Made by a program: the position numbers and the translations under genes. From the NCBI GenBank assembly GCA_014925825.1, contig JACGCK010000013.1:619044-683043 (forward strand): a stretch of 64,000 nt of DNA. Direction: 5' to 3'. Positions 1 through 64,000 of the stretch are shown here, piece after piece (within the stretch, counting starts at the first letter, position 1; each line of letters begins with the position of its first letter). This stretch comes from Pholiota molesta (Eukaryota; Basidiomycota; Agaricomycetes; Agaricales; Strophariaceae). A model generated the notes under the pieces. The model saw only the letters and a program-made list of their open reading frames with translations, was not told the DNA's origin and made no database searches.

Positions 1-2687
1 TGGGAGTACATGGAGGAGGTCGACCCGATAAGTGCGTTCGTTTTGGCCCTTCCTTTTTGATTCTGCGCTGACCTTGGGGTGGGTGGCTACAGGCAAGCAG
101 TGTATCTTGACCATCACGCGTCCAACAGGAGCGACCCGGTCGTACAAGTCGGACATTGGGTTCACGCGCAGGGCGGAGGCCAAGGGCCAGGCGGCGCAGA
201 TTGCGGTCGATATGGGCGCCCTTGATTTCATTGTTTCAGGCGACTCGGACGCTTTGAAGGCGAAGAAGGGGCTCCTGCTGAATCCGTTCGATGTCGAGAT
301 TGATAACCCAGACGCGGAGGAGGCGCCTGCCACTGGAGTGGTTCCGAGGTGGAATCTTGGAGAGGAACCGCTGAAGAAGATCGAAGACTGCTGTAAGGAA
401 TGGAGGCTGGGCAAGGTCAAGCCACACTGGGTGTTGTATAACGACACGAAAAATAAGAAAAGTACGCTTTCTGCCCTATCATATCCTGACGTCGCTCACA
501 TATCATACAGAACACGGAGCGGCTTTGCGTATATCGCTGAATGCACACCTGTTTAAGTCCTATTCCGTCGATCCAGTGCACAACAGCGTGCGCGCGGCGA
601 AGATCGCTTGCGCCAAAGTCGCCCTCGATGAAGGTGTCATTGACTTCATACAATTCGGAAACGGCCAAACGGAACCCCCAAGCCCGTTGATGACGGGCAT
701 GAAGATGCCAATAATGGGCTTCGAGACACGCCCCCGCCACCCACCAAGGGTGTTACTCTGCAAGAGTTTTACGAGACTCTTCCCCAGCCATTCCCGGAAG
801 ACGTTGGAGAAGCGTCGGCCGCGGAGATCAACGCGCCTGCTTGGCTGAACGTCACGCTTCAGTCAGCGAGAGGTGGGCGCCTGGTGTCAGGTTTTACACC
901 GGTTGTCGACGGTATTCATAAATGTGGGTCTATGCTTGTTTTTTTATATATTTTTTCGGAAATCCTCGTGTTAACAACTTGATAGTGCACGGGTGTATTT
1001 TACGAATCGATCGACCCGAAGAAACGAGGACCTACTTGGTTGATCCCCAATTTCCTAAACGCTCGGATGCCAGGTCGGCCGTCTGTCTTTTGGCCATGTC
1101 TCAGGCGTAGGCAACTATATCCGTGGGCTAAAGGAGGAAACAGAGAATAAGCTTCCAGCTGATAAACGGAAGCTCGCAAATGAAAAGGTTCTCCAGGTAC
1201 TCTCTGCTGAATGTGGTAAAGTTCGACAGGGCAATCGTCTTGCGTTCACTTTCACAAGTGAACGAGATGGTGAGTGTTTTCATATCTTATTTTTTGAGGT
1301 TGATAAAGCCCTGATATTCACTGCTTAATATAGCCTTTGGATGTACTCTGAAAGCTGATATCTCTTCCAACCCGACGAGCCGGACGTCCGAGAATACACT
1401 GTGAAATCGGAATATCGAACGAAGGGTGACGCTAAAGCTGCTGTGGCTTATCACGCTGCGGAACAGGGTTTGGTCGATCTCTTACGTTTCAGAGGAGGCC
1501 CTCTACCTGCCGACTATGTGCCATTCTGGGAGGCTCAGATCAACGGCAGTGGAGATAACTATGTTCCGAAGCGGAAAGAGTTTGAGCGCTATGTCAAAGG
1601 GGATTCCCGGAACCCCAAGAAGCGCAAGAAAGGTAATGGCAATGGCTCTGAACAAGGCGAAGGCTCTGTGGAGCTGCCTCCTAGGAAACTTCAGAAGCCG
1701 CCGGTAGACCTACCGGCCAAACCGCCGACTGTAATGCCGCCTGGCATGCCTCAGAGTAATGCGCGGTGGAAGAAACCTCATGCAACTGGATCCAGAGGTC
1801 TTGGTTTCGCCAACGCTTATGCTGGTGCAGGGCGTTCGGTTGGCCAAGACCGGTCTGGAAACAGAAGCGGAGGAGTCGCCCGCCATCCCCCAGGTCATCG
1901 ACATGTGGGTCCCTCTGCTGCAGGTTCACCGCATATTCATATGCCTCCTCACGCAAATCCTTATGACGATCGGATGGGCTATAGACCTGGGCCTGGATAT
2001 CAAGCCGCTCCGGGATATAGTCATCCTGATCCTTATGGAAATAGCTACCCTCCTCCTTACCCGCCTCCTCCTGCTCAGAGTCATTATCCTGGCGCTACGT
2101 ATCCTTCTCCCGCTGTGCCTCCTCAGCATCAGTATGCTGGATACTACGGAGCTCAGGCATCCGCTCCTGCCACTCCTCCACATACATCATATGGACAATA
2201 TACGTATCCGCATCCCAATCAGTATTCACCACCGTATCCTCCGGCCTCAGCTCCTTATCCGGGCCCCTATTCTCCTCACCCTCCTCCGCACCCTGCTATG
2301 TATTCTCCTCCGCCCCCGCCACCATTAGCGCATTCTCATTCTAGTAGTTATTCGCACCCGCCTGTAGACTACCGAGCACAGCATCCCGCTCAGTCGCCTC
2401 CTGCGCATCCGCCATCCCCTCCGCGTTATTCACATCACGTATCTTACCCGTCTCACCCTGTTGACGTTAATTCGTATGAAGCAGGGCCGCAGGCGACCAA
2501 TCGCAGACGGCATAGCACCGTCGCTGACTTTCGAAGTCGCGATGATTGGTACCCGCCTCGTGGACCTGATGGGGTGCCGCCGCCTCGTCTCCCGTCGCGC
2601 GGACCGCAGGAGGATGGGACTGGATGGCAGTCGAGCGATCGACCTCAAGGTGCATGGCTTGGATCTCCTTCCTATGAACATTACTGA
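1..2687 (+). CDS. dsRBM-like repeat protein with Pro/Tyr-rich tail (5' partial, frame breaks)
   Basis: A multi-exon gene, open to the left edge; an ATG at 10 could be its start (first intron about 32-91). Four copies of a roughly 50-residue unit are visible, from about 92, 513, 970 and 1340. Each has a [Q/H/F]GC-x-L-x-I strand, then an R-x-Y-x-V strand, a basic K/R-x-D/E-A-K/R-x-A-A helix and a G-x-x-D-F-I end. This resembles the last strand and helix of a double-stranded-RNA-binding motif, so RNA binding is an inference. The last exon (about 1338-2687) ends in a long low-complexity tail rich in P, Y, H and S. The frame slips by one missing base near 657, 1101 and 1368, at points where translation in the next frame continues the pattern, so the copy is either decaying or carries sequence errors. 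The exon 1/2 junction near 431-511 was not resolved. No named ortholog recognised. Confidence 0.55.
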
Positions 2688-3179
2688 ATAACAATGAAAG
2701 GTTATTCATCGCAGAATGGCTGAATTCCTGATGTCTGGGTAGACCCTCGTAGCTGGTTGATCATTTTGCCATCATGGGTGAATGCTATGGGACATATTGG
2801 GAGGCTTCCGAAGCGGGTACTGACACGCCGCAGGCTGTATCATGGGCGACATCATGCTTGGGTGTTTTGTACCATTGTCATATCCTGTTCAGTGTCCACC
2901 ATCTACCTTTCTTTCTTGGCTTTACATATCGTATTGCCTTGTATCAATATTTTTATTCGTAATGACTCATAACATGAATCCCTTTCCCTCGCGGTGGGTT
3001 GATATCTTCCAAGGTGTAGGATTGAGGCTGGAGTTCAACTTCAATTGAATTGTTCAGGATCATATGCATGACCAAATTTGTTCTATGATTTATGGTGTCA
3101 CGAGAACAGCTTTCGACTGGCCGATAACCGATATCTCTCCTTTCTTTACTTGACCTCATCCATCGGCGTGGTATTGACG
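2688..3179. other. Intergenic, dsRBM-like gene to PhyH gene
   Basis: No coding signal. It holds the 3' flank of the repeat-protein gene and the promoter of the dioxygenase gene. No repeat or RNA gene seen. Confidence 0.5.
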
Positions 3180-4295
3180 ATGGGCCATAAAACTCTCTAC
3201 GACGTTGAAGGCTACGTTGTTATTCCGAATCTCATAGCACCAGAAGATCGGCATGAACTCGAGAAAGCTTGCGACAGAACGATCAGGCGCACACGCAACG
3301 GGCTGTGGCCATATCGTCGAACCGTTGGAAGGCAGTTCCCGCCGTTCGACAACGATAACCCTGATTCTTGGGGCGTACAGCATCTTATGCATCCAGACCT
3401 AAAGGAGCCGGCGTTTGTCAAGTGGTATACTTCTCCGCTGTTTCTGCAAGCAGTCACGGAACTTTTGGACTGTAATGAAAATGATTTACAGATGGGTAAG
3501 TGATGCAATGGCATTTGATGTGATGAGATATCTGATTTCTGTGCTTTGGCTACCGTTAGAGCTCTTGAATCTTCTTATAAATCCTGTCTCGCATGATTTT
3601 GCTTTGCGATGGCATCGTGATGATATACCAGAAGACGCTTCAGCGGAAGAAGAGCAGAAGGCGCTTAAAAATTGGCAATACGGCGTATGTATCATCATTA
3701 ATTGTTGGAGTCTGCACATAGGCGCTAATAGACGGTAATCTACTCCTATAGGTGCAGTGGAATACGTATGTTTCCTACAATACTTGCACTCTCCAATGAC
3801 CTTACTGATGTCATTCTTGACAGTGCGCTATTCACCGACTCTTGTCTCTTCATTGTCCCAAGATCGCATAAGATTCCACGGACCGAAAAACAGCGCTTAC
3901 TATCTTTGGGTCAGGTTCCAGAAAATCCGTTGGACATGCCAGGATGCATTCAACTTGTATTACAGCGTCAGTTACAAAAATTCTCTATCGACACGCTTTA
4001 GCTGACTTGAAATATGACAGCCGGGGAAACAGTGTTCTACAACTCCAATATTCTGCATTGCGCGGCGTACAACTCCAAGGAGCCCCGCGCTACTCTGCAC
4101 GGCTGTATGGGTGACATCAAAGGCGGGGTCTCGAGAGCTAGAAATATTCTCCAACACGGTCTCGAGTGGATGAAAGGAGAAGCATTCCAGGATACTCTCC
4201 CAGAAGGGACTGCAAAGGCTATGCTGAAGAACCTTGTTACCATGTACAATAACGCCCCACGAGAATTGGCGACTAGTTTTTCTCTGAAGAACTGA
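3180..4295 (+). CDS. Phytanoyl-CoA dioxygenase (PhyH) family protein
   Basis: Non-heme Fe(II)/2-oxoglutarate oxygenase of the PhyH family; the substrate cannot be read from sequence. Exons 3180-3495, 3560-3684, 3752-3765 (a 14-nt microexon), 3824-3966 and 4021-4295 join in frame to 290 aa. The N-terminus has the usual opening (YDVEGYVVIPNL). The facial triad is visible: HRD in 'LRWHRDD' at the start of the exon 2 core, and the distal His in 'NILHCAAYN' in exon 5. The Arg of 'EPRATLHG' is placed for the 2-oxoglutarate carboxylate. 'LFIVPRSHKIPRT' is the typical PhyH strand before the lid. The ATG at 3180 is the first in-frame Met before the conserved start. All introns are GT-AG and 53-67 bp. 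No frame break or missing catalytic residue, so it is probably active. SUMO lies 575 bp downstream on the same strand. Confidence 0.9.
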
Positions 4296-4870
4296 GTTTA
4301 ATTGCTAAAAAATATCAAATTCCTTCCAACAGCTACCATGGTCTTGACTCTCTGTAGTGTTAGTGGTATCAAAGCCAATTCGTGCGAAAGGCAAAGGACA
4401 TACTTAATAGTAGTTACTGGTTACTTGCACTGATCGCCAATGCTAGGTAGTAGGGTTGTCTTGAATTGCTTTCCCCTCCATGTTTTTTAGAGTAAGATTG
4501 GTTTAAGACTGGTTTAGGACTGACTGTCATGTCAAAAACCATCGTTTTCTAGAGGGGTTTTGTTTCTGGATATGTATGCGACTAAATTGGCCGAACATTT
4601 GACTGCTTTAACACTCCTGCGCCTCCAAAAGCATGTCAATATAACCTAACGAAAAGACATCGATTATGTTGTAGAGCGTGACAATGGAAAAATAACAGTA
4701 TCATAATGATCGCCGTGGGATTTACGGTCACACCCACGTGAGCGCGCCAGAATGGTCACATCGCCTCTTTCCTTCTCTCCACCACAAGTAATTATCCACG
4801 TCGGATCTACCCTCCCAGAGCGTAACTCTAAAGGCCAACCTTCTACATCCTGATTACCACACCTTGAACC
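4296..4870. promoter_or_regulatory. Intergenic region and SUMO promoter
   Basis: AT-rich 3' flank of the PhyH gene followed by a more GC-rich, pyrimidine-rich stretch just upstream of the SUMO start. A palindromic CACGTG (E-box type) lies at 4735-4740, about 135 bp before the ATG. A regulatory role for it is inference. Confidence 0.35.
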
Positions 4871-5472
4871 ATGTCACAAGAAGCAGAAGACGTTAAGCCC
4901 AAGCTCAACCTCAACATCTCCCATGATGGCACGCGTATGTTAGCCGGTGCTTCTGGCAATAACGCGTCAAGTTAACGGCTGATGGGGCTTTTCTCTTTCT
5001 TTGTGGCTAGAAATTACTGTGAAAGTGAAGACGAACATGAAGTTCGCGAAGATCTTTGAAGCTGCCGAGGTGTGTACCCTCTGATTTAGATCTAGACGCC
5101 CCAAAGCATCTTACAATCTTTTTCACAGAAACGGTTTGGCAAGGAACCTGGTGCGTCTCTTGAGGAATAGTACCTTCTTGACTCTAATTGCAGACTTTCT
5201 CCTTTTGCTTGCTTACTACCTTGCCAGGGACCTTCAAGTTCACCTATGAGGGGCAACGAGTGGGCAAAGAAGATACACCGGCAGGGGTATGTCATCTTTC
5301 TACGCCTATATTCTATGTCAATACTTAACATCATATCCAGCTGGGCATGGAAGACGGAGACCAAATAGATGCATTTTTGGAGCAGGTGCGTGACATATTG
5401 TGCGCAATTCCGCCAGTTGTACTGAACATTCTATTTCTGTAGCTGGGCGGCGGATCTCCAATACCACTATAA
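4871..5472 (+). CDS. smt3: SUMO (small ubiquitin-like modifier, Smt3 ortholog)
   Basis: Six small exons (4871-4934, 5011-5069, 5129-5150, 5228-5286, 5341-5385, 5443-5472) join in frame to a 92-aa protein, the usual SUMO length. A short acidic/Lys N-tail (residues 1-15) precedes a beta-grasp fold with the SUMO signatures ITVKVK, FAKIFEAAEKRFG, FKFTYEGQRV and the very typical DTPAGLGMEDGDQIDAFLEQLGG. The C-terminus reads QLGG followed by GSPIPL, so Ulp/SENP-type cleavage should remove a short tail and expose Gly-Gly for conjugation. All introns are GT-AG (57-78 bp) with matching phases. No exon is long enough for a simple ORF scan, so the gene is easily missed. Role: nuclear and cytoplasmic post-translational modifier, attached by Aos1-Uba2 and Ubc9. 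Confidence 0.96.
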
Positions 5473-6289
5473 AATGCTGATCCATTTTCTTATCATATCG
5501 CTTTGCTACTTGTATATGTATCCGCATCTCTCAATTTCGGTCTACGCAAGCCAAATAGGCTTCATTGCTCTCAAATCTGTCCGTGATCTAGTCCATCTCT
5601 CTGAGACAGAATAGTCGCAAACTCTCTTAACTTTGTTTCAAATTCGTTCAAAATTTCCACCAATTGGTTAGCGCGCCGTACGTTCTACTCTTTTCAACTG
5701 ATGTTCATGAATCACACTAACCATAGGGGTTCAGTAGCCAGGACATATTGTAACTTGTCCCAGCACTTGAACATGGGTTTTCGATCGAAGGTTAGCATTC
5801 AAGGAGGCATCAAAAGCAGCTTTGAACCAAGATTTGTCTCAATGGACGACAAAATTTGAATCCGCACAGGCTTTGACATTGCAATTTTTGAAGCGCGCAC
5901 AACTTTGAGGCCGCGAGACCTGAACTTTTTGTGTATGTTTCTAATATCAACCTTGCAAGTTGTTAGATTACGACAATTGGGAAAGCTCCGTCGAAATTCG
6001 ATTTTTTCTCTAAACAGACAGACTTTTTCTAGACGTTGATTTATCGACACCGAGACAAGTTCTGGCAGCGCTCGGTGAATCCTCAAATCATCAGCAATAC
6101 CAGTGCAGGTCAAGCATGCACGCACATCTACCGAGGCCGCGGCCTACTAAGAAGGGACAGCGATGGGTACCCAGCACAGCCAAAAGTGAACTAGTCACAA
6201 GGTACGTCGTTCTAATGCACATCGTCGAAACACCTATCACCCAAATATATGTTCATCGGACCATGCTCAACTGAAGTCCTGGCTTATCT
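5473..6289. other. Intergenic, SUMO 3' flank
   Basis: No supported gene. A 108-codon minus-strand frame (5799-6125) shows no recognisable motif and no intron-exon continuation. Confidence 0.4.
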
Positions 6290-6530
6290 ATGGACTTCAA
6301 TATAGTCAGGTTTGTCTGAGCATTGTAAGGATATATACGGAATTTTCTACGCTGAGCTATGTTTCCAGGAGAAGAGGCGGTATAGTACGGGCTTTTCTCC
6401 AATACCATCATCGCCAACAAGGTCCTTTCTCCACTCGCGGTCCATCTCAAGTATACCCTCGTATTGATGCATCTCATCAAACATTAAAATTCTTTCATCT
6501 GTCCTCGGGCCGTTGGGTAAACAAATTCTA
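6290..6530 (+). pseudogene. Atg22-like transporter relic (3' end)
   Basis: Degenerate plus-strand match to the last two exons of the Atg22-like gene at 26.6-28.7 kb. Around 6340-6412 the pieces YAEL, PGEEAV, a TAG stop where the intact copy has Trp, YGLFS and ANK follow in the same order as in the intact gene, with a donor-like gt after 'aacaag'. After an intron-sized gap, about 6490-6520 reads NSFI-x-P-x-x-VG, matching the SSFIGP...VG start of the intact last exon. Frame shifts and the stop make it non-functional. It lies tail-to-tail with the mpaB-family gene at 6632-8685, the same arrangement as the 22-29 kb pair but inverted. Confidence 0.6.
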
Positions 6531-6631
6531 CTACGAATAAAAATCTGAACATAGATGATCGGTATAATTATCACACCCAAAGTTGAGCGTTCCGTGTTAA
6601 CGGGCCTGTGATTTGTCTTGAATTCAGTTAT

Positions 6632-8685
6632 TCAACCCGTTGACTTTCTCCCATCCAACGACCATGGCCCGGCTACTGGACAGCCTTGCAGTTTCGCGGC
6701 ATTTCGCATGACCTCTTCGTGGCCAACTAAAATGAAACAAGTTATTGTAAAATGCTGCACAAGCATACTTTATGCACCAACCGTCCTCATATCTAGCCGG
6801 TCCCTGGATTAGTTCTGTGTCAGCTACATATGTACTAAAGTATAACGGAACTGAACTACACACCATTTCTTCGAGGCGGTAACCTCCACTCTTCAGCCTA
6901 TGCAGCGTCAAGCTACGTCAAATAGAATAGAGGAAGATAATGCGCACCGGGGGCTGGGCACTTCTAGAAACCAACCAAGTTTGACAAATAATTTATCCAT
7001 GTAATATCCTATAGTCGAGGAGGACTCGGATCTGTACCACGGACGGGCTGCATATCTAATAAAACGGAAGAACATTGGAAATATGGGAAAACTTATGAAA
7101 AGTAGATCCATAGTTAGGAAATTACTCACCTATTAGGGTGCATGCGAGGACATTCCCCTGGTTTGACATTGTGAAGGGGTCCGGGTTCGACCGTATATAC
7201 ACCAGAAATACGAGGAGGCAGCAAGAAGCGCTGAACGAAATTGGACATAGACATGGAACCTTTCACTACAGTGCGAAGCAGCCACGACTGTTTTTTATAC
7301 CTGTTTTTGTGTCAGAAATTCTGACTGCTGAAAAGAACGAATGATTGCGTTTCACATACATCATAGCTTCCCTCGTAATATCGTCTAGCAAACAAACAAC
7401 GATTTTGACTCCGAACGCTCTCAAGCCAAACGCTTCGGGCACTGGGCACAGAAGTTCATCGAGTGTATATCCAGCAACGATTCTGTTGGTCTCTGCTGGG
7501 ACCATATAGGTGTTTTCATACGCCTGATATGATTTATATTCGAGGTCAACACTGCCTTATTTCAATTGTTGACAATCGGTACAAACCTTGCTCCATGCCA
7601 TCATTTCTTCGATGCTTCCAGGGATATCCTGAATGTTCATCCTTTTGCCTATTTCAGCCCAGAAGACGTAGAAGGCATGCTTTTCGAGAGGGGACAAGGA
7701 GCGCCACCCGTAACGATCGGACCAATACTAAATGAAGAATAATTGCTGAGATTAATATTCCGTAGTACAGGCTGGTCACTTTAGATATAATGTGCTTACG
7801 ATAGCCTCTAAGGCGAATAGACATAGAGTGTACAGGTGATCACTGTTCGACTGGTGACAGGTGGCGTTGAGATGATCTCAGTTTAAATGCATTGCAGGAG
7901 AAAGATTGGCTTTTGAACATACGATTTTATATTTCGAATGCATCCAGTTCACTCTAGCCAATGCGATATTTGCTCGCGGATCCTCTGCTGGCTTTACGTT
8001 CGGGCCTGTATTCATCGAAGAAAATGAAGGATCCGTGAATCCCGAGATAGGGCAGGTGGTCCAGGTTGCTGGGGATATACCAATACCATTGAAAATCAGG
8101 TTAGATAAGGATAGAGTATATGCTCACATATCAGAATATCTGTCTATTACCACAGCCCCCATCCATTAGGGAGAGAGAAAAAACTGCAATAATCCACAAA
8201 TAATACACGTACATCAGCATATCGTCGCGAGATATTTTCTTTCGAACTCAGCTCCTTGGTCGAAGCAAGGAGCTTCGAGATCGATGGCTGGTTGAAGAGC
8301 ACATTCAGCTACTACTTTTATAAAACGGAACAGCAAAAAAGAGATGTACAATAGCGTATGTCTTGAAGAGTGCAAATGAGAGCGCCTTATGCACGAGAAA
8401 TGGCATATCATACACGGTAGATAGGTGTATGATTTCCTGGGCTTCTTGAGGATTTATCGCACCGAGACCATTGTTCCACTTGGGTCCATATTTACGGTGG
8501 ATAGCATTGTAACGTCGCCAGCGCAATGCCCGCACAACCACCAGCCATAGAATGAATCCTCCAGCGACTGTTGTTACAGTGGTAAGACGGGGCAGAAGGT
8601 CGAGCGCTTCTGATTGGCTTGGTAAATGGCGAAGTAACCATTGGGTTGTAGTAGAAAAGGTATCAAGAGGATGGCCACTCTCCAT
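6632..8685 (-). CDS. mpaB / rubber-oxygenase family protein (copy 1)
   Basis: Member of the ER-bound oxygenase mpaB / rubber oxygenase catalytic-domain family (DUF2236 type), heme-dependent oxidative cleavage enzymes; the substrate is unknown. Start ATG at 8685, stop at 6632-6634, about ten exons. The N-terminal exon (8685 to about 8350) encodes WLLRHLPSQ, a membrane segment at about residues 35-52, then RRYNAIHRKYGPKWNNGLG. Later exons give SISKLLASTKEL (about 8230-8280), CPISGF and ANIALARVNWMHSKYKI (about 7915-8075), YGWR-SLSPLEKHAFYVFWAE (about 7650), VAGYTLDEL with LLDDITREAMM (about 7375-7500), NVKPGECPRMHP (about 7150) and AARPWYRSE (about 7040). The C-terminal NAAKLQGCPVAGPW ends at the stop. 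No frame break seen, so it is probably functional. It is a paralog of the gene at 22344-24412. Confidence 0.85.
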
Positions 8686-10100
8686 CGTTCTGAACTTGTC
8701 AGAATTGAATAGCGGTCAACTGGTCAGTACTCAGTAGCGAGGAAAGCCTCGTTATATATCAAACTTAAACGTCCATTTCAGGACGGGAAGCCGCAACGTA
8801 AGTACCATCTTTTTCGGCTGACGATGGGCCAAGTCGCATTGGATTGCATTAATAGTACAATCATGAGCGCTGAACATGTCAATGAAAAATCACATGCCTT
8901 CTCGTACATGTTTCTTTAGTTGGGTTCGAGCATTGCGCCAACATTCGATGTTTTCAATGTTCAAAAATCTTACAAGTACTTATAACAAACCCTTCGTCCA
9001 TAGCGTTGTAATTCAGATTTTTCCAATGAACAGATGTGTTCACAGAATCGCAATACTGACAGAGATGTGCACATCTCCTGGGTAATGACCCAATGACCGA
9101 TCAAGTACATTACTCCAACTTGTGGGCGACTTGTGGGTAACGCGCACATTACACACCGCCTTATGTGCACATCCCATGACATATGCATGACAGCGTCCCC
9201 TAGCCTCCACTCCGCGGCATCTCCACGGCATCCAGCCGAGGTTTGTACGGCCACTTGGCAATTGCGTGCAACTATATTTGTTTCCAAAATTCCACCTGCC
9301 CGAATCCCAGATAGAGAATACAGTATACTGCCGCTGATAATCATGTTATGATTGCATGATTAGATAGTCTACGGTAGATATTGTGACCGGAATAATCCTA
9401 GATAATTCTGGAAGCTGATTGTTGAATTTTGCAGTTCATCGTGAGGCTCTCAGCCTTGAGAGCTTGAGCGCTTGAGCGCTTGAGCACCTGAGCGCTGATC
9501 ATGAGCTATGAATAGAAAATCAATTATAGTACGTCTGTCAGCCAGTATGTTGACATTCATTGCAGACATCCTGCATCTAGTAGAGCAAGGTGTCGGGACA
9601 AGTTTAGTTGGCACTAAGTAATAGAAATCTTTTCACTTACTACTGACCCTCAACTTCCAGCAGCTTCCAGATTAAATCTGCGTGAAGTCGTCCCTTGAGG
9701 AAAGCAGTTAGATATATTTAGCACTATTCTTTGCTAATCTGCTCATCCAAAAACCATAAGAAGGTGTAAGGGATTTGCTCTAGTAAGTCTAGTATATGTA
9801 GGAGTGTATGTTGTTTTTTACCGTTTGGGCTTGGCCCTTGGATTAATCCGCACCTCAAATCCCCTTTAACCACATCGATACCTTAGCACTTCGACGTTAT
9901 CTGTTTGGCGATCTCCGCAACCCGTACCGGAAATCCCTGGCGTTTGGGCAACATGCATGCTACAGACATGATCATGCGCTATGTCATATCTATACAATAC
10001 CCCCCCTGCTAGCCCCGAAAAGGCGCCCCAACTCCCATGGGGCACCGTCTCATCGCCTCGAGGGGCAAGTCAAATTTCGAGGCGTCAAGCAGCTCAAAAA
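8686..10100. other. Intergenic, AT-rich
   Basis: No supported gene. Includes the mpaB copy-1 promoter. Small tandem units of 'gcttgagc' occur at 9460-9495, and 'atgtgcacat' recurs at about 9064 and 9170. Confidence 0.4.
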
Positions 10101-13100
10101 CGACTCTGGCGCTAAATGAACCGGCGGGTCACTTAGGAGTCTGGCGCACGCCTCCGCATCCAATTTATTAGTGGCTGAGACGCGCGATGGTCAAGGACCC
10201 GAAACGCGCCGCATTTTGCTGTGGGGCGTGCATATGACGTTTTTGACGCTGGGGATGACACGGGTGACAAGCGCTGGCAGAATACATACACGTCCGACTC
10301 TATCTGTTCGCGTGAAGCCGCGCCGGAATAGTGGTGGTGCCTGCCTGTCTGCCTGCCTTTGACATGTATTCAATCTTTCGGTTTCGCTGCTCAGCTGTGG
10401 ATATTGTGTGGATAGCGCCTTTGCCGTCGGCCGGGGAGATATGCCACTGGCGTCGACAAGCCAGCGTCAAACAGGGCGTATCTTGGAGCCGTGGCGCATA
10501 TCTCCATCGACGTTCTATTATCTGGTACATACACAGCGCACTCGTGCGCCCAGACGCATGTAAGTACTCACCAACTCGAGGCCGTTGCCCACTCAAATCG
10601 ATCAAAATCATGCATGGCCAGGATCCGTTATCCGGAGACAGATAGACCCTCTCCCGAATCCCGACTGATACTGAAACCCACTGAAACCCCACTATACCTT
10701 GAAGTGGCATAGCATCCCATTCCGTGCCCGTCATCCTGGACGCGTTGCGCGGGACCAATACCCATGGCGAGCCAAGCGCACCGGCCCACTTGCGCTTGGG
10801 AGCAAGGCCATCGTTCAACTTGGAGGGTCAGGCGGTCAGGCGGCGTGTGGGCGGGGACCGTCCAGAGGGGGATAGCGGTGCGATTGATAGGCGTCCGTGG
10901 CGTAGACCTGGTCCCTCTGGCCGCCGCTCGTATGCCCGTGCGGAGGAGGGGGGAGGCGCTGTGGGATGGATGAGATGGCGTTAACGCTGAACATGCGTGG
11001 ATGCTCTGTACACGCGCGCCAGGAGGCATTTGGGTGGTTCGGGATGGCGTTTATTCCGTGTATGTTGCGCCTATGTGATATATCGACCTCCCGAGCTAGA
11101 GACCCGTTGGATCAGGTCATCAGACCCGCCCGCCGGGCCCGGAGCCGACATCCATTGACTTCGAGGCGCCCAACGCCCCAAGCGCACCATCGACTCGGAT
11201 GGGGGCGATGGGCGATCAACATCATGGATCGACATGCTATGTATATCCGAATATCCAGCGCAAATCCCGCGATCGGCCAGGAGAAGCCAGTTAGAGCGCA
11301 TGAGAACCAGCGCGTTCGGGAGAGGGAAGCGCTCGCTAAAGCGAACCGCCATTTCCATGGACACCACTGATGCGCGTGCGCGTGTGTGCTGAATCGCGGC
11401 GGCCACAGCGTCCACCTTTGTCGCACATGGACCCGTACGACGCGTATCCGAGTCGAGTCGAGTCGATCCTCCAAGACCGCGCGCCAAAAAGCAGGCGCAT
11501 CGCGAATCAACCGAGCATGCGCGCACGTACCTCGACGCGCCCCCCTGTATGCACTCTAGGCGCGGTCGCTTGTCCTCACCGCCGCCCGCCGCTCCGCGCG
11601 AGGATCCTCTGCGCCTGGGGCGCGCGAGACAAAGAGAGGAAGCGCTCGCTAAACGAACCGCTATTTCCATGGACACCACTGATGCGCGTGTGCGTGTGTT
11701 CTGAATCGCGGCGGCCTCAGCGTACGAACCATGCCACCTTTGCCGCGCGTTAGTGGCTGTTGCGGGCCACATGGACCGGCGCAGTGGAGAGGATCATCAT
11801 GTATTCGAGTTGAGTCAATCCTCCAAGACCGAGTGCCAAAGCAGGCCGCGTCGCCGAATCAACAGAGCATGCGCGCTCCCTTGTATAGCGCACCAGCAGC
11901 GCACTAATCGTTGCGCGCACGTACCCCTACAGGGCGCGGTCCTTGTCCTCACCGCCGCCCGCCGCGAGAACCTATCACCCGTCCGCGCGAGGGAGTATGT
12001 ATCATCTGCCTCTGCGCCTGGGGCGCGCGAGACAACTGATGCAATGCAGCGCGTCATCGACCCGCTCCCCATACTACATCGACCCCATACTACATCGGCT
12101 CCAACCCCCACCGCCGCCCCCACCATTCCTTGATCCGCCTCCGCCTCCGCATTCGTTCGCTGCGTCTGCATACCGGTTTCTCAATTGGGCTCCACGACGC
12201 CCTGACGCGGGGGCGTGGGGTTTGGGGGTTGTGTGGCGTGGACGTGGATGGTGGGTGTGTGGAGACTTGCCCTTCGATGAGCTGGGTAGTGTATCAAGTA
12301 ACAAGCGCCCATAGATGCTCGTCGACCTCTAAGTTTACGGTCATTTGGAACAAATGTGTCTACTTTCGCAACGTGGTGGACACTGAACTCGATAATGGTT
12401 ATCTGCAAGTTATCTGCCATCTGAGCCATTTGAGCAGAAAATATATCACTATGGAGTAAGATGCATACATGAATACTCACTTGCAACAATCTGGAGTCCA
12501 GACACGAATCTCTTTAGTGCAGTTCTGTCTTTCCGTTTTCAGGACTCTTTGGTATGAGCCATTTCTGAATCTCAGAGCGCGCAATGACCTTCAAGTTCTG
12601 TCACGCGAAATCCATTTCATTATCTGGCTATTATTTTATGCGGTACGCAATACATTCCTATGTACGACACTGACGCATCGAACAGTTTGGTACGCTCCAG
12701 CTCGCTGCGCCTCGGGCTCGTACGGCGCCATGGTCGGCGGTTCTGGGCCTCTGCAATGATAAAACGTACCTTCTCCTTCTAGCGCCACCTTCGACTTATT
12801 GCGTGACTCAGCTGTGACTCGAGAGGGACTTTGACTCAGTGCGCTGCGATTCGTCCAGAACGGCGTAGAATGCAATGGAGGCGTGCGCTGTACGCGCGTT
12901 GCGTTGCGTGTAAGGCCAGGTAAGCAGGGTATGCAGTTGCCGGTGGGGGTTGCGCGACCGGTGAGTAATTGGACCGGCGGCGGTGATCTTGCACGATTAC
13001 ATACCTGTTCCTCCCTGCGTTGTAACAAGTCCCTGCGCGTTATCAGCGCAATTTGAATGTAAGTACCAGGGAGGTATTATTGTATTGTTGGCGTTTGTAT

Positions 13101-14198
13101 TGGTTCATGTATCCGTTTGGCGTTGTATGTACTCGAAAGGTCCGCGGGGCCGAGGGGGCGGAGTCGAACCTTGCGTCGGGGTCGGCGGGAGGGCGGGAGA
13201 AGGTATAGCCGCACCCGCCGAGCTGGATCGCGGGCTGCGGAGGGTTTGCGTGTGTGTGCGTTTGTGCGTGTGCGTCGGATGGATGGAAAGGCTTGGAGGG
13301 AATGGAGGTGGGTCGGCATAGAGAGGTGTGGAAGTAGGCATGGGGATGGGTATATGCGGAGGCAGAATCCAGATACATTGCGCATACGGCAGATGCAGGC
13401 GAGGGTGGTATGGGCGTGGTGGGTACGTATGTATGTATGTGGGAGAGGCCGCGCAGGTGGGGGCTTCGGAGGTGTGAGCTTGAGGCTGAGCGTGTTAGAG
13501 TACGCTGCGCCAGCGGATCCGCGTATGTGTGCGGCCGCGTGCACAAAGGCTACTAACGAACGCGGATGATTCAGCGGGATGTCCGATGGCAGCAGCCGCT
13601 GATTCACGTTGGCTAAGCTAAGCAGTGTGACGGTGACGGCGGACCCGGTTCGCGGGGGAAGCGCACCGTTCGTTGGGAGGAGGGACGGGACGACGGACGA
13701 AGGGAGGTGCAAGGCAGGGTGCGGGCTGTAGGGAGGGGGGACGCGGGAGGGTAGGGAGGGAATTTGTTGGGGTTGAGGATGAAACCGGTACGGATGCGGA
13801 ATCTGAGCACGGGTGCGGATGCGGAAGCTGAACCGGGAAACGGAGGCCTGGACCCTCGCTCGCGCGGGGAGGGGGTGAGCAGGGGAAGGAGGGTCGGAGA
13901 GAAGCACGGGCAGCGAGGCAGCAGGGCCACATGGGGGACGGCACGGAGCTTGTGCGCACACTGCGTCGTGGGAGCGCGGCGGCGCACGCTCTGCCACAGC
14001 GAGGCTGCGTCGGGCGTACGGAGGCCAGGGCAGGGCAGCAGGGACGAGCCGGTGCGGGCCAGCTCGCGGCGGATGGGGTTGAAGGATGTTGCCGTGGCAG
14101 TGCTGGGGGAGGGCCTGTGCGGGCCGAGCCAGGTTGGTGTGGGATGGTAAATAGAGGGGCTGGGTGGGTGCCCCATCAACTTCCCTCCAACCACCTCC
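10101..14198. other. GC-rich 4-kb non-coding region upstream of the Sfp1-like gene
   Basis: High GC with many overlapping open frames on both strands, none with recognisable domains, intron continuation or biased codon use. The longest (minus 13077-14366) is a Pro/Ser/Arg-rich artefact of composition. The region probably holds the promoter and a long 5' leader of the zinc-finger gene. It includes the tandem duplication listed separately and GT-rich microsatellite sequence near 13250-13280. Confidence 0.45.
11327..12036. repeat. Imperfect tandem duplication, non-coding
   Basis: Two diverged units in direct order, about 11327-11637 and 11638-12036. Both begin with 'gaagcgctcgctaaa', continue through 'atttccatggacaccactga' and 'gaatcgcggcggcc', then 'atcctccaagaccg', 'gcatgcgcgc', 'ttgtcctcaccgccgcccgc' and end near 'cgcctggggcgcgcgagaca'. 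Unit 2 is longer by several small insertions. Neither carries a credible ORF. Confidence 0.75.
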
Positions 14199-17100
14199 AT
14201 GATCGCGCACTCCCAGCCCATCGCCCTCCCCGCACAGGGAACGGGCGCCCTGGCAGCGGGCATGGGCTCCTCCACAGGCGGCCCAGCCGACTACGCCATG
14301 CACGACGTCGGCTCCTACCCAGCCTCGTCCGACGGCGCCTTCAACCCCGCCTCCTTCACCCGCCACTTCCTCGGCTCACCCATCTCCTGGCGCGCCGCCT
14401 CCTGGGGCATGAGCCCCTCCTCCCGCATCCCAGCAGGCTCACCCACGGCCCATCTCCTCAGCAGCATCGAGTGAGTCCCTCTCGTCTTTCCGTGTCCGTG
14501 AGGCTTATACGCCATTCGCAGTCTCGACGGCTATCGTACCGGCAAGACCCCGTCATCCATCGAGAGCGACTCCATCATGAACGCACTCAACGTCTTTGAG
14601 CGCGAGGGCGAGCTCGTAAGTCAACAGTTGTCCCAAGTTTCCCGCTGCTGACGCGCTGCAGTGCCGCAACTACACCTGCTGTGGCCTCCATCTCACCGAT
14701 CTCCATGCCCTCCTCGAGCACTTCGAGGAGGTCCACATCGTCGTCGTCGACCCCGACTCCGCACAACCCCAGGCCCACATCCAGATCCCCTTCAACCCGA
14801 CCGTGCACCCCCTCCCCAACACCCACAACTACCCCTCCTCCTCCCAGAACCACTTCTCCCCCACCACCTCCAATCCCAATCCGCCCACCCCCAACATCCC
14901 CTGCACCAGCAGCACCAGCCCTACGCCACCCCTTCGACCCTGACGACATGGAGCTTGACATCGATCTCGATGCCCCCCCTCCACCCCCTCCGCCTTCCGC
15001 ACGCACCTCCGCCCGCTCCTCGCCCTCGTCGTGTGCACCCTCTCCTCCGGATACTCCGATCTCGACGCCCCTCTCAGCGTGGCCGTCCCCTAGGAGCTCC
15101 TTTGCGCTGCCGGCGGCGCATTACCACGGTGGCCATGTCCACTTCCTTTCCCAACCACCATCGCCATATGGCACGTCCGCAGCGTCAACACGCCATACGT
15201 CGCCCGCGCTTTCTGGGTCCGCCTCGCCGCCTTCATCGGGCAACTCCAATGCTCCTGCGACGCAACAGCGGCCCTCGCTCAACCTCAACCTCGCCCTGGC
15301 GCCCGGCACCGCGTTCGCCCCTTCGCGTGCGAGCGCGGGCCCGCTCGCCAACGCCGGGACCGCCTTCAACGCCTACGCGCGCTTCGCGTCCGACTACAGC
15401 GCGTGCATGCCCGGCGCGCAGTTCAACGGCGCCACCGTCGACGAGGCGAGCGCGATCAACGCCAGCGCGAGCAGCAATAACCCCGCGAGCAGCGCCTCGG
15501 ACGGGGGCCTCCACGGGATGTGGGGCCAGAACCCGCATATGTGGGGCCACACGCAGATGGGCGGCCTGGGCATCGGGCTGGGCACGCCGCAGGAGGAGGG
15601 CGGCGGGTGCGTGCCGCCTGCGCTGCTGTTCTCGAGCGGGAGCCCGCCGGCGAAGGCGGAGGGCAAGGCTACTAAGGGGCGCGGGAAGGGTCAGGGCCAG
15701 GGGGGCCAGAGGAAGGCGCAGACGGCGCCAACGACGCCGGCGGGTGCGGGCGGCGCGAATCCGTTCAATGGGTATAATGCGGCTGGCGCTGTGCATTCTC
15801 CGCCACAACAACAACAGCAGCAGCAGCAGCATGTGCAGGGTGCGCTGCATCAGGGCATGCAACAGCAACAACAACAGCAACAACAACAGCAACAGCAGCA
15901 CGCGCAGCAAGGCCACCCGACCACGGGCCCCGCGCAGCCGCCCACGCCGCACGGCGGCGCCGGCGCCGGCTCGACGTCGAGCACGCCCGCGTCGCTCGCG
16001 CGCGCGGCGGCGTCGCCTTTGCTGATGTCCAAGCCGTTCAGGTGCCCGAAGCCGAACTGCAACAAGTCGTACAAGCAGGCGAACGGGCTCAAGTACCACA
16101 TGACGCACGGGAGCTGCAACTTCGCGCCGCCGAAGGACCTCGAGCATGTTAAGGACCTGCTCGAGAGGAAGCGCCGCGAGCGCGAGCGCGACGGCGCCGG
16201 CGGCGCCCAGGGTGCTGGGTTGATGCGCAGTGCGAGTGCTGGGTCTGCTGCGTACGGGGCGGCGGGGCACGTGGCGGGTGGTGCGCCTGCGGCGCATACC
16301 ACGCCGTCCACGCCGACCACGGAGAACGGCGCGCACCCGAACGACACCAACACCAACGGCGGCCCGCCGCCGACGCCGCTCTCGCCGACCTCCATCCTCT
16401 CGCTGACGCCCGCGGACCTGTCGAACATCTCCGAGTCGGACCTCGTCGAGGTCGAGCGCGAGGCGGAGCGGCGGCTGCGCCCGTTCGCGTGCGGGGTGGG
16501 CGAGTGCGCGAGGAGGTACAAGAACATGAACGGGCTGCGGTATCATTATCAGCATTCGGGGGACCATGGGGCGGTGGGGCTCGCGCTGCTGGCGAGCGGG
16601 GTGCATGAGTGCCTTGGGGGGAAGCAGCGCGCGGCGGCGGCGCAGGGCAGTGGTGTGGGTGCGGCGCAGACGGGTGGGAGTGGCGGGCAGGGGGTGTATG
16701 GCATGGGCGGCGCGGGAAGGCAGGGGAGCGCGAAGGGGAGCGCGTCGGTGCCGGTGTCGCGCGCGGGCAGCCTGAGCGTGGCGCCGAGCCGCGCGGGGAC
16801 GCCCGCGCCCCAATCCCAGCAGCAGAGCCACCAGCAGGCGCAGCAGCAGGCACAGACGGCGTTTGCCGTGCAGGCGGCGGCGTATGCGCATCAGCAGCAG
16901 CAGCATGCGCACCAGCAACAGCAGTACGCGCAGCAGCAGCAGCAGCAGCAGGTGTACGGCCTCAGCCTGAAGACGACCGCGATCACGCCGACGCCCGCGC
17001 CGACTGTGCACGCGCATGCGTTCTCTGTGCCCACCTCCTCCTCCAACGCCAATGCGAACGCGAACACGAACGCGCCAGCCGGCCCCTCCGCGATTGCTAC

Positions 17101-17665
17101 AGCCCCCTCGCCCGGCGCATCGCTGCACTCGCGCACGAGCTCGCACGGCAGCAGCGCGGCGAGCCCCGCGCGCTCGCGGCCGCCGTCCGCGGCGGCGGGC
17201 GCGTACCACCCGCAGGGGCAGCACTACGGCGGCGGGTACGGCGGCCACGGCGCGCAGCAGCAGGGGTACGCGCTCCCGCCGAACGCGATGCTCACGTCGC
17301 CGCTCAACCCCGCGACGCTCGCCTCGTCAGGCGCCGCCAACGTCAATGCTCTCACCAACACCAACACCAACGCAATCCCCGCCAGCGCCAACAGCAATAG
17401 CAATAGCAGCAGCGGCGCGAACAGCCCCAACCCCCGCTTCGCGGAGGACGACGCGCTGCTGGGGTCGCTCGGCATGGGCCTCGGCGTGGCGTTCGACGGC
17501 AGCGGCCCCGGCGGTGGTGGTGGTGGTGCGGCGTCCCCGATCAAGCGCGCGGGCGCGGCGGGGCGGGAGGACGACGAGGATGATGCGGCGCGCGCGGCGG
17601 CGCTGTATGCGCGGCAGCAGCATGCGGCGGCGGCGGCGGCGGCGGGGCTGGGGATGGATATGTGA
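14199..17665 (+). CDS. sfp1: Sfp1-like C2H2 zinc-finger transcription factor
   Basis: Exon 1 14199 to about 14470, exon 2 about 14522-14614, exon 3 from 14662. Exons 1-3 splice in frame and give DGYRTGKTPSSIESDSIMN, then an atypical finger CRNYTCCGLHLTDLHALLEH. Two paired fingers follow in the long reading frame: KPFRCPKPNCNKSYKQANGL with KYHMTHG (16031-16107) and RPFACGVGECARRYKNMNGL with RYHYQHSG (about 16480-16560). This pairing, with the K-NGLKYH core, is characteristic of the Sfp1 family, nutrient/TOR-responsive regulators of ribosome-biogenesis genes in yeast. The rest is low complexity: Q-runs (15806-15900, 16890-16952), Ala, Pro and Asn/Ser tracts. The exon 3 frame closes at 14941 while the main frame is shifted by +1. 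No GT-AG intron with both sites between 14662 and 14941 restores it. A donor at 14803 with a poor acceptor at 14953 would, at the cost of conserved-looking sequence, so an indel or unusual splice is needed. The start is inferred from the first in-frame ATG. Confidence 0.75.
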
Positions 17666-20600
17666 GGGGATGTGTGAGAGAGAGGGAGAGAGAGAGGGGA
17701 GCATGGTGCGTTGGTTGGTTATTCTGGTCCGGTGCTGGGATGGGATGTGCTGACGCCTTTTTCTAGTTGGTGTTGTTCTTGTCGAGTTGAGATCGTGGGC
17801 CGCCGACGGGGCGTAGCGTCGGGCCTGCCTCCCACTTACACGTGCCATTGCGTGATCCTCCATGCGAGGCCGCCGAAAAATAGAGCTCATCGAGCATATA
17901 GAACGTCGCGCTATCACCCATCCACCGCAAAAAAAACCTCCCGCCCCCTCGACAGCTGTACGACTAGATTACGGAGGCGGGCAGCCCTAGTTCAACTCCT
18001 CCGCGCGGCGACACAAAAAAGTATTTGTATTTACATAACTTGTCCTTTTGTTCATTCTTCTTTTTTTCTTCCTCTTGATTTTTTCTTTCTTTTTTTCGTT
18101 TGCTTTTGGTCTTTTTCGGTTTGATTTTATAGTTTCTTTTCTCTTGTTGTGTTTTTTAATAATCTTTTCGTCTGTTTATTCAGCCCTTACTACTAGTATA
18201 TCCTACGCTTCTCGTTGCTCTTCCTGCAGTGCGCCTCGACTTTACAGTGCCGTCGAGGCTGCTTCCGCTTCCTTTTCTCGCGCTTCTTTTCCTTTTCTTA
18301 TTATTATAGTGCTTCCCTTCCCTCTTGATTTAGAGATGGTGTCGCAACATGTTATTATCTCCGCCTACACCTACCTCCCACCACCCATACGCCCTCCGAA
18401 GCGCCATCACTGTCAGCATCATCCACCGTCATCTGGCGTTGCGCGCGCCGCTCTTGCTAGGCAAAGTTATACTTGCCCACACGCTTCCGTTTGCATCGGC
18501 GCTGCAAGCCATCTATCGTCCGGCGTTGGGCTTGGGTGTGCATTGCTCCCATGTTGCCATCATCGTCACTGCTACTGTCATCGCTAATACGATGCACACC
18601 CCCGCCCACGCCCCACCCACCAAAAACCAAAAAGCCAGCGTCGCGCGCTGCCCAGGCAATCACATAATCGGTTCTTTCTTGTCCCATGGGTCAATCCGTA
18701 TTGCCTGGCCCGTTGAGCGTCGCTGCCATAGCTGCATATTGCAGCTCATAATAGAGTTATTCCGCTTTTCTATTCCTATTTCGTCTTGTGTTTGTGTTTT
18801 CTCTTGTCTCTTTTCTTTCTTCTTGTTACCTCCATTTCCGTGTGCCCTTTCCTTCGACTGTGATCTCCTGTGATATATATATACAACACCCGCCCTATCT
18901 TCCTCCGTTGCTTTTGAAGTTGCCGCCCAGTGCGTAGCGCAGTCCCCACCCCGTAGTACTTGCATCCACCAGACACATTACTATCCATATACGTATATCT
19001 ATACTTACAATACGCCCTACCCTAACTCGCTTTAGTACTTTACTTGCCCGGTACACCCATGTATCTTACCACTTTGAACCAATTCCTCTTGCTACCCACC
19101 GATTGCCCTTGCGCCTGAGCTTCCGATTTTCCCTCGCCTCCGCATTGGCGGTCTTTTCTTTCTTCCCACTTGCCCTGTTGAATTCAGTTAACCCCTAATG
19201 CACGCCCCCATGCTATCTTTACTCCCCCTGCAGCGTGTCGGGGTTGCAATATGTGTTAATTACGGCGTGTGAGCTGGTTTGGATTGTGGGTTAGTATACA
19301 GTTGATGAGCCTCTGAGTGGATTCCCGAGAACGTCGCGGGCTAGCTCACGTCAAGCGCTGCTTATGCGACGCTATGTATGTCGAATACGCTAATCGGCTC
19401 CTAGTCCGCACTGCATGTCCACCTCTGCGCCAGTGCGCCTGGACTGGACTTGGACTGGACAGCCTGAATACGCCGATGGCGCTCGAATGCTGGGTGTTGC
19501 CGTTCTATGGATAACCTGAAGGACCCGATGGACAGGCCGCGGTATTGATGCTTGTATGCACGCACGCACGCCGGGGCACACCCACGCATAAATATGGCCT
19601 TGTACGTGTGTGTGTCGGAGCTGCTGTGCACGCGTACAGCAAGCAGGCTGGGCATGGGAGTCCCCGTTGCTTATCGTAAGTACGCCGTGCGTGGCAGGAT
19701 GCTGAGATATGTATGTATTAGTATTAGTATTAGGTGTAGCTGTCTGGACCCCCGCTGCACTGCAGTGCACGGCCTCCCACTCCCTTCGCAGAAGCAAGGT
19801 CGGAAGGGCAGCCGCGTCGCACGTAGCTTGATATGATACAGTACGCATTCGGTTGCGCCAGTATTTTGTTTGCAGATCCTGCCATGCGCGATTCTGCGCG
19901 AGTGTCACGCGCGTATGTTCAGGAGCTGGAATTACTCTGGTCTGAGATACTCTCCTGATCTTCATCAGATCCACTAGGAGCAAACCAGAGCAACTCGGGC
20001 CCGCCTGGGGACGTCCACGTCCTGTTTTTTGGCGCGTTTTAATTGCGCCGGCCACGCGCGAGACAGCACATGGACATACGCATCTATCCCCTTCGCCGCC
20101 GTGTACTAGAAGGTGGGTACTAGGAAACGAGAGACTTATGGAGTTTGCGAAAGGAAATGCGGGAATCGAACGACAATGGAGGGCGAGATGTTGGATTTTC
20201 GAAACAGGAACAAGCCAGCCGCGAGTGCGGTGACATTTTAAAAATAAGCGCTCGCCGGCTGCGGGTCCGAAGATGGGCTATGATCGTCCTTTGCGCAGCG
20301 TCAGATACCCGAGATGAGATGCGAATTGTGTGTAGTAGTGGGACGTCTGGGTATCATATCAGAGCTCAAGCTCATCAAGGATGTCGATGATACATGGTGT
20401 GCTGCGTTTTCTGTTCTCTAGGTATCGGATGCCCCGGCGCTTCACACCACAAGTACGCTCCACATAGGCGCTAAGGTGACCACATGTGTGCAAACTCACA
20501 AATGATGAACACAATTGAACACATTTTTTTTTGATAGAAACTCGGTCACTGCATGGTCGAACTAGGTGTTTGATAGGTGTGCTAATTCTGAATAGCAGTG

Positions 20601-22343
20601 CGAACATAATACCTCATACTACTCTATTAATATACATCAGGTCCCATCGATATTTTGCCGCATAAGTGGTGGAGAATGCCGATGACTGAAGGACCTACAT
20701 ACATATTTATCTGACGGCTTGAATGCAGATCAGATCAACGTCCATACCATCCGCTTTAGAGTGTTATGTACACAGGGTGGGTGCATGCATTGAGAGCAGA
20801 GCCTCTTGACTGTGCTTCCCAAGCTCACGCCCATTTACACACACACTTTGTATGGTCTAATAGACATTTCAACAGACCCTTTAATTGCTGCGGCCGTTAA
20901 TTTCAGCTTCAACGTACTTATTCCTAACTTGTTCTCGAAGAGAGCAATACAATGATAAGCAGTGAACGTAGCCCCATTTCTCATTTATCTCACATTTCAC
21001 GAGATTGGCCGCATGCTGTTTGATTTTCAAGATTGTATTAGTGGACTCAAAACCTAGCACATACTGAGATGTACCAAAAGCGTCCAAGCTGTCGAAGATA
21101 GTTGCTCCCATGCCACCCGAGAATTCCTACTCTAATCGGCACTTTGTACATCTTGTAAGTAAGGGAGCTTCCATGTTGATTAGTATGCCCCAAGCAGCAA
21201 TGATTGGACTAAGGCCGCTCAGCGCACTCGGCTCAGAAGGTTCCGAAGGGTCCAATCGTGTATTTCATGGGCATTGTCGGAAGTTTCATGACATAGCATA
21301 TCCAGAACGTCAACTTATTTCCGGGGTCAGCCTTGCTTGCTGTGCATCGTTAAGTACAGATGAACCAAGCGGAACACGACTCTGCGCTTCGGGGAAGGCC
21401 GAACGATGAATGACCACGCTTCCGTCCCTAACGGGAAGTACTCTTCGAAGTCGTTCTCACTTCGCCCACGCTGATGTGATATCGATGGGATGAGATCAAA
21501 CGAGCTCCAAAAATGATTGGTCCATGGGAAGCCAACGACGCACTGCTTGGGCTGAGAAGGCAATTTCTACGTGAGGAGATGGAGCGGGGATCACAACGGT
21601 TCAGGTATATTACTGGGTCTGGTTTGGTTTACAGCGAGGCAGTACTAGGGTTCTTGATTAGGTGGGAATCGATTGTGTCGCCACTACCGCAATGGATCCA
21701 ACCTAACCCAGTTTCAAGGGATTGTAGTCATCGGTCGCTCTATATTGCAATAATTTTGTGGCTTGGAAAGAACAAGTCCGTATTAGCGCCCAAGTGAAAG
21801 ATTGACATTTATTGGATCTGCGGAGGTGACAGTCAATCGGCGCACATGGACTGATTTCAATTCCTTTTGTCATGTCTTGTGGCATCTTAAGAGAGATATA
21901 TGGTAAGTAAAAATGTGGTACGTTTCTGGTATCATAGCATGGGTCGCAGAGCTATAGTTCACGTCGCACGACATTCGCAGGATATTCGGTCAATTCATCC
22001 AAAATTCATCCACCAGTACTTTACTATCAAGCTTGCTCTTCTTGAGGATGATTTCAATAAGCCTTGGTCGTATTTACCGCTTCAATTCCGAACATCCTGT
22101 GCTATGTCGCGTACGTCGTGAGCGTTGAATGTTTGAACGTTGAAGCTGAAGACAAGCCAAAGACAAGCCGAGGATGCCGATGGTAAATTCTGCAGCTCCT
22201 GCTTTAGGAATTCCATCAATGCATCAAGTGATGATGTCCACGACATGGATCAAGCTCTCAATCAACTCAAGCTCCTTGAACACCGTCCTGACCGGTTGAC
22301 CTGCGACGACGCCAGTAACTGTAGCATCCTGGATTTATGAACC
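17666..22343. other. Long intergenic / 3' flank, no convincing gene
   Basis: 17666-19300 is strongly T/C-rich and may be a long 3' UTR or spacer of the Sfp1-like gene; a GA-rich microsatellite lies at about 17675-17700. 19300-22343 contains only short frames on both strands without domains. 'attagt' repeats occur near 19717-19732. The last about 200 bp contain the mpaB copy-2 promoter, with a small direct repeat of 'agacaagcc' at about 22150-22170. Confidence 0.4.
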
Positions 22344-24412
22344 ATGGAAACTAGTCTGGATTTCTCTTCCATAACTCGATGGTTGCTCCGTCATTTACCC
22401 AGTCAAACGGAAATACTCGACTATTTGCCACACCTTACCCCTGTCACGGCCGTCATTGGAGGATTCGCCCTATGGTTGTTGCTTGTGCGAGCTCTACGAT
22501 GGCGACGTTACAATGCTATTCACCGCAAATACGGACCCAAGTGGAACAACGGTTTAGGTACGATAACTCCTCAAGAAGCTCAAGAAATCACGCACCTGTC
22601 AACTGTATTTGATATGCCACAACTGTTGTTCAATGCCCTCTCATTTGCACTCTTCAAGACCTACGGTATTGTGAGTATGGTTGATTTTCTGCTATTCCTT
22701 TGAATAGTAGGGACCCCAGACGGCGGCTGAATGTGCTCCTTGAACAGCCCTCAATCTCGAAGCTCCTTTCGGCAACCAAGGAACTCAAGTCGAGAGAAAC
22801 CGTTTCACGTCGGTATGCCGATGTACGTGTCATTTTATTGCTGCTCATGCAGGATCAATGCTTTCGTTCTAAATCATTTGTTTTATATTTGATGCTGTAT
22901 TATCAGACCGTAATTCTAATCGGTGAGTATGGCAATCATCGTATAACTATATCTAATGAATGGGCGGTTGTCTGGCAGCAACGTGGCACGCATGCCCTAT
23001 CTCTGGATTCGCTGATCCTTCATCTGCTTCAACGAATTCGGGTCCGACCGCGCATCCAGCAAAGGATCCCAGGGCGAATATTGCACTAGCAAGAGTGAAC
23101 TGGCTACATTCCAAATACAAAATCGTGCGTCACTTCTTCAGAAACCCTCTTTGTCATTTTCTTGATCCGGTCATGTGTATTAACTACATAAATAGTCAAA
23201 TAGCGATTATCTGTACACTCTCTGTCTGTTCGCTTTGGAACCCATCGTAAGCTCGCTAAACCAGCCAGCCTCAATTCCAAAGAACTCACCTGTTATCCAG
23301 CACTGGGCCGACCGTTATGGCTGGCGCTCTATGTCCCCCCTCGAAAGACACGCTTTCTACATTTTCTGGGCAGAGGTCGGGAGAAGGATGAACATCCAGG
23401 ACATCCCAGGGAGCCTTGAGGAAATGATAGCGTGGAGCAAGGTATGTAGGACGTTGTCTAGGCGCAAAATAATGCATAAAAGCTTAACAATTGAATGGAT
23501 ATCCCTAATAGGAATACGAAAACGCCCATATGGTCCCAGCAAAGACCAACCGGGAGGTCGCTGGTCACACTCTCGATGAGCTTATTAGCCCGGTCCTGGA
23601 GCGCTTGAAAGGGTTTGCCACTAGAGCTGCCATCTCTTTGCTGGACGACATTACAAGAGAAGCCATGATGTGCGTGTTCTTACATCATCTGTCGTATTCG
23701 TCGATCTCTTTTACAGTTAAGCTTTGATAGGTATGAGATGCAGCCGAGGCTTCTTCGCGCTGTAATGGACGGGACCATGGGCATCATTGCTTTCGTCCAG
23801 CACTTCTTGCTCCTTCCCCGTCGTTCCGGCAAATATATTGTGGATATCGGGCATCTGAACAATGTCAAACCAGGCGAATGTCCACGGCTGCATCCAACGA
23901 GGCAAGCACGCAACCTTTTTGGCCGATCATTAAATTGTATAATTTACTTTTGGCGTGTGTATTTCAGATTTGCGGCACGTCCTTGGTATAAGCCCGAACC
24001 ATCGTCGACTGTGGGATATTATACGGAGAAGCTACTTGTCAAGCTTGGATGGTACGAAGAAATGCCTGGACCCCGGTACGTTGCTTTTGCCCTCTTACTA
24101 ATTCGTTTCTATCTCACATTTTTCGACGATACGTAGGCTGAAGAGTGAAGGATACCGTCTCGAGGAAATGGTTGTTCAGTTCCTTATTTCCCCCGAGTAT
24201 AAAGATGGCTGACACAAGAGTGTATGCATTCTATGTAGGGACCAGATAGGTTTGAAAACGGTATGTGAACAGTACGCTTCCTCCGAAAATTCATTGATTG
24301 CGTTCGATTCGATTTAGCTGGTCATGAAGAGATCATGCGCAATGCCGCAAAGCTACAGGGCTGTCCAGTCGCTGGGCCATGGTCGTTGGACGGAAGGAAG
24401 TCAACGCTTTGA
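22344..24412 (+). CDS. mpaB / rubber-oxygenase family protein (copy 2)
   Basis: Paralog of the minus-strand gene at 6632-8685, with the same exon order. ATG at 22344; the N-terminal exon has WLLRHLPSQ, a membrane segment near residues 35-55 and NAIHRKYGPKWNNGLG. Later blocks: ISKLLSATKELKSRE (about 22760), CPISGFADPS and ANIALARVNWLHSKYKI (23000-23123), YGWRSMSPLERHAFYIFWAE (about 23310-23370), VAGHTLDELISPV and LLDDITREAMM (23560-23668), NVKPGECPRLHPTR (about 23863-23904), AARPWYKPEPSSTVGYY, GYRLEEM and NAAKLQGCPVAGPW before the stop at 24410-24412. One intron (about 23905-23967) has a GC donor (cgag|gcaagc). The exon 1/2 junction differs from copy 1: the equivalent acceptor is lost and an alternative (donor near 22675, acceptor near 22712) is needed, adding a few residues. 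Likely a functional ER-membrane oxidase; substrate unknown. Confidence 0.83.
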
Positions 24413-25043
24413 CGCCGGTCGTTCTATGCATTGATTGGCCCTTTGTCGGTGGAAGGAAGAAAACGTTTTTCATGAAGCAACGATTCAGAAGCGGTAAGTA
24501 TACCCATCAATTATCCAAATCCAATGTATATTACATTTGTTAGCAAGATCAAAAGTCGTAAAATTAGGTCGAAGACGATGAGTGGATCAGGCTCTGCAAT
24601 TCGCCTCGACACAGCCCGATGGCATTATTTATGGGTAATTTATGGGCCGTAAGTTTCACTACAAAGCATGGTGGGTGAATGATTGAATGGCGGGCGCATT
24701 GGCGTCGTGATCAACACTCCGCGTTGTGTCCGAGTGTGGATAGGCGGACTGTTCGGATGGGGCGGACTCTCGAATACCATGCCCACACAACACCAGTCAT
24801 AGCCAGTCATCCAACGGTTGACGTTGAAGTCTTCAATACCTAGTCCTCGTGTTTGCCTCAGACCTCACAGCACTGCCCCATCATCGCTCTCGAGACCACG
24901 CGAACAGCTTGCTTTCGAAACAAACTTTCACTTTCTCTAAACCTCGGAATACTGCTGAGCCTATATTTTGCGCTGCTCTAGCCCAACAAAACCAGAACCA
25001 AGTGTTGGGTCTTTTCTAAATTGGATTTAAGGAGTGAGCAGTA
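24413..25043. other. Intergenic with Atg22-tail repeat and kinase promoter
   Basis: 24448-24584 is a copy of the 3' end and flank of the Atg22-like gene (see repeat entry). The remainder, 24585-25043, is AT-balanced and presumably the promoter of the pseudokinase gene. Confidence 0.5.
24448..24584. repeat. Direct repeat flanking the pseudokinase, left copy
   Basis: About 130 bp that aligns along its length with 26514-26640: shared blocks 'catcaattatcca', 'tccaatgtatattaca' and 'aggtcgaagac-atgagtg'. The right copy spans the Atg22 stop codon and last codons, so this left copy is a duplicated Atg22 tail. Confidence 0.75.
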
Positions 25044-26439
25044 ATGAAACGTCGTCATCAATCTGTACAACCACAACGCTCCCTTATTCATATGGTGCAC
25101 AAAGTGGGTATCCAATTGGATAACGACTTCTGATTTCCCTCATCCAAATATCATTTACGCAGAAAATTGCAGAAATGTGGGTCTGGATAAGCTCCAGGGC
25201 TCCGAGTCGAGCCAAAGCGAACCCTTTCGAGTATGCACAAATGATGAATCTTACAGGAAAGATACTCAAAGATCGTGCAGTTGGAGGCGGAAGTATCACG
25301 GATGTGTTTATGGGATATTGGGCTTCTGATACGACATCAACAAAGGTAGGAGTCTAATTGAACCCCCAAGTACAATGAGCTGACAAGATTCTTTCAGGTT
25401 GCTATCAAGGTGCTTCGTTCGCATCTATACAAGCAAGAAGATCTCCCAAAGTTAGAAAAGGTACGCATTCTAGTCGCTCTCTAAATATACCGCCACTTAT
25501 TCACTTCTCAGACATTAAGGCGAGAGATAAGCATCTGGGGAAACCTCGACCACCCCAACATTGTACCACTGCTTGGAATCACATTTGATTTTGGTAGATG
25601 TCCTGCCATGGTTTACCGGTGGATGAGTCAGGGAACACTTTTTGAATACCTGAAGAGTAAAAAGGATCTAGACTTTGCAGGCCGATTGAGCATTGTAACA
25701 ATTCCTAACTCATTAGCATAACGAAGCTAACTAGATCTTATTCCAGTGTGTAGATATAGCCGATGGATTGGCATATCGTAAATTATTCCTTGAAGTTCTG
25801 TTTATACACTTGCGTCGTTGACTATGATTTCTTTATCCTCTAGTTCATTCGCAAAAGTTTATACATGGCAATTTGACACCGGTATGCCATTTAATCATTA
25901 GTATTTGTTTCTGTCTCATTACAGGGAGATAGGCCAGCGTCTTAATGGATAACGACGATCCCCATCTTAGCGACTTTGGGCTATCCAGCGCCATCGCGGA
26001 TTTTCAAATTCCCTCTTTTGTCACTTCCATGGGCGGAGAGTCGGTGAGATGGATCGCACCTGAGCTGTTGGAAGTCTCGGAGATCACCAAGCTTGAGCAC
26101 TCAACGTCGTGTGATGTTTACTCGTTCGCCGGGGTCGCGTTTTATGTCAGCTTCGAATGAATCCCCTCCGCTGCGATATATGAACTGATAATGTTTATTT
26201 AAAAAATAAAAAATAATTTATCCTAGGTCATCGCAGGGAGACTCCCATTCGAGGAGTTGGAACATGAATATCAAATAATTGCGGAAAGATTGCGAGGAAG
26301 AGAGGAATGTCTTTCAAGACCCGCGCAATCGCTATTGACGGATGAGTGCTGGGAAATCCTTACGATGTGTTGGCAAAAAGATCCTGCTCTACGACTAGAC
26401 ATCAACGACGTGAAGCTTGGTCTACGACGCTTTCTCTGA
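25044..26439 (+). CDS. TKL-family pseudokinase (HRD Asp replaced by Asn)
   Basis: Eight exons (25044-25103, 25163-25345, 25398-25460, 25512-25694, 25747-25777, 25844-25881, 25933-26145, 26227-26439) join in frame to 327 aa. A short N-terminus leads into SRAKANPFEYAQMMNLTGK, a linker shared with the three other kinases in the window. Visible kinase motifs: glycine loop GGGSITDVFMG, VAIK (Lys85), DHPNIVPLLG, DFG (LSDFGLSS, Asp200), WIAPELL and CDVYSFAGVAFYV. The catalytic loop reads HGNLTP where the paralogs read HGDLTP or HGDLSP; the Asn codon is at 25870-25872 (residue 183). ATP may still bind but phosphotransfer should be lost or very weak. No HeLo, NB-ARC or finger domain is attached. Direct repeats of about 130 bp flank the gene on both sides. 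Confidence 0.88.
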
Positions 26440-26513
26440 TAATATCGCCGTCATAGACAGTGTTTTCTCCCTTTATGTCAAAGCGAGCGACAAGCTAAAA
26501 CTCCCGAACTCTC

Positions 26514-26640
26514 GGTGGAAGAAAGAGAAGTCTTTCATGAACCAATGAAAGTGATATATCTATCAATTATCCAGGTCCAATGTATATTACAATTGTTAGT
26601 AGCATCAACGGTCATGAAATCAGGTCGAAGACAATGAGTG
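26514..26640. repeat. Direct repeat flanking the pseudokinase, right copy
   Basis: Partner of 24448-24584, overlapping the 3' end of the Atg22-like gene (stop complement 26620-26622). Confidence 0.75.
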
Positions 26641-28666
26641 ATACTCGTATTCTTGAGCATCCTTCCTTCCTCTGTCTACATCGACGCTCATGAGGATGGG
26701 ATGGCTAGCCAAATCATGAAGGTGAGGAAGAAGAATGCGTAGCGGATGTTCCCTGTCAGGTCGGAAATGATACCGACGACCAGGGGCCGATGAACGAGCT
26801 TGACTGTTATTGAAAAGCGACATCAGTACGGGGTCTGTCTGAGGTAAGGGGAGAATTGTGGAACAGACCTTGTCGGTGATGGAGAAAAGCCCGTACCAAC
26901 GGGCCTCTTCCCCTGGAGGCAGCAGCTCAGCGTAAAAGGCCCGTGCGTACCCCTGGAACGCTCCATACACAGAACCTGGATAGCGTTGAATCAATAACGT
27001 TCTTCACAACACTAGCCAATGCATAAATCAAAGTGCACGCACCGAAATACACCGCCAACGCAAACATCTCCCCTTGCGTCGTCAGACCGCCAAAACGCGC
27101 CCGTCCCTGGACGACGAAGCCGAGGCATCCATACAGCGGGATCATCGACGCGAGGATCACGAGGATCACGAGGACCTTGAGATTGGTCCACCCGAATTTG
27201 CGCTGGAGAACAGGCCAGAGGAGGGAGCCTGCGATCCCCGAGGTAGGCGTGAGGACGCCGATGAGGATGAGGGCTGAGGGTGACATGTGCAGTGTTGTTT
27301 TGCCGAAGAGGATGGCGGTTGATGTTATTGTTGTAAAGCCTAGAATATATTTGAGTACTAGGGTATGTATGGTGATTTAAGTTGGAATAATGTACCGTCA
27401 GAAAGGAGGAACCAAGCAGCGAGGTACTTGAACGTGTTTCTTAGTTTCTTGATCTCGCTCCAGCGAAGCATGTTTCCAAGTATGATCCAAGCTGCGATGA
27501 TCTCGCGTCTGGTACTCCAAGCCTTGTTATCGGTGTTTACTTCCGCGTTTCGACGGTCCGGGGCCAACGACACAGGGTGAGAACTGGGCAACCAGAGAGC
27601 AGCTGGTATAGTGAAGACGGCCCACCAGAGTCCGCTCAGACCAATGGCCAGACGCAGTGAGAAAGTAGACCCGTGAAGCTTTGTCACAGGGATCAACGCG
27701 ACTATGAGGAGGCAGATACCTGCTCCGTATCCTAGAGCGATTCCAAGAGAAGATATACGCGATGTGGAACGGGAGAGTTCTGCCTGGTACTCTGCCTCTA
27801 ATTCTTGCTTCTTGGCCACGTCAGCCGGAGCAGAGCTAGCAAGTAACGGCGCAGCTGGGTTTTCTGTGCTTATGTACGGATCACTGTCTACATCTGCCAT
27901 GGAAGTATCTTCTAAAGCCTGTAGTTGATCCAGTATTTTGACCACCTCCGGCGCTTCCCTGGCGAGGGAGGGAATGTACGCATTCATGGCGACGATAGAA
28001 GCGCCGAAACCGACATTGGAGAACATTGCAAGGAGAGCAGAGAGGTACCAGACTGGCGAACTTGAGGGTAGAATGAGAAAGAGGGTTGCTGCTATAGAGC
28101 CTAGGGCAGCGAAGCTGAGGAGCAATTTCTTACGATGAGGTGCTGTTGTTCCGTGAGTTAATCTGATATTGGAAGGTGCGATTAAAGACAAGACGCACGA
28201 TGGTCAGCAATGCCACCCATGGATATTACTGTGATAGCTTGGAGTGCAACAGATATTGAATATATATACAAACTAACGCCGTCTCGAGGTTACTAAATGA
28301 ACTCTTTTGAGAGACGAGAGTTTGGCACACCTGAAGCTTGCGCTATCTATCCATGCCCATCCAATCTTCACAACACATCTTGATTCATCTAGAGCAGTGC
28401 CATTCGTCGGTGCGCTCTGAAGCGCAGAACACGGCTCGGTTTTGTCTGGGAGGAGGTAACCGTTGTCTCTTGCGAATTGCTCCAAGCATATTGGCAGGAA
28501 GAGGGTCAGAGAAACAATAACAAAGACTTCACTACCAACGCCATACAGTCAGTAAGACGGTTTGTTGCTTGACTGAGAGCCATTGACAGAATAAGACTTG
28601 CCTCGCAAAGGCGTAGCTCAGCCATCCGTTCAGCTTCTTCTTGAACTGTCTGGTGCTGGACAGCAT
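26620..28666 (-). CDS. atg22: Atg22-like vacuolar amino-acid effluxer (C-terminus frame-broken)
   Basis: MFS-type multispan transporter of the Atg22 family, which exports amino acids from the vacuole after autophagic breakdown. Start ATG 28666 (MLSSTRQFKKKLNGWLSYAF), then ASEVFVIVSLTLFLPICLEQ and FARDNGYLLPDKTEPC, ALQAITVISMGGIADH, a long central exon (about 28150-27415) with GFGASIVAMNAYIP and a hydrophilic insert, LRNTFKYLAAWFLLSD, GWTNLKVLVILVILASMIPL and SVYGAFQGYARAFYAELLPP with LFSITDK. The first intron has a GC donor (gcgag|gcaagt). In the last exon the canonical splice gives SSSFIGP and then a stop at 26756-26758. The family's TGNIRYAFFFL and VDVDRGRKDAQEY blocks are present but in the other two frames, each transition explained by one missing base in a C run. 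Either a C-terminally truncated allele or two base-call errors. Confidence 0.82.
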
Positions 28667-28962
28667 GATAGAAGTGGAAAGAAGGAACTAGTTGAGAATC
28701 ATAGACAGCCACAGTGAACAAGCAGTACAAAAGCAGTAGTACTGTTCGAGTGATGGCGGTCGCGGACGCCTGCAACCGCAACCTGGCACGCGTGGGTGCG
28801 CGCGCACGCGCTGACTCACGCGCTGACTAATAATACGCAGGCGCGCATGTCACGTGCACAGTCATTGCCAAATCTAGAATCTTGAGCCACCTTGGTTAAC
28901 GTTCACTCAGCACCATCTTCTTCGAGAATTAACAGCAAATCATACGAGCCGTTATTCAAAAG
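28667..28962. promoter_or_regulatory. Divergent promoter, Atg22-like and TAF11
   Basis: 296 bp between divergently oriented starts. It contains a GC/purine-pyrimidine alternating stretch (28790-28815) and repeated 'cgcgctgact' (28807 and 28821). Shared regulation is inference. Confidence 0.35.
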
Positions 28963-30170
28963 ATGACCACACCATACTACAATAACCAGGCTGTACCATA
29001 CTACAATAACCAGGCTGTATTCTCCGTAAACCCATCAAATCCCGCCCCCAAACCTCAAACATCTAGCAATGGTGCAGCTGCGAGCCAGCCAGGCACTCCA
29101 ACGCCCACGGGTCGCAGCAAGCCACGGGCGGCACCCACAGGCGCCAAGCGGGGCCGCAAACCCAAAGGTGCATCAGCGACAGGCGCATCGTCACCGCAGA
29201 CAAGCTTCAACACGTTCGCTTCAAGTTCAACACCACTGGCATCGACATCGGCCTCTTTCGCAACCGGAACTGCGAATGCCCAATATCCGCGTGTGCACTG
29301 GGCCATGCCAAACTCGAATCAGGGCGAAGGCGAGGAAGAAGAGGGGGCCGATGACGATGGGACCCCGGATCCTAATGGAGACGTTCCTGGGGGAGACTCG
29401 CAGACTGCATTTGCGCCGCAGGACGAACAGACAGAGGCGAAGGGACCGGTCATTGATCCAGCACTTATGGGAGTTAGCGTCGGGGTTGCGGTAGGAGCTC
29501 TAGGAGGTGCAAGCTCACAACGGGCAACGCCAATACCGGATATTACATCGGGTCTCATCCTACCAAACAGAAGCACCCCACAACCTCCTCCAGGCGGTGG
29601 CCGCCCTGGGACGTTTGGCCCTGACGAGGAAGCTGAGGGCGATGACGAGCTGCTTCCTGCAATGGCAGATGACGATTATTCCGCGCAACTATCATGGCAG
29701 AGTCAATCGAAGGACAACTTGAAGTAAGCATCCCATGGCCGGCCATAATTATGCCTGCTTGCTCACATCGCTTGCATAGGGTGCTGATGGACAACCTAAG
29801 TCCTGCTCAATACGACCGATTTGAGGCTTACAGGCGGCACGCTTTGCCTAAGCAAGCAGTGAGGAAGGTCATCCAACAAACACTCGGTCAACAGGTCTCG
29901 CAGCCCGTCGCCCAGATCATTGCTGGCTTTTCCAAGGTCTTCGTCGGTGAAATCGTTGAAAAAGGTGACTCATCATTTCCATTCATGCGCCAGCAACATT
30001 GTATCGTGTCTAACCCTCCACTTACAGCGCGTGCTGTCCAGACAAGACGCGGCGACACGGGACCTTTGTCGCCCGACCATTTGCGTGAGGCCTATAGGGC
30101 GTACCAAGAAGAATCAGGGCATGTTGGTGCTGCGCGGCCTTTACGAGCGAAAAAGCTGTTTGTGCGATGA
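28963..30170 (+). CDS. taf11: TFIID subunit TAF11
   Basis: Three exons (28963-29723, 29780-29964, 30028-30170) give 362 aa. The C-terminal TAFII28-like histone-fold domain is clear: LSPAQYDRFEAYRRHALPK, VRKVIQQTLGQQVSQPVAQI, AGFSKVFVGEIVEKARAVQ, then GPLSPDHLREAYRAYQEE. The N-terminal about 250 residues are disordered, with an AT-hook-like KRGRKPKG (about residue 65), Ser/Thr/Pro tracts and acidic runs. TAF11 pairs with TAF13 in TFIID, in the nucleus. The first residues carry a perfect duplication of eight codons (28971-28994 and 28995-29018, PYYNNQAV twice). The start is the only ATG before the conserved frame. Confidence 0.93.
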
Positions 30171-30541
30171 TAGTTGATAATGCTCTTTCCCGTTCCCCCT
30201 GCTCTGTTTTTCTAGACTCTAGTTGTGCTTGTCTGTGTGTTTACATGACTGGTGCGAGACACTTGCTGTGTTATGATCGTCGATCTGATCTGATATGTGG
30301 TTTGAAAGCAGTGAAATATCTGGTCTTACAGGAACGCCATTTTTGGCGCTAGAAATGCTAAGATTGTATGACTTAGACAGGTATCATTTTTCTTCTTGTT
30401 TGTAGTAGCCAGATGTTGTTGATTTTTCTCAGGGACCCACATTTGCTAATAAAACAAAACACATGCAGGAGCTTTTAAGAATTACTTAATGTTGTTAAAC
30501 ATCATCAGACCGCTTCGCCTACCATCTTCTTTCAACCACCT
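30171..30541. other. Intergenic, TAF11 3' flank and APH promoter
   Basis: AT-rich, no coding or repeat signal seen. Confidence 0.45.
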
Positions 30542-31857
30542 ATGTTGCTTCCTTACTGGGACCGCTCAGGAGTCGTTCACCAGTTTGAGGCTTTTCCGCA
30601 ATCCGTTCATGACTGGGCTCAAGGTGAAGAAGTTCCTGCCAACCAGCAAGGACTGCACACTGCCGTCAAAGAGACCTTGGGTCAAGCTCTTATTCGCACC
30701 CGTTGCAAAGGCGTGGATATGAATATTGTACGTTCATCATCGATCTCGTTGATCATGTTTCTACGAAGAAGACTTACCAGAAGGGCAGACGCTGGATGCT
30801 ACCCTTGAGGATGGCAGATCGGTGATGCTACGCCAACGCAACACCTATGTTTCCGACCCCGTTCTTGAGAAGTGGAGTCTTGCCAGATTTCAGAATGAAC
30901 TTAAGCTCCTTCCTTGGCTCCGCGACAACACTAGCATCCCAGTTGCTAACCTTCTAGCGATCGGCCCCAATTATACGATCCAGGAAAAGATGCCAGGGGC
31001 CGACCTTACCTACCGCTGGCATTTCCTTTCTGAAGCCGCGAAGGTACATAAGTGCCAGTCTTTGGGAGAATGGTTCTGATTAATATTTTCTCGACGTCAG
31101 AACAATCTTATTTCTGGATATGTCAACATCTTATCGGATCTTTTCAATCTGTCAGTACCCCAGAAAATCGGATCGGCTTCCGTCGATGAAGTCGCGGGGA
31201 TGGGCGTAGGCCCTCTTCTCGCTTCCAATACTTCCTACTCTGCCCCCAAGGTCCTCGACGACATATCTGAGTACATTGACTTCCTTTTCACCGTAAAGCG
31301 CCAGCTGATCGCAGAGATGAAGCCTGAGGATCAGCAGCGCGCCGAGACGACTCTGTCGTCCCTCGAAACGAAGACCCGGACCATGATCCAGGCCATCCGC
31401 GATCCTGGCTTGTGCTTGCGCTGCGTGCTGACCCATGCTGACCTGCATGGCTACAACATCCTGGTGAACGATGATGGCGATATCACCGCTGTGCTGGACT
31501 GGGAGATCAACCGCATCCAGCCTGCGATCCTTGGGGTTGACTACCCAGTCTGGCTTTCTTCTAAAGGGATACATGATCCTCGATTTGCTAAGAATACTTG
31601 GTGGTGGGAGGAAAGCCCGGCTGAACGAGAGAGATTCTGCAATATCTTCGAAAAGGTACGAGAGTCGAGAGACTCTGACAACGACCTGGGGATTGAGTGA
31701 TTTTCTTTAGAAGATTCAAGAGCGTGATCCAGAAATGTATCAATGCTTGATAGAGGGTCGTGATTTGAGGGCTGTTGTTGGCTGGTTAACGGAAACTCGT
31801 TCAGACGATCCTGGTTTCGATCGCATGGGTTCATGGGCTACATCTCAGTTACAGTAA
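30542..31857 (+). CDS. APH/choline-kinase-like phosphotransferase (copy A)
   Basis: Aminoglycoside phosphotransferase-fold small-molecule kinase of the large fungal APH family; substrate unknown. Exon 1 from ATG 30542 (MLLPYWDRSGVVHQFEAFP) to about 30727-30731, exon 2 about 30775-31043, exon 3 31101-31655, exon 4 31711-31857. Key motifs lie in exon 3: the Brenner-like loop LTHADLHGYNILV (catalytic Asp and Asn) and GDITAVLDWE (metal-binding Asp), as expected for active APH enzymes. The N-lobe has SVMLRQRN and PVANLLAIGP. The exact exon 1/2 boundary is uncertain because two donors fit. Tail-to-tail with the HeLo-kinase gene on the other strand; the pair is duplicated at 36.7-41.3 kb. Confidence 0.82.
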
Positions 31858-32008
31858 ACTCGTCCTTTCTGAAACTGCAATTCCCTGGACCTGAAGCGCA
31901 CAATCAATTGACACAGTTTTCTGAACCGCACGAATACATATTTGGCAATACAGCTACATATTGAAATTTTTCATTTAGAAAAGTCCAAGTCAGAATCGCA
32001 GATAAAAA

Positions 32009-34277
32009 TCAAGATTCAAGGAAATCAAGTTGCTGCAGACGACGATTCACATCGTTAATGTCTGGACGTTTGGCAGGATCCGTTGCCCAACACATCGTAA
32101 GAAGTTCCCAGCAATCATCTTTTAATAGCGATTGCAGCGGCCTTGAAGGAGATTTATCGGTGCTTCTGTATATTTCTGCGATTATTGCATGGTCTTGTTT
32201 TAAGTGCGAATAAGGAAGCATTCCCGTGATGACCTGCGATAAAGAGTCGAGGTTACCCATAATTTTCAAATGAGATGGGTTAACTTACATAAAACGCGAC
32301 GCTAGCAAACGAGTACACATCGCATGATGTCGTGACGTCGGAGCCAAGCAATAGCTCAGGAGCAATCCATCTAGTTGAGCGCGAGACAGTTGAAGTGCAG
32401 AAAGAGGGTCCTTGGAGCTCTTCCATGACATTGGAGAGCCCGAAGTCGCTGAGGTGTGCAGTGCCGTTGTCCATCAAGATGTTGGCCTGGTATTCATCGT
32501 AAGACAGGGAAAATAAACGTCTGCGATGAGGTGACATACCGGTGATAAATCGCCGTGGATCACCTTTTGCGAATGAACTAGATAATAAAATTGTTTAGCA
32601 ATTTGAAAACACACGCAGTGTCAGGAAATGATTCACGGTATGATAGTCCACGTGCGATAGCGATGCACTAAAACTTGGTGGTCAGCTTCTTGCAATTCTA
32701 TTGCAGGTTTGAGAGTCGGTAGTTACAATATTCAATCGGTCATGAAGGCTTAAATTATCCTTTTCCCTCTCAAGGTATTCAGACAAGGTCCCTTGATTCA
32801 TCCACTGGCAAACCATCGCGATAGATTTGCCAAAGTCGGAAGTGACTCCAAAAAGTGATACGATATTGGGGTGGTCGAGGTTTCCCCAGATACGCATCTC
32901 TCTTTTTAGTCTCTACCGAACGAACGGGCATTAAGTGTGATACCGTAATTCGACACCGAAAAATTATAGTGGACCTTTTGCAGCTTTGACACATTTTCCT
33001 GACTGTATATCTGCGACCGGAGCTCCTTGATAGCAACCTAGTCGAATTTTATCAATTCACCGCACATGAAACTTTATTAGCGCATTGGCAATACCTTTAT
33101 TGATGTCGTATCAGTCACCCAATATCCCATGTGTACGTCTGCAAAACTTCCGCCACCGATTGTATATTCTTTGCGGACTTGTCCGCTGAGATTGTTCACC
33201 TGTGCGTAGGCGAAAGGGTTTCCCATGGCACGAGTCGGAGAGATAGGACGTATCAAGAATGAATCTTCTGTGGTCTTCTGTGAAGAATGCTTGAATTCGC
33301 GATAAATCCAATGTGATCCAGGTGGATACGAACCTCTTCCAGAGGTTTTGGAGGTAGGACATGATCCAGGTTATCAGTTAGTGGGCTAGATTTTTTTTAG
33401 TGGCGCAACTTCGAATAAAAAACATGAAAACTTACTGCGAAGCTGGATCCATGTTTTCGCCACTGACTGGCATGCCCCGCTGCAGTATCATGTCGAAAAC
33501 AATGTCCTTGTATCAAAGATATGAAAGGATCTGCATAGTTACTGTAAACTTGCTGACGTACCCTTAAGAGTCGTTTTTCCAACTCGTCCACGAGACGATC
33601 GAGTTTTTTCAGGTCTTCGGCGCCACGGCTTACAAACTTGACTAATTTCGGTCTAGCTTGGTGTTCCTCCAGTTTTCCCAAAACGTTGGTGAGCGTGCTT
33701 TGCTGGAATTTAGTTACAATTATGGCGATTTCAATTGGTCTTACTCACCTTGCGCAAACAATGAGCAAATTCTCCATTTGTGCCAAATTCTCCTTGGCCC
33801 CGTCGCCGGACTTCGCAATAGACGCTAGCTTCTCGTAGATCCAACGCGACAGGTTGAGTACTTTGTCTATAATTTTGATGCAACGCTTCTTATTCGTGTC
33901 GAGCTCCTGTGAAATTCGACGTCAAAGTATAGACAAGGAATGCCACCAGAGAAGTACGGACGTACATCTCTGATTTTGATGAGCTGTAGGATGACTCCCG
34001 TGAGCGTCTTCACGAATGGCGCATGCTGAAGGGCTTCTGCAACTTCTTCCACAATGACTGCAAGGGTATATGTCACTGAGTCAAGCGATTTATCGATGGT
34101 GTCGAACGCTTTATCGACGGTGTTACTGCCCGTTGGCGCTTGCCAGTGGGGAGCAGAATCGCCACTCGACTGAGAGGCATCGCTTCTGCCAGTAGGTGCT
34201 TGCATCGCAGCGTTGGTTGTCGGTCGTAATCGAGAGGGAAGTGAATGCCACGCAGCTGTATTTGTATTCCCACTCAT
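32009..34277 (-). CDS. HeLo/MLKL-like bundle - TKL kinase (copy A)
   Basis: About 550 aa in twelve exons, all with consistent GT-AG junctions. Residues about 50-225 form an amphipathic helical bundle (VEEVAEALQHAPFVKTLTGV, NLSRWIYEKLASIAK, DLKKLDRLVDELEKRLLR), resembling the N-terminal four-helix bundle of MLKL/HeLo-like cell-death domains common in agaricomycete NLR-type proteins. A short linker with LPPKPLEE (about 33360) leads into GNPFAYAQVNNLSGQ and a TKL kinase: GGGSFADVHMG, VAIKEL, DHPNIVSLFG, HGDLSP (catalytic Asp present), LSDFGLSN, WIAPELL, CDVYSF and a C-lobe ending at 32009. LPPKP is normally the lead-in to an NB-ARC domain; here the ATPase is absent. Likely an active kinase; membrane disruption by the bundle is inference from MLKL. 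Confidence 0.83.
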
Positions 34278-34505
34278 TTGCCGCGTGCATCGCCAATATG
34301 TCTATAAGTATATTATTAGTGCGCATCGCCTTTTTGTCCAACTTTCAGCTATCACAGCCTTGAGAGATGGCATGTGCTGTCAGTGCTGATACATGCTGCT
34401 CAGAGTCAATCCGCTCACCGCTATATGTAGGCGACAGCTACATGTAGATCGTGACATATCATGCAATGCGTCTATAATCTTTCGATAATACGGTAGCTTT
34501 CTATA
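34278..34505. repeat. Duplicated promoter of HeLo-kinase copy A
   Basis: Matches 41200-41430 upstream of copy B, through 'aagtatattattagtg', 'tcacagccttgag', 'cagctacatgtagatcgtga' and 'tttcgataatacggtagctt'. Copy B has a short insertion. Marks the distal edge of the APH-kinase duplication. Confidence 0.7.
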
Positions 34506-34983
34506 CCTTCCTGGCACCAATTGAAATCGGGCGCGCCGTATCCTTGTTCTTCGCCTCCACCGTATGCCAATGTGCAGCGATCTACAGCGCTCGCCAAATT
34601 TTATGCAGGCATTATTTAAATTCCTATCGAAGCCATATACATCAATTGGGAAGAGCAGATATAGAACATGAAATGGCTCTCACAGATGTAGGACTTGGGT
34701 ATATAGGATACCTAACTCCTGAAACCAATTATGGATAATGTGGTCCCAATGTGAGAAGACATACGGGATTCCAATTTGAGGCTTTCCTGACGGATGGGCA
34801 TTTAGCAGAGATTACGCGGATGTAGAAGACGTGGATAGATCAGACAAATATTTTGTCTGACTTGGAGAAGAGATGAGGATAGATGAGGACTCGGAAGTTG
34901 GCTAGGAAGTTGGACAAGTTCAAGTTGGGGGTTGGGATTCCAGATCCGGACCGGATGAAGCCGCAACAGGAACGCAGAGGACA

Positions 34984-35870
34984 GCATAGACTCGCGACCA
35001 GTCCTTGGGTGGTGATCCGGGGAGCTCGTTGTTTGTCCCGTGTTGTGGCAATGTTGTTGTGTCAAACATCAAGCGGAAGTTGAAAATACCTGGAGATGCT
35101 CTCGGAGTTCGAAAGGTAACGGCTGGTCACGAGCCTAAGGACAGCATAGTATAGGCTCGTGACCATCCGTTTCTTTCGAACTCCGCTGGACAGTTCTCAG
35201 AAACGGCTGGGACAAATGAACACACTTTGGCAGGGTCACGCTTTTGTGACGCGGGACTTAGTGAAATTTCGACGATTTCACGCTCTGCACAGTACTACAA
35301 CAACACGAGCTCGACTTCCACGGCCTATTCTACTTCGACAGTAACCCAGAAGTTATCATCCGAGGCTTCCCTACAATCTCTCCTCCAGAATAACCTCCAC
35401 CACCGACCTACGACGAAACTATCAATACTCGAGATCTCGACGCATCCGCGGTAACTTCACCACTGAGGCAACTCAAACCGCCTGGGAGCCACATAACGAA
35501 GCTAAAGGAGGATAACGGGGTGCTAGGAAGCTAAGGGAAGACCCATGCAGAAAATTACTTTTTTCAAGTCTATGTATTTCGCATTATTTAAGTCAAATAA
35601 GCTGTTTAAAAGAGTTCCTAGAGGGATGAATTTTTGTGATGTTTTGAGTGAGTGTGGCAGAGTCCAACGACGAAACACGGAAATTTCTCTAAGTGCCGCG
35701 TCACACGGAGGGGTCCCCGTCAAACCGCGTCCGTTTGTCCCAGTCGTTCTGAGGTGTTCTTCCTTTTCACAGTCCGCCTGATGTTTGATCACACAACAAA
35801 GTCACAACAAAGGACAAACAAATCACCGCGGGAAGAACCCTCAGAACGACTGGCTGGCGAGTCTACTGAG
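34984..35870. mobile_element. Foldback-like element with long imperfect inverted repeats
   Basis: Left arm about 34984-35300 and right arm about 35650-35870 are inverted copies. Read on opposite strands both show 'gactcgc-cagtc', 'gtttgtcc', 'tgttgtgt', 'caaacatca-gcgga', 'ggctgggacaaa' or 'gactgggacaaa', 'tgacgcgg-acttag' and 'gaaattt'. The left arm carries about 120 bp extra, including a perfect-looking hairpin at 35121-35170 built on 'ggtcacgagcc'. The centre (35310-35640) has no transposase. Probably a non-autonomous DNA element. Confidence 0.55.
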
Positions 35871-36233
35871 CATAGTACTTCAAGTTACTCCTTCGTTACT
35901 CCAGGTTAAGTACTCCTGGCTCTTGTTGGCTCGTGTTCTCGTGTTCCCTGGCCTCCGTATCGTCTTTGCTATATTGTCTCTCAGCAGCTCTGCGTGTCTG
36001 CGCTGATATCGGCTTTCTAAGCTGGCACACTCCTGACCGATCCCTGCTTTCGATGTCGAATCATGCACCTCATCGCGCGTAATAGGTGGGCAAACTCCAG
36101 GAAACCGATACCCTCAACGATATGGTTTTATTCCTATTTTACCTGGCGCGATGCATCTGACGAAGCGCAGCCATCATGACCCGACTTTTGCGTGGAGCAC
36201 GGAGAACATCGTCCCTGCATCGTCCTCCAAGCC
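35871..36233. other. Intergenic spacer
   Basis: No coding signal or repeat recognised. Confidence 0.35.
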
Positions 36234-36697
36234 ATGGTCAACCCTCACATCCCGTCGTCAAACATAAGATTCTCTGCCCCCATATTCAAACGCTACAACT
36301 GCGACCGACCCATGTCCTCGCATGGCTGCACTCTTCACGGTTAAAGACGACGGTATTGGCGCCGTCAAGGCAATAGATGAGGCATACGTGCTTTACTTCG
36401 TCTATGTATGAAACCGAAAGAGCTTGCAACCCACGGCGATATTCGATTGCCTGAGCGCCTCTCGGCACGTTCTCTCATCCCGCCGGGCATCCGCTTCTCT
36501 CTAGAAGACGAAAGTAAGGGATTCGTATCTCTGAGATGTATACTCTCCGCTCGGTAGAAGGGGTCGTGCGAGTTCGATCTGTTGCGGTTGTTCGATGTCT
36601 GCAATTGCAAATTCATTGCCTTGAACCGCGGTTTGGGGAAGCGGCAGAATATCATCGTGAGCTGGAGCGTTGAAAGTGGCCGGTGGAACGCCGGACG
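36234..36697. repeat. Direct repeat R, left copy
   Basis: About 460 bp that recurs at 41431-41825: shared 'atggtcaaccctcaca', 'agattctctgcccccatatt', 'caaggcaatagatgaggcat' and 'gagctggagcgttgaaagtg'. It contains only short broken frames. It directly abuts the truncated APH copy B. Confidence 0.75.
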
Positions 36698-36701
36698 AGG
36701 A

Positions 36702-37792
36702 AGAAGACTTACCAAAAGGGCAGACGCTGGATGCTACGCTTGAGGATGGCAGATCGGTGATGCTCCGCCAACGCAACACCTATGTTTCCGACCCCGTTCT
36801 TGAGAAGTGGAGCCTTGGCAGATTTCAGAATGAACTCAGGCTCCTTCCTTGGCTCCGCGACAACACTAGCATCCCAGTGGCTAACCTTTTAGCGATCGGC
36901 CCCGACTATACGATCCAGGAGAAGCTGCCAGGGTCCGACCTTACCTACCGCTGGCATTTCCTGTCTGAAGCCGCAAAGGTCAGTGCCCATCGCTTGGAGA
37001 AAGCCTCTGTTAAATTTTTTATTTTTTCTTATGGATAATCTTATTTCTGGATATGTCAACATCTTATCGGATCTTTTCAATCTGTCGGTACCCCAGAAAA
37101 TCGGATCAGCTTCCGTCGACGAAGCGGCGGGGATGGGGGTGGGCCCTCTTCTCGCTTCTAATGCTTCCTGTTCTGCCCCCGATGTCCTCGACGACATATC
37201 CGAGTACATTGACTTTCTTTTCACCATAAAGCGCCATATGATCGCAGATGAAGCCTGAGGATAAGCAGCGCGCCGAGACCACTTTGGCTTCCCTCGAAAC
37301 GAAGATCCGCTCCATGATTCAGGCCATCCGCGATCCTGGCTTGTGCTTGCGCTGTGTGCTGACTCATGCTGACCTCCATGGCTACAACCATCCTGGTGAA
37401 CGACGATGGCGATATCACCGCTGTGCTGGACTGGGAGATTAACCGCATCCAGCCTGCGTCACCCTGCGATCCTTGGGGTTGACTACCCAGTCTGGCTTTC
37501 TTCTCAAGGGATACATGATCCTCGATTTGCTAGGGATAATTGGTGGTGGGAAGAAAGCCCGGCTGAACGAGAGAGGTTCTGCAGAATCTTCGAAGAGGTA
37601 CGAGATTCGATAGACTTCAATAACAATTGCTGATTGAGTAATTTTCTCCAGAAGATTCAAGAGCGTGATCCAGAATTATATAAATGCTTGATAGAGGGAC
37701 ATGATTTGAGGGCTGTTGTTGGCTGGTTAAGGGAACCTAATTCAGACCCTGGTTTCGATCGCATGGGTTCATGGGCTACATCTCAGTTATAG
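36702..37792 (+). pseudogene. APH-like phosphotransferase pseudogene (copy B)
   Basis: High identity to 30770-31857 but lacks exon 1; homology begins at the EDLP-GQTLDATL block and directly abuts repeat R. Relative to copy A the acceptor of intron 2 is lost (about 37030, no cag before 'aatcttatttctgg'), two bases are deleted near 37249 (frame closes at once), one base is inserted near 37388 inside the catalytic-loop codons (HGYN), and a 10-bp partial duplication ('ctgcgtcacc') lies near 37457. The remainder, including the C-terminal exon, is still close to copy A, so the inactivation is recent. Confidence 0.88.
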
Positions 37793-37930
37793 TAAACTTG
37801 TCATTTCTGAAATTGCAGATCCTTGGACCTGAAGCGCGCATTCACTAGGCACAGTTTCCTGAACTGCATGAATACATATTGGGCAATACAGCTACATAGG
37901 TCTGAAATTTTTCATCTAGAGAAGTGTAAG

Positions 37931-40900
37931 TCAGAATCGCACATCAAATCCAAAATCAAAGGAATCAAGTTGCTGCAGACGACGATTCACATCGTTAATG
38001 TCTGGACGTTTGGCAGGATCCGTTGCCCAACACATCGTAAGAAGTTCCCAGCAATCATCTTTTAATAGCGATTGCAGCGGCCTTGAAGGAGATTTATCGG
38101 TGCTTCTGTATATTTCTGCGATTATTGCATGGTCTTGTTTTAAGTGCGAATAAGGAAGCATTCCCGTGATGACCTGCGATAAAGAGTCGAGGTTACCCAT
38201 AATTTTCAAATGAGATGGGTTAACTTACATAAAACGCGACGCTAGCAAACGAGTACACATCGCATGATGTCGTGACGTCGGAGCCAAGCAATAGCTCAGG
38301 AGCAATCCATCTAGTTGAGCGCGAGACAGTTGAAGTGCAGAAAGAGGGTCCTTGGAGCTCTTCCATGACATTGGAGAGCCCGAAGTCGCTAAGGTGTGCA
38401 GTGCCGTTGTCCATCAAGATGTTGGCCTGGCATTCATCGTAAGACAGGGAAATTAAATGTCTGCGATGAGGTGACATACTGGTGATAAATCGCCATGGAT
38501 CACCTTTTGCGAATGAACTAGATAATAAAATGTTTAGCAATATGAAAACACACGCAGTGTCAAGAAATGATTCACGGTATGTTAGTCCACGTGCGATAGC
38601 GATGCACTAAAAACTTGGTGGTCAGCTTCTTGCAATTCTATTGCAGGTTTATGTAAGAGTCGGTAGTTACAATATTCAATCGGTCATGAAGGCTGAAATT
38701 CTCCTTTTCCTTCTCAAGGTATTCAGACAAGGTCCCTTGATTCATCCACTGGCAAACCATCGCGATAGATTTGCCAAAGTCGGAAGTGACTCCAAGAAGT
38801 GGTACGATATTGGGGTGGTCGAGATTTCCCCAGATACGCATCTCTCTTTTTAGTCTCTATCGAATGAATGGCCATTAGTTATAATGCATCAAACTACGCC
38901 AAAAAATAGTATACCTTTTGCAGCTTTGACACATCCGCCTGACCGTATATATGCGAACGAAGCTCCTTGATAGCAACCTAGAAGAATTCTATTAATTCAC
39001 CACACATGAAATATTGATGCATTGGCAATACTTACCTTTATTGATGTCGTATCAGTCACCCAAAATCCCATGTGTACGTCTGCAAAACTTCCGCCACCGA
39101 TTGTATATTCTTTGCGGACTTGTCCGCTAAGATTGTTCAGCCGTGCGTAGGCGAAAGGGTTTCCCTTGGCATGATTTAGAGAGATAGGACATATCAAGAA
39201 TGAATCTTCTGTGGTCTTCTGTGAGGAATGTTGAAAACCCAATGTGATCTAGTGATCCAGGTGGATACGAACCTCTTTCATCGCGTGCTCATTTGCGTGT
39301 GTTATCAGTGAGCGCTCTTCTCCCACTGGCACAATGCTCGCCCTAGAAGACAAAGGGCTGGGATTCGCCTCTCTGGGCTGTGTTCTGTCAACCCGGGGCA
39401 ATGACATTTGGTCGTACGAGCTATGATAAGGAGAGATTTCATTTTTGCTCATGGGTACAAACTCCGGACTCGAATCTCTAAAATGTGTGTTGCAAATGTC
39501 AAACACCGATAATGGTTCATACCCGTCAGACACATCCTTGTCCATGCGAAGGCTGTAGACAGAGAGAGCGATTGATCGATCCAGGTTGGATTGGTGATCG
39601 TCACCACCGGTATGAATAACTTCAGTGTAATCTGCCGACCAACGTCCCCACAAGGACTCGGAGCTTTCGCCATCACGGAGGAGCGTCGAGACAAGTGTAA
39701 CCGCTAACGGGATTCCATCAATGGCTTGTAGAAGTTGAACAGTAAATTCGTCGATGATATGGTCGCTAGCAATGTTACGGAGTACATCCTTTGCACCGTC
39801 CAGAGATAGCGTCACGAGAGGAGGGAGGAGAGGTCTGGACCACATGACTTTCGAAGGATGGTGCTCACCACGTAAGGTTATGATGAGCGATAAATTTGGG
39901 ATGTCGGCGAAGAATTCCAGTAGTTCTTCCACTTTTGTGGTGCGCGTATCGAATGCTTCCCAGGGAGTTTCGAAATTGTCGAAGCATGCAAGGGCGGTCG
40001 ACGTCCCCAGCAGGCGCCGTGCTGACGCTAGTATGACAGACGGAGCCACGTTGAGTCCGAGCATGGATCCGAATTTCAGCAGCAAAGTATCGATGTCGAG
40101 CATACCCTCACAGGATAGGAAGTATTGTGACTGGTAGCGCTCGACAATTTTCGGGTCGTGGAGGATTGTGAGGGCCAACGTAGTCTTCCCGAACCCGCCG
40201 CCACCTATGATTGCAATTCGAGAGGTTTCTGGCCTCAGAAGAATATCGAGCGCGTGCTTCAAATGGTCTTCGCGCTCAATCATTAGGTGAGGTTTTGGAG
40301 GTAGGACATGAACCAGGTTATCAGTTGGTGGGCTGGATTTATTTTAGTAACGCAACTTCGACTAAAAGACATGAAAACTTACTGCAAAGTTGGATCCATA
40401 TTTTTGCCACTGACTGGCATGCCCTGCTGCAATTTCATGTCGAAAACAATGTCCTTGTATTGAAGAAATTTATGAAAGGCTCTGCATGGTTACTGTAATC
40501 TTGCTGACGTACCCTTAAGAGTCGTTTTTCCAAGTCGTCCACAGCACGATCGAGTATGTTCAAGTCCTCGACGCCACGGCCGAGAAATGTGTTAAATCTC
40601 GATCTAGCGTGGATTTTCTCCAGTTCTCCCAAAATGGCGGTGAGCGTGCTGTGCCGGAATTTAGACTTATAATTATCGCGACATAAATCGGTCTTACTCA
40701 CTTTGCGCCAGAAATGAGCGAATTCTCCACTTCTGCCAAATCCCCCTTGGCCCGCTCGCCGGACTTCGCAATGGCCGCTAGCTTGTCGTAGATCCAACGC
40801 GACAGTCTGAGTACCTTGTCTATAATTTCACGGCAACGCTCCTTATTCGTTTTGAGCCCTGTGAAATTCGATGTCATTGTATAGACAAGGAATGCCACCA

Positions 40901-41163
40901 GAGAATTACGGACGTACATCCCTAATTTTGACAAAACGTAGGATGACTCCCGTGAGCGTCTTCACGAATGGCGCATGGGTATTCGTCAAGTCAAGCGCTG
41001 ACGCTTGGGGAGCAGGATCACCACTCGACTGAGAGGCGTCGGTTCTGCCAGTAGGTGCTTCCATGCAGCGTTGGTTGTCGGTCGTAATATAATCGAGAGG
41101 AAGGAAGTGAATGCCCACGCACAAGCAGCTGTATTTGTATTCCCACTCATCTGCCGCGTGCAT
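37931..41163 (-). CDS. HeLo-like bundle - NB-ARC - TKL kinase fusion (copy B)
   Basis: Duplicate of the 32009-34277 gene that carries an extra NB-ARC-type ATPase module. Start 41163 or, in frame, 41064; the MSGN start used in copy A is out of frame here, and about 35 residues of the first helix are missing. Helices follow (LRLSRWIYDKLAAIAK, LNILDRAVDDLEKRLLR). One long exon (about 40330-39273) reads HVLPPKPHLMIEREDHLKHA, P-loop GGGGFGKTTLA, Walker B-like LACFDNFETPWEAF, sensor-like LIITLRGEHHPSKV, GIPLAVTLV and GDDHQSNLDRSIALSVYSL. It then splices at NEHAMKE to the same exon as copy A (KTTEDSFLICPISLNHAKGN). The kinase is complete: GGGSFADVHMG, VAIKEL, HGDLSP, LSDFGLSN, WIAPELL. No TPR or WD repeats follow the ATPase. 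Confidence 0.82.
39273..40330 (-). other. NB-ARC module in the linker of kinase copy B
   Basis: Single open exon of about 350 codons. It lies exactly between LPPKP and the exon-end Glu codon (gag|gttcg) that are adjacent in copy A (LPPKP-LEE). The canonical LPPKP lead-in favours loss from copy A rather than gain in copy B. Confidence 0.75.
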
Positions 41164-41430
41164 CGCCAAATACTTATTATTACTTATTAAGTATATTATT
41201 AGTGCACACTGCACATCGCCTTTTTGTTCCGACTTTCAGGTATCACAGCCTTGAGATGGCATGTGCTGATACATGCTACTCAGCGTCAATCCGCTCACCA
41301 CTATATGTAGACCCTTGAACCCTATAGGTATTGTTCATCCCGCACAGTCAATTACATCAATTTACAGCTACATGTAGATCGTGACATACTGTGCAATGCG
41401 TTGATCTTTCGATAATACGGTAGCTTTTTT

Positions 41431-41825
41431 ATGGTCAACCCTCACAACCCGTGGTCAAGCATCAGATTCTCTGCCCCCATATTCAGACGCTACAGTTGCG
41501 ACCGACCATGTCCTCGCATGTAAACCGGCTGCACTCTTCACGGTTAAAGACAACGATATTGGCGCCCTCAAGGCAATAGATGAGGCATACGTGCATTACT
41601 TCGTCTGTGAAACCGAAAGTGAGCCCTTTGCATCCATCCTATCTCTCCGCCTCTTTGCTGCAGGGCCAAAGTCTTCTCCAGGCAGGGGTCGCGCGAGTTC
41701 CATCTGTTGCATTTGTTCGATGTCTGCAATTGCAAAGTCCTTGCCTCGAACCGCGGTTGGGGAAGCGGCAGAATATCACCGTGAGCTGGAGCGTTGAAAG
41801 TGGCCGGTGGAACGCCGAACGAGGG
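41431..41825. repeat. Direct repeat R, right copy
   Basis: Partner of 36234-36697 in the same orientation. The APH pseudogene and kinase copy B lie exactly between the two R copies. Confidence 0.75.
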
Positions 41826-42593
41826 CGTCCAGACTCTAGGAGGAGGATGAACCCCGATCTGGCGTGTATGCAAATTTACTATTCGAACGAAGCGCGGCGA
41901 CGGCTTCCGGCCGCGTGTAATTGGCGCTGGTTCGAACAGTGGGCTCGATAGTGATAATCCATGAAGATCGTTCAACATTGACGATTGAAAAGTTGATGCG
42001 GGCGCCGCTGGAGGGGACGCCTGAGAAGCCAAGAGACGGATAACCTTCATAATTCGTCGAGAGACCTGATGAAGACGATGGATTGTCATTAACATCTGTT
42101 AGCGAAGGGGTAGAGCTGGAACTCTTATGCAACTACTGGGACGAGGAGCCAGGTGGCGGAGGCAAGTTGTGACCTGGGGCAGAATTTAAAAAAGGAAAAG
42201 GATAAGTGCAAGTTGCAGAGCCTGGCGCGACTCATGTTGAATAAAGGGTCGACCTTCGGTCTCCTCAACACCTTGCTGATGGCGTCACATTATTTGAACG
42301 TCCTCGATGCAGACTTATGTTTAGGACAGGTTCATCAAATTATTTTCTTTTGATATACTTTAACTTACTTATACTTAATTAATGGCCCGGGTTATTATCA
42401 CTTGTATGTGATTTATTGATGAGAAGCCTTGGAGAAGCCTGTAAATTGTAATCATTGCTATTTGATTGCTATAATCTTTTATTGTCAGACCTCGCTGGCG
42501 GCTGCACCCGCCACGCTCGGTCTTCGGAAACTGTAAAAGAATTAAAGTACCAAGTGTCATTTCTTCAACATTTCTTGGTCATTTCTCAACATT
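41826..42593. other. Intergenic, no recognised gene
   Basis: A 98-codon minus-strand frame (41836-42132) begins with a Ser-rich stretch and has no recognised domain. The rest is AT-rich. Confidence 0.35.
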
Positions 42594-42811
42594 TTCAAAC
42601 ATTTCGCAAGTCGATAGGCATTTTCAAACATTTCGCAAGTCGATAGGGAATGCATTGTTTGCTTGTGCTTGGCAATCCATGCTCAGGTAAATATTTACGA
42701 TTTCTCAACATTTTCACAAGTCGATAGGGAATGCATTGTTTGCTTGTGCTTGCCAAACCATGTTCAAGTAAATATTTACGATTTCTCAACATTTTCACAA
42801 GTTGATAGGGA

Positions 42812-45800
42812 TAGTGTTGTCCTCGAAGTGAGGTGAGACGAGGCGGAGCAACAACTCGAACCAACTCGATTTCGACGAGTTGATTCGAGGTGTACCTCGC
42901 GAGGCAAGCGAGGTTTCGGCGAGGTCGGTCGTTGCCGACAGATTTTCTCAGTCCAATGAGGTGACAGCGCTAGCCGAATTAAATATACTGGGAAGAGCTC
43001 TAGATTACATGTAGATTACCGCGCTGTAGAGTAGATTACAACTAATTCTAATGGTTTATGGTGTAAATATGGAATTATAAGGATTCAGTTGAATTCTTTA
43101 TCAACTGGCTAAGCTCTTCGAACTTCCCCGCTGCCATCAGCTCATCTACGGCGAATTCTGTGAGTGGCCCAGAAATCACATAATCCGCTTCTTTTGCAAC
43201 TTCTTCCACAAAGCAGAGACGTTCGGATCGATACGAGAATTTCAATACTTGAAGGGCTTCAAGAAGCCCACGAGATAAACGGTTTCGGCGGAGGGCACAG
43301 GTTTCTTTGCTGGATGAAAAGACGCGTTCACATGGCACTGAAGATGCTTGAGCAGGAAGCACGTCCATTGCCACTCGAAATAAGAAAGGATATTCGTATT
43401 CATATGTCTGTAAAATATATGAGTAACTTTGTTGCAAAGAATAAAGCAAAACATATGACTGACCGACCAAAACTCGTCGATATTAATCATACCCGAATTT
43501 TCGAAAGAGGTGATGATACCGGCTGCCTCATACCTGCTCAATTCTCGCTCCACATGTGCTTTATCTTCTGCGAGTTCTCGCATTTTTCTAGTGGCAATCT
43601 CTTCTGCTGTCTCTTGATGAGGTTGAATAGGTAGGGGAGTTTGACTTCGTGATGAGCTGGTGCTGGGACTGGATTGAGTGGGAGTTTGAACGTTGATCAA
43701 CGATGACGAGCGCCTAATTCCGACATTGAGGGATTGCAGCCGACTGTACCCATGTGCAATGTTGGTCGACGCAAGCTCGGAAGGAGACGATTTCCGTGAA
43801 GCTGCCGTGGGTTGTGAATGGGAAGAAATCGGCTGATTAGTGCATTGGTGTTGCTTAAAACTCAACATCTGAAAAACTACAATCAACGACGCAAACTGGA
43901 TTCGAAGAATACAAGGACTCACTGCTTCAAGTATCCAGTTCCGTGCATTGAGTTCGTCCTGCCCACTCTTATCATTCTCTGCAAACCAGGTAAATTTTTG
44001 TCCAGGATTCAAAACTAGTAGAGATGTCAAGTTTCAACATGATTTGAGAAATGCCGGAAATCCAAGGAAGATAACGTACTCATTGCAAGTGAATATAGAC
44101 ATGTCTTTCTTGCCCTTCCTGCATATTCCTCAAGCTTTGATACTCCAAGGTCGATAAAATGTTTGAGTTCTGGTATGGTTGTTGCGAGTGCCTTCCATTT
44201 GAAGATCAAAGTCTTGAAGACAGGAAAGGCCATCGAAAGGGTAGGTGTACGCTCGGCAGAGAGCAATTCTTGAGCGAGATGGGCTACTTGCAATACCTGA
44301 TGAATATCCTGTAGGACAACTTTCTGTAGGGGACTTAAAAGCAATGTTTCTGCGATATCCGATTGATCTAAGTCAAGGAGAAAGTCACAGATTGCCTATT
44401 AAATAAATATTTGAACAAGAAAAGAGATGTGAATTATGTGGAAACTCACAACATATAATTCGAGAACTCGATCTATCATGTTGAACGTTGAGGACCATCG
44501 TGTTTCGCAGTCGCGGAGAAGCTGAACCAGTCGGATGTAGTCCTTTCCGTCATCTAGCTTTCCCTTCCAATAACCTGACCTATTACCTTCATCGATCTTC
44601 TTCAATAAAGCCTGCCGGTGTTGTCCTGAGGCTCGGCAGGTAGATACAATGCTTCGACATTTTCCTACTAGATCAGATTCAAGTGCGTTGAGATAGTTTC
44701 CCCACTCCTCGAGTTCTTTCGCGGTTGGCGGATCACTCATGGGAGGTTCTTTGATGTCCGAGAGGAAGCCTTGTTTGAGTTCAGCAAGGATGGTTTGGCA
44801 GGCAATATTGACAATATGCGGAAAGCAACTTGAATACGAGTTAGAATCTTAATTTTTTGACACAATGGTTCAATAACTCACCGAATTCTATTCCCATCTT
44901 GATCAAAAGGTATGTTTCTTGCCGCTAGCTCGCGCGCCAGCTCCTTCATCATTGTATTATTGTTGGAAGCATTGTCCATTGTGATCGCCCCAATCTAAAT
45001 GCTCTAAATTAACCTCTAACTCAATCAGAAACATTCACCAAACTTACCTTCCCAAGGATATTTAACTCTTCGAGGATCTTGATAAAATTTTGTGCGAGAT
45101 TAATGCCAGTGTGGCTACCTTCGACAAAGCGGAATGCAATGAGCCCGTTATGCCTTTTGAGCTGCCGATGTTCATTGCGAACATAATAATGCGCGCTGAT
45201 GGCCATGTAGGAATCGAGACTTGGATCACTCCATAAGTCAGTTGTAAAAGATATCCGTCCTTCCGCACGTTCTAACTCATCCTTAGTCATTGCGATCTGT
45301 TTCTTGTACGCGTCAAGAATTGAATCCGTCATCTTATGACAATGAGGAATGTCTTTATCTTCGAGTTTTCCGGCGCCTAAGTAGAGCATAAGATCGCGGA
45401 ATTCATTACATTCAAGAACATAGATAGACTAGAATAAAAAACCATTAGCTTGATAATATAAAACAAAGATTGATCCTAAATACCTGATCATCGATAACAA
45501 GCCACCTTCAAAGAAGTTCAAGGAACTTCTCTGACGAGAATGGTTGATCATTTGAAAAAAATCCAGATCGAGAATTCGTTGAGGAACTCTTGAGTCCCTT
45601 TATTTTAACTGCTGCTTCATATGTGTTGCCGTGATATTTCTTGAGATGTGTACGGTAACACTCTGTCATCCCATCAGAAAGTTTCCAAGCCTTCCATGTC
45701 CTATTTCATTTCAGTAAGTATATACAGAATAGGATAGGGAAAAATGTCTCACATGCATAGTTTACAGCCGACATATGGAGTTGAGGGCTTACATTCAAGG

Positions 45801-47032
45801 ATGGGTTCATCCTTTGGTTTGACCACTGGCTCTTCTGCCGTTTCGAGAGCATGCAAAAAATACCAAACGTCCGTTGCAGCGGCTGGATGATCTTGATAAC
45901 GGCGCAAAGGTGGCGCTTTCGATGTAGATTGTTGCGTCGAGATGGTAGGTGGCATAGATGGTGCTACTGGTATTTTTTAAAGGTAAGGCAATGTCACAGC
46001 TGAAAGTAAATTCAAACATACCAGGATGATTAGGGTCATGATTTTCAACATCTCCCCGGTGGGATTGAGCATTGCTCGTTGGACCAACACCACAGCTAGC
46101 CGAAGGTGTGCTCGATTCCAATGTCGCACTAGCTGTTTGCCTCGGGCGCTTATTACTAGCGCCAGTCCGACTACCTGCCGGTGCTCGCTTTCTTTTGCCC
46201 CGCGTTGATTCGACATTGGTCGCGATGCCATTCTGGTTAAGTACAGTTGGAACAGAGGGTGGCTGATTCATTGGAGGAAGTGATGGATGGCTAGAGTAGT
46301 ATGGATGGGTGTGGTGAGACGTATAATCAGAGTTAAAGCCACCATGATTGTTGAAAGGGTGAGGTTCAAGCTGAGACGGGTACATCAAATGAGAAGGTGG
46401 ATGCATCTGAGGGTGGTACATTGCTCCGTGGTAAGAACGCATCCGTAAAGGAGGCTCGTTAACCTGTTGTGGCAGCCGTGCAGGATGCGAGGCTTCAGAT
46501 GTTGATGGAAAGGCTGGCTGAGGAGAAGTTTGAGATAAAGCAGGAGTATGAAAGCCAGGATGAGGGGAATCAGGTCGCTCAAGCAGCGCATATTTGGCTT
46601 CCCAGTCCATAGTCAAGGCTTATGTTCACTTTCGAGTAGATAGAGGCTGGTAATTCTTTTGGAAACACGACTGAAGAGAGTATTTTATACCTTTTCCAAG
46701 AGCCTTATTGCAAAATCCATCGTACGACAAAAGAATTTAGACTTTGAAACAAGATAAATTTTATTCAGGGACTAATATATACTGGTTACGTAGGTTACGT
46801 TCCTCCAAATTGGAAGAGAGGGAGGAGGAAGAGGAGACGCGATCCTTTAACGCTCAGAGACGCGTTGAGATGCGCGCGCAGGAAGCCCCACGTGCTTAAT
46901 TTGATGTACCTCGTGTGACTTCGACGAGGTGAACTCGAACTAACTCGACGTCGACGAGTTGATCCGAAGTGCCCTGATTTTGAGCTGAGGCGAGGTGTAC
47001 CTCGAAATCACCTCACTCCGGGGACAACACTA
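42812..47032 (-). mobile_element. hAT DNA transposon with 8-bp target-site duplication
   Basis: 4221-bp element. Termini are inverted: TAGTGTTGTCC at 42812 and GGACAACACTA ending 47032, the similarity extending into 'gaagtgaggtg' / 'cacctcactcc'. The target duplication GATAGGGA is perfect (42804-42811 and 47033-47040). Subterminal palindromes of the form AACTCG...CGAGTT occur near both ends (about 42855-42875 and 46935-46960), possible transposase sites. It encodes a hAT transposase on the minus strand. Confidence 0.95.
43075..46616 (-). pseudogene. hAT transposase (one in-frame TGA)
   Basis: Spliced transposase filling the element. The N-terminus is Pro/His/Ser-rich (46616 to about 46030). 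A BED-type zinc finger spans two exons (VGCKLCM and TWKAWKLSDGMTECYRTHLK, ending KYH). The DDE catalytic residues sit in SFTTDLWSD (about 45240), AITMDNASNN (about 44980) and SSVPCERVFSSS (about 43320). The C-terminal hAT dimerisation block runs to RNRLSRGLLEALQVLKF and the stop is at 43075. Exon phases fit throughout, but the exon ending near 45488 has a TGA (complement 45508-45510) between FLELL and RWLVIDDQ. Unless read through or miscalled, full-length transposase is not made and mobility would depend on another copy. Confidence 0.85.
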
Positions 47033-47105
47033 GATAGGGAATGCATTGTTTGCTTATGCTTGCCAATCCACGCACAGGTAAATATTTACGATTTCTTAAC
47101 ATCTA

Positions 47106-47534
47106 TCCATATATAGTGAATTTCGACAGTGGGGGACCATTGCTTTCAGCAAGGTGACGTTGAACCTTGTAGTGTGAAAAAATCAACCCTGCCGAAGCCT
47201 GACCTAAGTCGGGTTTCGCCCGTTTTCGCCGAGCAATCAACGTCTCAGACGATGAGTCTATGCCTCGGCGATTGCTCAAGCCTCTGGAAGCGCCCGCTTT
47301 CAGGCTACGATACTGATAACACTGGCAATGGACCGGGAGAAGGTGATGAGGACTCCAAGGAGATGGATAGAGACCAACAATCGTCGGATGATGTTGGTGG
47401 TCATGCTCAACCAGCTCTCGATGATTTTGGACCATATCAGATTCATTTATCACTGGCACTCAGTACTCAGCAGTCAAGCTAGTCAAGACTGATACTAACT
47501 TCTGAATAGAGATATATCTAGGGTCAAACAAGGA
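47106..47534. other. Intergenic, possible small ORF
   Basis: An open plus-strand frame 47129-47482 (117 codons, acidic C-terminal half) has no recognised domain; not called as a gene. Confidence 0.3.
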
Positions 47535-49470
47535 TCAAGCAAACTCGAGCTGTTGTAGAGACTGTACTACATCATTGATATCTGGACGTTTCGTCGAATC
47601 TGTTGCCCAACACATTGCAAGGAGTTTCCAGCACTCATTTGTCAATAGTGATTGCGCCTGGGGTATTGGGGATTTGCCATCGGTTTTGTACATTTCCAAG
47701 ATGATTGCGGCGTCAGTTTTCTGCCGTTCATATGGGAGTATCCCCGTAATAATCTGCCATTAAATCATCAGCTCTTAGATTTCAGGCGCGATGGGCCTTT
47801 TGCAGACTCACATAACATGCAATGTTTGCAAATGAGTATACGTCGCACGACATGGTGAGTTCAGGCGTGGCATCGTTCGCGACCAGCAGTAACTCGGGCG
47901 CAATCCATCTCGTCGAACCTCCGACCTTGGAAGTCAAGAAAGACGGCCCTTGGAGTTCAGCGATGACATTGGGGAGCCCGAAGTCACTAAGATGTGCAGT
48001 GTCGTCATCCATTAGAATATTGGCCTATGATTCCAGGAGGATTGAAAGAGGTAGGCATGGGGAAGAAGCACATGCTAATAATGGACGGACATACCGGCGT
48101 CAAATCCCCATGGATAACCTTCTGCGAATGAACTAGAGAGTAAATACAAAAATGGTCAGCTAGATTATCGTGTCAAAAGGACTGCGGAGAATAACTCACG
48201 ATATGAGAGCCCATGTGCGATAGCTATGCACTGAAAACAATATTTTAGTCAGCTTCACGTATTTTTCAAGCGAGGATATCAACGTTACAATGTTCAATCG
48301 ACCTTGGAGGCTTAAATTGTCTTTTTCCTTCCCGAGATAATCAGCAAGAGTTCCTTGACTCATCCACCGGCAGACCATGGCAGTAAATTTGCCAAAGTCG
48401 GATGTGACCCCAAGGAATGGTACAATATTGGGATGTTTGAGATTTCCCCAGATACGCATCTCTCTTCTTAGCCTCTGCCAAATAGATGAAGGTTGGTAAG
48501 TGTACTCATGATTTGAAGAGAGTAAGTACCTGTTCCAGCTTCAGAATACTTGATGATTCATATATTTGCGAACGAAGCTCTTTGATAGCAACCTAGAAGG
48601 AGAACCCTGTCAACCAGCCACACATGAGACCTTACTGAAGTAGTACCTTTGTCGATGCAGTATCAGTTACCCAATACCCCATATGGACATCTGCAAAACT
48701 TCCGCCTCCAATCGAATGTTCAAGTTGTTGGATTTTTCCACTGAGGTCCTTCAGTTCTGCGTACGCGAAAGGGTTTGCTTTGGCACGGCTCGGAGACCTA
48801 GGAGCTATCAAAAGCTTATCTACGATCTTTTGCGGAAGTCATCAATGAATTAGCGATACCAAAAGTGATTAAATCAGATACTCACTTTTTGCACCAGTTG
48901 ACCGATCGAACGTTGTGGCTCTGCCAATGTTGAGGATGTTTCAACACTTCTGATTCCGGGGCCAGAAATTCTCAAGCTCAACAGAGACATAACGCCGCCG
49001 CGCCGCGCGGGATCTGGTTTTGTTGGCCGAGAATCATGAAAAGATACCTTTGAGGCGTTTCGAGACTTTGAGAAAATCAATGAGCTTTTCGAGGATAGAC
49101 TTTGCACATGATCTCGAAGATGATGGTCCAATGCTGCGCCATGTTGGAAGTATAAATCACATCCTATGTGCGTTCCTTAGTCCTTAGCGCGCTGGTATTT
49201 TGGTTTTTTAATGCGGCTTACCTGGCTGCGTGCAGGTGAAATACTTCTCTTTAGTGTGTTCCGACTGGATGTGGGACACAAGTGCATTATACGAAGGAAA
49301 AGCGTAACCTCTTTTGGAGCACGATGCCCATTCACAGATGTTTGTGTGTTCAGGCCCATCGATATAACCTGCGATAAGAATAATAGTCTTTAGGACAAGG
49401 CGAATGCTAGCGGAATCTGTTACCAACCTTGTCGGCTATGATGGGGAAGGGTTCGATTTGTAGATGGCAT
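47535..49470 (-). CDS. C2H2 zinc-finger - TKL kinase fusion
   Basis: Start ATG 49470, stop 47535-47537, about 480 aa. A first small exon (MPSTNRTLPHHSRQ) splices to a C2H2 finger: CEWASC-x12-H-x4-H (about 49350-49280), followed across an intron by a second, CTQPGCDLYFQHGAALDHHL with RDH (about 49235 and 49160-49125). A Ser/Arg-rich stretch and the linker PRSPSRAKANPFAYAELKDL lead to the kinase: GGGSFADVHMG, VAIKEL, KHPNIVPFLG, HGDLTP (catalytic Asp present), LSDFGLPN, WIAPELL, CDVYSF, then CWATDSTKRPDINDV near the end. Junctions are in frame. Closest relatives in the window are the pseudokinase at 25 kb (same SRAKANPF linker) and the two HeLo-kinases. No HeLo or NB-ARC domain. The finger pair could bind nucleic acid or protein; its role is unknown. 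Confidence 0.82.
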
Positions 49471-50004
49471 TGCGATTGTTGACAGTAAGGGGGTGACTGA
49501 GTGAAGAGGGGCTTTTTAAGCAAGGGGCTAGCGCTGGGTTGCGGATGTAAACAAGTAAACGTGGATATGAGATGCGGTGTTGCTGGCAATCAATCGGTTG
49601 TCCTACAATGAGCATTCCGAGGTACACGCTGGCCAAGGCTAGGAACATTCACGATTTTAATATAAATTTCTCTGCGAGAGCATGCTTTTCATGCCCAAAC
49701 AGAGGGATAATGTACGACTTACCCAGTTACCCGTCGAAATAGGTCCTCCTTGATATAGCTTGCTATGCGATTCGGTCTGTATCTCACTGTTCTAGACACG
49801 CAGATGCTCCTTTAGTTCATTGCGTTGTTCGCGAACTTGAACACCTATGGCCCGTCGCAAATCCGTGCTCGTCAAATCGGAAGTGTGAAATTAAAACCTG
49901 TAGTGTTAGGCAAGGTCGGACAAGGAGACACGACAGCTGATGCAACTGGCGTGCATAAGTACACGCTGTATTTGGCGGTGTGCAGCACACTTTCTTTTCG
50001 AGAG

Positions 50005-50634
50005 TCATCTCAAACAGGTGCATGACGTGCGATGCTGTCCTGCCACTGCATATTTCTGGAAAGGATGTCGCAGCGTGTAAAAAACATGTCGCAACCTAAG
50101 TTGAGGATGCGTAGACGTACATAGATACATCACATGCTTGCTTGCTTGGTCGGACCTGCCAGTGGTTGTGGGCAGATTACCAGATGCATGACCTTTCACC
50201 CGAGCATGGCCGAGTATAGGAGGTAAGTGCAGGCGCAAAGTTTGAGGCAGTCCTCGCTGCAAACGTGTTGCCCCCATGCTCGATTTGTGTGAGCCAATAT
50301 ACTCTGTAGTGAAACGCATATTCAATCTCGGATAGAAATTAATGCGACGAAAGAGAGGCAGTCCTTCCACCACAATGACTCTGAGCTTGCTCTGAGCCGT
50401 CAACTTCAAAGTACTTGAAGAATGCTTACCATTATTGTGAATATGTTCAATCAGTGTTGGCAGATTGGGTGAACACGACACGACATTCCTCTCAATGAAA
50501 TGATACGTAATAACGTCCTCCATCCTAGATGCTCTAGGATGCTCTGCGTCCAACTGTGTTTTCGAAGGTGATGTCGGACGCGAGGCGGAAGGGCCATGTG
50601 CCTCTCCTGCAAAAGAATTCGAAACAGATGGCAT
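50005..50634 (-). CDS. Hypothetical protein (uncertain)
   Basis: An uninterrupted 209-codon frame starting MPSVSNSFAGEAHGPS with a credible Ser/Pro-rich N-terminus and ITYHFIERNVVSCSPNLPTL. The second half (after HIHNNG) looks like intron or random translation, and a donor (gtaagc) follows that point near 50430. Possibly the first exon of a gene, or an upstream exon of the zinc-finger kinase to its left. No domain recognised. Confidence 0.25.
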   Translation of the reverse strand: MPSVSNSFAGEAHGPSASRPTSPSKTQLDAEHPRASRMEDVITYHFIERNVVSCSPNLPTLIEHIHNNGKHSSSTLKLTAQSKLRVIVVEGLPLFRRINFYPRLNMRFTTEYIGSHKSSMGATRLQRGLPQTLRLHLPPILGHARVKGHASGNLPTTTGRSDQASKHVMYLCTSTHPQLRLRHVFYTLRHPFQKYAVAGQHRTSCTCLR

Positions 50635-50933
50635 CCCTGGTGTGTCTGGATTTTGTCACGTTTGTGAGAATTTTTGATCAGTTTCGGGAGAACATCGGTT
50701 GATATCTAACTGATTAGATGCCTGAGAGATGTTCAAAATCGAGCGGTTGGCTGCGGTTGAGGTTCCGGCGATATGAATGTTCGACGAGATCCAAAGTTAA
50801 CCGTTGCGTATGTAACGTTTGAACAGAACGTTTAAGCGCTCGCTAAGCTCGTGTTTGTTATTGTTGACAGTTGCATAAGAGCCTCACGTGCACACGCCTT
50901 TTAGTATTTTCTAGTACTTAATTTTCGAGCGTA

Positions 50934-51313
50934 CTGTACCATTGCAAATTGTTCGTCCGGGGGTGGGACACGGGACATGGTGGACGAAATTTTGTCTTTG
51001 GCCAACGCTGAGGCAGCCTGGGACATGCCAAAATTTCGGCCACAGCAAAAAAAAATTGCACGCCTTCTCACCGAAAAATTGGCGAGATTTTTGCTTTTTT
51101 ATCCTCATATTGGGTTCAATTAAAGCAATTTTGGTCATATTTTCTATGTTTACGCAATTTTGCATGTATTCAGACCAAAATCACATTTCGGCCAGACCCC
51201 GGGACACATTTTGCCTTCGGCCAGGCCGTCCGGGACAAGGGACAAATGTCCAATTTTGGCCACATCCACTGGCCTCGGGACACGGGACGGACGAACAATT
51301 TACAATGGTACAG
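50934..51313. mobile_element. MITE, Tc1/mariner-like (TA target duplication)
   Basis: 380-bp element bounded by inverted repeats: CTGTACCATTGCAAATTGTT at 50934 and its complement with one mismatch ending at 51313; similarity extends to 'cgtccg'. TA flanks both ends (50932-50933, 51314-51315). Internally 'gggaca(c/a)ggg(a)' motifs and 'aattttgtc' / 'attttggcc' words repeat on both arms. No transposase. Confidence 0.85.
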
Positions 51314-51481
51314 TATCAAGGTCAAAGCATAAATGGAACAGCTCATGTATGTATTCAGCACACGTAAATCATATCATCTATTGACTGATTTATTGGCTTT
51401 AAATAAATGTGAAATGTGGAGTATGTCTATATATTCTGAGTACAGTACTGAAACGTTTTCCATTTCTTGTATATGTAGTCC

Positions 51482-51757
51482 TTAGTTCACCCCATCATAA
51501 TCAAGGTGTTTCTTTAAGGATTCATTGCTAGTCTTGCTCATAGGCTTAACTAGGTCTACCGGATCGTTCTCAGGGAGCGATCCTTTCAAGCGTCTCTTCA
51601 CGCCTTTGTGGGCCTCGATTAGAAGGTCCAATTGTTCCCTGCCATCGAACGCAATGGCTTCGACTTGTCGATCAACCGCCGACAACGGTTCTGGGAACTG
51701 AATCACCACTGGCTCCCTTTCCTCCTGCTCTGAACGCATGCGTTTCGCCGGTCGCAC
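51482..51757 (-). CDS. Hypothetical protein fragment (uncertain)
   Basis: A 91-codon charged frame (KRMRSEQEEREPVVIQFPEP near its start) that stays open upstream of its first ATG to about 51780, suggesting the last exon of a larger gene. No domain recognised. Confidence 0.3.
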   Translation of the reverse strand: MRPAKRMRSEQEEREPVVIQFPEPLSAVDRQVEAIAFDGREQLDLLIEAHKGVKRRLKGSLPENDPVDLVKPMSKTSNESLKKHLDYDGVN

Positions 51758-53340
51758 GGTGATAGGGCGCGGTTTCGGTTATACATGAAACCCGCAATAT
51801 TTTGCCTTTTTATCAGTAGAAATACCAGTCAGCTGGCGGAGGAGTTTAAGTCGTCCCGGACTGAGAACTCATTAGCGGCGCATAACTTCAATAAAGAAAT
51901 TAAAGACAGCCGTCTGTGACAATGGTAGCGGATGATGTTACAGTAAATTGTAACTCAACTGCAAGCCGGGAGACAGTTTAACAAAAACAGCTATCCATTT
52001 GATACTCGAATACTACCTATGCACGCGCTTAAACCACTACATGGGACAAGCATTAAAAAAACGGAACGGACATTCCCTAGCGAGCCGAAGCACAGCATCA
52101 TGCGCAGAACACAGCTCCCCGAGCCGGGATTATAGCTAAAAAGCTCTAAAAATAGACCGGGCATCTATATTCAGCTACTAAAGATAGAACGCAGATAGCT
52201 ATTAAAGCGTGAATAAGCGCTAAAGCGTCTAGCAAAGCTGCGAGTCAGGTGCAGCAAAGAGATCAATAAGCAGAAAGACAGAGATGACGAAGAATAATGG
52301 TCTGGTGACCTACAAACCAGGGTATTTCACATGGAAAAAGGAACATGGGCAGAGGGTATAGAGTCGCGAGGAATGCAGCTAAGGCCTGGGCCTATACCGC
52401 TGAGCAATCGCTACCCAAAAGGATAGGAATCGGAATCTAAGAATGCTGGACTGTTTGTAAACCGTTTGTATGTATTAATGTTGGAGCCCGGGACCATACA
52501 CTTGTAGTAGTATAAATTACCAGTAGGTAGTGTAGTTAAAAGGAAGCAATCAGTACCCATTTTATTTGAACTATAAACGTTCGAGCACTAAGGGATAAAA
52601 TACGGATTTGTTTCAGCGCCGAGTGCTATAACTCGTCGAGACTATCACAGCTTGAGGTCGGACTGAAAGCAGTTCCAGGCTAGTGATCCGCGGCCGCGTA
52701 TATTGAGAGAGTGTTGCGAAGATTTAGAATAGCGACGAGCTATTTCCGCGTTTTTCGAGACACCAGGACTCATAGTACACGGTACTACGGCGATTGTAGC
52801 CAAGTGGAAGTCCACCTAGCGAACGAGAGCATCGACGAGATTGATTAGCGAGTTACCAGAGCATTTTACCGAGCAATAAAACAACCATTCCAACACCCTA
52901 AAAACAACGTTTACCTTCCCGAGCCAGAATCAACAAAGTTACGGGATACTCAGCGATTGATCCTAAAAATAACTCCTTCCCTAAAAATATCGAACGAGCA
53001 AGGCAACTTACTGTCAAAAGTAGGACCACAGAAAAAGAAAATCATACCCAGAGCGACACACACACAATTTATAAAAGATCGAATAACTACGGAAGGGCGT
53101 CGCTCGACCTGAAGTTTAGGATCTCGCTCCGCTTTTGTGTTTTTCTGATTCAAGGTCTTGCCCGATAGCAAGCCTCTCATCTGGAGCCCACCGCGAGGGG
53201 GGATTTTATAATCAATCAAAGAGTTGATCTATACTTTCGAACGGAACAGCCTATTACTTTAAAAACAATTTTACAAACAACAAAGATTCAGCTTCATTCT
53301 CGTTAGCGATAGCGAGCGGTGATAAAGCCAGAATCTATAG
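51758..53340. other. Gene-free region upstream of the gypsy gag; possible LTR/leader
   Basis: About 1.6 kb without coding signal. 'tgttggagcccgggacc' at 52481 and TATA-like 'tataaatt' / 'tataaacg' at 52511 and 52573 would fit an LTR, but no matching copy is visible to the right of pol, so no LTR boundaries are given. Confidence 0.35.
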
Positions 53341-55332
53341 AGACTAGTAGCAACGGCTCCTAAAACAAAGGAAGACCCTACCTATCAGTTTAGACCACAA
53401 GTGGGCGAACCTCGTACAACAGTACCGGCAAAGCCTAAAACAACTAGAACAACCAGAAATTCAGGAGACGCGGGGCTTACACCACCGTACGAGAAGCCAG
53501 TTCAGAAAAGAGTTACTCGTAGAAGCGATACGTTAGCTACCAGCGAATCCAAAGGATCATTGCTAAGCATAGGAACTAGCAGCCAACGGTCAACGACACC
53601 CATACGGGAAGAAAGTCAGAGTCGGGGCCCACTCACTGAAGATATCACTGAAAGTGCTATTTCGGAATACCGGGACACTTTAGAAGGAACACCAACTTCT
53701 ATTGGATCCAGTCAATTTCAGGAAAGTGATACTTTTAGCGGCATTGTGAAAAGCGAGGAAGAAGATTTATCTTTTGCTTTCGCTCAACCCCAATCGCTAC
53801 CAGATACATTCCAAACCCCTCCAAAAGTTAAAACAATGTCTAAAGCAGAAATGCCGACGAAGAGGTCCAAGGAGGCACCAGAGTTCGATGAAAAAGAGCC
53901 AGAAGGTTTACCTCGATTCTTCGAAGACCTGGAGGTACTCTTTAAAAGATTTGGAGTAGATGAAGCGGACAAGAAAGGATATGTAGGGCGATATGTAAAG
54001 CCCAAGGTAGAAGAAGGATGGAAGACGTTAGATGGGTATCGCGGGAGTTACCAGGAGTTTAAGAAAAGTATCCTGGATGATTATCCTGAAGTGATAGCCA
54101 TGAGTCGGGGCTCTATTACCAAGTTAGAGCAGATATGCAAAGAATACCAAAGGCTTAGCGAACTCGATTTGCAGGAGATCCTTCAATTCAAAAGATGCTT
54201 CAGGGCAGAAGCATCCAAGTTAACGAGGGAACCAGCCCTGTTAGCTAACCACACGTTGGTTGAGAAATTCTCCAAGGCATTGGTCCCTGAATTCCGAGAT
54301 CGAGTATTCAGCCAGCTGGACTCAAACAGAAGGAATGATGAGCAGTTTCGAATGAACGTGAAGAAACTGGTGTTAGATCCAAATAATCTTCTGAAAGACC
54401 CTACGCATAACCGGCCAGAGGATAAGTTCACCCTCGATGAAGTCATAAGGATGACAGAACAATTAGCTCGTGGTCGAAACCCAGGACAATCTTCGATTCT
54501 AGATGTTCCGGTAGCTACAGCCAGGACGGCAGAAACGCCAGTCCGAGTCAAAACAGAGAATATAGAGTTTACTCTAATGGAGGAGATTCGTAGCCAAATG
54601 GCAAATATGCGAGATGCGCAAGATGTGAGCCGGAAAGAGATGCAGGACATACGCCGGTTTGTGCAACAGACACAGTCGCAAAACCAGCAGCTAGCACAGA
54701 TGGCGGCAGCGCCGTCGGCTCCACAGCAGCTAGAGGGCCCAGGGCTGTCAAGTTATCAACAGCAGCCTCAGTATAGGCCAAGCTATAACAGCAATCGCTT
54801 TCAAGGGTCGAACATGCAGTCTGGATGGAAATGCTTCTATTGTGGAAAGCTAGGGCATCAAATTAAGGATTGTCAATCCAAGGAAGCTCATTTAAAAATG
54901 GGTTACATTGAGAAACGGGAGGGAGATCACCGACACTATATAACAGGTGGCGGGGTCCTCAGATTCGACGAGGATAAATTACCTATTGAGAGAGTGGAAG
55001 AGTTTCATGTGAAACAAAAGTTAGCTTCAAACTTTTATGCCAAACCTCAAAGAGGAGTTCTACAGCTGGCACATGTTCTAGACCAGGCAAAACCCAGTTC
55101 ATTATATACCAATAAACCAAGGGATCGCAGGGACAGACTATTAGAAAAGTTGGAGCAGCAGCTAGAGCAGATTCGTATGCAGCCACCTCCGGAGGAAGAC
55201 GAGGAAGAACCAGACAAACTTGAGACATACAGTCGCCAGTACCACGAGGTAGCTAACAGGGTACGACAAGAACGAATGGAGATGGAAACGGAGTTCTCTG
55301 ATGAGGATTCGGGTTTCTACAACGTCCAATGA
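53341..55332 (+). CDS. Gypsy Gag
   Basis: Open from 53341 to the TGA at 55330-55332. No ATG exists before MSKAEMPTKRSKEAPEF at 53836, although the frame upstream looks protein-like (Ser/Thr/Pro-rich), so either a non-ATG start or a lost start codon. Capsid-like segment LPRFFEDLEVLFKRFG to about residue 330. A C-terminal CCHC knuckle reads CFYCGKLGHQIKDC (54829-54870). Then a Gln/Glu-rich tail. The stop overlaps the next start (ATGA at 55329-55332), suggesting coupled reinitiation. Confidence 0.85.
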   Translation, partial: RLVATAPKTKEDPTYQFRPQVGEPRTTVPAKPKTTRTTRNSGDAGLTPPYEKPVQKRVTRRSDTLATSESKGSLLSIGTSSQRSTTPIREESQSRGPLTEDITESAISEYRDTLEGTPTSIGSSQFQESDTFSGIVKSEEEDLSFAFAQPQSLPDTFQTPPKVKTMSKAEMPTKRSKEAPEFDEKEPEGLPRFFEDLEVLFKRFGVDEADKKGYVGRYVKPKVEEGWKTLDGYRGSYQEFKKSILDDYPEVIAMSRGSITKLEQICKEYQRLSELDLQEILQFKRCFRAEASKLTREPALLANHTLVEKFSKALVPEFRDRVFSQLDSNRRNDEQFRMNVKKLVLDPNNLLKDPTHNRPEDKFTLDEVIRMTEQLARGRNPGQSSILDVPVATARTAETPVRVKTENIEFTLMEEIRSQMANMRDAQDVSRKEMQDIRRFVQQTQSQNQQLAQMAAAPSAPQQLEGPGLSSYQQQPQYRPSYNSNRFQGSNMQSGWKCFYCGKLGHQIKDCQSKEAHLKMGYIEKREGDHRHYITGGGVLRFDEDKLPIERVEEFHVKQKLASNFYAKPQRGVLQLAHVLDQAKPSSLYTNKPRDRRDRLLEKLEQQLEQIRMQPPPEEDEEEPDKLETYSRQYHEVANRVRQERMEMETEFSDEDSGFYNVQ

Positions 55333-56600
55333 AGGAGACTAAAGTGCTAGCTCAGACCGCAAGGAAGAGTGCTTTTAAAAGACCGGAGGACGTTAATAAC
55401 AGTAAAATCACGAAAATGAAGACAAGAAGTCGAGGCCAACACAAAGGATCAGAAGATGGAGAGAACAGTGATAGCGATGACGAAGAACCGCGGTTTACGC
55501 CGCCAGTAAAACCCAAGAAAAAGAAAATGGAAACTCCCTATATCACGAGGGAAGCGCCAAAGAAAGTAGAGTTTGAGGAGATACCATTGGACCTGGAAAG
55601 AAGCAGGCGAAATGGAATGATACCCTACGTAGATGTCCCCAGAATGGACCCTGCGCTTAAAGCTAGGATAGCGCCGCGAACTGAGCCTATCCCGATCCTA
55701 GAAAAGAGAGAGCCGGCGTACACGCATAAAGCACCAGTGGAGATGGATGTCGACGTCCCAGCCATCTTTAATAGGATGAAAGAGACACCGATCACTCTAA
55801 CTCAACGAGAGTTTTTGGGTGTTATCAGTCCGAGATGGAGGAAACAGTATGCGGACGAGTTAGCTATGAAACGTATACCCACCATTCCTGGTAGCGAGCA
55901 GAAGGTCTCCATGATAGAAGAATTGGAGCGATGCAAAAATATAGATGGAGAGCCCTATGAGATATATCATCTTGGAAAAATAGAAACCCCTGTATTCAGG
56001 AGGTCTAGTGAACAAGATAAGGGTGTACCTAGTGAACAAGATAAGGGTGTACCAGAAGGTTCTTTCATTATTGAAGATCCCGTTGAGCAATATCTCAACA
56101 CCCTGGACCCTTCACAAAGAGCGAAGAAGGTGTTGGTAGCGAGAGAATCACACCCTTTGAAAGTGATCTATCCAGTCATAAATGGGACGGGACAGGAGGA
56201 AGCCTTGCTCGATCCAGGCTCGCAGATCATCTCAATGGCAAAAGACGTAGCCATGAAATTGGGAGTCTCTTGGGACCCTAACTTGATAGTTAACATGCAA
56301 AGTGCGAACAAGCAAGTCGAAAGTACCGAAGGGCTAGCCAGAAACGTACCATTTAGATTCGACGATTTAACGTTGTATCTACAAGTCCACGTCATGTCAA
56401 ACCCCGCGTACAGAGTACTACTAGGGAGACCCTTTGAAGTGTTAACAGAACAGGTCACTCAGAACTTTAGAGACGGAACACAGCTGATAACTATAGCGGA
56501 TCCTAACTCTGATCGAAAGAGTACAATGACGACGTACGATCGAGGGAGAGGCCGAGGGTCATACGACGGGAACCTGAGGATCCTTTTCAGACTTCGATGA
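55329..56600 (+). CDS. Gypsy protease region
   Basis: 423 codons beginning at the ATG that overlaps the gag stop. A basic/acidic N-terminal half leads to a retropepsin-like domain with the active-site motif LLDPGSQI (about 56206) and YRVLLGRPFEVL near the C-terminus. The DPGS variant in place of D-S/T-G is usual in agaricomycete gypsy elements. An in-frame 24-bp tandem duplication (56007-56054) repeats SEQDKGVP. The frame closes at 56600; sensible coding continues in the next frame, so an indel probably separates it from pol. Confidence 0.8.
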   Translation: MKETKVLAQTARKSAFKRPEDVNNSKITKMKTRSRGQHKGSEDGENSDSDDEEPRFTPPVKPKKKKMETPYITREAPKKVEFEEIPLDLERSRRNGMIPYVDVPRMDPALKARIAPRTEPIPILEKREPAYTHKAPVEMDVDVPAIFNRMKETPITLTQREFLGVISPRWRKQYADELAMKRIPTIPGSEQKVSMIEELERCKNIDGEPYEIYHLGKIETPVFRRSSEQDKGVPSEQDKGVPEGSFIIEDPVEQYLNTLDPSQRAKKVLVARESHPLKVIYPVINGTGQEEALLDPGSQIISMAKDVAMKLGVSWDPNLIVNMQSANKQVESTEGLARNVPFRFDDLTLYLQVHVMSNPAYRVLLGRPFEVLTEQVTQNFRDGTQLITIADPNSDRKSTMTTYDRGRGRGSYDGNLRILFRLR

Positions 56601-56601
56601 T

Positions 56602-59600
56602 TTGATGAACAGTCAAGGAGATGTCGCATTAATAATAGAAAGGGATGACCAGACAGGGCAGTGTATGATTATTGGGGAGATGAAACCTCAAGATGGTTTG
56701 GCCTTTCAAGAAAAAGAGTTAAGAGATGTATATATGGAACAAGCAATTCCGGAACGAAATCTAGAGGATGAGGATAGGGAGAAATTGTATAAATATTTCT
56801 GTCAGACCTCTCATGTAAAGGATCGAGAAAAGTATTCCTTACAACCACGAGGAGTATTTGGACAAGTAGTGGAATGGGAGCCGGAAAGGACGGTAGATCC
56901 CCAACCCGAAACAGTGTCAGTGTTAGCTACGAAGAAATATAAGAAAGTCGCAGACAAAGTGAGGCCTGTATATCAGGACTTGCCAGAGAAATTTAGGATT
57001 GTTAGGAATATTACGGGAGACCCGTTAGCTAACATGCCCAAATTATCACCACGGCCCCCAGAGTTCACGCCTACGGGAAGGTACACCCAAGAGCGGAAAG
57101 AAGCGTTTGACAAAGTCCATGAAGGGGATTTCTTGTGGCCTGAGGAACGGAAGTTAGTTCATCAGCTAGTTATGCAACAAAACAAAGGTTTCGCATGGGA
57201 TGATTCAGAAAAAGGAAGATTTAGATCCGACTTCTTCCCCCTGTAGAGATTCCAGTAGTGGAGCATGTGCCATGGGTGTTGAAGAATATACCGATTCCCC
57301 AGGAATGCACCAAAGGGTGTGTGAGTTTATAAAAACCAAAATCGATGCGGGGACATATGAGCCGTCGAGCTCGTCATACCGTTCGAGGTGGTTCACAGTG
57401 TTAAAGAAAGATCAAGTATCTTTTAGGATTGTACACAGTTTAGAACCATTAAACGCAGTAACTATCGCACATTCCGGATTGCCACCAGTAATGGAAACAT
57501 TGGCAGAGCACATAGCGGGCCGCGCTTGTGGAGCAATTTTGGATCTATATGTGGGATACGATGAACGACTATTAGCAGAATCATCCAGAGATCTAACTAC
57601 TTTCCAGACCCCGTACGGGGCCTTGCGGCTAGTAACATTACCAATGGGTTGGACTAATTCAGTGCCAATATTTCATGAAGATGTCACGTATATCCTCCGT
57701 GAAGAAATACCTGAATATACAGAGCCCTACATTGATGATGTCCCGGTCAGGGGTCCAGCGACGAGGTACGAATTGGAAGGGGGAGGCTATGAAACTATCC
57801 CTGAAAATAGTGGTATCCGCAGATTCGTATGGGAACATTTAAATAATGTTAATCGGATAGTGCAACGAGTGAAATATAGCGGAGGAACTTTCTCTGGTTA
57901 TAAATCAACCTTGTGCGCGGCGGATATCATGGTGGTAGGACATCTGTGCGGCTATGAGGGAAGGAAACCAATGCCAGACAAAGTACATGTCATTCTTAAT
58001 TGGGGAGACTGCAAAACGGTTAGCGACGTGAGGTCGTTTATGGGAACAGTTGGATTGTTAAGAATCTATATCGAGGACTACGCGACAAAAGCGGAGCACA
58101 TACAAAAATTAATGAGGTCGAGCGTAACGTTCGAGTGGGGAGACAAACAGAGAGAGAGCATGGAGTTGTTAAAACAAGGAGTCAGGGATGAAAAGTGCAT
58201 AATCCCTCTAGACTACTCAGCACCGGGGGCTATAGTGTTAGCTGTCGATACTTCGTGGAGAGCTATTGGATTTTATATCTACCAGGAAGATCTGGCAGAT
58301 AAAAAGAAGAAGCGCTACGCGCGTTTTGGTTCAATACTCTTAAATGAGAGAGAAGCGAGGTTTTCACAACCGAAACGAGAGCTATTTGGTTTACTGAGGG
58401 CGTTAGAAGCTTGCATGTACTGGCTTCTAGGTTGCCGAAAACTAGTAGTAGAAACCGATGCTAAATACCTGAAAGGAATGCTGGATAATCCAGGAATGGG
58501 ACCGAACGCTACCATCAACAGGTGGATAGACAAGATCCTAATGTTTCATTTCGAGTTAAGGCATGTACCAGGAAAAACCTTTGGACCTGATGGATTATCC
58601 CGAAGAGAAGGACAACCTGGTGATGAGGTCTTCTCAAATACAGAGGAATTCGAAGATGGGCCAGTAGGGCCACCGGAATTCAGTAAATTAAATGAGGAGG
58701 ACGAAGACCCGTGGGTGTTAGATAGGTTCAAAGACACCATCGACACCAGGGGAGGCTATCAACAGCAATTGCAACCACAGATGAAAGACAACGAGCATCT
58801 GGCAACTAGTGTAAAATCCTTTGCAAAAGAATGTAGAAAGGCACGCTCAGAATATGAGTTAGAAAAACAAGTAGTAAGACATTTGATGGCCGCGAAACAA
58901 GTCCCCGAAGAACAGGAGAAATTCTTGGAACAATATATGCTACGGCCTAGTCCACCGCTATATGACTTCGAAGAAGAAGGAGATCCTGAAGCATACGATG
59001 AATCAAATAGGACCCCGGCGGGGCAAAGTACCGATGAGCGACTACCATTAGTTAAACTTTGGTTGAAAGACCCAACTAAAGGAATAGTGGGTATGAGCAG
59101 CCGGGAGTATCACAACTTTACGAGATTTGCAAGGCATTTCTTTATTGATGGGAAAGAGTGTTTGTACCGAAGAGCTATAGACGATACCCATAAACTTGTG
59201 ATAGCTAAGGAAGATCGAACTAGAATGATGCGGTTGGCACATGACAATCTAGGACACAGAGGCTCATACGCAACGCGGATGCTGTTGTCGGAGCGATTTT
59301 GGTGGCCGGAACTAGAAAGAGATGTCCATTGGCACGTCAAGACATGCCACCTGTGTCAAGAAAGACAAAAGACCATGATTCAGATACCAAGGACAGAAAC
59401 TCATATGCCATCAATATTCCAAGAACTACATATTGATACCATGCATATGTCACCAGAATCATATGGGTATAAATACATAGTTCATGGAAGGTGTGCGCTA
59501 ACGAGTTGGGCAGAAGGACGAGCGCTAAGAAAGGAAAACGGCGAGACAATATCGGCCTGGCTGTTTGAAGATATAATTTGCCGGTGGGGTTGCCTTCGAG

Positions 59601-60493
59601 AAATCGTAACCGATAATGGAGGTCCATTTGGCAGGGCTTTAGAGCACCTTAAAGCAAAATGGGGCATAGACTGGATCACCATCTCATCTTATAATTCGAA
59701 AGCGAATGGCAAGGTGGAAAGGCCACATTGGGATATACGCCAGATGCTCTATAAGGCGTGTGGAGGGGAACATAAAGCCAAGAATTGGTTTAAATACTTC
59801 CATTATGTATTATGGGCAGACCGGGTATCAATCCGAAAAGGTTTAGGATGCTCGCCATTCTTCATGGTCACAGGAGCGCACCCCGTATTACCGATGGATA
59901 TTGTGGAAGCTACGTGGTTGGTAGAACTACCTGATGAGATATTAAGTAGCGAAGACTTGATAGCTTACAGGGCCATCGCGCTAGCTAAGCATAAGGTCCA
60001 TATAGATGATATGCGAAAGAGAATATCAAAAGCTAAAAGAGATTTGATACGGAAATTTGAAGAGAAATCAGCATATAAAATCAAGAACTATACCTTTAAG
60101 AAAGGCGATTTAGTTCTAATGCGAAATTCACCGGTAGAAATGTCATTAAACCGTAAAATGAAACGACGATGGGAAGGCCCATATATCGTGATAGCTAGGA
60201 AAAGTGGGGGAGCCTATATCTTAGCGGACATGAGTGGAAAAGTGTTCAAGGATAAAGTAGCAGCGTTCCGGGTTATACCCTACTTCACAAGAAGAGCTAT
60301 CAAGTCTCCGGAGACGTTAGATGCGGCATTGGATCAGAGCCCAGAAAATATTAGAAAATTAATGGAAAAATCGGATGATGAAGGGGAAGACCATATAGAA
60401 AAAGAAATCTATGATGAGGAACCGCTCAGGTCAGACGCTGAAGAAGACGAGGACGACGCGGAGGCATGGTGGGAAGACACACTATGGCCCTGA
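56602..60493 (+). pseudogene. Gypsy pol: RT-RNase H-integrase (frame-broken at the 5' end)
   Basis: 56602-57246 encodes the pre-RT spacer (FTPTGRYTQERKEAFDKVHE, FLWPEERKLVHQL). At about 57240 the frame moves (one base missing in a C run) to give VEIPVVEHVPWVLKN, and moves again near 57317 (one base missing in a G run) to the long frame 57200-60493. RT: GTYEPSSSSYRSRWFTVLKK, YIDD catalytic box (about 57729). RNase H: VLAVDTSWRA, RELFGLLRALEA, VETDAKYLKG. Integrase: HHCC zinc finger (HDNLGH...CHLCQ, about 59240-59360), DDE residues in HIDTMH, VTDNGG and KVERPH, then a GPY/F-type module (RRWEGPYIVI). From 57320 the enzyme core is uninterrupted and all catalytic residues are present. Confidence 0.88.
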
Positions 60494-60620
60494 GGCGACC
60501 AAATTTATTCAAGCATGGCAACGATGGCCTCAGGCATAAGAGAATACATGTTGGAACACTAGTACAACTAACCCAGAAAAGGAAGAAAGTGGGTAGTAGA
60601 AAGGGCTATTTAGGAAAGCC

Positions 60621-61931
60621 TTAAGCAGCTGCTATGTCAAGGGTGCTGTGGATTTTAGTAATGGAATGAAGGACGAGGTCGCGTTGCTTGAGCAGGAAAG
60701 CAATCTGGTGCTGGATCCGGATTAATTCGGCTTTCAGGTCACCTTCAGCTTTGCGATAACCAAGTTCCGGCCCATCGTCCATATTCGCCTTTTCTAAAAC
60801 ATCATGTGCTTCTCTGATAAGAGCAGAAGTAGAGTCGTTATCCGCGGTAATGAGAGACGCTGCACAAAACCAAAAAAAAAAAAAAAAAAAAAATAGTCAT
60901 GGTTAGTGAATAGCCTTGGCGAGATCTATAAACAGCTAGGGGACTTACCAGCGACAAGAGAACTGGAGTCGTTGAACGTATAATTAAGGCGTTGACGCTT
61001 GCCAGAGTCGCTACCGCGGTCGATTTCGGCCAGGGCCGAGGCTGTTAACAATCGAGTAGCCTTAAAATAGGCAGATGAGAGAATATCCATGCCAGGAACG
61101 TCAGCATACTCGAGGCGTACCGTTTCAGGACGCTTGGTGGACACCTGTAAAATTAAGATAAACAAGTCATGTCACAGCCGGAAGACAACACAAAAGACAA
61201 ACCTGGTGGGCACCGGATCGCACAGGGGGATCGCGGCGCTTGCGAGAATTAAGAACCTCGCCATTGGAGACACCAGGATCAGTCACGGTGTCCAGACTGG
61301 GCGACTCGTCCACTGCGTTAGCATCGTCCACGGCCATCTGCTTGAATTTCAGCCAAAGATTAATTAAGTCATGAGCATCTTTCGGATAGTCCACGGCTTA
61401 AAGGGAAAAGTTCAGTACCATATCGGGGGTGGGACAATCCTCGGAAAGGGACAAACTTGGCACGGGGAGATTTTGATTATTCTCGCCCAACGCTTTGTTC
61501 TTTCCAGAGCGTTGAGCACGCTAGGAAAAGAACAAAGTTAGTAAGAGAATGATCAACAAAAAGGAACAGTTAGCTACCGGGCCAGTAGGAGCGCTTTTAG
61601 CAGTAGCGTTCTCCTTGCCAGCTACGAGGCGCTGTTGACGCAAGAAGGAGACATGGAGTTCCCTAACATCCTTCCCAGCAGAGGAAAGAACATAGTTGGG
61701 TCTCTTCTGAAGGACGTCTTCAAGGATTTGGTACACCTGAGAAACCATATCGCTAGCTTGGGTGTTCCCGACAACGGTTGGAATCAGCGAAGCCCAGCGG
61801 CGCAACAACACGCAAATGTCTTCAAGGTTCGAGGTATAATTATCGACCGAGATACCGGGGACATCGCGAAGACCTTTGACCGTAGCGATCTTGGCCTTGA
61901 GTTCTTTGAAGCCAGGAAGATTGCCAGTCAT
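60621..61931 (-). CDS. Spliced antisense gene 3' of gypsy pol, function unknown
   Basis: Starts at ATG 61931 (MTGNLPGFKELKAKIATVKG), exon 1 to 61578. Further exons read RAQRSGKNKALGENNQ, DYPKDAHDLINLWLKFKQMA, RPETVRLEYADVPGMDILSS and a last exon ending LHSTLDIAAA-type at the TAA 60621-60623 (LKAELIRIQHQIAFLLKQRD). Exons are separated by short introns, one with a 22-T polypyrimidine tract (60872-60893 on the plus strand). Phases fit at all but one junction, where the donor near 61450 is ambiguous. The protein is helical, Lys/Arg/Asp-rich and has no domain I recognise. It ends 128 bp from the pol stop, tail to tail, and may belong to the element. Confidence 0.6.
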
Positions 61932-62240
61932 TGAGCAGAAAGAAATGGAATGGCAGTGTAATTTATAGAAAATAGGGCACCAAGAATTAAAAAACAAGGC
62001 ACCTTAAAGAACAGAATAGCTATTAAAGAAAAGCTAGGAGGAATGGTCAACTAAGACGTCTAATAGTGGAAAATACTATTTACGGACAAAGTACAATCGC
62101 GACCACAGGATCTGAGGAGAAATAAACGATAAAATCATGTGATTAACAAACGAGAAAAGTGGATAGTGCCGGAGCGATGTCATGGACAAAGACCCAAAAC
62201 GTTAGAATGTAGTATCTCCGTCAGCATTTGCTGGGGAATG
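61932..62240. other. Spacer between antisense genes
   Basis: AT-rich, promoter side of the antisense gene; nothing else seen. Confidence 0.3.
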
Positions 62241-63117
62241 GTTCTATCCCTACAAAAAAAAGGGGATTAATCATACATCCCAATGCAGGATGAAGATCTA
62301 CATACCACGGATGGTTGATAGCTGGTGATTAACGCCATAAGGATTTCCAGCGCAAGTATACCCTGGTTTACGGCTGGAAGGATAATCGAGTGAAAAGAGA
62401 TCTCATCGTGATAGATCTGCCTGAGCAAAAGGAGAGACCGTTCAAGACCCACGACCCAGACGACATCTTGAACCTCGACGGATATATGTCGCTGAAGGAT
62501 AATGTCGTCTAAGTAAATGATGAAACAAAAAGGAAAGAAGTGAAGACAAAGGAAGCATACGAGGTCGTGGAGAATTCCTTGAATGGCATGAAGGGCGCGT
62601 TCGTTATGTGCACCGTACACACTGTCAAAATTCTCGATAGTCTCCATAAGGATATAAATAGGGAAGCGGCGGGGGAAAGATTCTTCTTCCAAAGTACAGG
62701 AGCTGCGCAAGGCTGGAGCCAAGCCAAGGACTGTGACAACTGGATACTTAGGTACTTGTACAGAGGACTAACGGAGGTTGACCATGTTGCCGGCACCAGT
62801 GGCGGGCGCATTCTCGATGAACAGCATAGAAGGAAATAATCGTGAAACATAACATGTGATCGCCACGAAGTTCTGCGGTGGTGAACCGATAGTTAAGCTA
62901 TCATAGCCAGCGATTAGTTGGGATTTGGTCCATTAACTAGCGACCTCACCACGAGAAGTAGCAAGTGCCTGGTTAAAGGAAATGTTGGTTGAATTAAAGC
63001 AGCTGGTGGGGTCCGCAGGGTGTCCATAGAGATAACTATCTGTATAAACCATGCAATCCGAACACCTTCTACAAGGCTGCGAGGAAAAGCTGGAAGCGCA
63101 GGAGGAATACTCATCCT
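62241..63117 (-). CDS. Second spliced antisense gene, function unknown (model tentative)
   Basis: Exon-like blocks on the minus strand: MSIPPALPAFPRSLVE (about 63117), MLFIENAPATGAGNMVNL (about 62823), APALRSSCTLEEESFPRRFP with METIENFDSVYGAHNERALH (about 62722-62570), then after an intron VEVQDVVWVVGLERSLLLLR and HDEISFHSIILPAVNQGILA to about 62290. Donors and acceptors exist between the later blocks and the phases agree. The 5' part is not resolved. No domain recognised. Confidence 0.4.
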
Positions 63118-63503
63118 TATCGTTCGGATGATGATTTCTATGAATATTGAATAGCGATTGAATTTATACGATCCAATAAAGATGAATATTAAAACAACAT
63201 TGATTCCAGTAACTACGCCCAATAAACAGCAGACAACTGAGGACAGTTGATTTTATTTTTGCTGGGGGGAGATGGAATGGAATGAAAGGAGATGGCAACA
63301 TCTATTGAAATATGGAGGTTAAATTTTTAGAATTTACTCGAAATATTCAGATAAAACAACACGGTAGAATGATGGTTTAGGATACAGAAAGATATTTATA
63401 TCTTTAGAACGCCTAGCTATTCAGCCTGAAGAGCATGAAACAAAAGCATGGGCTTGGCAATGGCAGCCACAGAACCGCTAGCAAGAACGAGGAATCATTA
63501 GTT

Positions 63504-63990
63504 CTAAGTAAACACGGAACATATGAGAAAATCTCGTACAGGAATAGGTGAACGGGGTTGACGGTCAAAAGCATCCCGAAGGAGTCGCAAAGTATAGGCA
63601 TCGTTGCAAGGAACGAGAGGCCCTGCGACTTCGATCCCTTGTAAAATAATAAGACGAAGGCAACGACTTCGGCCTCAAGAGCGGTGTTGATATGGACTAG
63701 TAATTGAGGATGTCGGCGCAAGTCCTGAGAGAAAGGTGCAAATCACACTACAAAGGGAAATACAGGATTAGAACCTTGGGACATCAGCAGACACAGTTTG
63801 AACGAACCAAAAACTCGAGATTGTCCCGAATATACTCGAAAGCGAGTATAGGGTCAAGGTCCAAACAAGCTTGGATGTCCTCTTCGTACTTAAAAGATCG
63901 AAGGCGATTGTGGAGAACAGTGTACAATACAGTACGCGCCTCAATGCCGAAATCGGCGAAGCGACCTTCGAGAAGTGGCGACACTATCAT
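63504..63990 (-). CDS. Third antisense gene fragment, function unknown (partial at window end)
   Basis: MIVSPLLEGRFADFGIEART, then YEEDIQACLDLDPILAFEYI (63990-63790), an intron, DLRRHPQLLVHINTALEAE, and after another intron AGPLVPCNDAYTLRLLRDAF ending VRDFLICSVFT at about 63504. The frame is still open at the right edge, so the start may lie outside. No domain recognised. Confidence 0.4.
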
Positions 63991-64000
63991 ACTGGTAGGA

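What the first reader, a model, noticed from the sequence alone, without database searches (positions are those of the whole stretch)
25044..49470. Four TKL kinases with swapped N-terminal modules: a candidate fungal MLKL/NLR-like system
Seen: four related kinase domains within 25 kb share the pre-kinase linker (NPF-x-YA-x(4)-L-[S/T]-G) and intron positions, but carry four N-termini: almost none (25 kb, pseudokinase), an amphipathic helical bundle (32 kb), bundle plus NB-ARC (38 kb), and two C2H2 fingers (47 kb). Known: helical bundle plus kinase-like domain is the layout of animal and plant MLKL; HeLo-like bundle plus NB-ARC is common in fungal NLRs controlling heterokaryon incompatibility and cell death. 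Inference: one kinase is being recombined with receptor and executioner modules, and the locus may encode a sensor-kinase-executioner set in which the catalytically dead paralog regulates the active ones.
Basis: partly seen in the sequence, partly recalled or inferred. Interest (0 to 1): 0.93.

Follow-up and report, generated by a model that had tools for sequence, protein, structure and literature searches.

The report
Mushroom MLKL-like kinase fusion cluster
In the mushroom Pholiota molesta, one predicted gene joins a four-helix bundle related to the killer part of the cell-death protein MLKL to an intact-looking kinase, next to copies with other front ends and a copy predicted to be catalytically dead; it likely acts as a death switch in self/non-self defence, and would be an MLKL design that this fungus likely rebuilt from its own immune-receptor genes.

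Summary
Four paralogous kinase genes (A 25 kb, B 32 kb, C 38 kb, D 47 kb) in Pholiota molesta share a linker, six kinase introns and a phase-0 intron just before the kinase. B's N-terminus is an MLKL-type four-helix bundle: a profile of 13 agaric bundles finds MLKL as the first six hits in the PDB (best E 9.1e-5; next unrelated 0.035). The bundle comes from NB-ARC-TPR receptors. B is thus MLKL-like in layout, but its kinase motifs are complete, as in Pm13 of a wheat relative. C carries NB-ARC but is damaged (helix lost, exon-2 frame, NB-ARC cut after ARC1). A is a predicted pseudokinase (HGN). Elsewhere the same kinase carries C2H2-like or EH domains. Homologous contig C27 lacks A and C; B' has a stop, D' two insertions. 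Since the B/C split, B's kinase changed least. Against fusion: the deposited model of C uses an acceptor 10 nt downstream and ends before the kinase; no RNA evidence was available. That some fungal HELL domains sit in kinase/pseudokinase proteins is already in print (PMC12881547). Verdict: new variant of a known kind; the sensor-kinase-executioner set remains inference.

The parts
25044..26439 (+). Gene A: kinase with almost no N-terminus (327 aa, 8 predicted exons: 25044-25103, 25163-25345, 25398-25460, 25512-25694, 25747-25777, 25844-25881, 25933-26145, 26227-26439); predicted pseudokinase (HGN, ASVLM)
24499..26640 (.). 86-nt direct repeats (24499-24584 and 26555-26640, 84% identical) flanking gene A; the interval between them is missing from the homologous contig C27
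32009..34205 (-). Gene B: bundle + kinase, 526 aa, 12 predicted exons (34205-33966, 33906-33749, 33697-33562, 33506-33436, 33385-33334, 33277-33095, 33037-32975, 32912-32727, 32667-32637, 32577-32540, 32486-32289, 32233-32009)
33334..34205 (-). B exons 1-5: MLKL_N-type four-helix bundle and LPPKP linker (residues 1-219)
33278..33333 (-). B intron 5 (56 nt) joining bundle to kinase in phase 0; a second AG acceptor 10 nt downstream would end the protein at KIHS*
32009..33277 (-). B exons 6-12: linker and kinase domain with complete motifs (GGGSF, VAIK, HGD, SDFG, APE)
37931..41064 (-). Gene C: damaged bundle + truncated NB-ARC + 92 residues of unknown origin + kinase, 831 aa in the model used here
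39273..40332 (-). C exon 5: LPPKP linker, NB-ARC (GGGGFGKTTLA) up to ARC1, unique tail ending HAMKE
47535..49470 (-). Gene D: two C2H2-like fingers + kinase, 465 aa, 10 predicted exons
30753..31700 (+). APH-type phosphotransferase ORF pieces convergent with B; part of the unit duplicated with C
36661..37529 (+). Second copy of the APH-type gene, convergent with C

Best explanation
Gene B is predicted to encode an MLKL-like fusion protein in which a four-helix bundle, likely taken from a bundle-NB-ARC-TPR immune receptor, is spliced to a kinase with complete catalytic motifs, and it likely works as a kinase-gated membrane-attack switch in non-self recognition or defence. Shown: the bundle family is related to MLKL_N by profile; its closest relatives are NLR N-termini of the same genome; B's kinase motifs are complete; predicted exons of both parts join in frame through a 56-nt GT-AG intron; the homologous contig C27 has the same layout. 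Inferred: an NLR 5' half landed upstream of a kinase gene (C keeps this state, with part of the NB-ARC), and B then lost the NB-ARC by an exact deletion. Inferred and untested: at rest the kinase domain holds the bundle; a trigger that changes its phosphorylation or oligomeric state frees the bundle, which permeabilises the plasma membrane. A, with a changed catalytic site and no front end, would act as a regulator or decoy for the active kinases; D and the EH copies would send the same kinase to other partners.
For: Bundle: profile A4 (13 sequences: B and 12 bundles trimmed from Pholiota and Hypholoma proteins) hits MLKL as the first six PDB rows, E 9.1e-5 to 0.0094, next unrelated 0.035; profile A2 (15 sequences) puts five MLKL rows first, E 0.0015-0.0045; 9 of 15 members match Pfam MLKL_N at E<=1, best 2.6e-4; hhalign against three Mycena NLR bundles, two of which match MLKL_N (best 7.6e-8), gives probability 91, E 1.1e-6. 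A model of the relative P0003 best resembles plant CC-NLR resistosomes. NLR origin: P0122-P0137, the 16 hits after P0121 and all from Pholiota, list TPR in 16 of 16 and NB-ARC in 13 of 16. Fusion: in-frame phase-0 intron in B, C and B'; C's exon 6 has no in-frame ATG before the kinase domain; the frame SFLI-x-P...NPFAYAQ recurs in the EH copies. Constraint: with B' as reference, B's kinase has 1 non-synonymous and 3 synonymous own changes in 284 codons, C has 11 and 5; distant paralog pairs give dN/dS 0.13-0.27. Defence-like evolution: A and C absent, D' interrupted, B' with a stop on C27.
Against: No transcript evidence. The deposited model of C (P0121) splices 10 nt further on and stops before the kinase; the same second acceptor exists in B and B'. 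B, unlike C and B', has an in-frame ATG just before NPF, so a stand-alone kinase start is possible there. B alone has no Pfam MLKL_N match, and Syntaxin matches 8 of the 15 bundle members with a slightly better best E (1.2e-4) than MLKL_N. Bundle dN/dS is near 1 for B-B' (0.101/0.113) and B-C (0.195/0.201); the kinase gives 0.96 for B-B' and 0.46 for B-C: relaxed or diversifying. B' carries a stop codon and D' two insertions, so the cluster tolerates loss. The search with B's bundle (proteins of about 289-920 aa) found only P0003, an NB-ARC protein: no second bundle+kinase protein. Counts on B's own branch are small. Complete kinase motifs differ from animal MLKL, so the gating step is by analogy only.
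Confidence: 0.42

Rival explanations
1. B and C are by-products of ectopic recombination in an NLR-rich, transposon-rich region: chimeric pseudogenes without function.
For: C lost a helix and its exon-2 frame; B' has a stop and D' two insertions; bundle dN/dS about 0.9-1; C and A missing from C27; a transposase-like gene (by eye) lies between C and D.
Against: All 12 predicted exons of B are open, with GT-AG at each predicted intron; B's kinase shows 1 non-synonymous to 3 synonymous own changes; the bundle+kinase layout is kept at both B and B' with 98-99% identity around the junction.
Confidence: 0.28
2. The bundle and the kinase are separate genes: the receptor fragment ends at KIHS* and the kinase is read alone.
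For: Deposited model P0121 of C ends exactly there; both acceptors are CACAG; B has an ATG just before NPF.
Against: In C the kinase exon offers no in-frame ATG before the domain, and B' has GTG there; the upstream acceptor keeps an open frame in B, B' and C that is similar in the EH copies. The upstream acceptor is the first of the two from the intron side.
Confidence: 0.15
3. The proteins are fungal counterparts of plant kinase-fusion proteins: the kinase is the signalling part and the variable N-terminus (bundle, NB-ARC, C2H2, EH) is a bait or adaptor, not an executioner.
For: One kinase clade carries four kinds of N-terminus; HGD is kept in 9 of 10 copies and all motifs listed in 8 of 10; the authors of Pm13 raise the same question for its MLKL_NTD (passages seen).
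Against: The bundle is of the class that acts as executioner in MLKL and HET-S (passages and one section), and B keeps the whole bundle.
Confidence: 0.15

Closest known systems
Pm13 of Aegilops longissima (MLKL_NTD + kinase; PMC10951266, passages seen)
   Same: N-terminal MLKL_NTD bundle, C-terminal kinase with all key residues, 476 residues, presented as a kinase fusion protein
   Different: Plant; its kinase is of the LRR_8B subfamily; resistance role shown by mutants. Here the host is a mushroom, the kinase is nearest to TK/TKL kinases among solved structures, and nothing is tested
Animal and Arabidopsis MLKL
   Same: Four-helix bundle followed by a kinase-like domain; the bundle profile matches animal MLKL
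   Different: Those are pseudokinases (PMC10951266 passages); B keeps VAIK, HGD and DFG
BaMLKL NLRs of Basidiomycota (PMC9815663, passages seen)
   Same: N-terminal MLKL_NTD-like bundle with an extra N-terminal helix at the head of an NLR
   Different: NLR relatives here keep the rest of the NB-ARC and TPR; C stops after ARC1 and continues into a kinase; B has no NB-ARC
Fungal HELL-kinase/pseudokinase proteins mentioned in PMC12881547 (passages and section 18 seen)
   Same: Bundle joined to kinase or pseudokinase domain in a fungus, noted there as reminiscent of MLKL
   Different: No species or sequence was seen in the passages read, so identity with this case cannot be judged
FslK kinases of Agaricomycetes (PMC3937382, abstract and first part of Results seen)
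   Same: Mushroom-expanded kinases related to tyrosine kinases; B's best solved matches are tyrosine kinases
   Different: Membership is by phylogeny and was not tested; there only 16 of 241 members have extra domains

Membership tests
MLKL-type protein | N-terminal four-helix bundle homologous to MLKL_N | tested here: met
   at family level; B alone gives no Pfam MLKL_N match
MLKL-type protein | C-terminal kinase-like domain in the same polypeptide | tested here: inconclusive
   in-frame exons in B, B' and C; deposited model of C disagrees; no RNA
Animal MLKL | pseudokinase (catalytic residues lost) | tested here: not met
   B has VAIK, HGD, SDFG, APE; A, which has no bundle, has HGN
Animal MLKL | brace helices between bundle and kinase | not tested
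   the spliced B protein was not folded: the structure tool takes no spliced proteins
MLKL-type protein | membrane permeabilisation and cell death | not testable with these tools
   needs expression
BaMLKL NLR | bundle + complete NB-ARC + C-terminal repeats | tested here: not met
   C stops after ARC1 and has no TPR; B has no NB-ARC
FslK kinases | falls in the FslK clade of a kinase phylogeny | not tested
   no FslK reference set at hand; nearest solved kinases are TK and TKL
Kinase fusion protein | kinase joined to an unrelated extra domain | tested here: inconclusive
   predicted for bundle, C2H2-like and EH copies, without transcripts
C2H2 zinc finger (gene D) | match above Pfam cut-off | tested here: inconclusive
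   zf-C2H2_15 E 0.025, zf-C2H2 E 0.4, both below cut-off; spacing fits by eye
EH domain (C607 copy) | match above Pfam cut-off | tested here: met
   PF12763 E 7.5e-9, 35.9 bits over cut-off 22; exons lie just upstream of the kinase, gene boundary not verified

The most novel reading that the evidence does not exclude
A mushroom has independently rebuilt MLKL by cutting an executioner bundle out of its own NLRs and putting it under an active kinase, and two splice acceptors 10 nt apart (CACAG|AAGACCACAG|AAG) decide in B, B' and C between a free killer bundle (223 residues in B) and a kinase-tethered one, with a dead-kinase paralog, present in only one nuclear haplotype, tuning the response in a haplotype-specific self/non-self system.
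Probability: 0.12. Interest if true: 0.9.

Novelty: new variant of a known kind. Interest (0 to 1): 0.6.

Why it matters
Bundle-plus-kinase proteins are known as cell-death or resistance proteins in animals and plants. A mushroom case in which donor family (bundle-NB-ARC-TPR NLRs), a candidate intermediate (C, with part of the NB-ARC left) and product (B) still sit in one genome would let the origin of this design be read and tested. It would also give basidiomycete self/non-self recognition, whose models all rest on ascomycete work (start of the abstract of PMC8229728, listing), a concrete candidate.

Tried and rejected
Rejected: C's 92-residue tail as the kinase gene's ancestral N-terminus. 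Shuffle tests gave no support against D (1405 of 2000 shuffles reach the score), A (502) or EH (354), and 81 of 2000 against C489, best of four tests; the stretch has no second match in the genome (very common words are skipped there). Rejected: continuous shuffling of N-termini; the kinase tree follows the N-terminal type, though the D+C12/C489 fork is only 87/88. A search for other bundle+kinase proteins found none, but with a short word list and a length window, so it is weak evidence. HeLo is not among the first 25 of 69 Pfam families listed for the 15 bundle members. The fold search of P0003 is dominated by NB-ARC, whole-chain rmsd to the top resistosomes is large (13-21 A in most top rows), so the bundle was not tested alone by structure, and MLKL does not appear in the rows shown there. 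dN/dS between B and B' mixes real change with B' decay and possible conversion; the three-way assignment cannot tell B' changes from changes shared by B and C. In print: seven searches of the open library listed no paper that I recognised as describing this locus (listings only, except the papers named), but PMC12881547 already mentions fungal HELL domains in kinase/pseudokinase proteins.
Full report
Source. The window is contig C35:619044-683043 of a 65.6-Mb, 625-contig assembly. Proteins deposited for Pholiota molesta lie on contigs of 683,043 and 286,913 bases, the lengths of C35 and C489, and P0121 is 99% identical to gene C over 57% of it, so the organism is Pholiota molesta. Many loci occur twice; the assembly looks like an unmerged dikaryon (inference). 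Contig C27 matches the window at 94.5-96% over its three longest blocks and at 95% over 22.2-24.2 kb, and is treated as the other haplotype.

Gene models. I read the models from GT-AG sites and homology, without transcripts. A (25044-26439, +) gives 327 aa, B (34205-32009, -) 526 aa, C (41064-37931, -) 831 aa, D (49470-47535, -) 465 aa. Pfam finds the kinase in all four, NB-ARC in C (E 7.1e-7), and only sub-threshold C2H2 hits in D. The kinase was refitted at 10 loci: 9 of 10 have six introns. A, B, C, D, B', C12 and C489 share a further phase-0 intron directly before the linker. In the C607 fit there is no such intron; the C265 and C547 fits are unclear there.

Is the join real? In B, B' and C the donor GAG|GTTCGT and the acceptor CACAG|AAGACC (54-56 nt) give an open frame into the kinase. 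A second acceptor 10 nt on gives KIHS*, and the deposited model of C uses it and ends there (P0121); that model also starts inside C's first intron. For the fusion: C's exon 6 has no in-frame ATG before the domain, B' has GTG where B has ATG, and the linker frame (SFLI-x-P...NPFAYAQ) recurs in the EH copies. Against: B does have an ATG just before NPF. I hold fusion more likely, unproven.

The bundle. After P0121, the next 16 hits to C (P0122-P0126 from P. molesta with P0127-P0137 from P. conissans) list TPR in 16 of 16 and PF00931 in 13 of 16. Of the 40 proteins aligned in A1, 14 bundles were trimmed and joined with B in A2 (15); A4 (13) leaves out P0154 (Peniophora) and P0146 (P. conissans). 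hmmsearch of the PDB puts MLKL first with both: A2 five MLKL rows at E 0.0015-0.0045, then two unrelated chains (0.015, 0.027) before a sixth MLKL row at 0.066; A4 six MLKL rows at 9.1e-5 to 0.0094, next 0.035. Pfam MLKL_N matches 9 of 15 members (best 2.6e-4), not B itself; Syntaxin matches 8 of 15 (best 1.2e-4), which shows how weakly single helical sequences separate. hhalign with three Mycena NLR bundles gives probability 91. The AlphaFold model of P0003 (mean pLDDT 77; blocks of residues 31-180 at 52-76) best matches plant CC-NLR resistosomes, mainly through the NB-ARC, with large whole-chain rmsd. In the genome, 80 exon-level matches to B's N-terminus fall into 32 loci when grouped within 1.2 kb; 3 of 32 (B, C, B') coincide with kinase loci. 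Such counts are lower bounds.

The kinase family. Twelve loci of this genome carry close copies (A, B, C, D, B', two D' copies, C12, C489, C607, C265, C547). Of the 10 whose kinase was fitted, 9 keep HGD and A has HGN; C547 lacks the APE stretch. N-termini: bundle (B, B'), bundle+NB-ARC (C), C2H2-like (D, C12, C489), EH (C607, PF12763 E 7.5e-9; similar frames at C265 and C547), almost none (A). The tree groups them by N-terminus. A search for B's bundle in proteins of about 289-920 aa gave only P0003. Among the first search's hits the nearest annotated kinases of other species, P0002 and P0005 of P. conissans, have almost no N-terminus.

History of B and C. B and C are tandem copies that include the APH-type neighbour. 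They differ by one exact indel, CCAAAACCTC^TGAAAGAG (B' version of the join), which holds the NB-ARC and the unique tail in C. Because LPPKP-HLMIERE...NB-ARC is the NLR order (compare P0122), I infer that C shows the older fusion and B a deletion; the reverse is not excluded by the junction alone. B' on C27 has B's layout and 98-99% identity around the junction, while its exon 1 diverges.

Polymorphism. C27 lacks A, between 86-nt direct repeats, and lacks the C unit and the element between C and D. D' has two insertions on both C27 and C94; B' has one stop codon and about 1.4 kb of extra sequence about 50 bp upstream of exon 1. In 284 kinase codons, own changes (synonymous, non-synonymous) are B 3, 1; C 5, 11; B' 2, 18 including the stop; one site was ambiguous. 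Pairwise dN/dS: distant pairs 0.13-0.27; close pairs B-C 0.46, B-B' 0.96, C-B' 0.93, C265-C547 0.73, C607-C547 0.15, C12-C489 0.12, C607-C265 0.08; bundle B-B' 0.90 over 182 codons and B-C 0.97 over 185. So, of B and C, B is the conserved copy and C the decaying one; numbers are small, and B' changes may include changes shared by B and C.

Mechanism. Bundle class and layout suggest an MLKL-like or Pm13-like role: kinase state gates the bundle. The steps 'kinase holds bundle', 'trigger frees it', 'membrane attack' and 'A regulates' are inference. Presence/absence and broken alleles fit genes of non-self recognition but also plain decay.

Known or new. Pm13 of a wheat relative is MLKL_NTD + complete kinase (passages). 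BaMLKL in NLRs is known (PMC9815663, passages). A 2025 review states in a legend that some HELL domains are in proteins with kinase/pseudokinase domains (PMC12881547, passages). New here: donor family, candidate intermediate and product in one genome, a kinase module with four kinds of N-terminus, and haplotype differences.

Noticed in passing
window 30753-31700 and 36661-37529: Two copies of an APH-type phosphotransferase gene, convergent with B and C and duplicated with them.
   Followed up: partly
window 43075-45428: Transposase-like ORFs between C and D (hAT-like by eye, not tested); the interval 42242-47158 is absent from contig C27.
   Followed up: partly
window 53341-60490: Long + strand ORFs with a strong purine skew that read like a retroelement polyprotein by eye; no test run.
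   Followed up: no
window 22200-24200: Gene region with a 67% identical paralog at C35:625885-627701 (window about 6842-8658) and a 95% match on C27; used as synteny anchor.
   Followed up: partly
G000 C607:186796-187056 and upstream: EH-domain exons directly upstream of the same kinase; an EH-kinase would be an odd endocytic-adaptor-like fusion. Similar frames at C265 and C547.
   Followed up: partly
window 33268-33278 and the same site in C and B': Two AG acceptors 10 nt apart, one fusing to the kinase, one ending the protein.
   Followed up: partly
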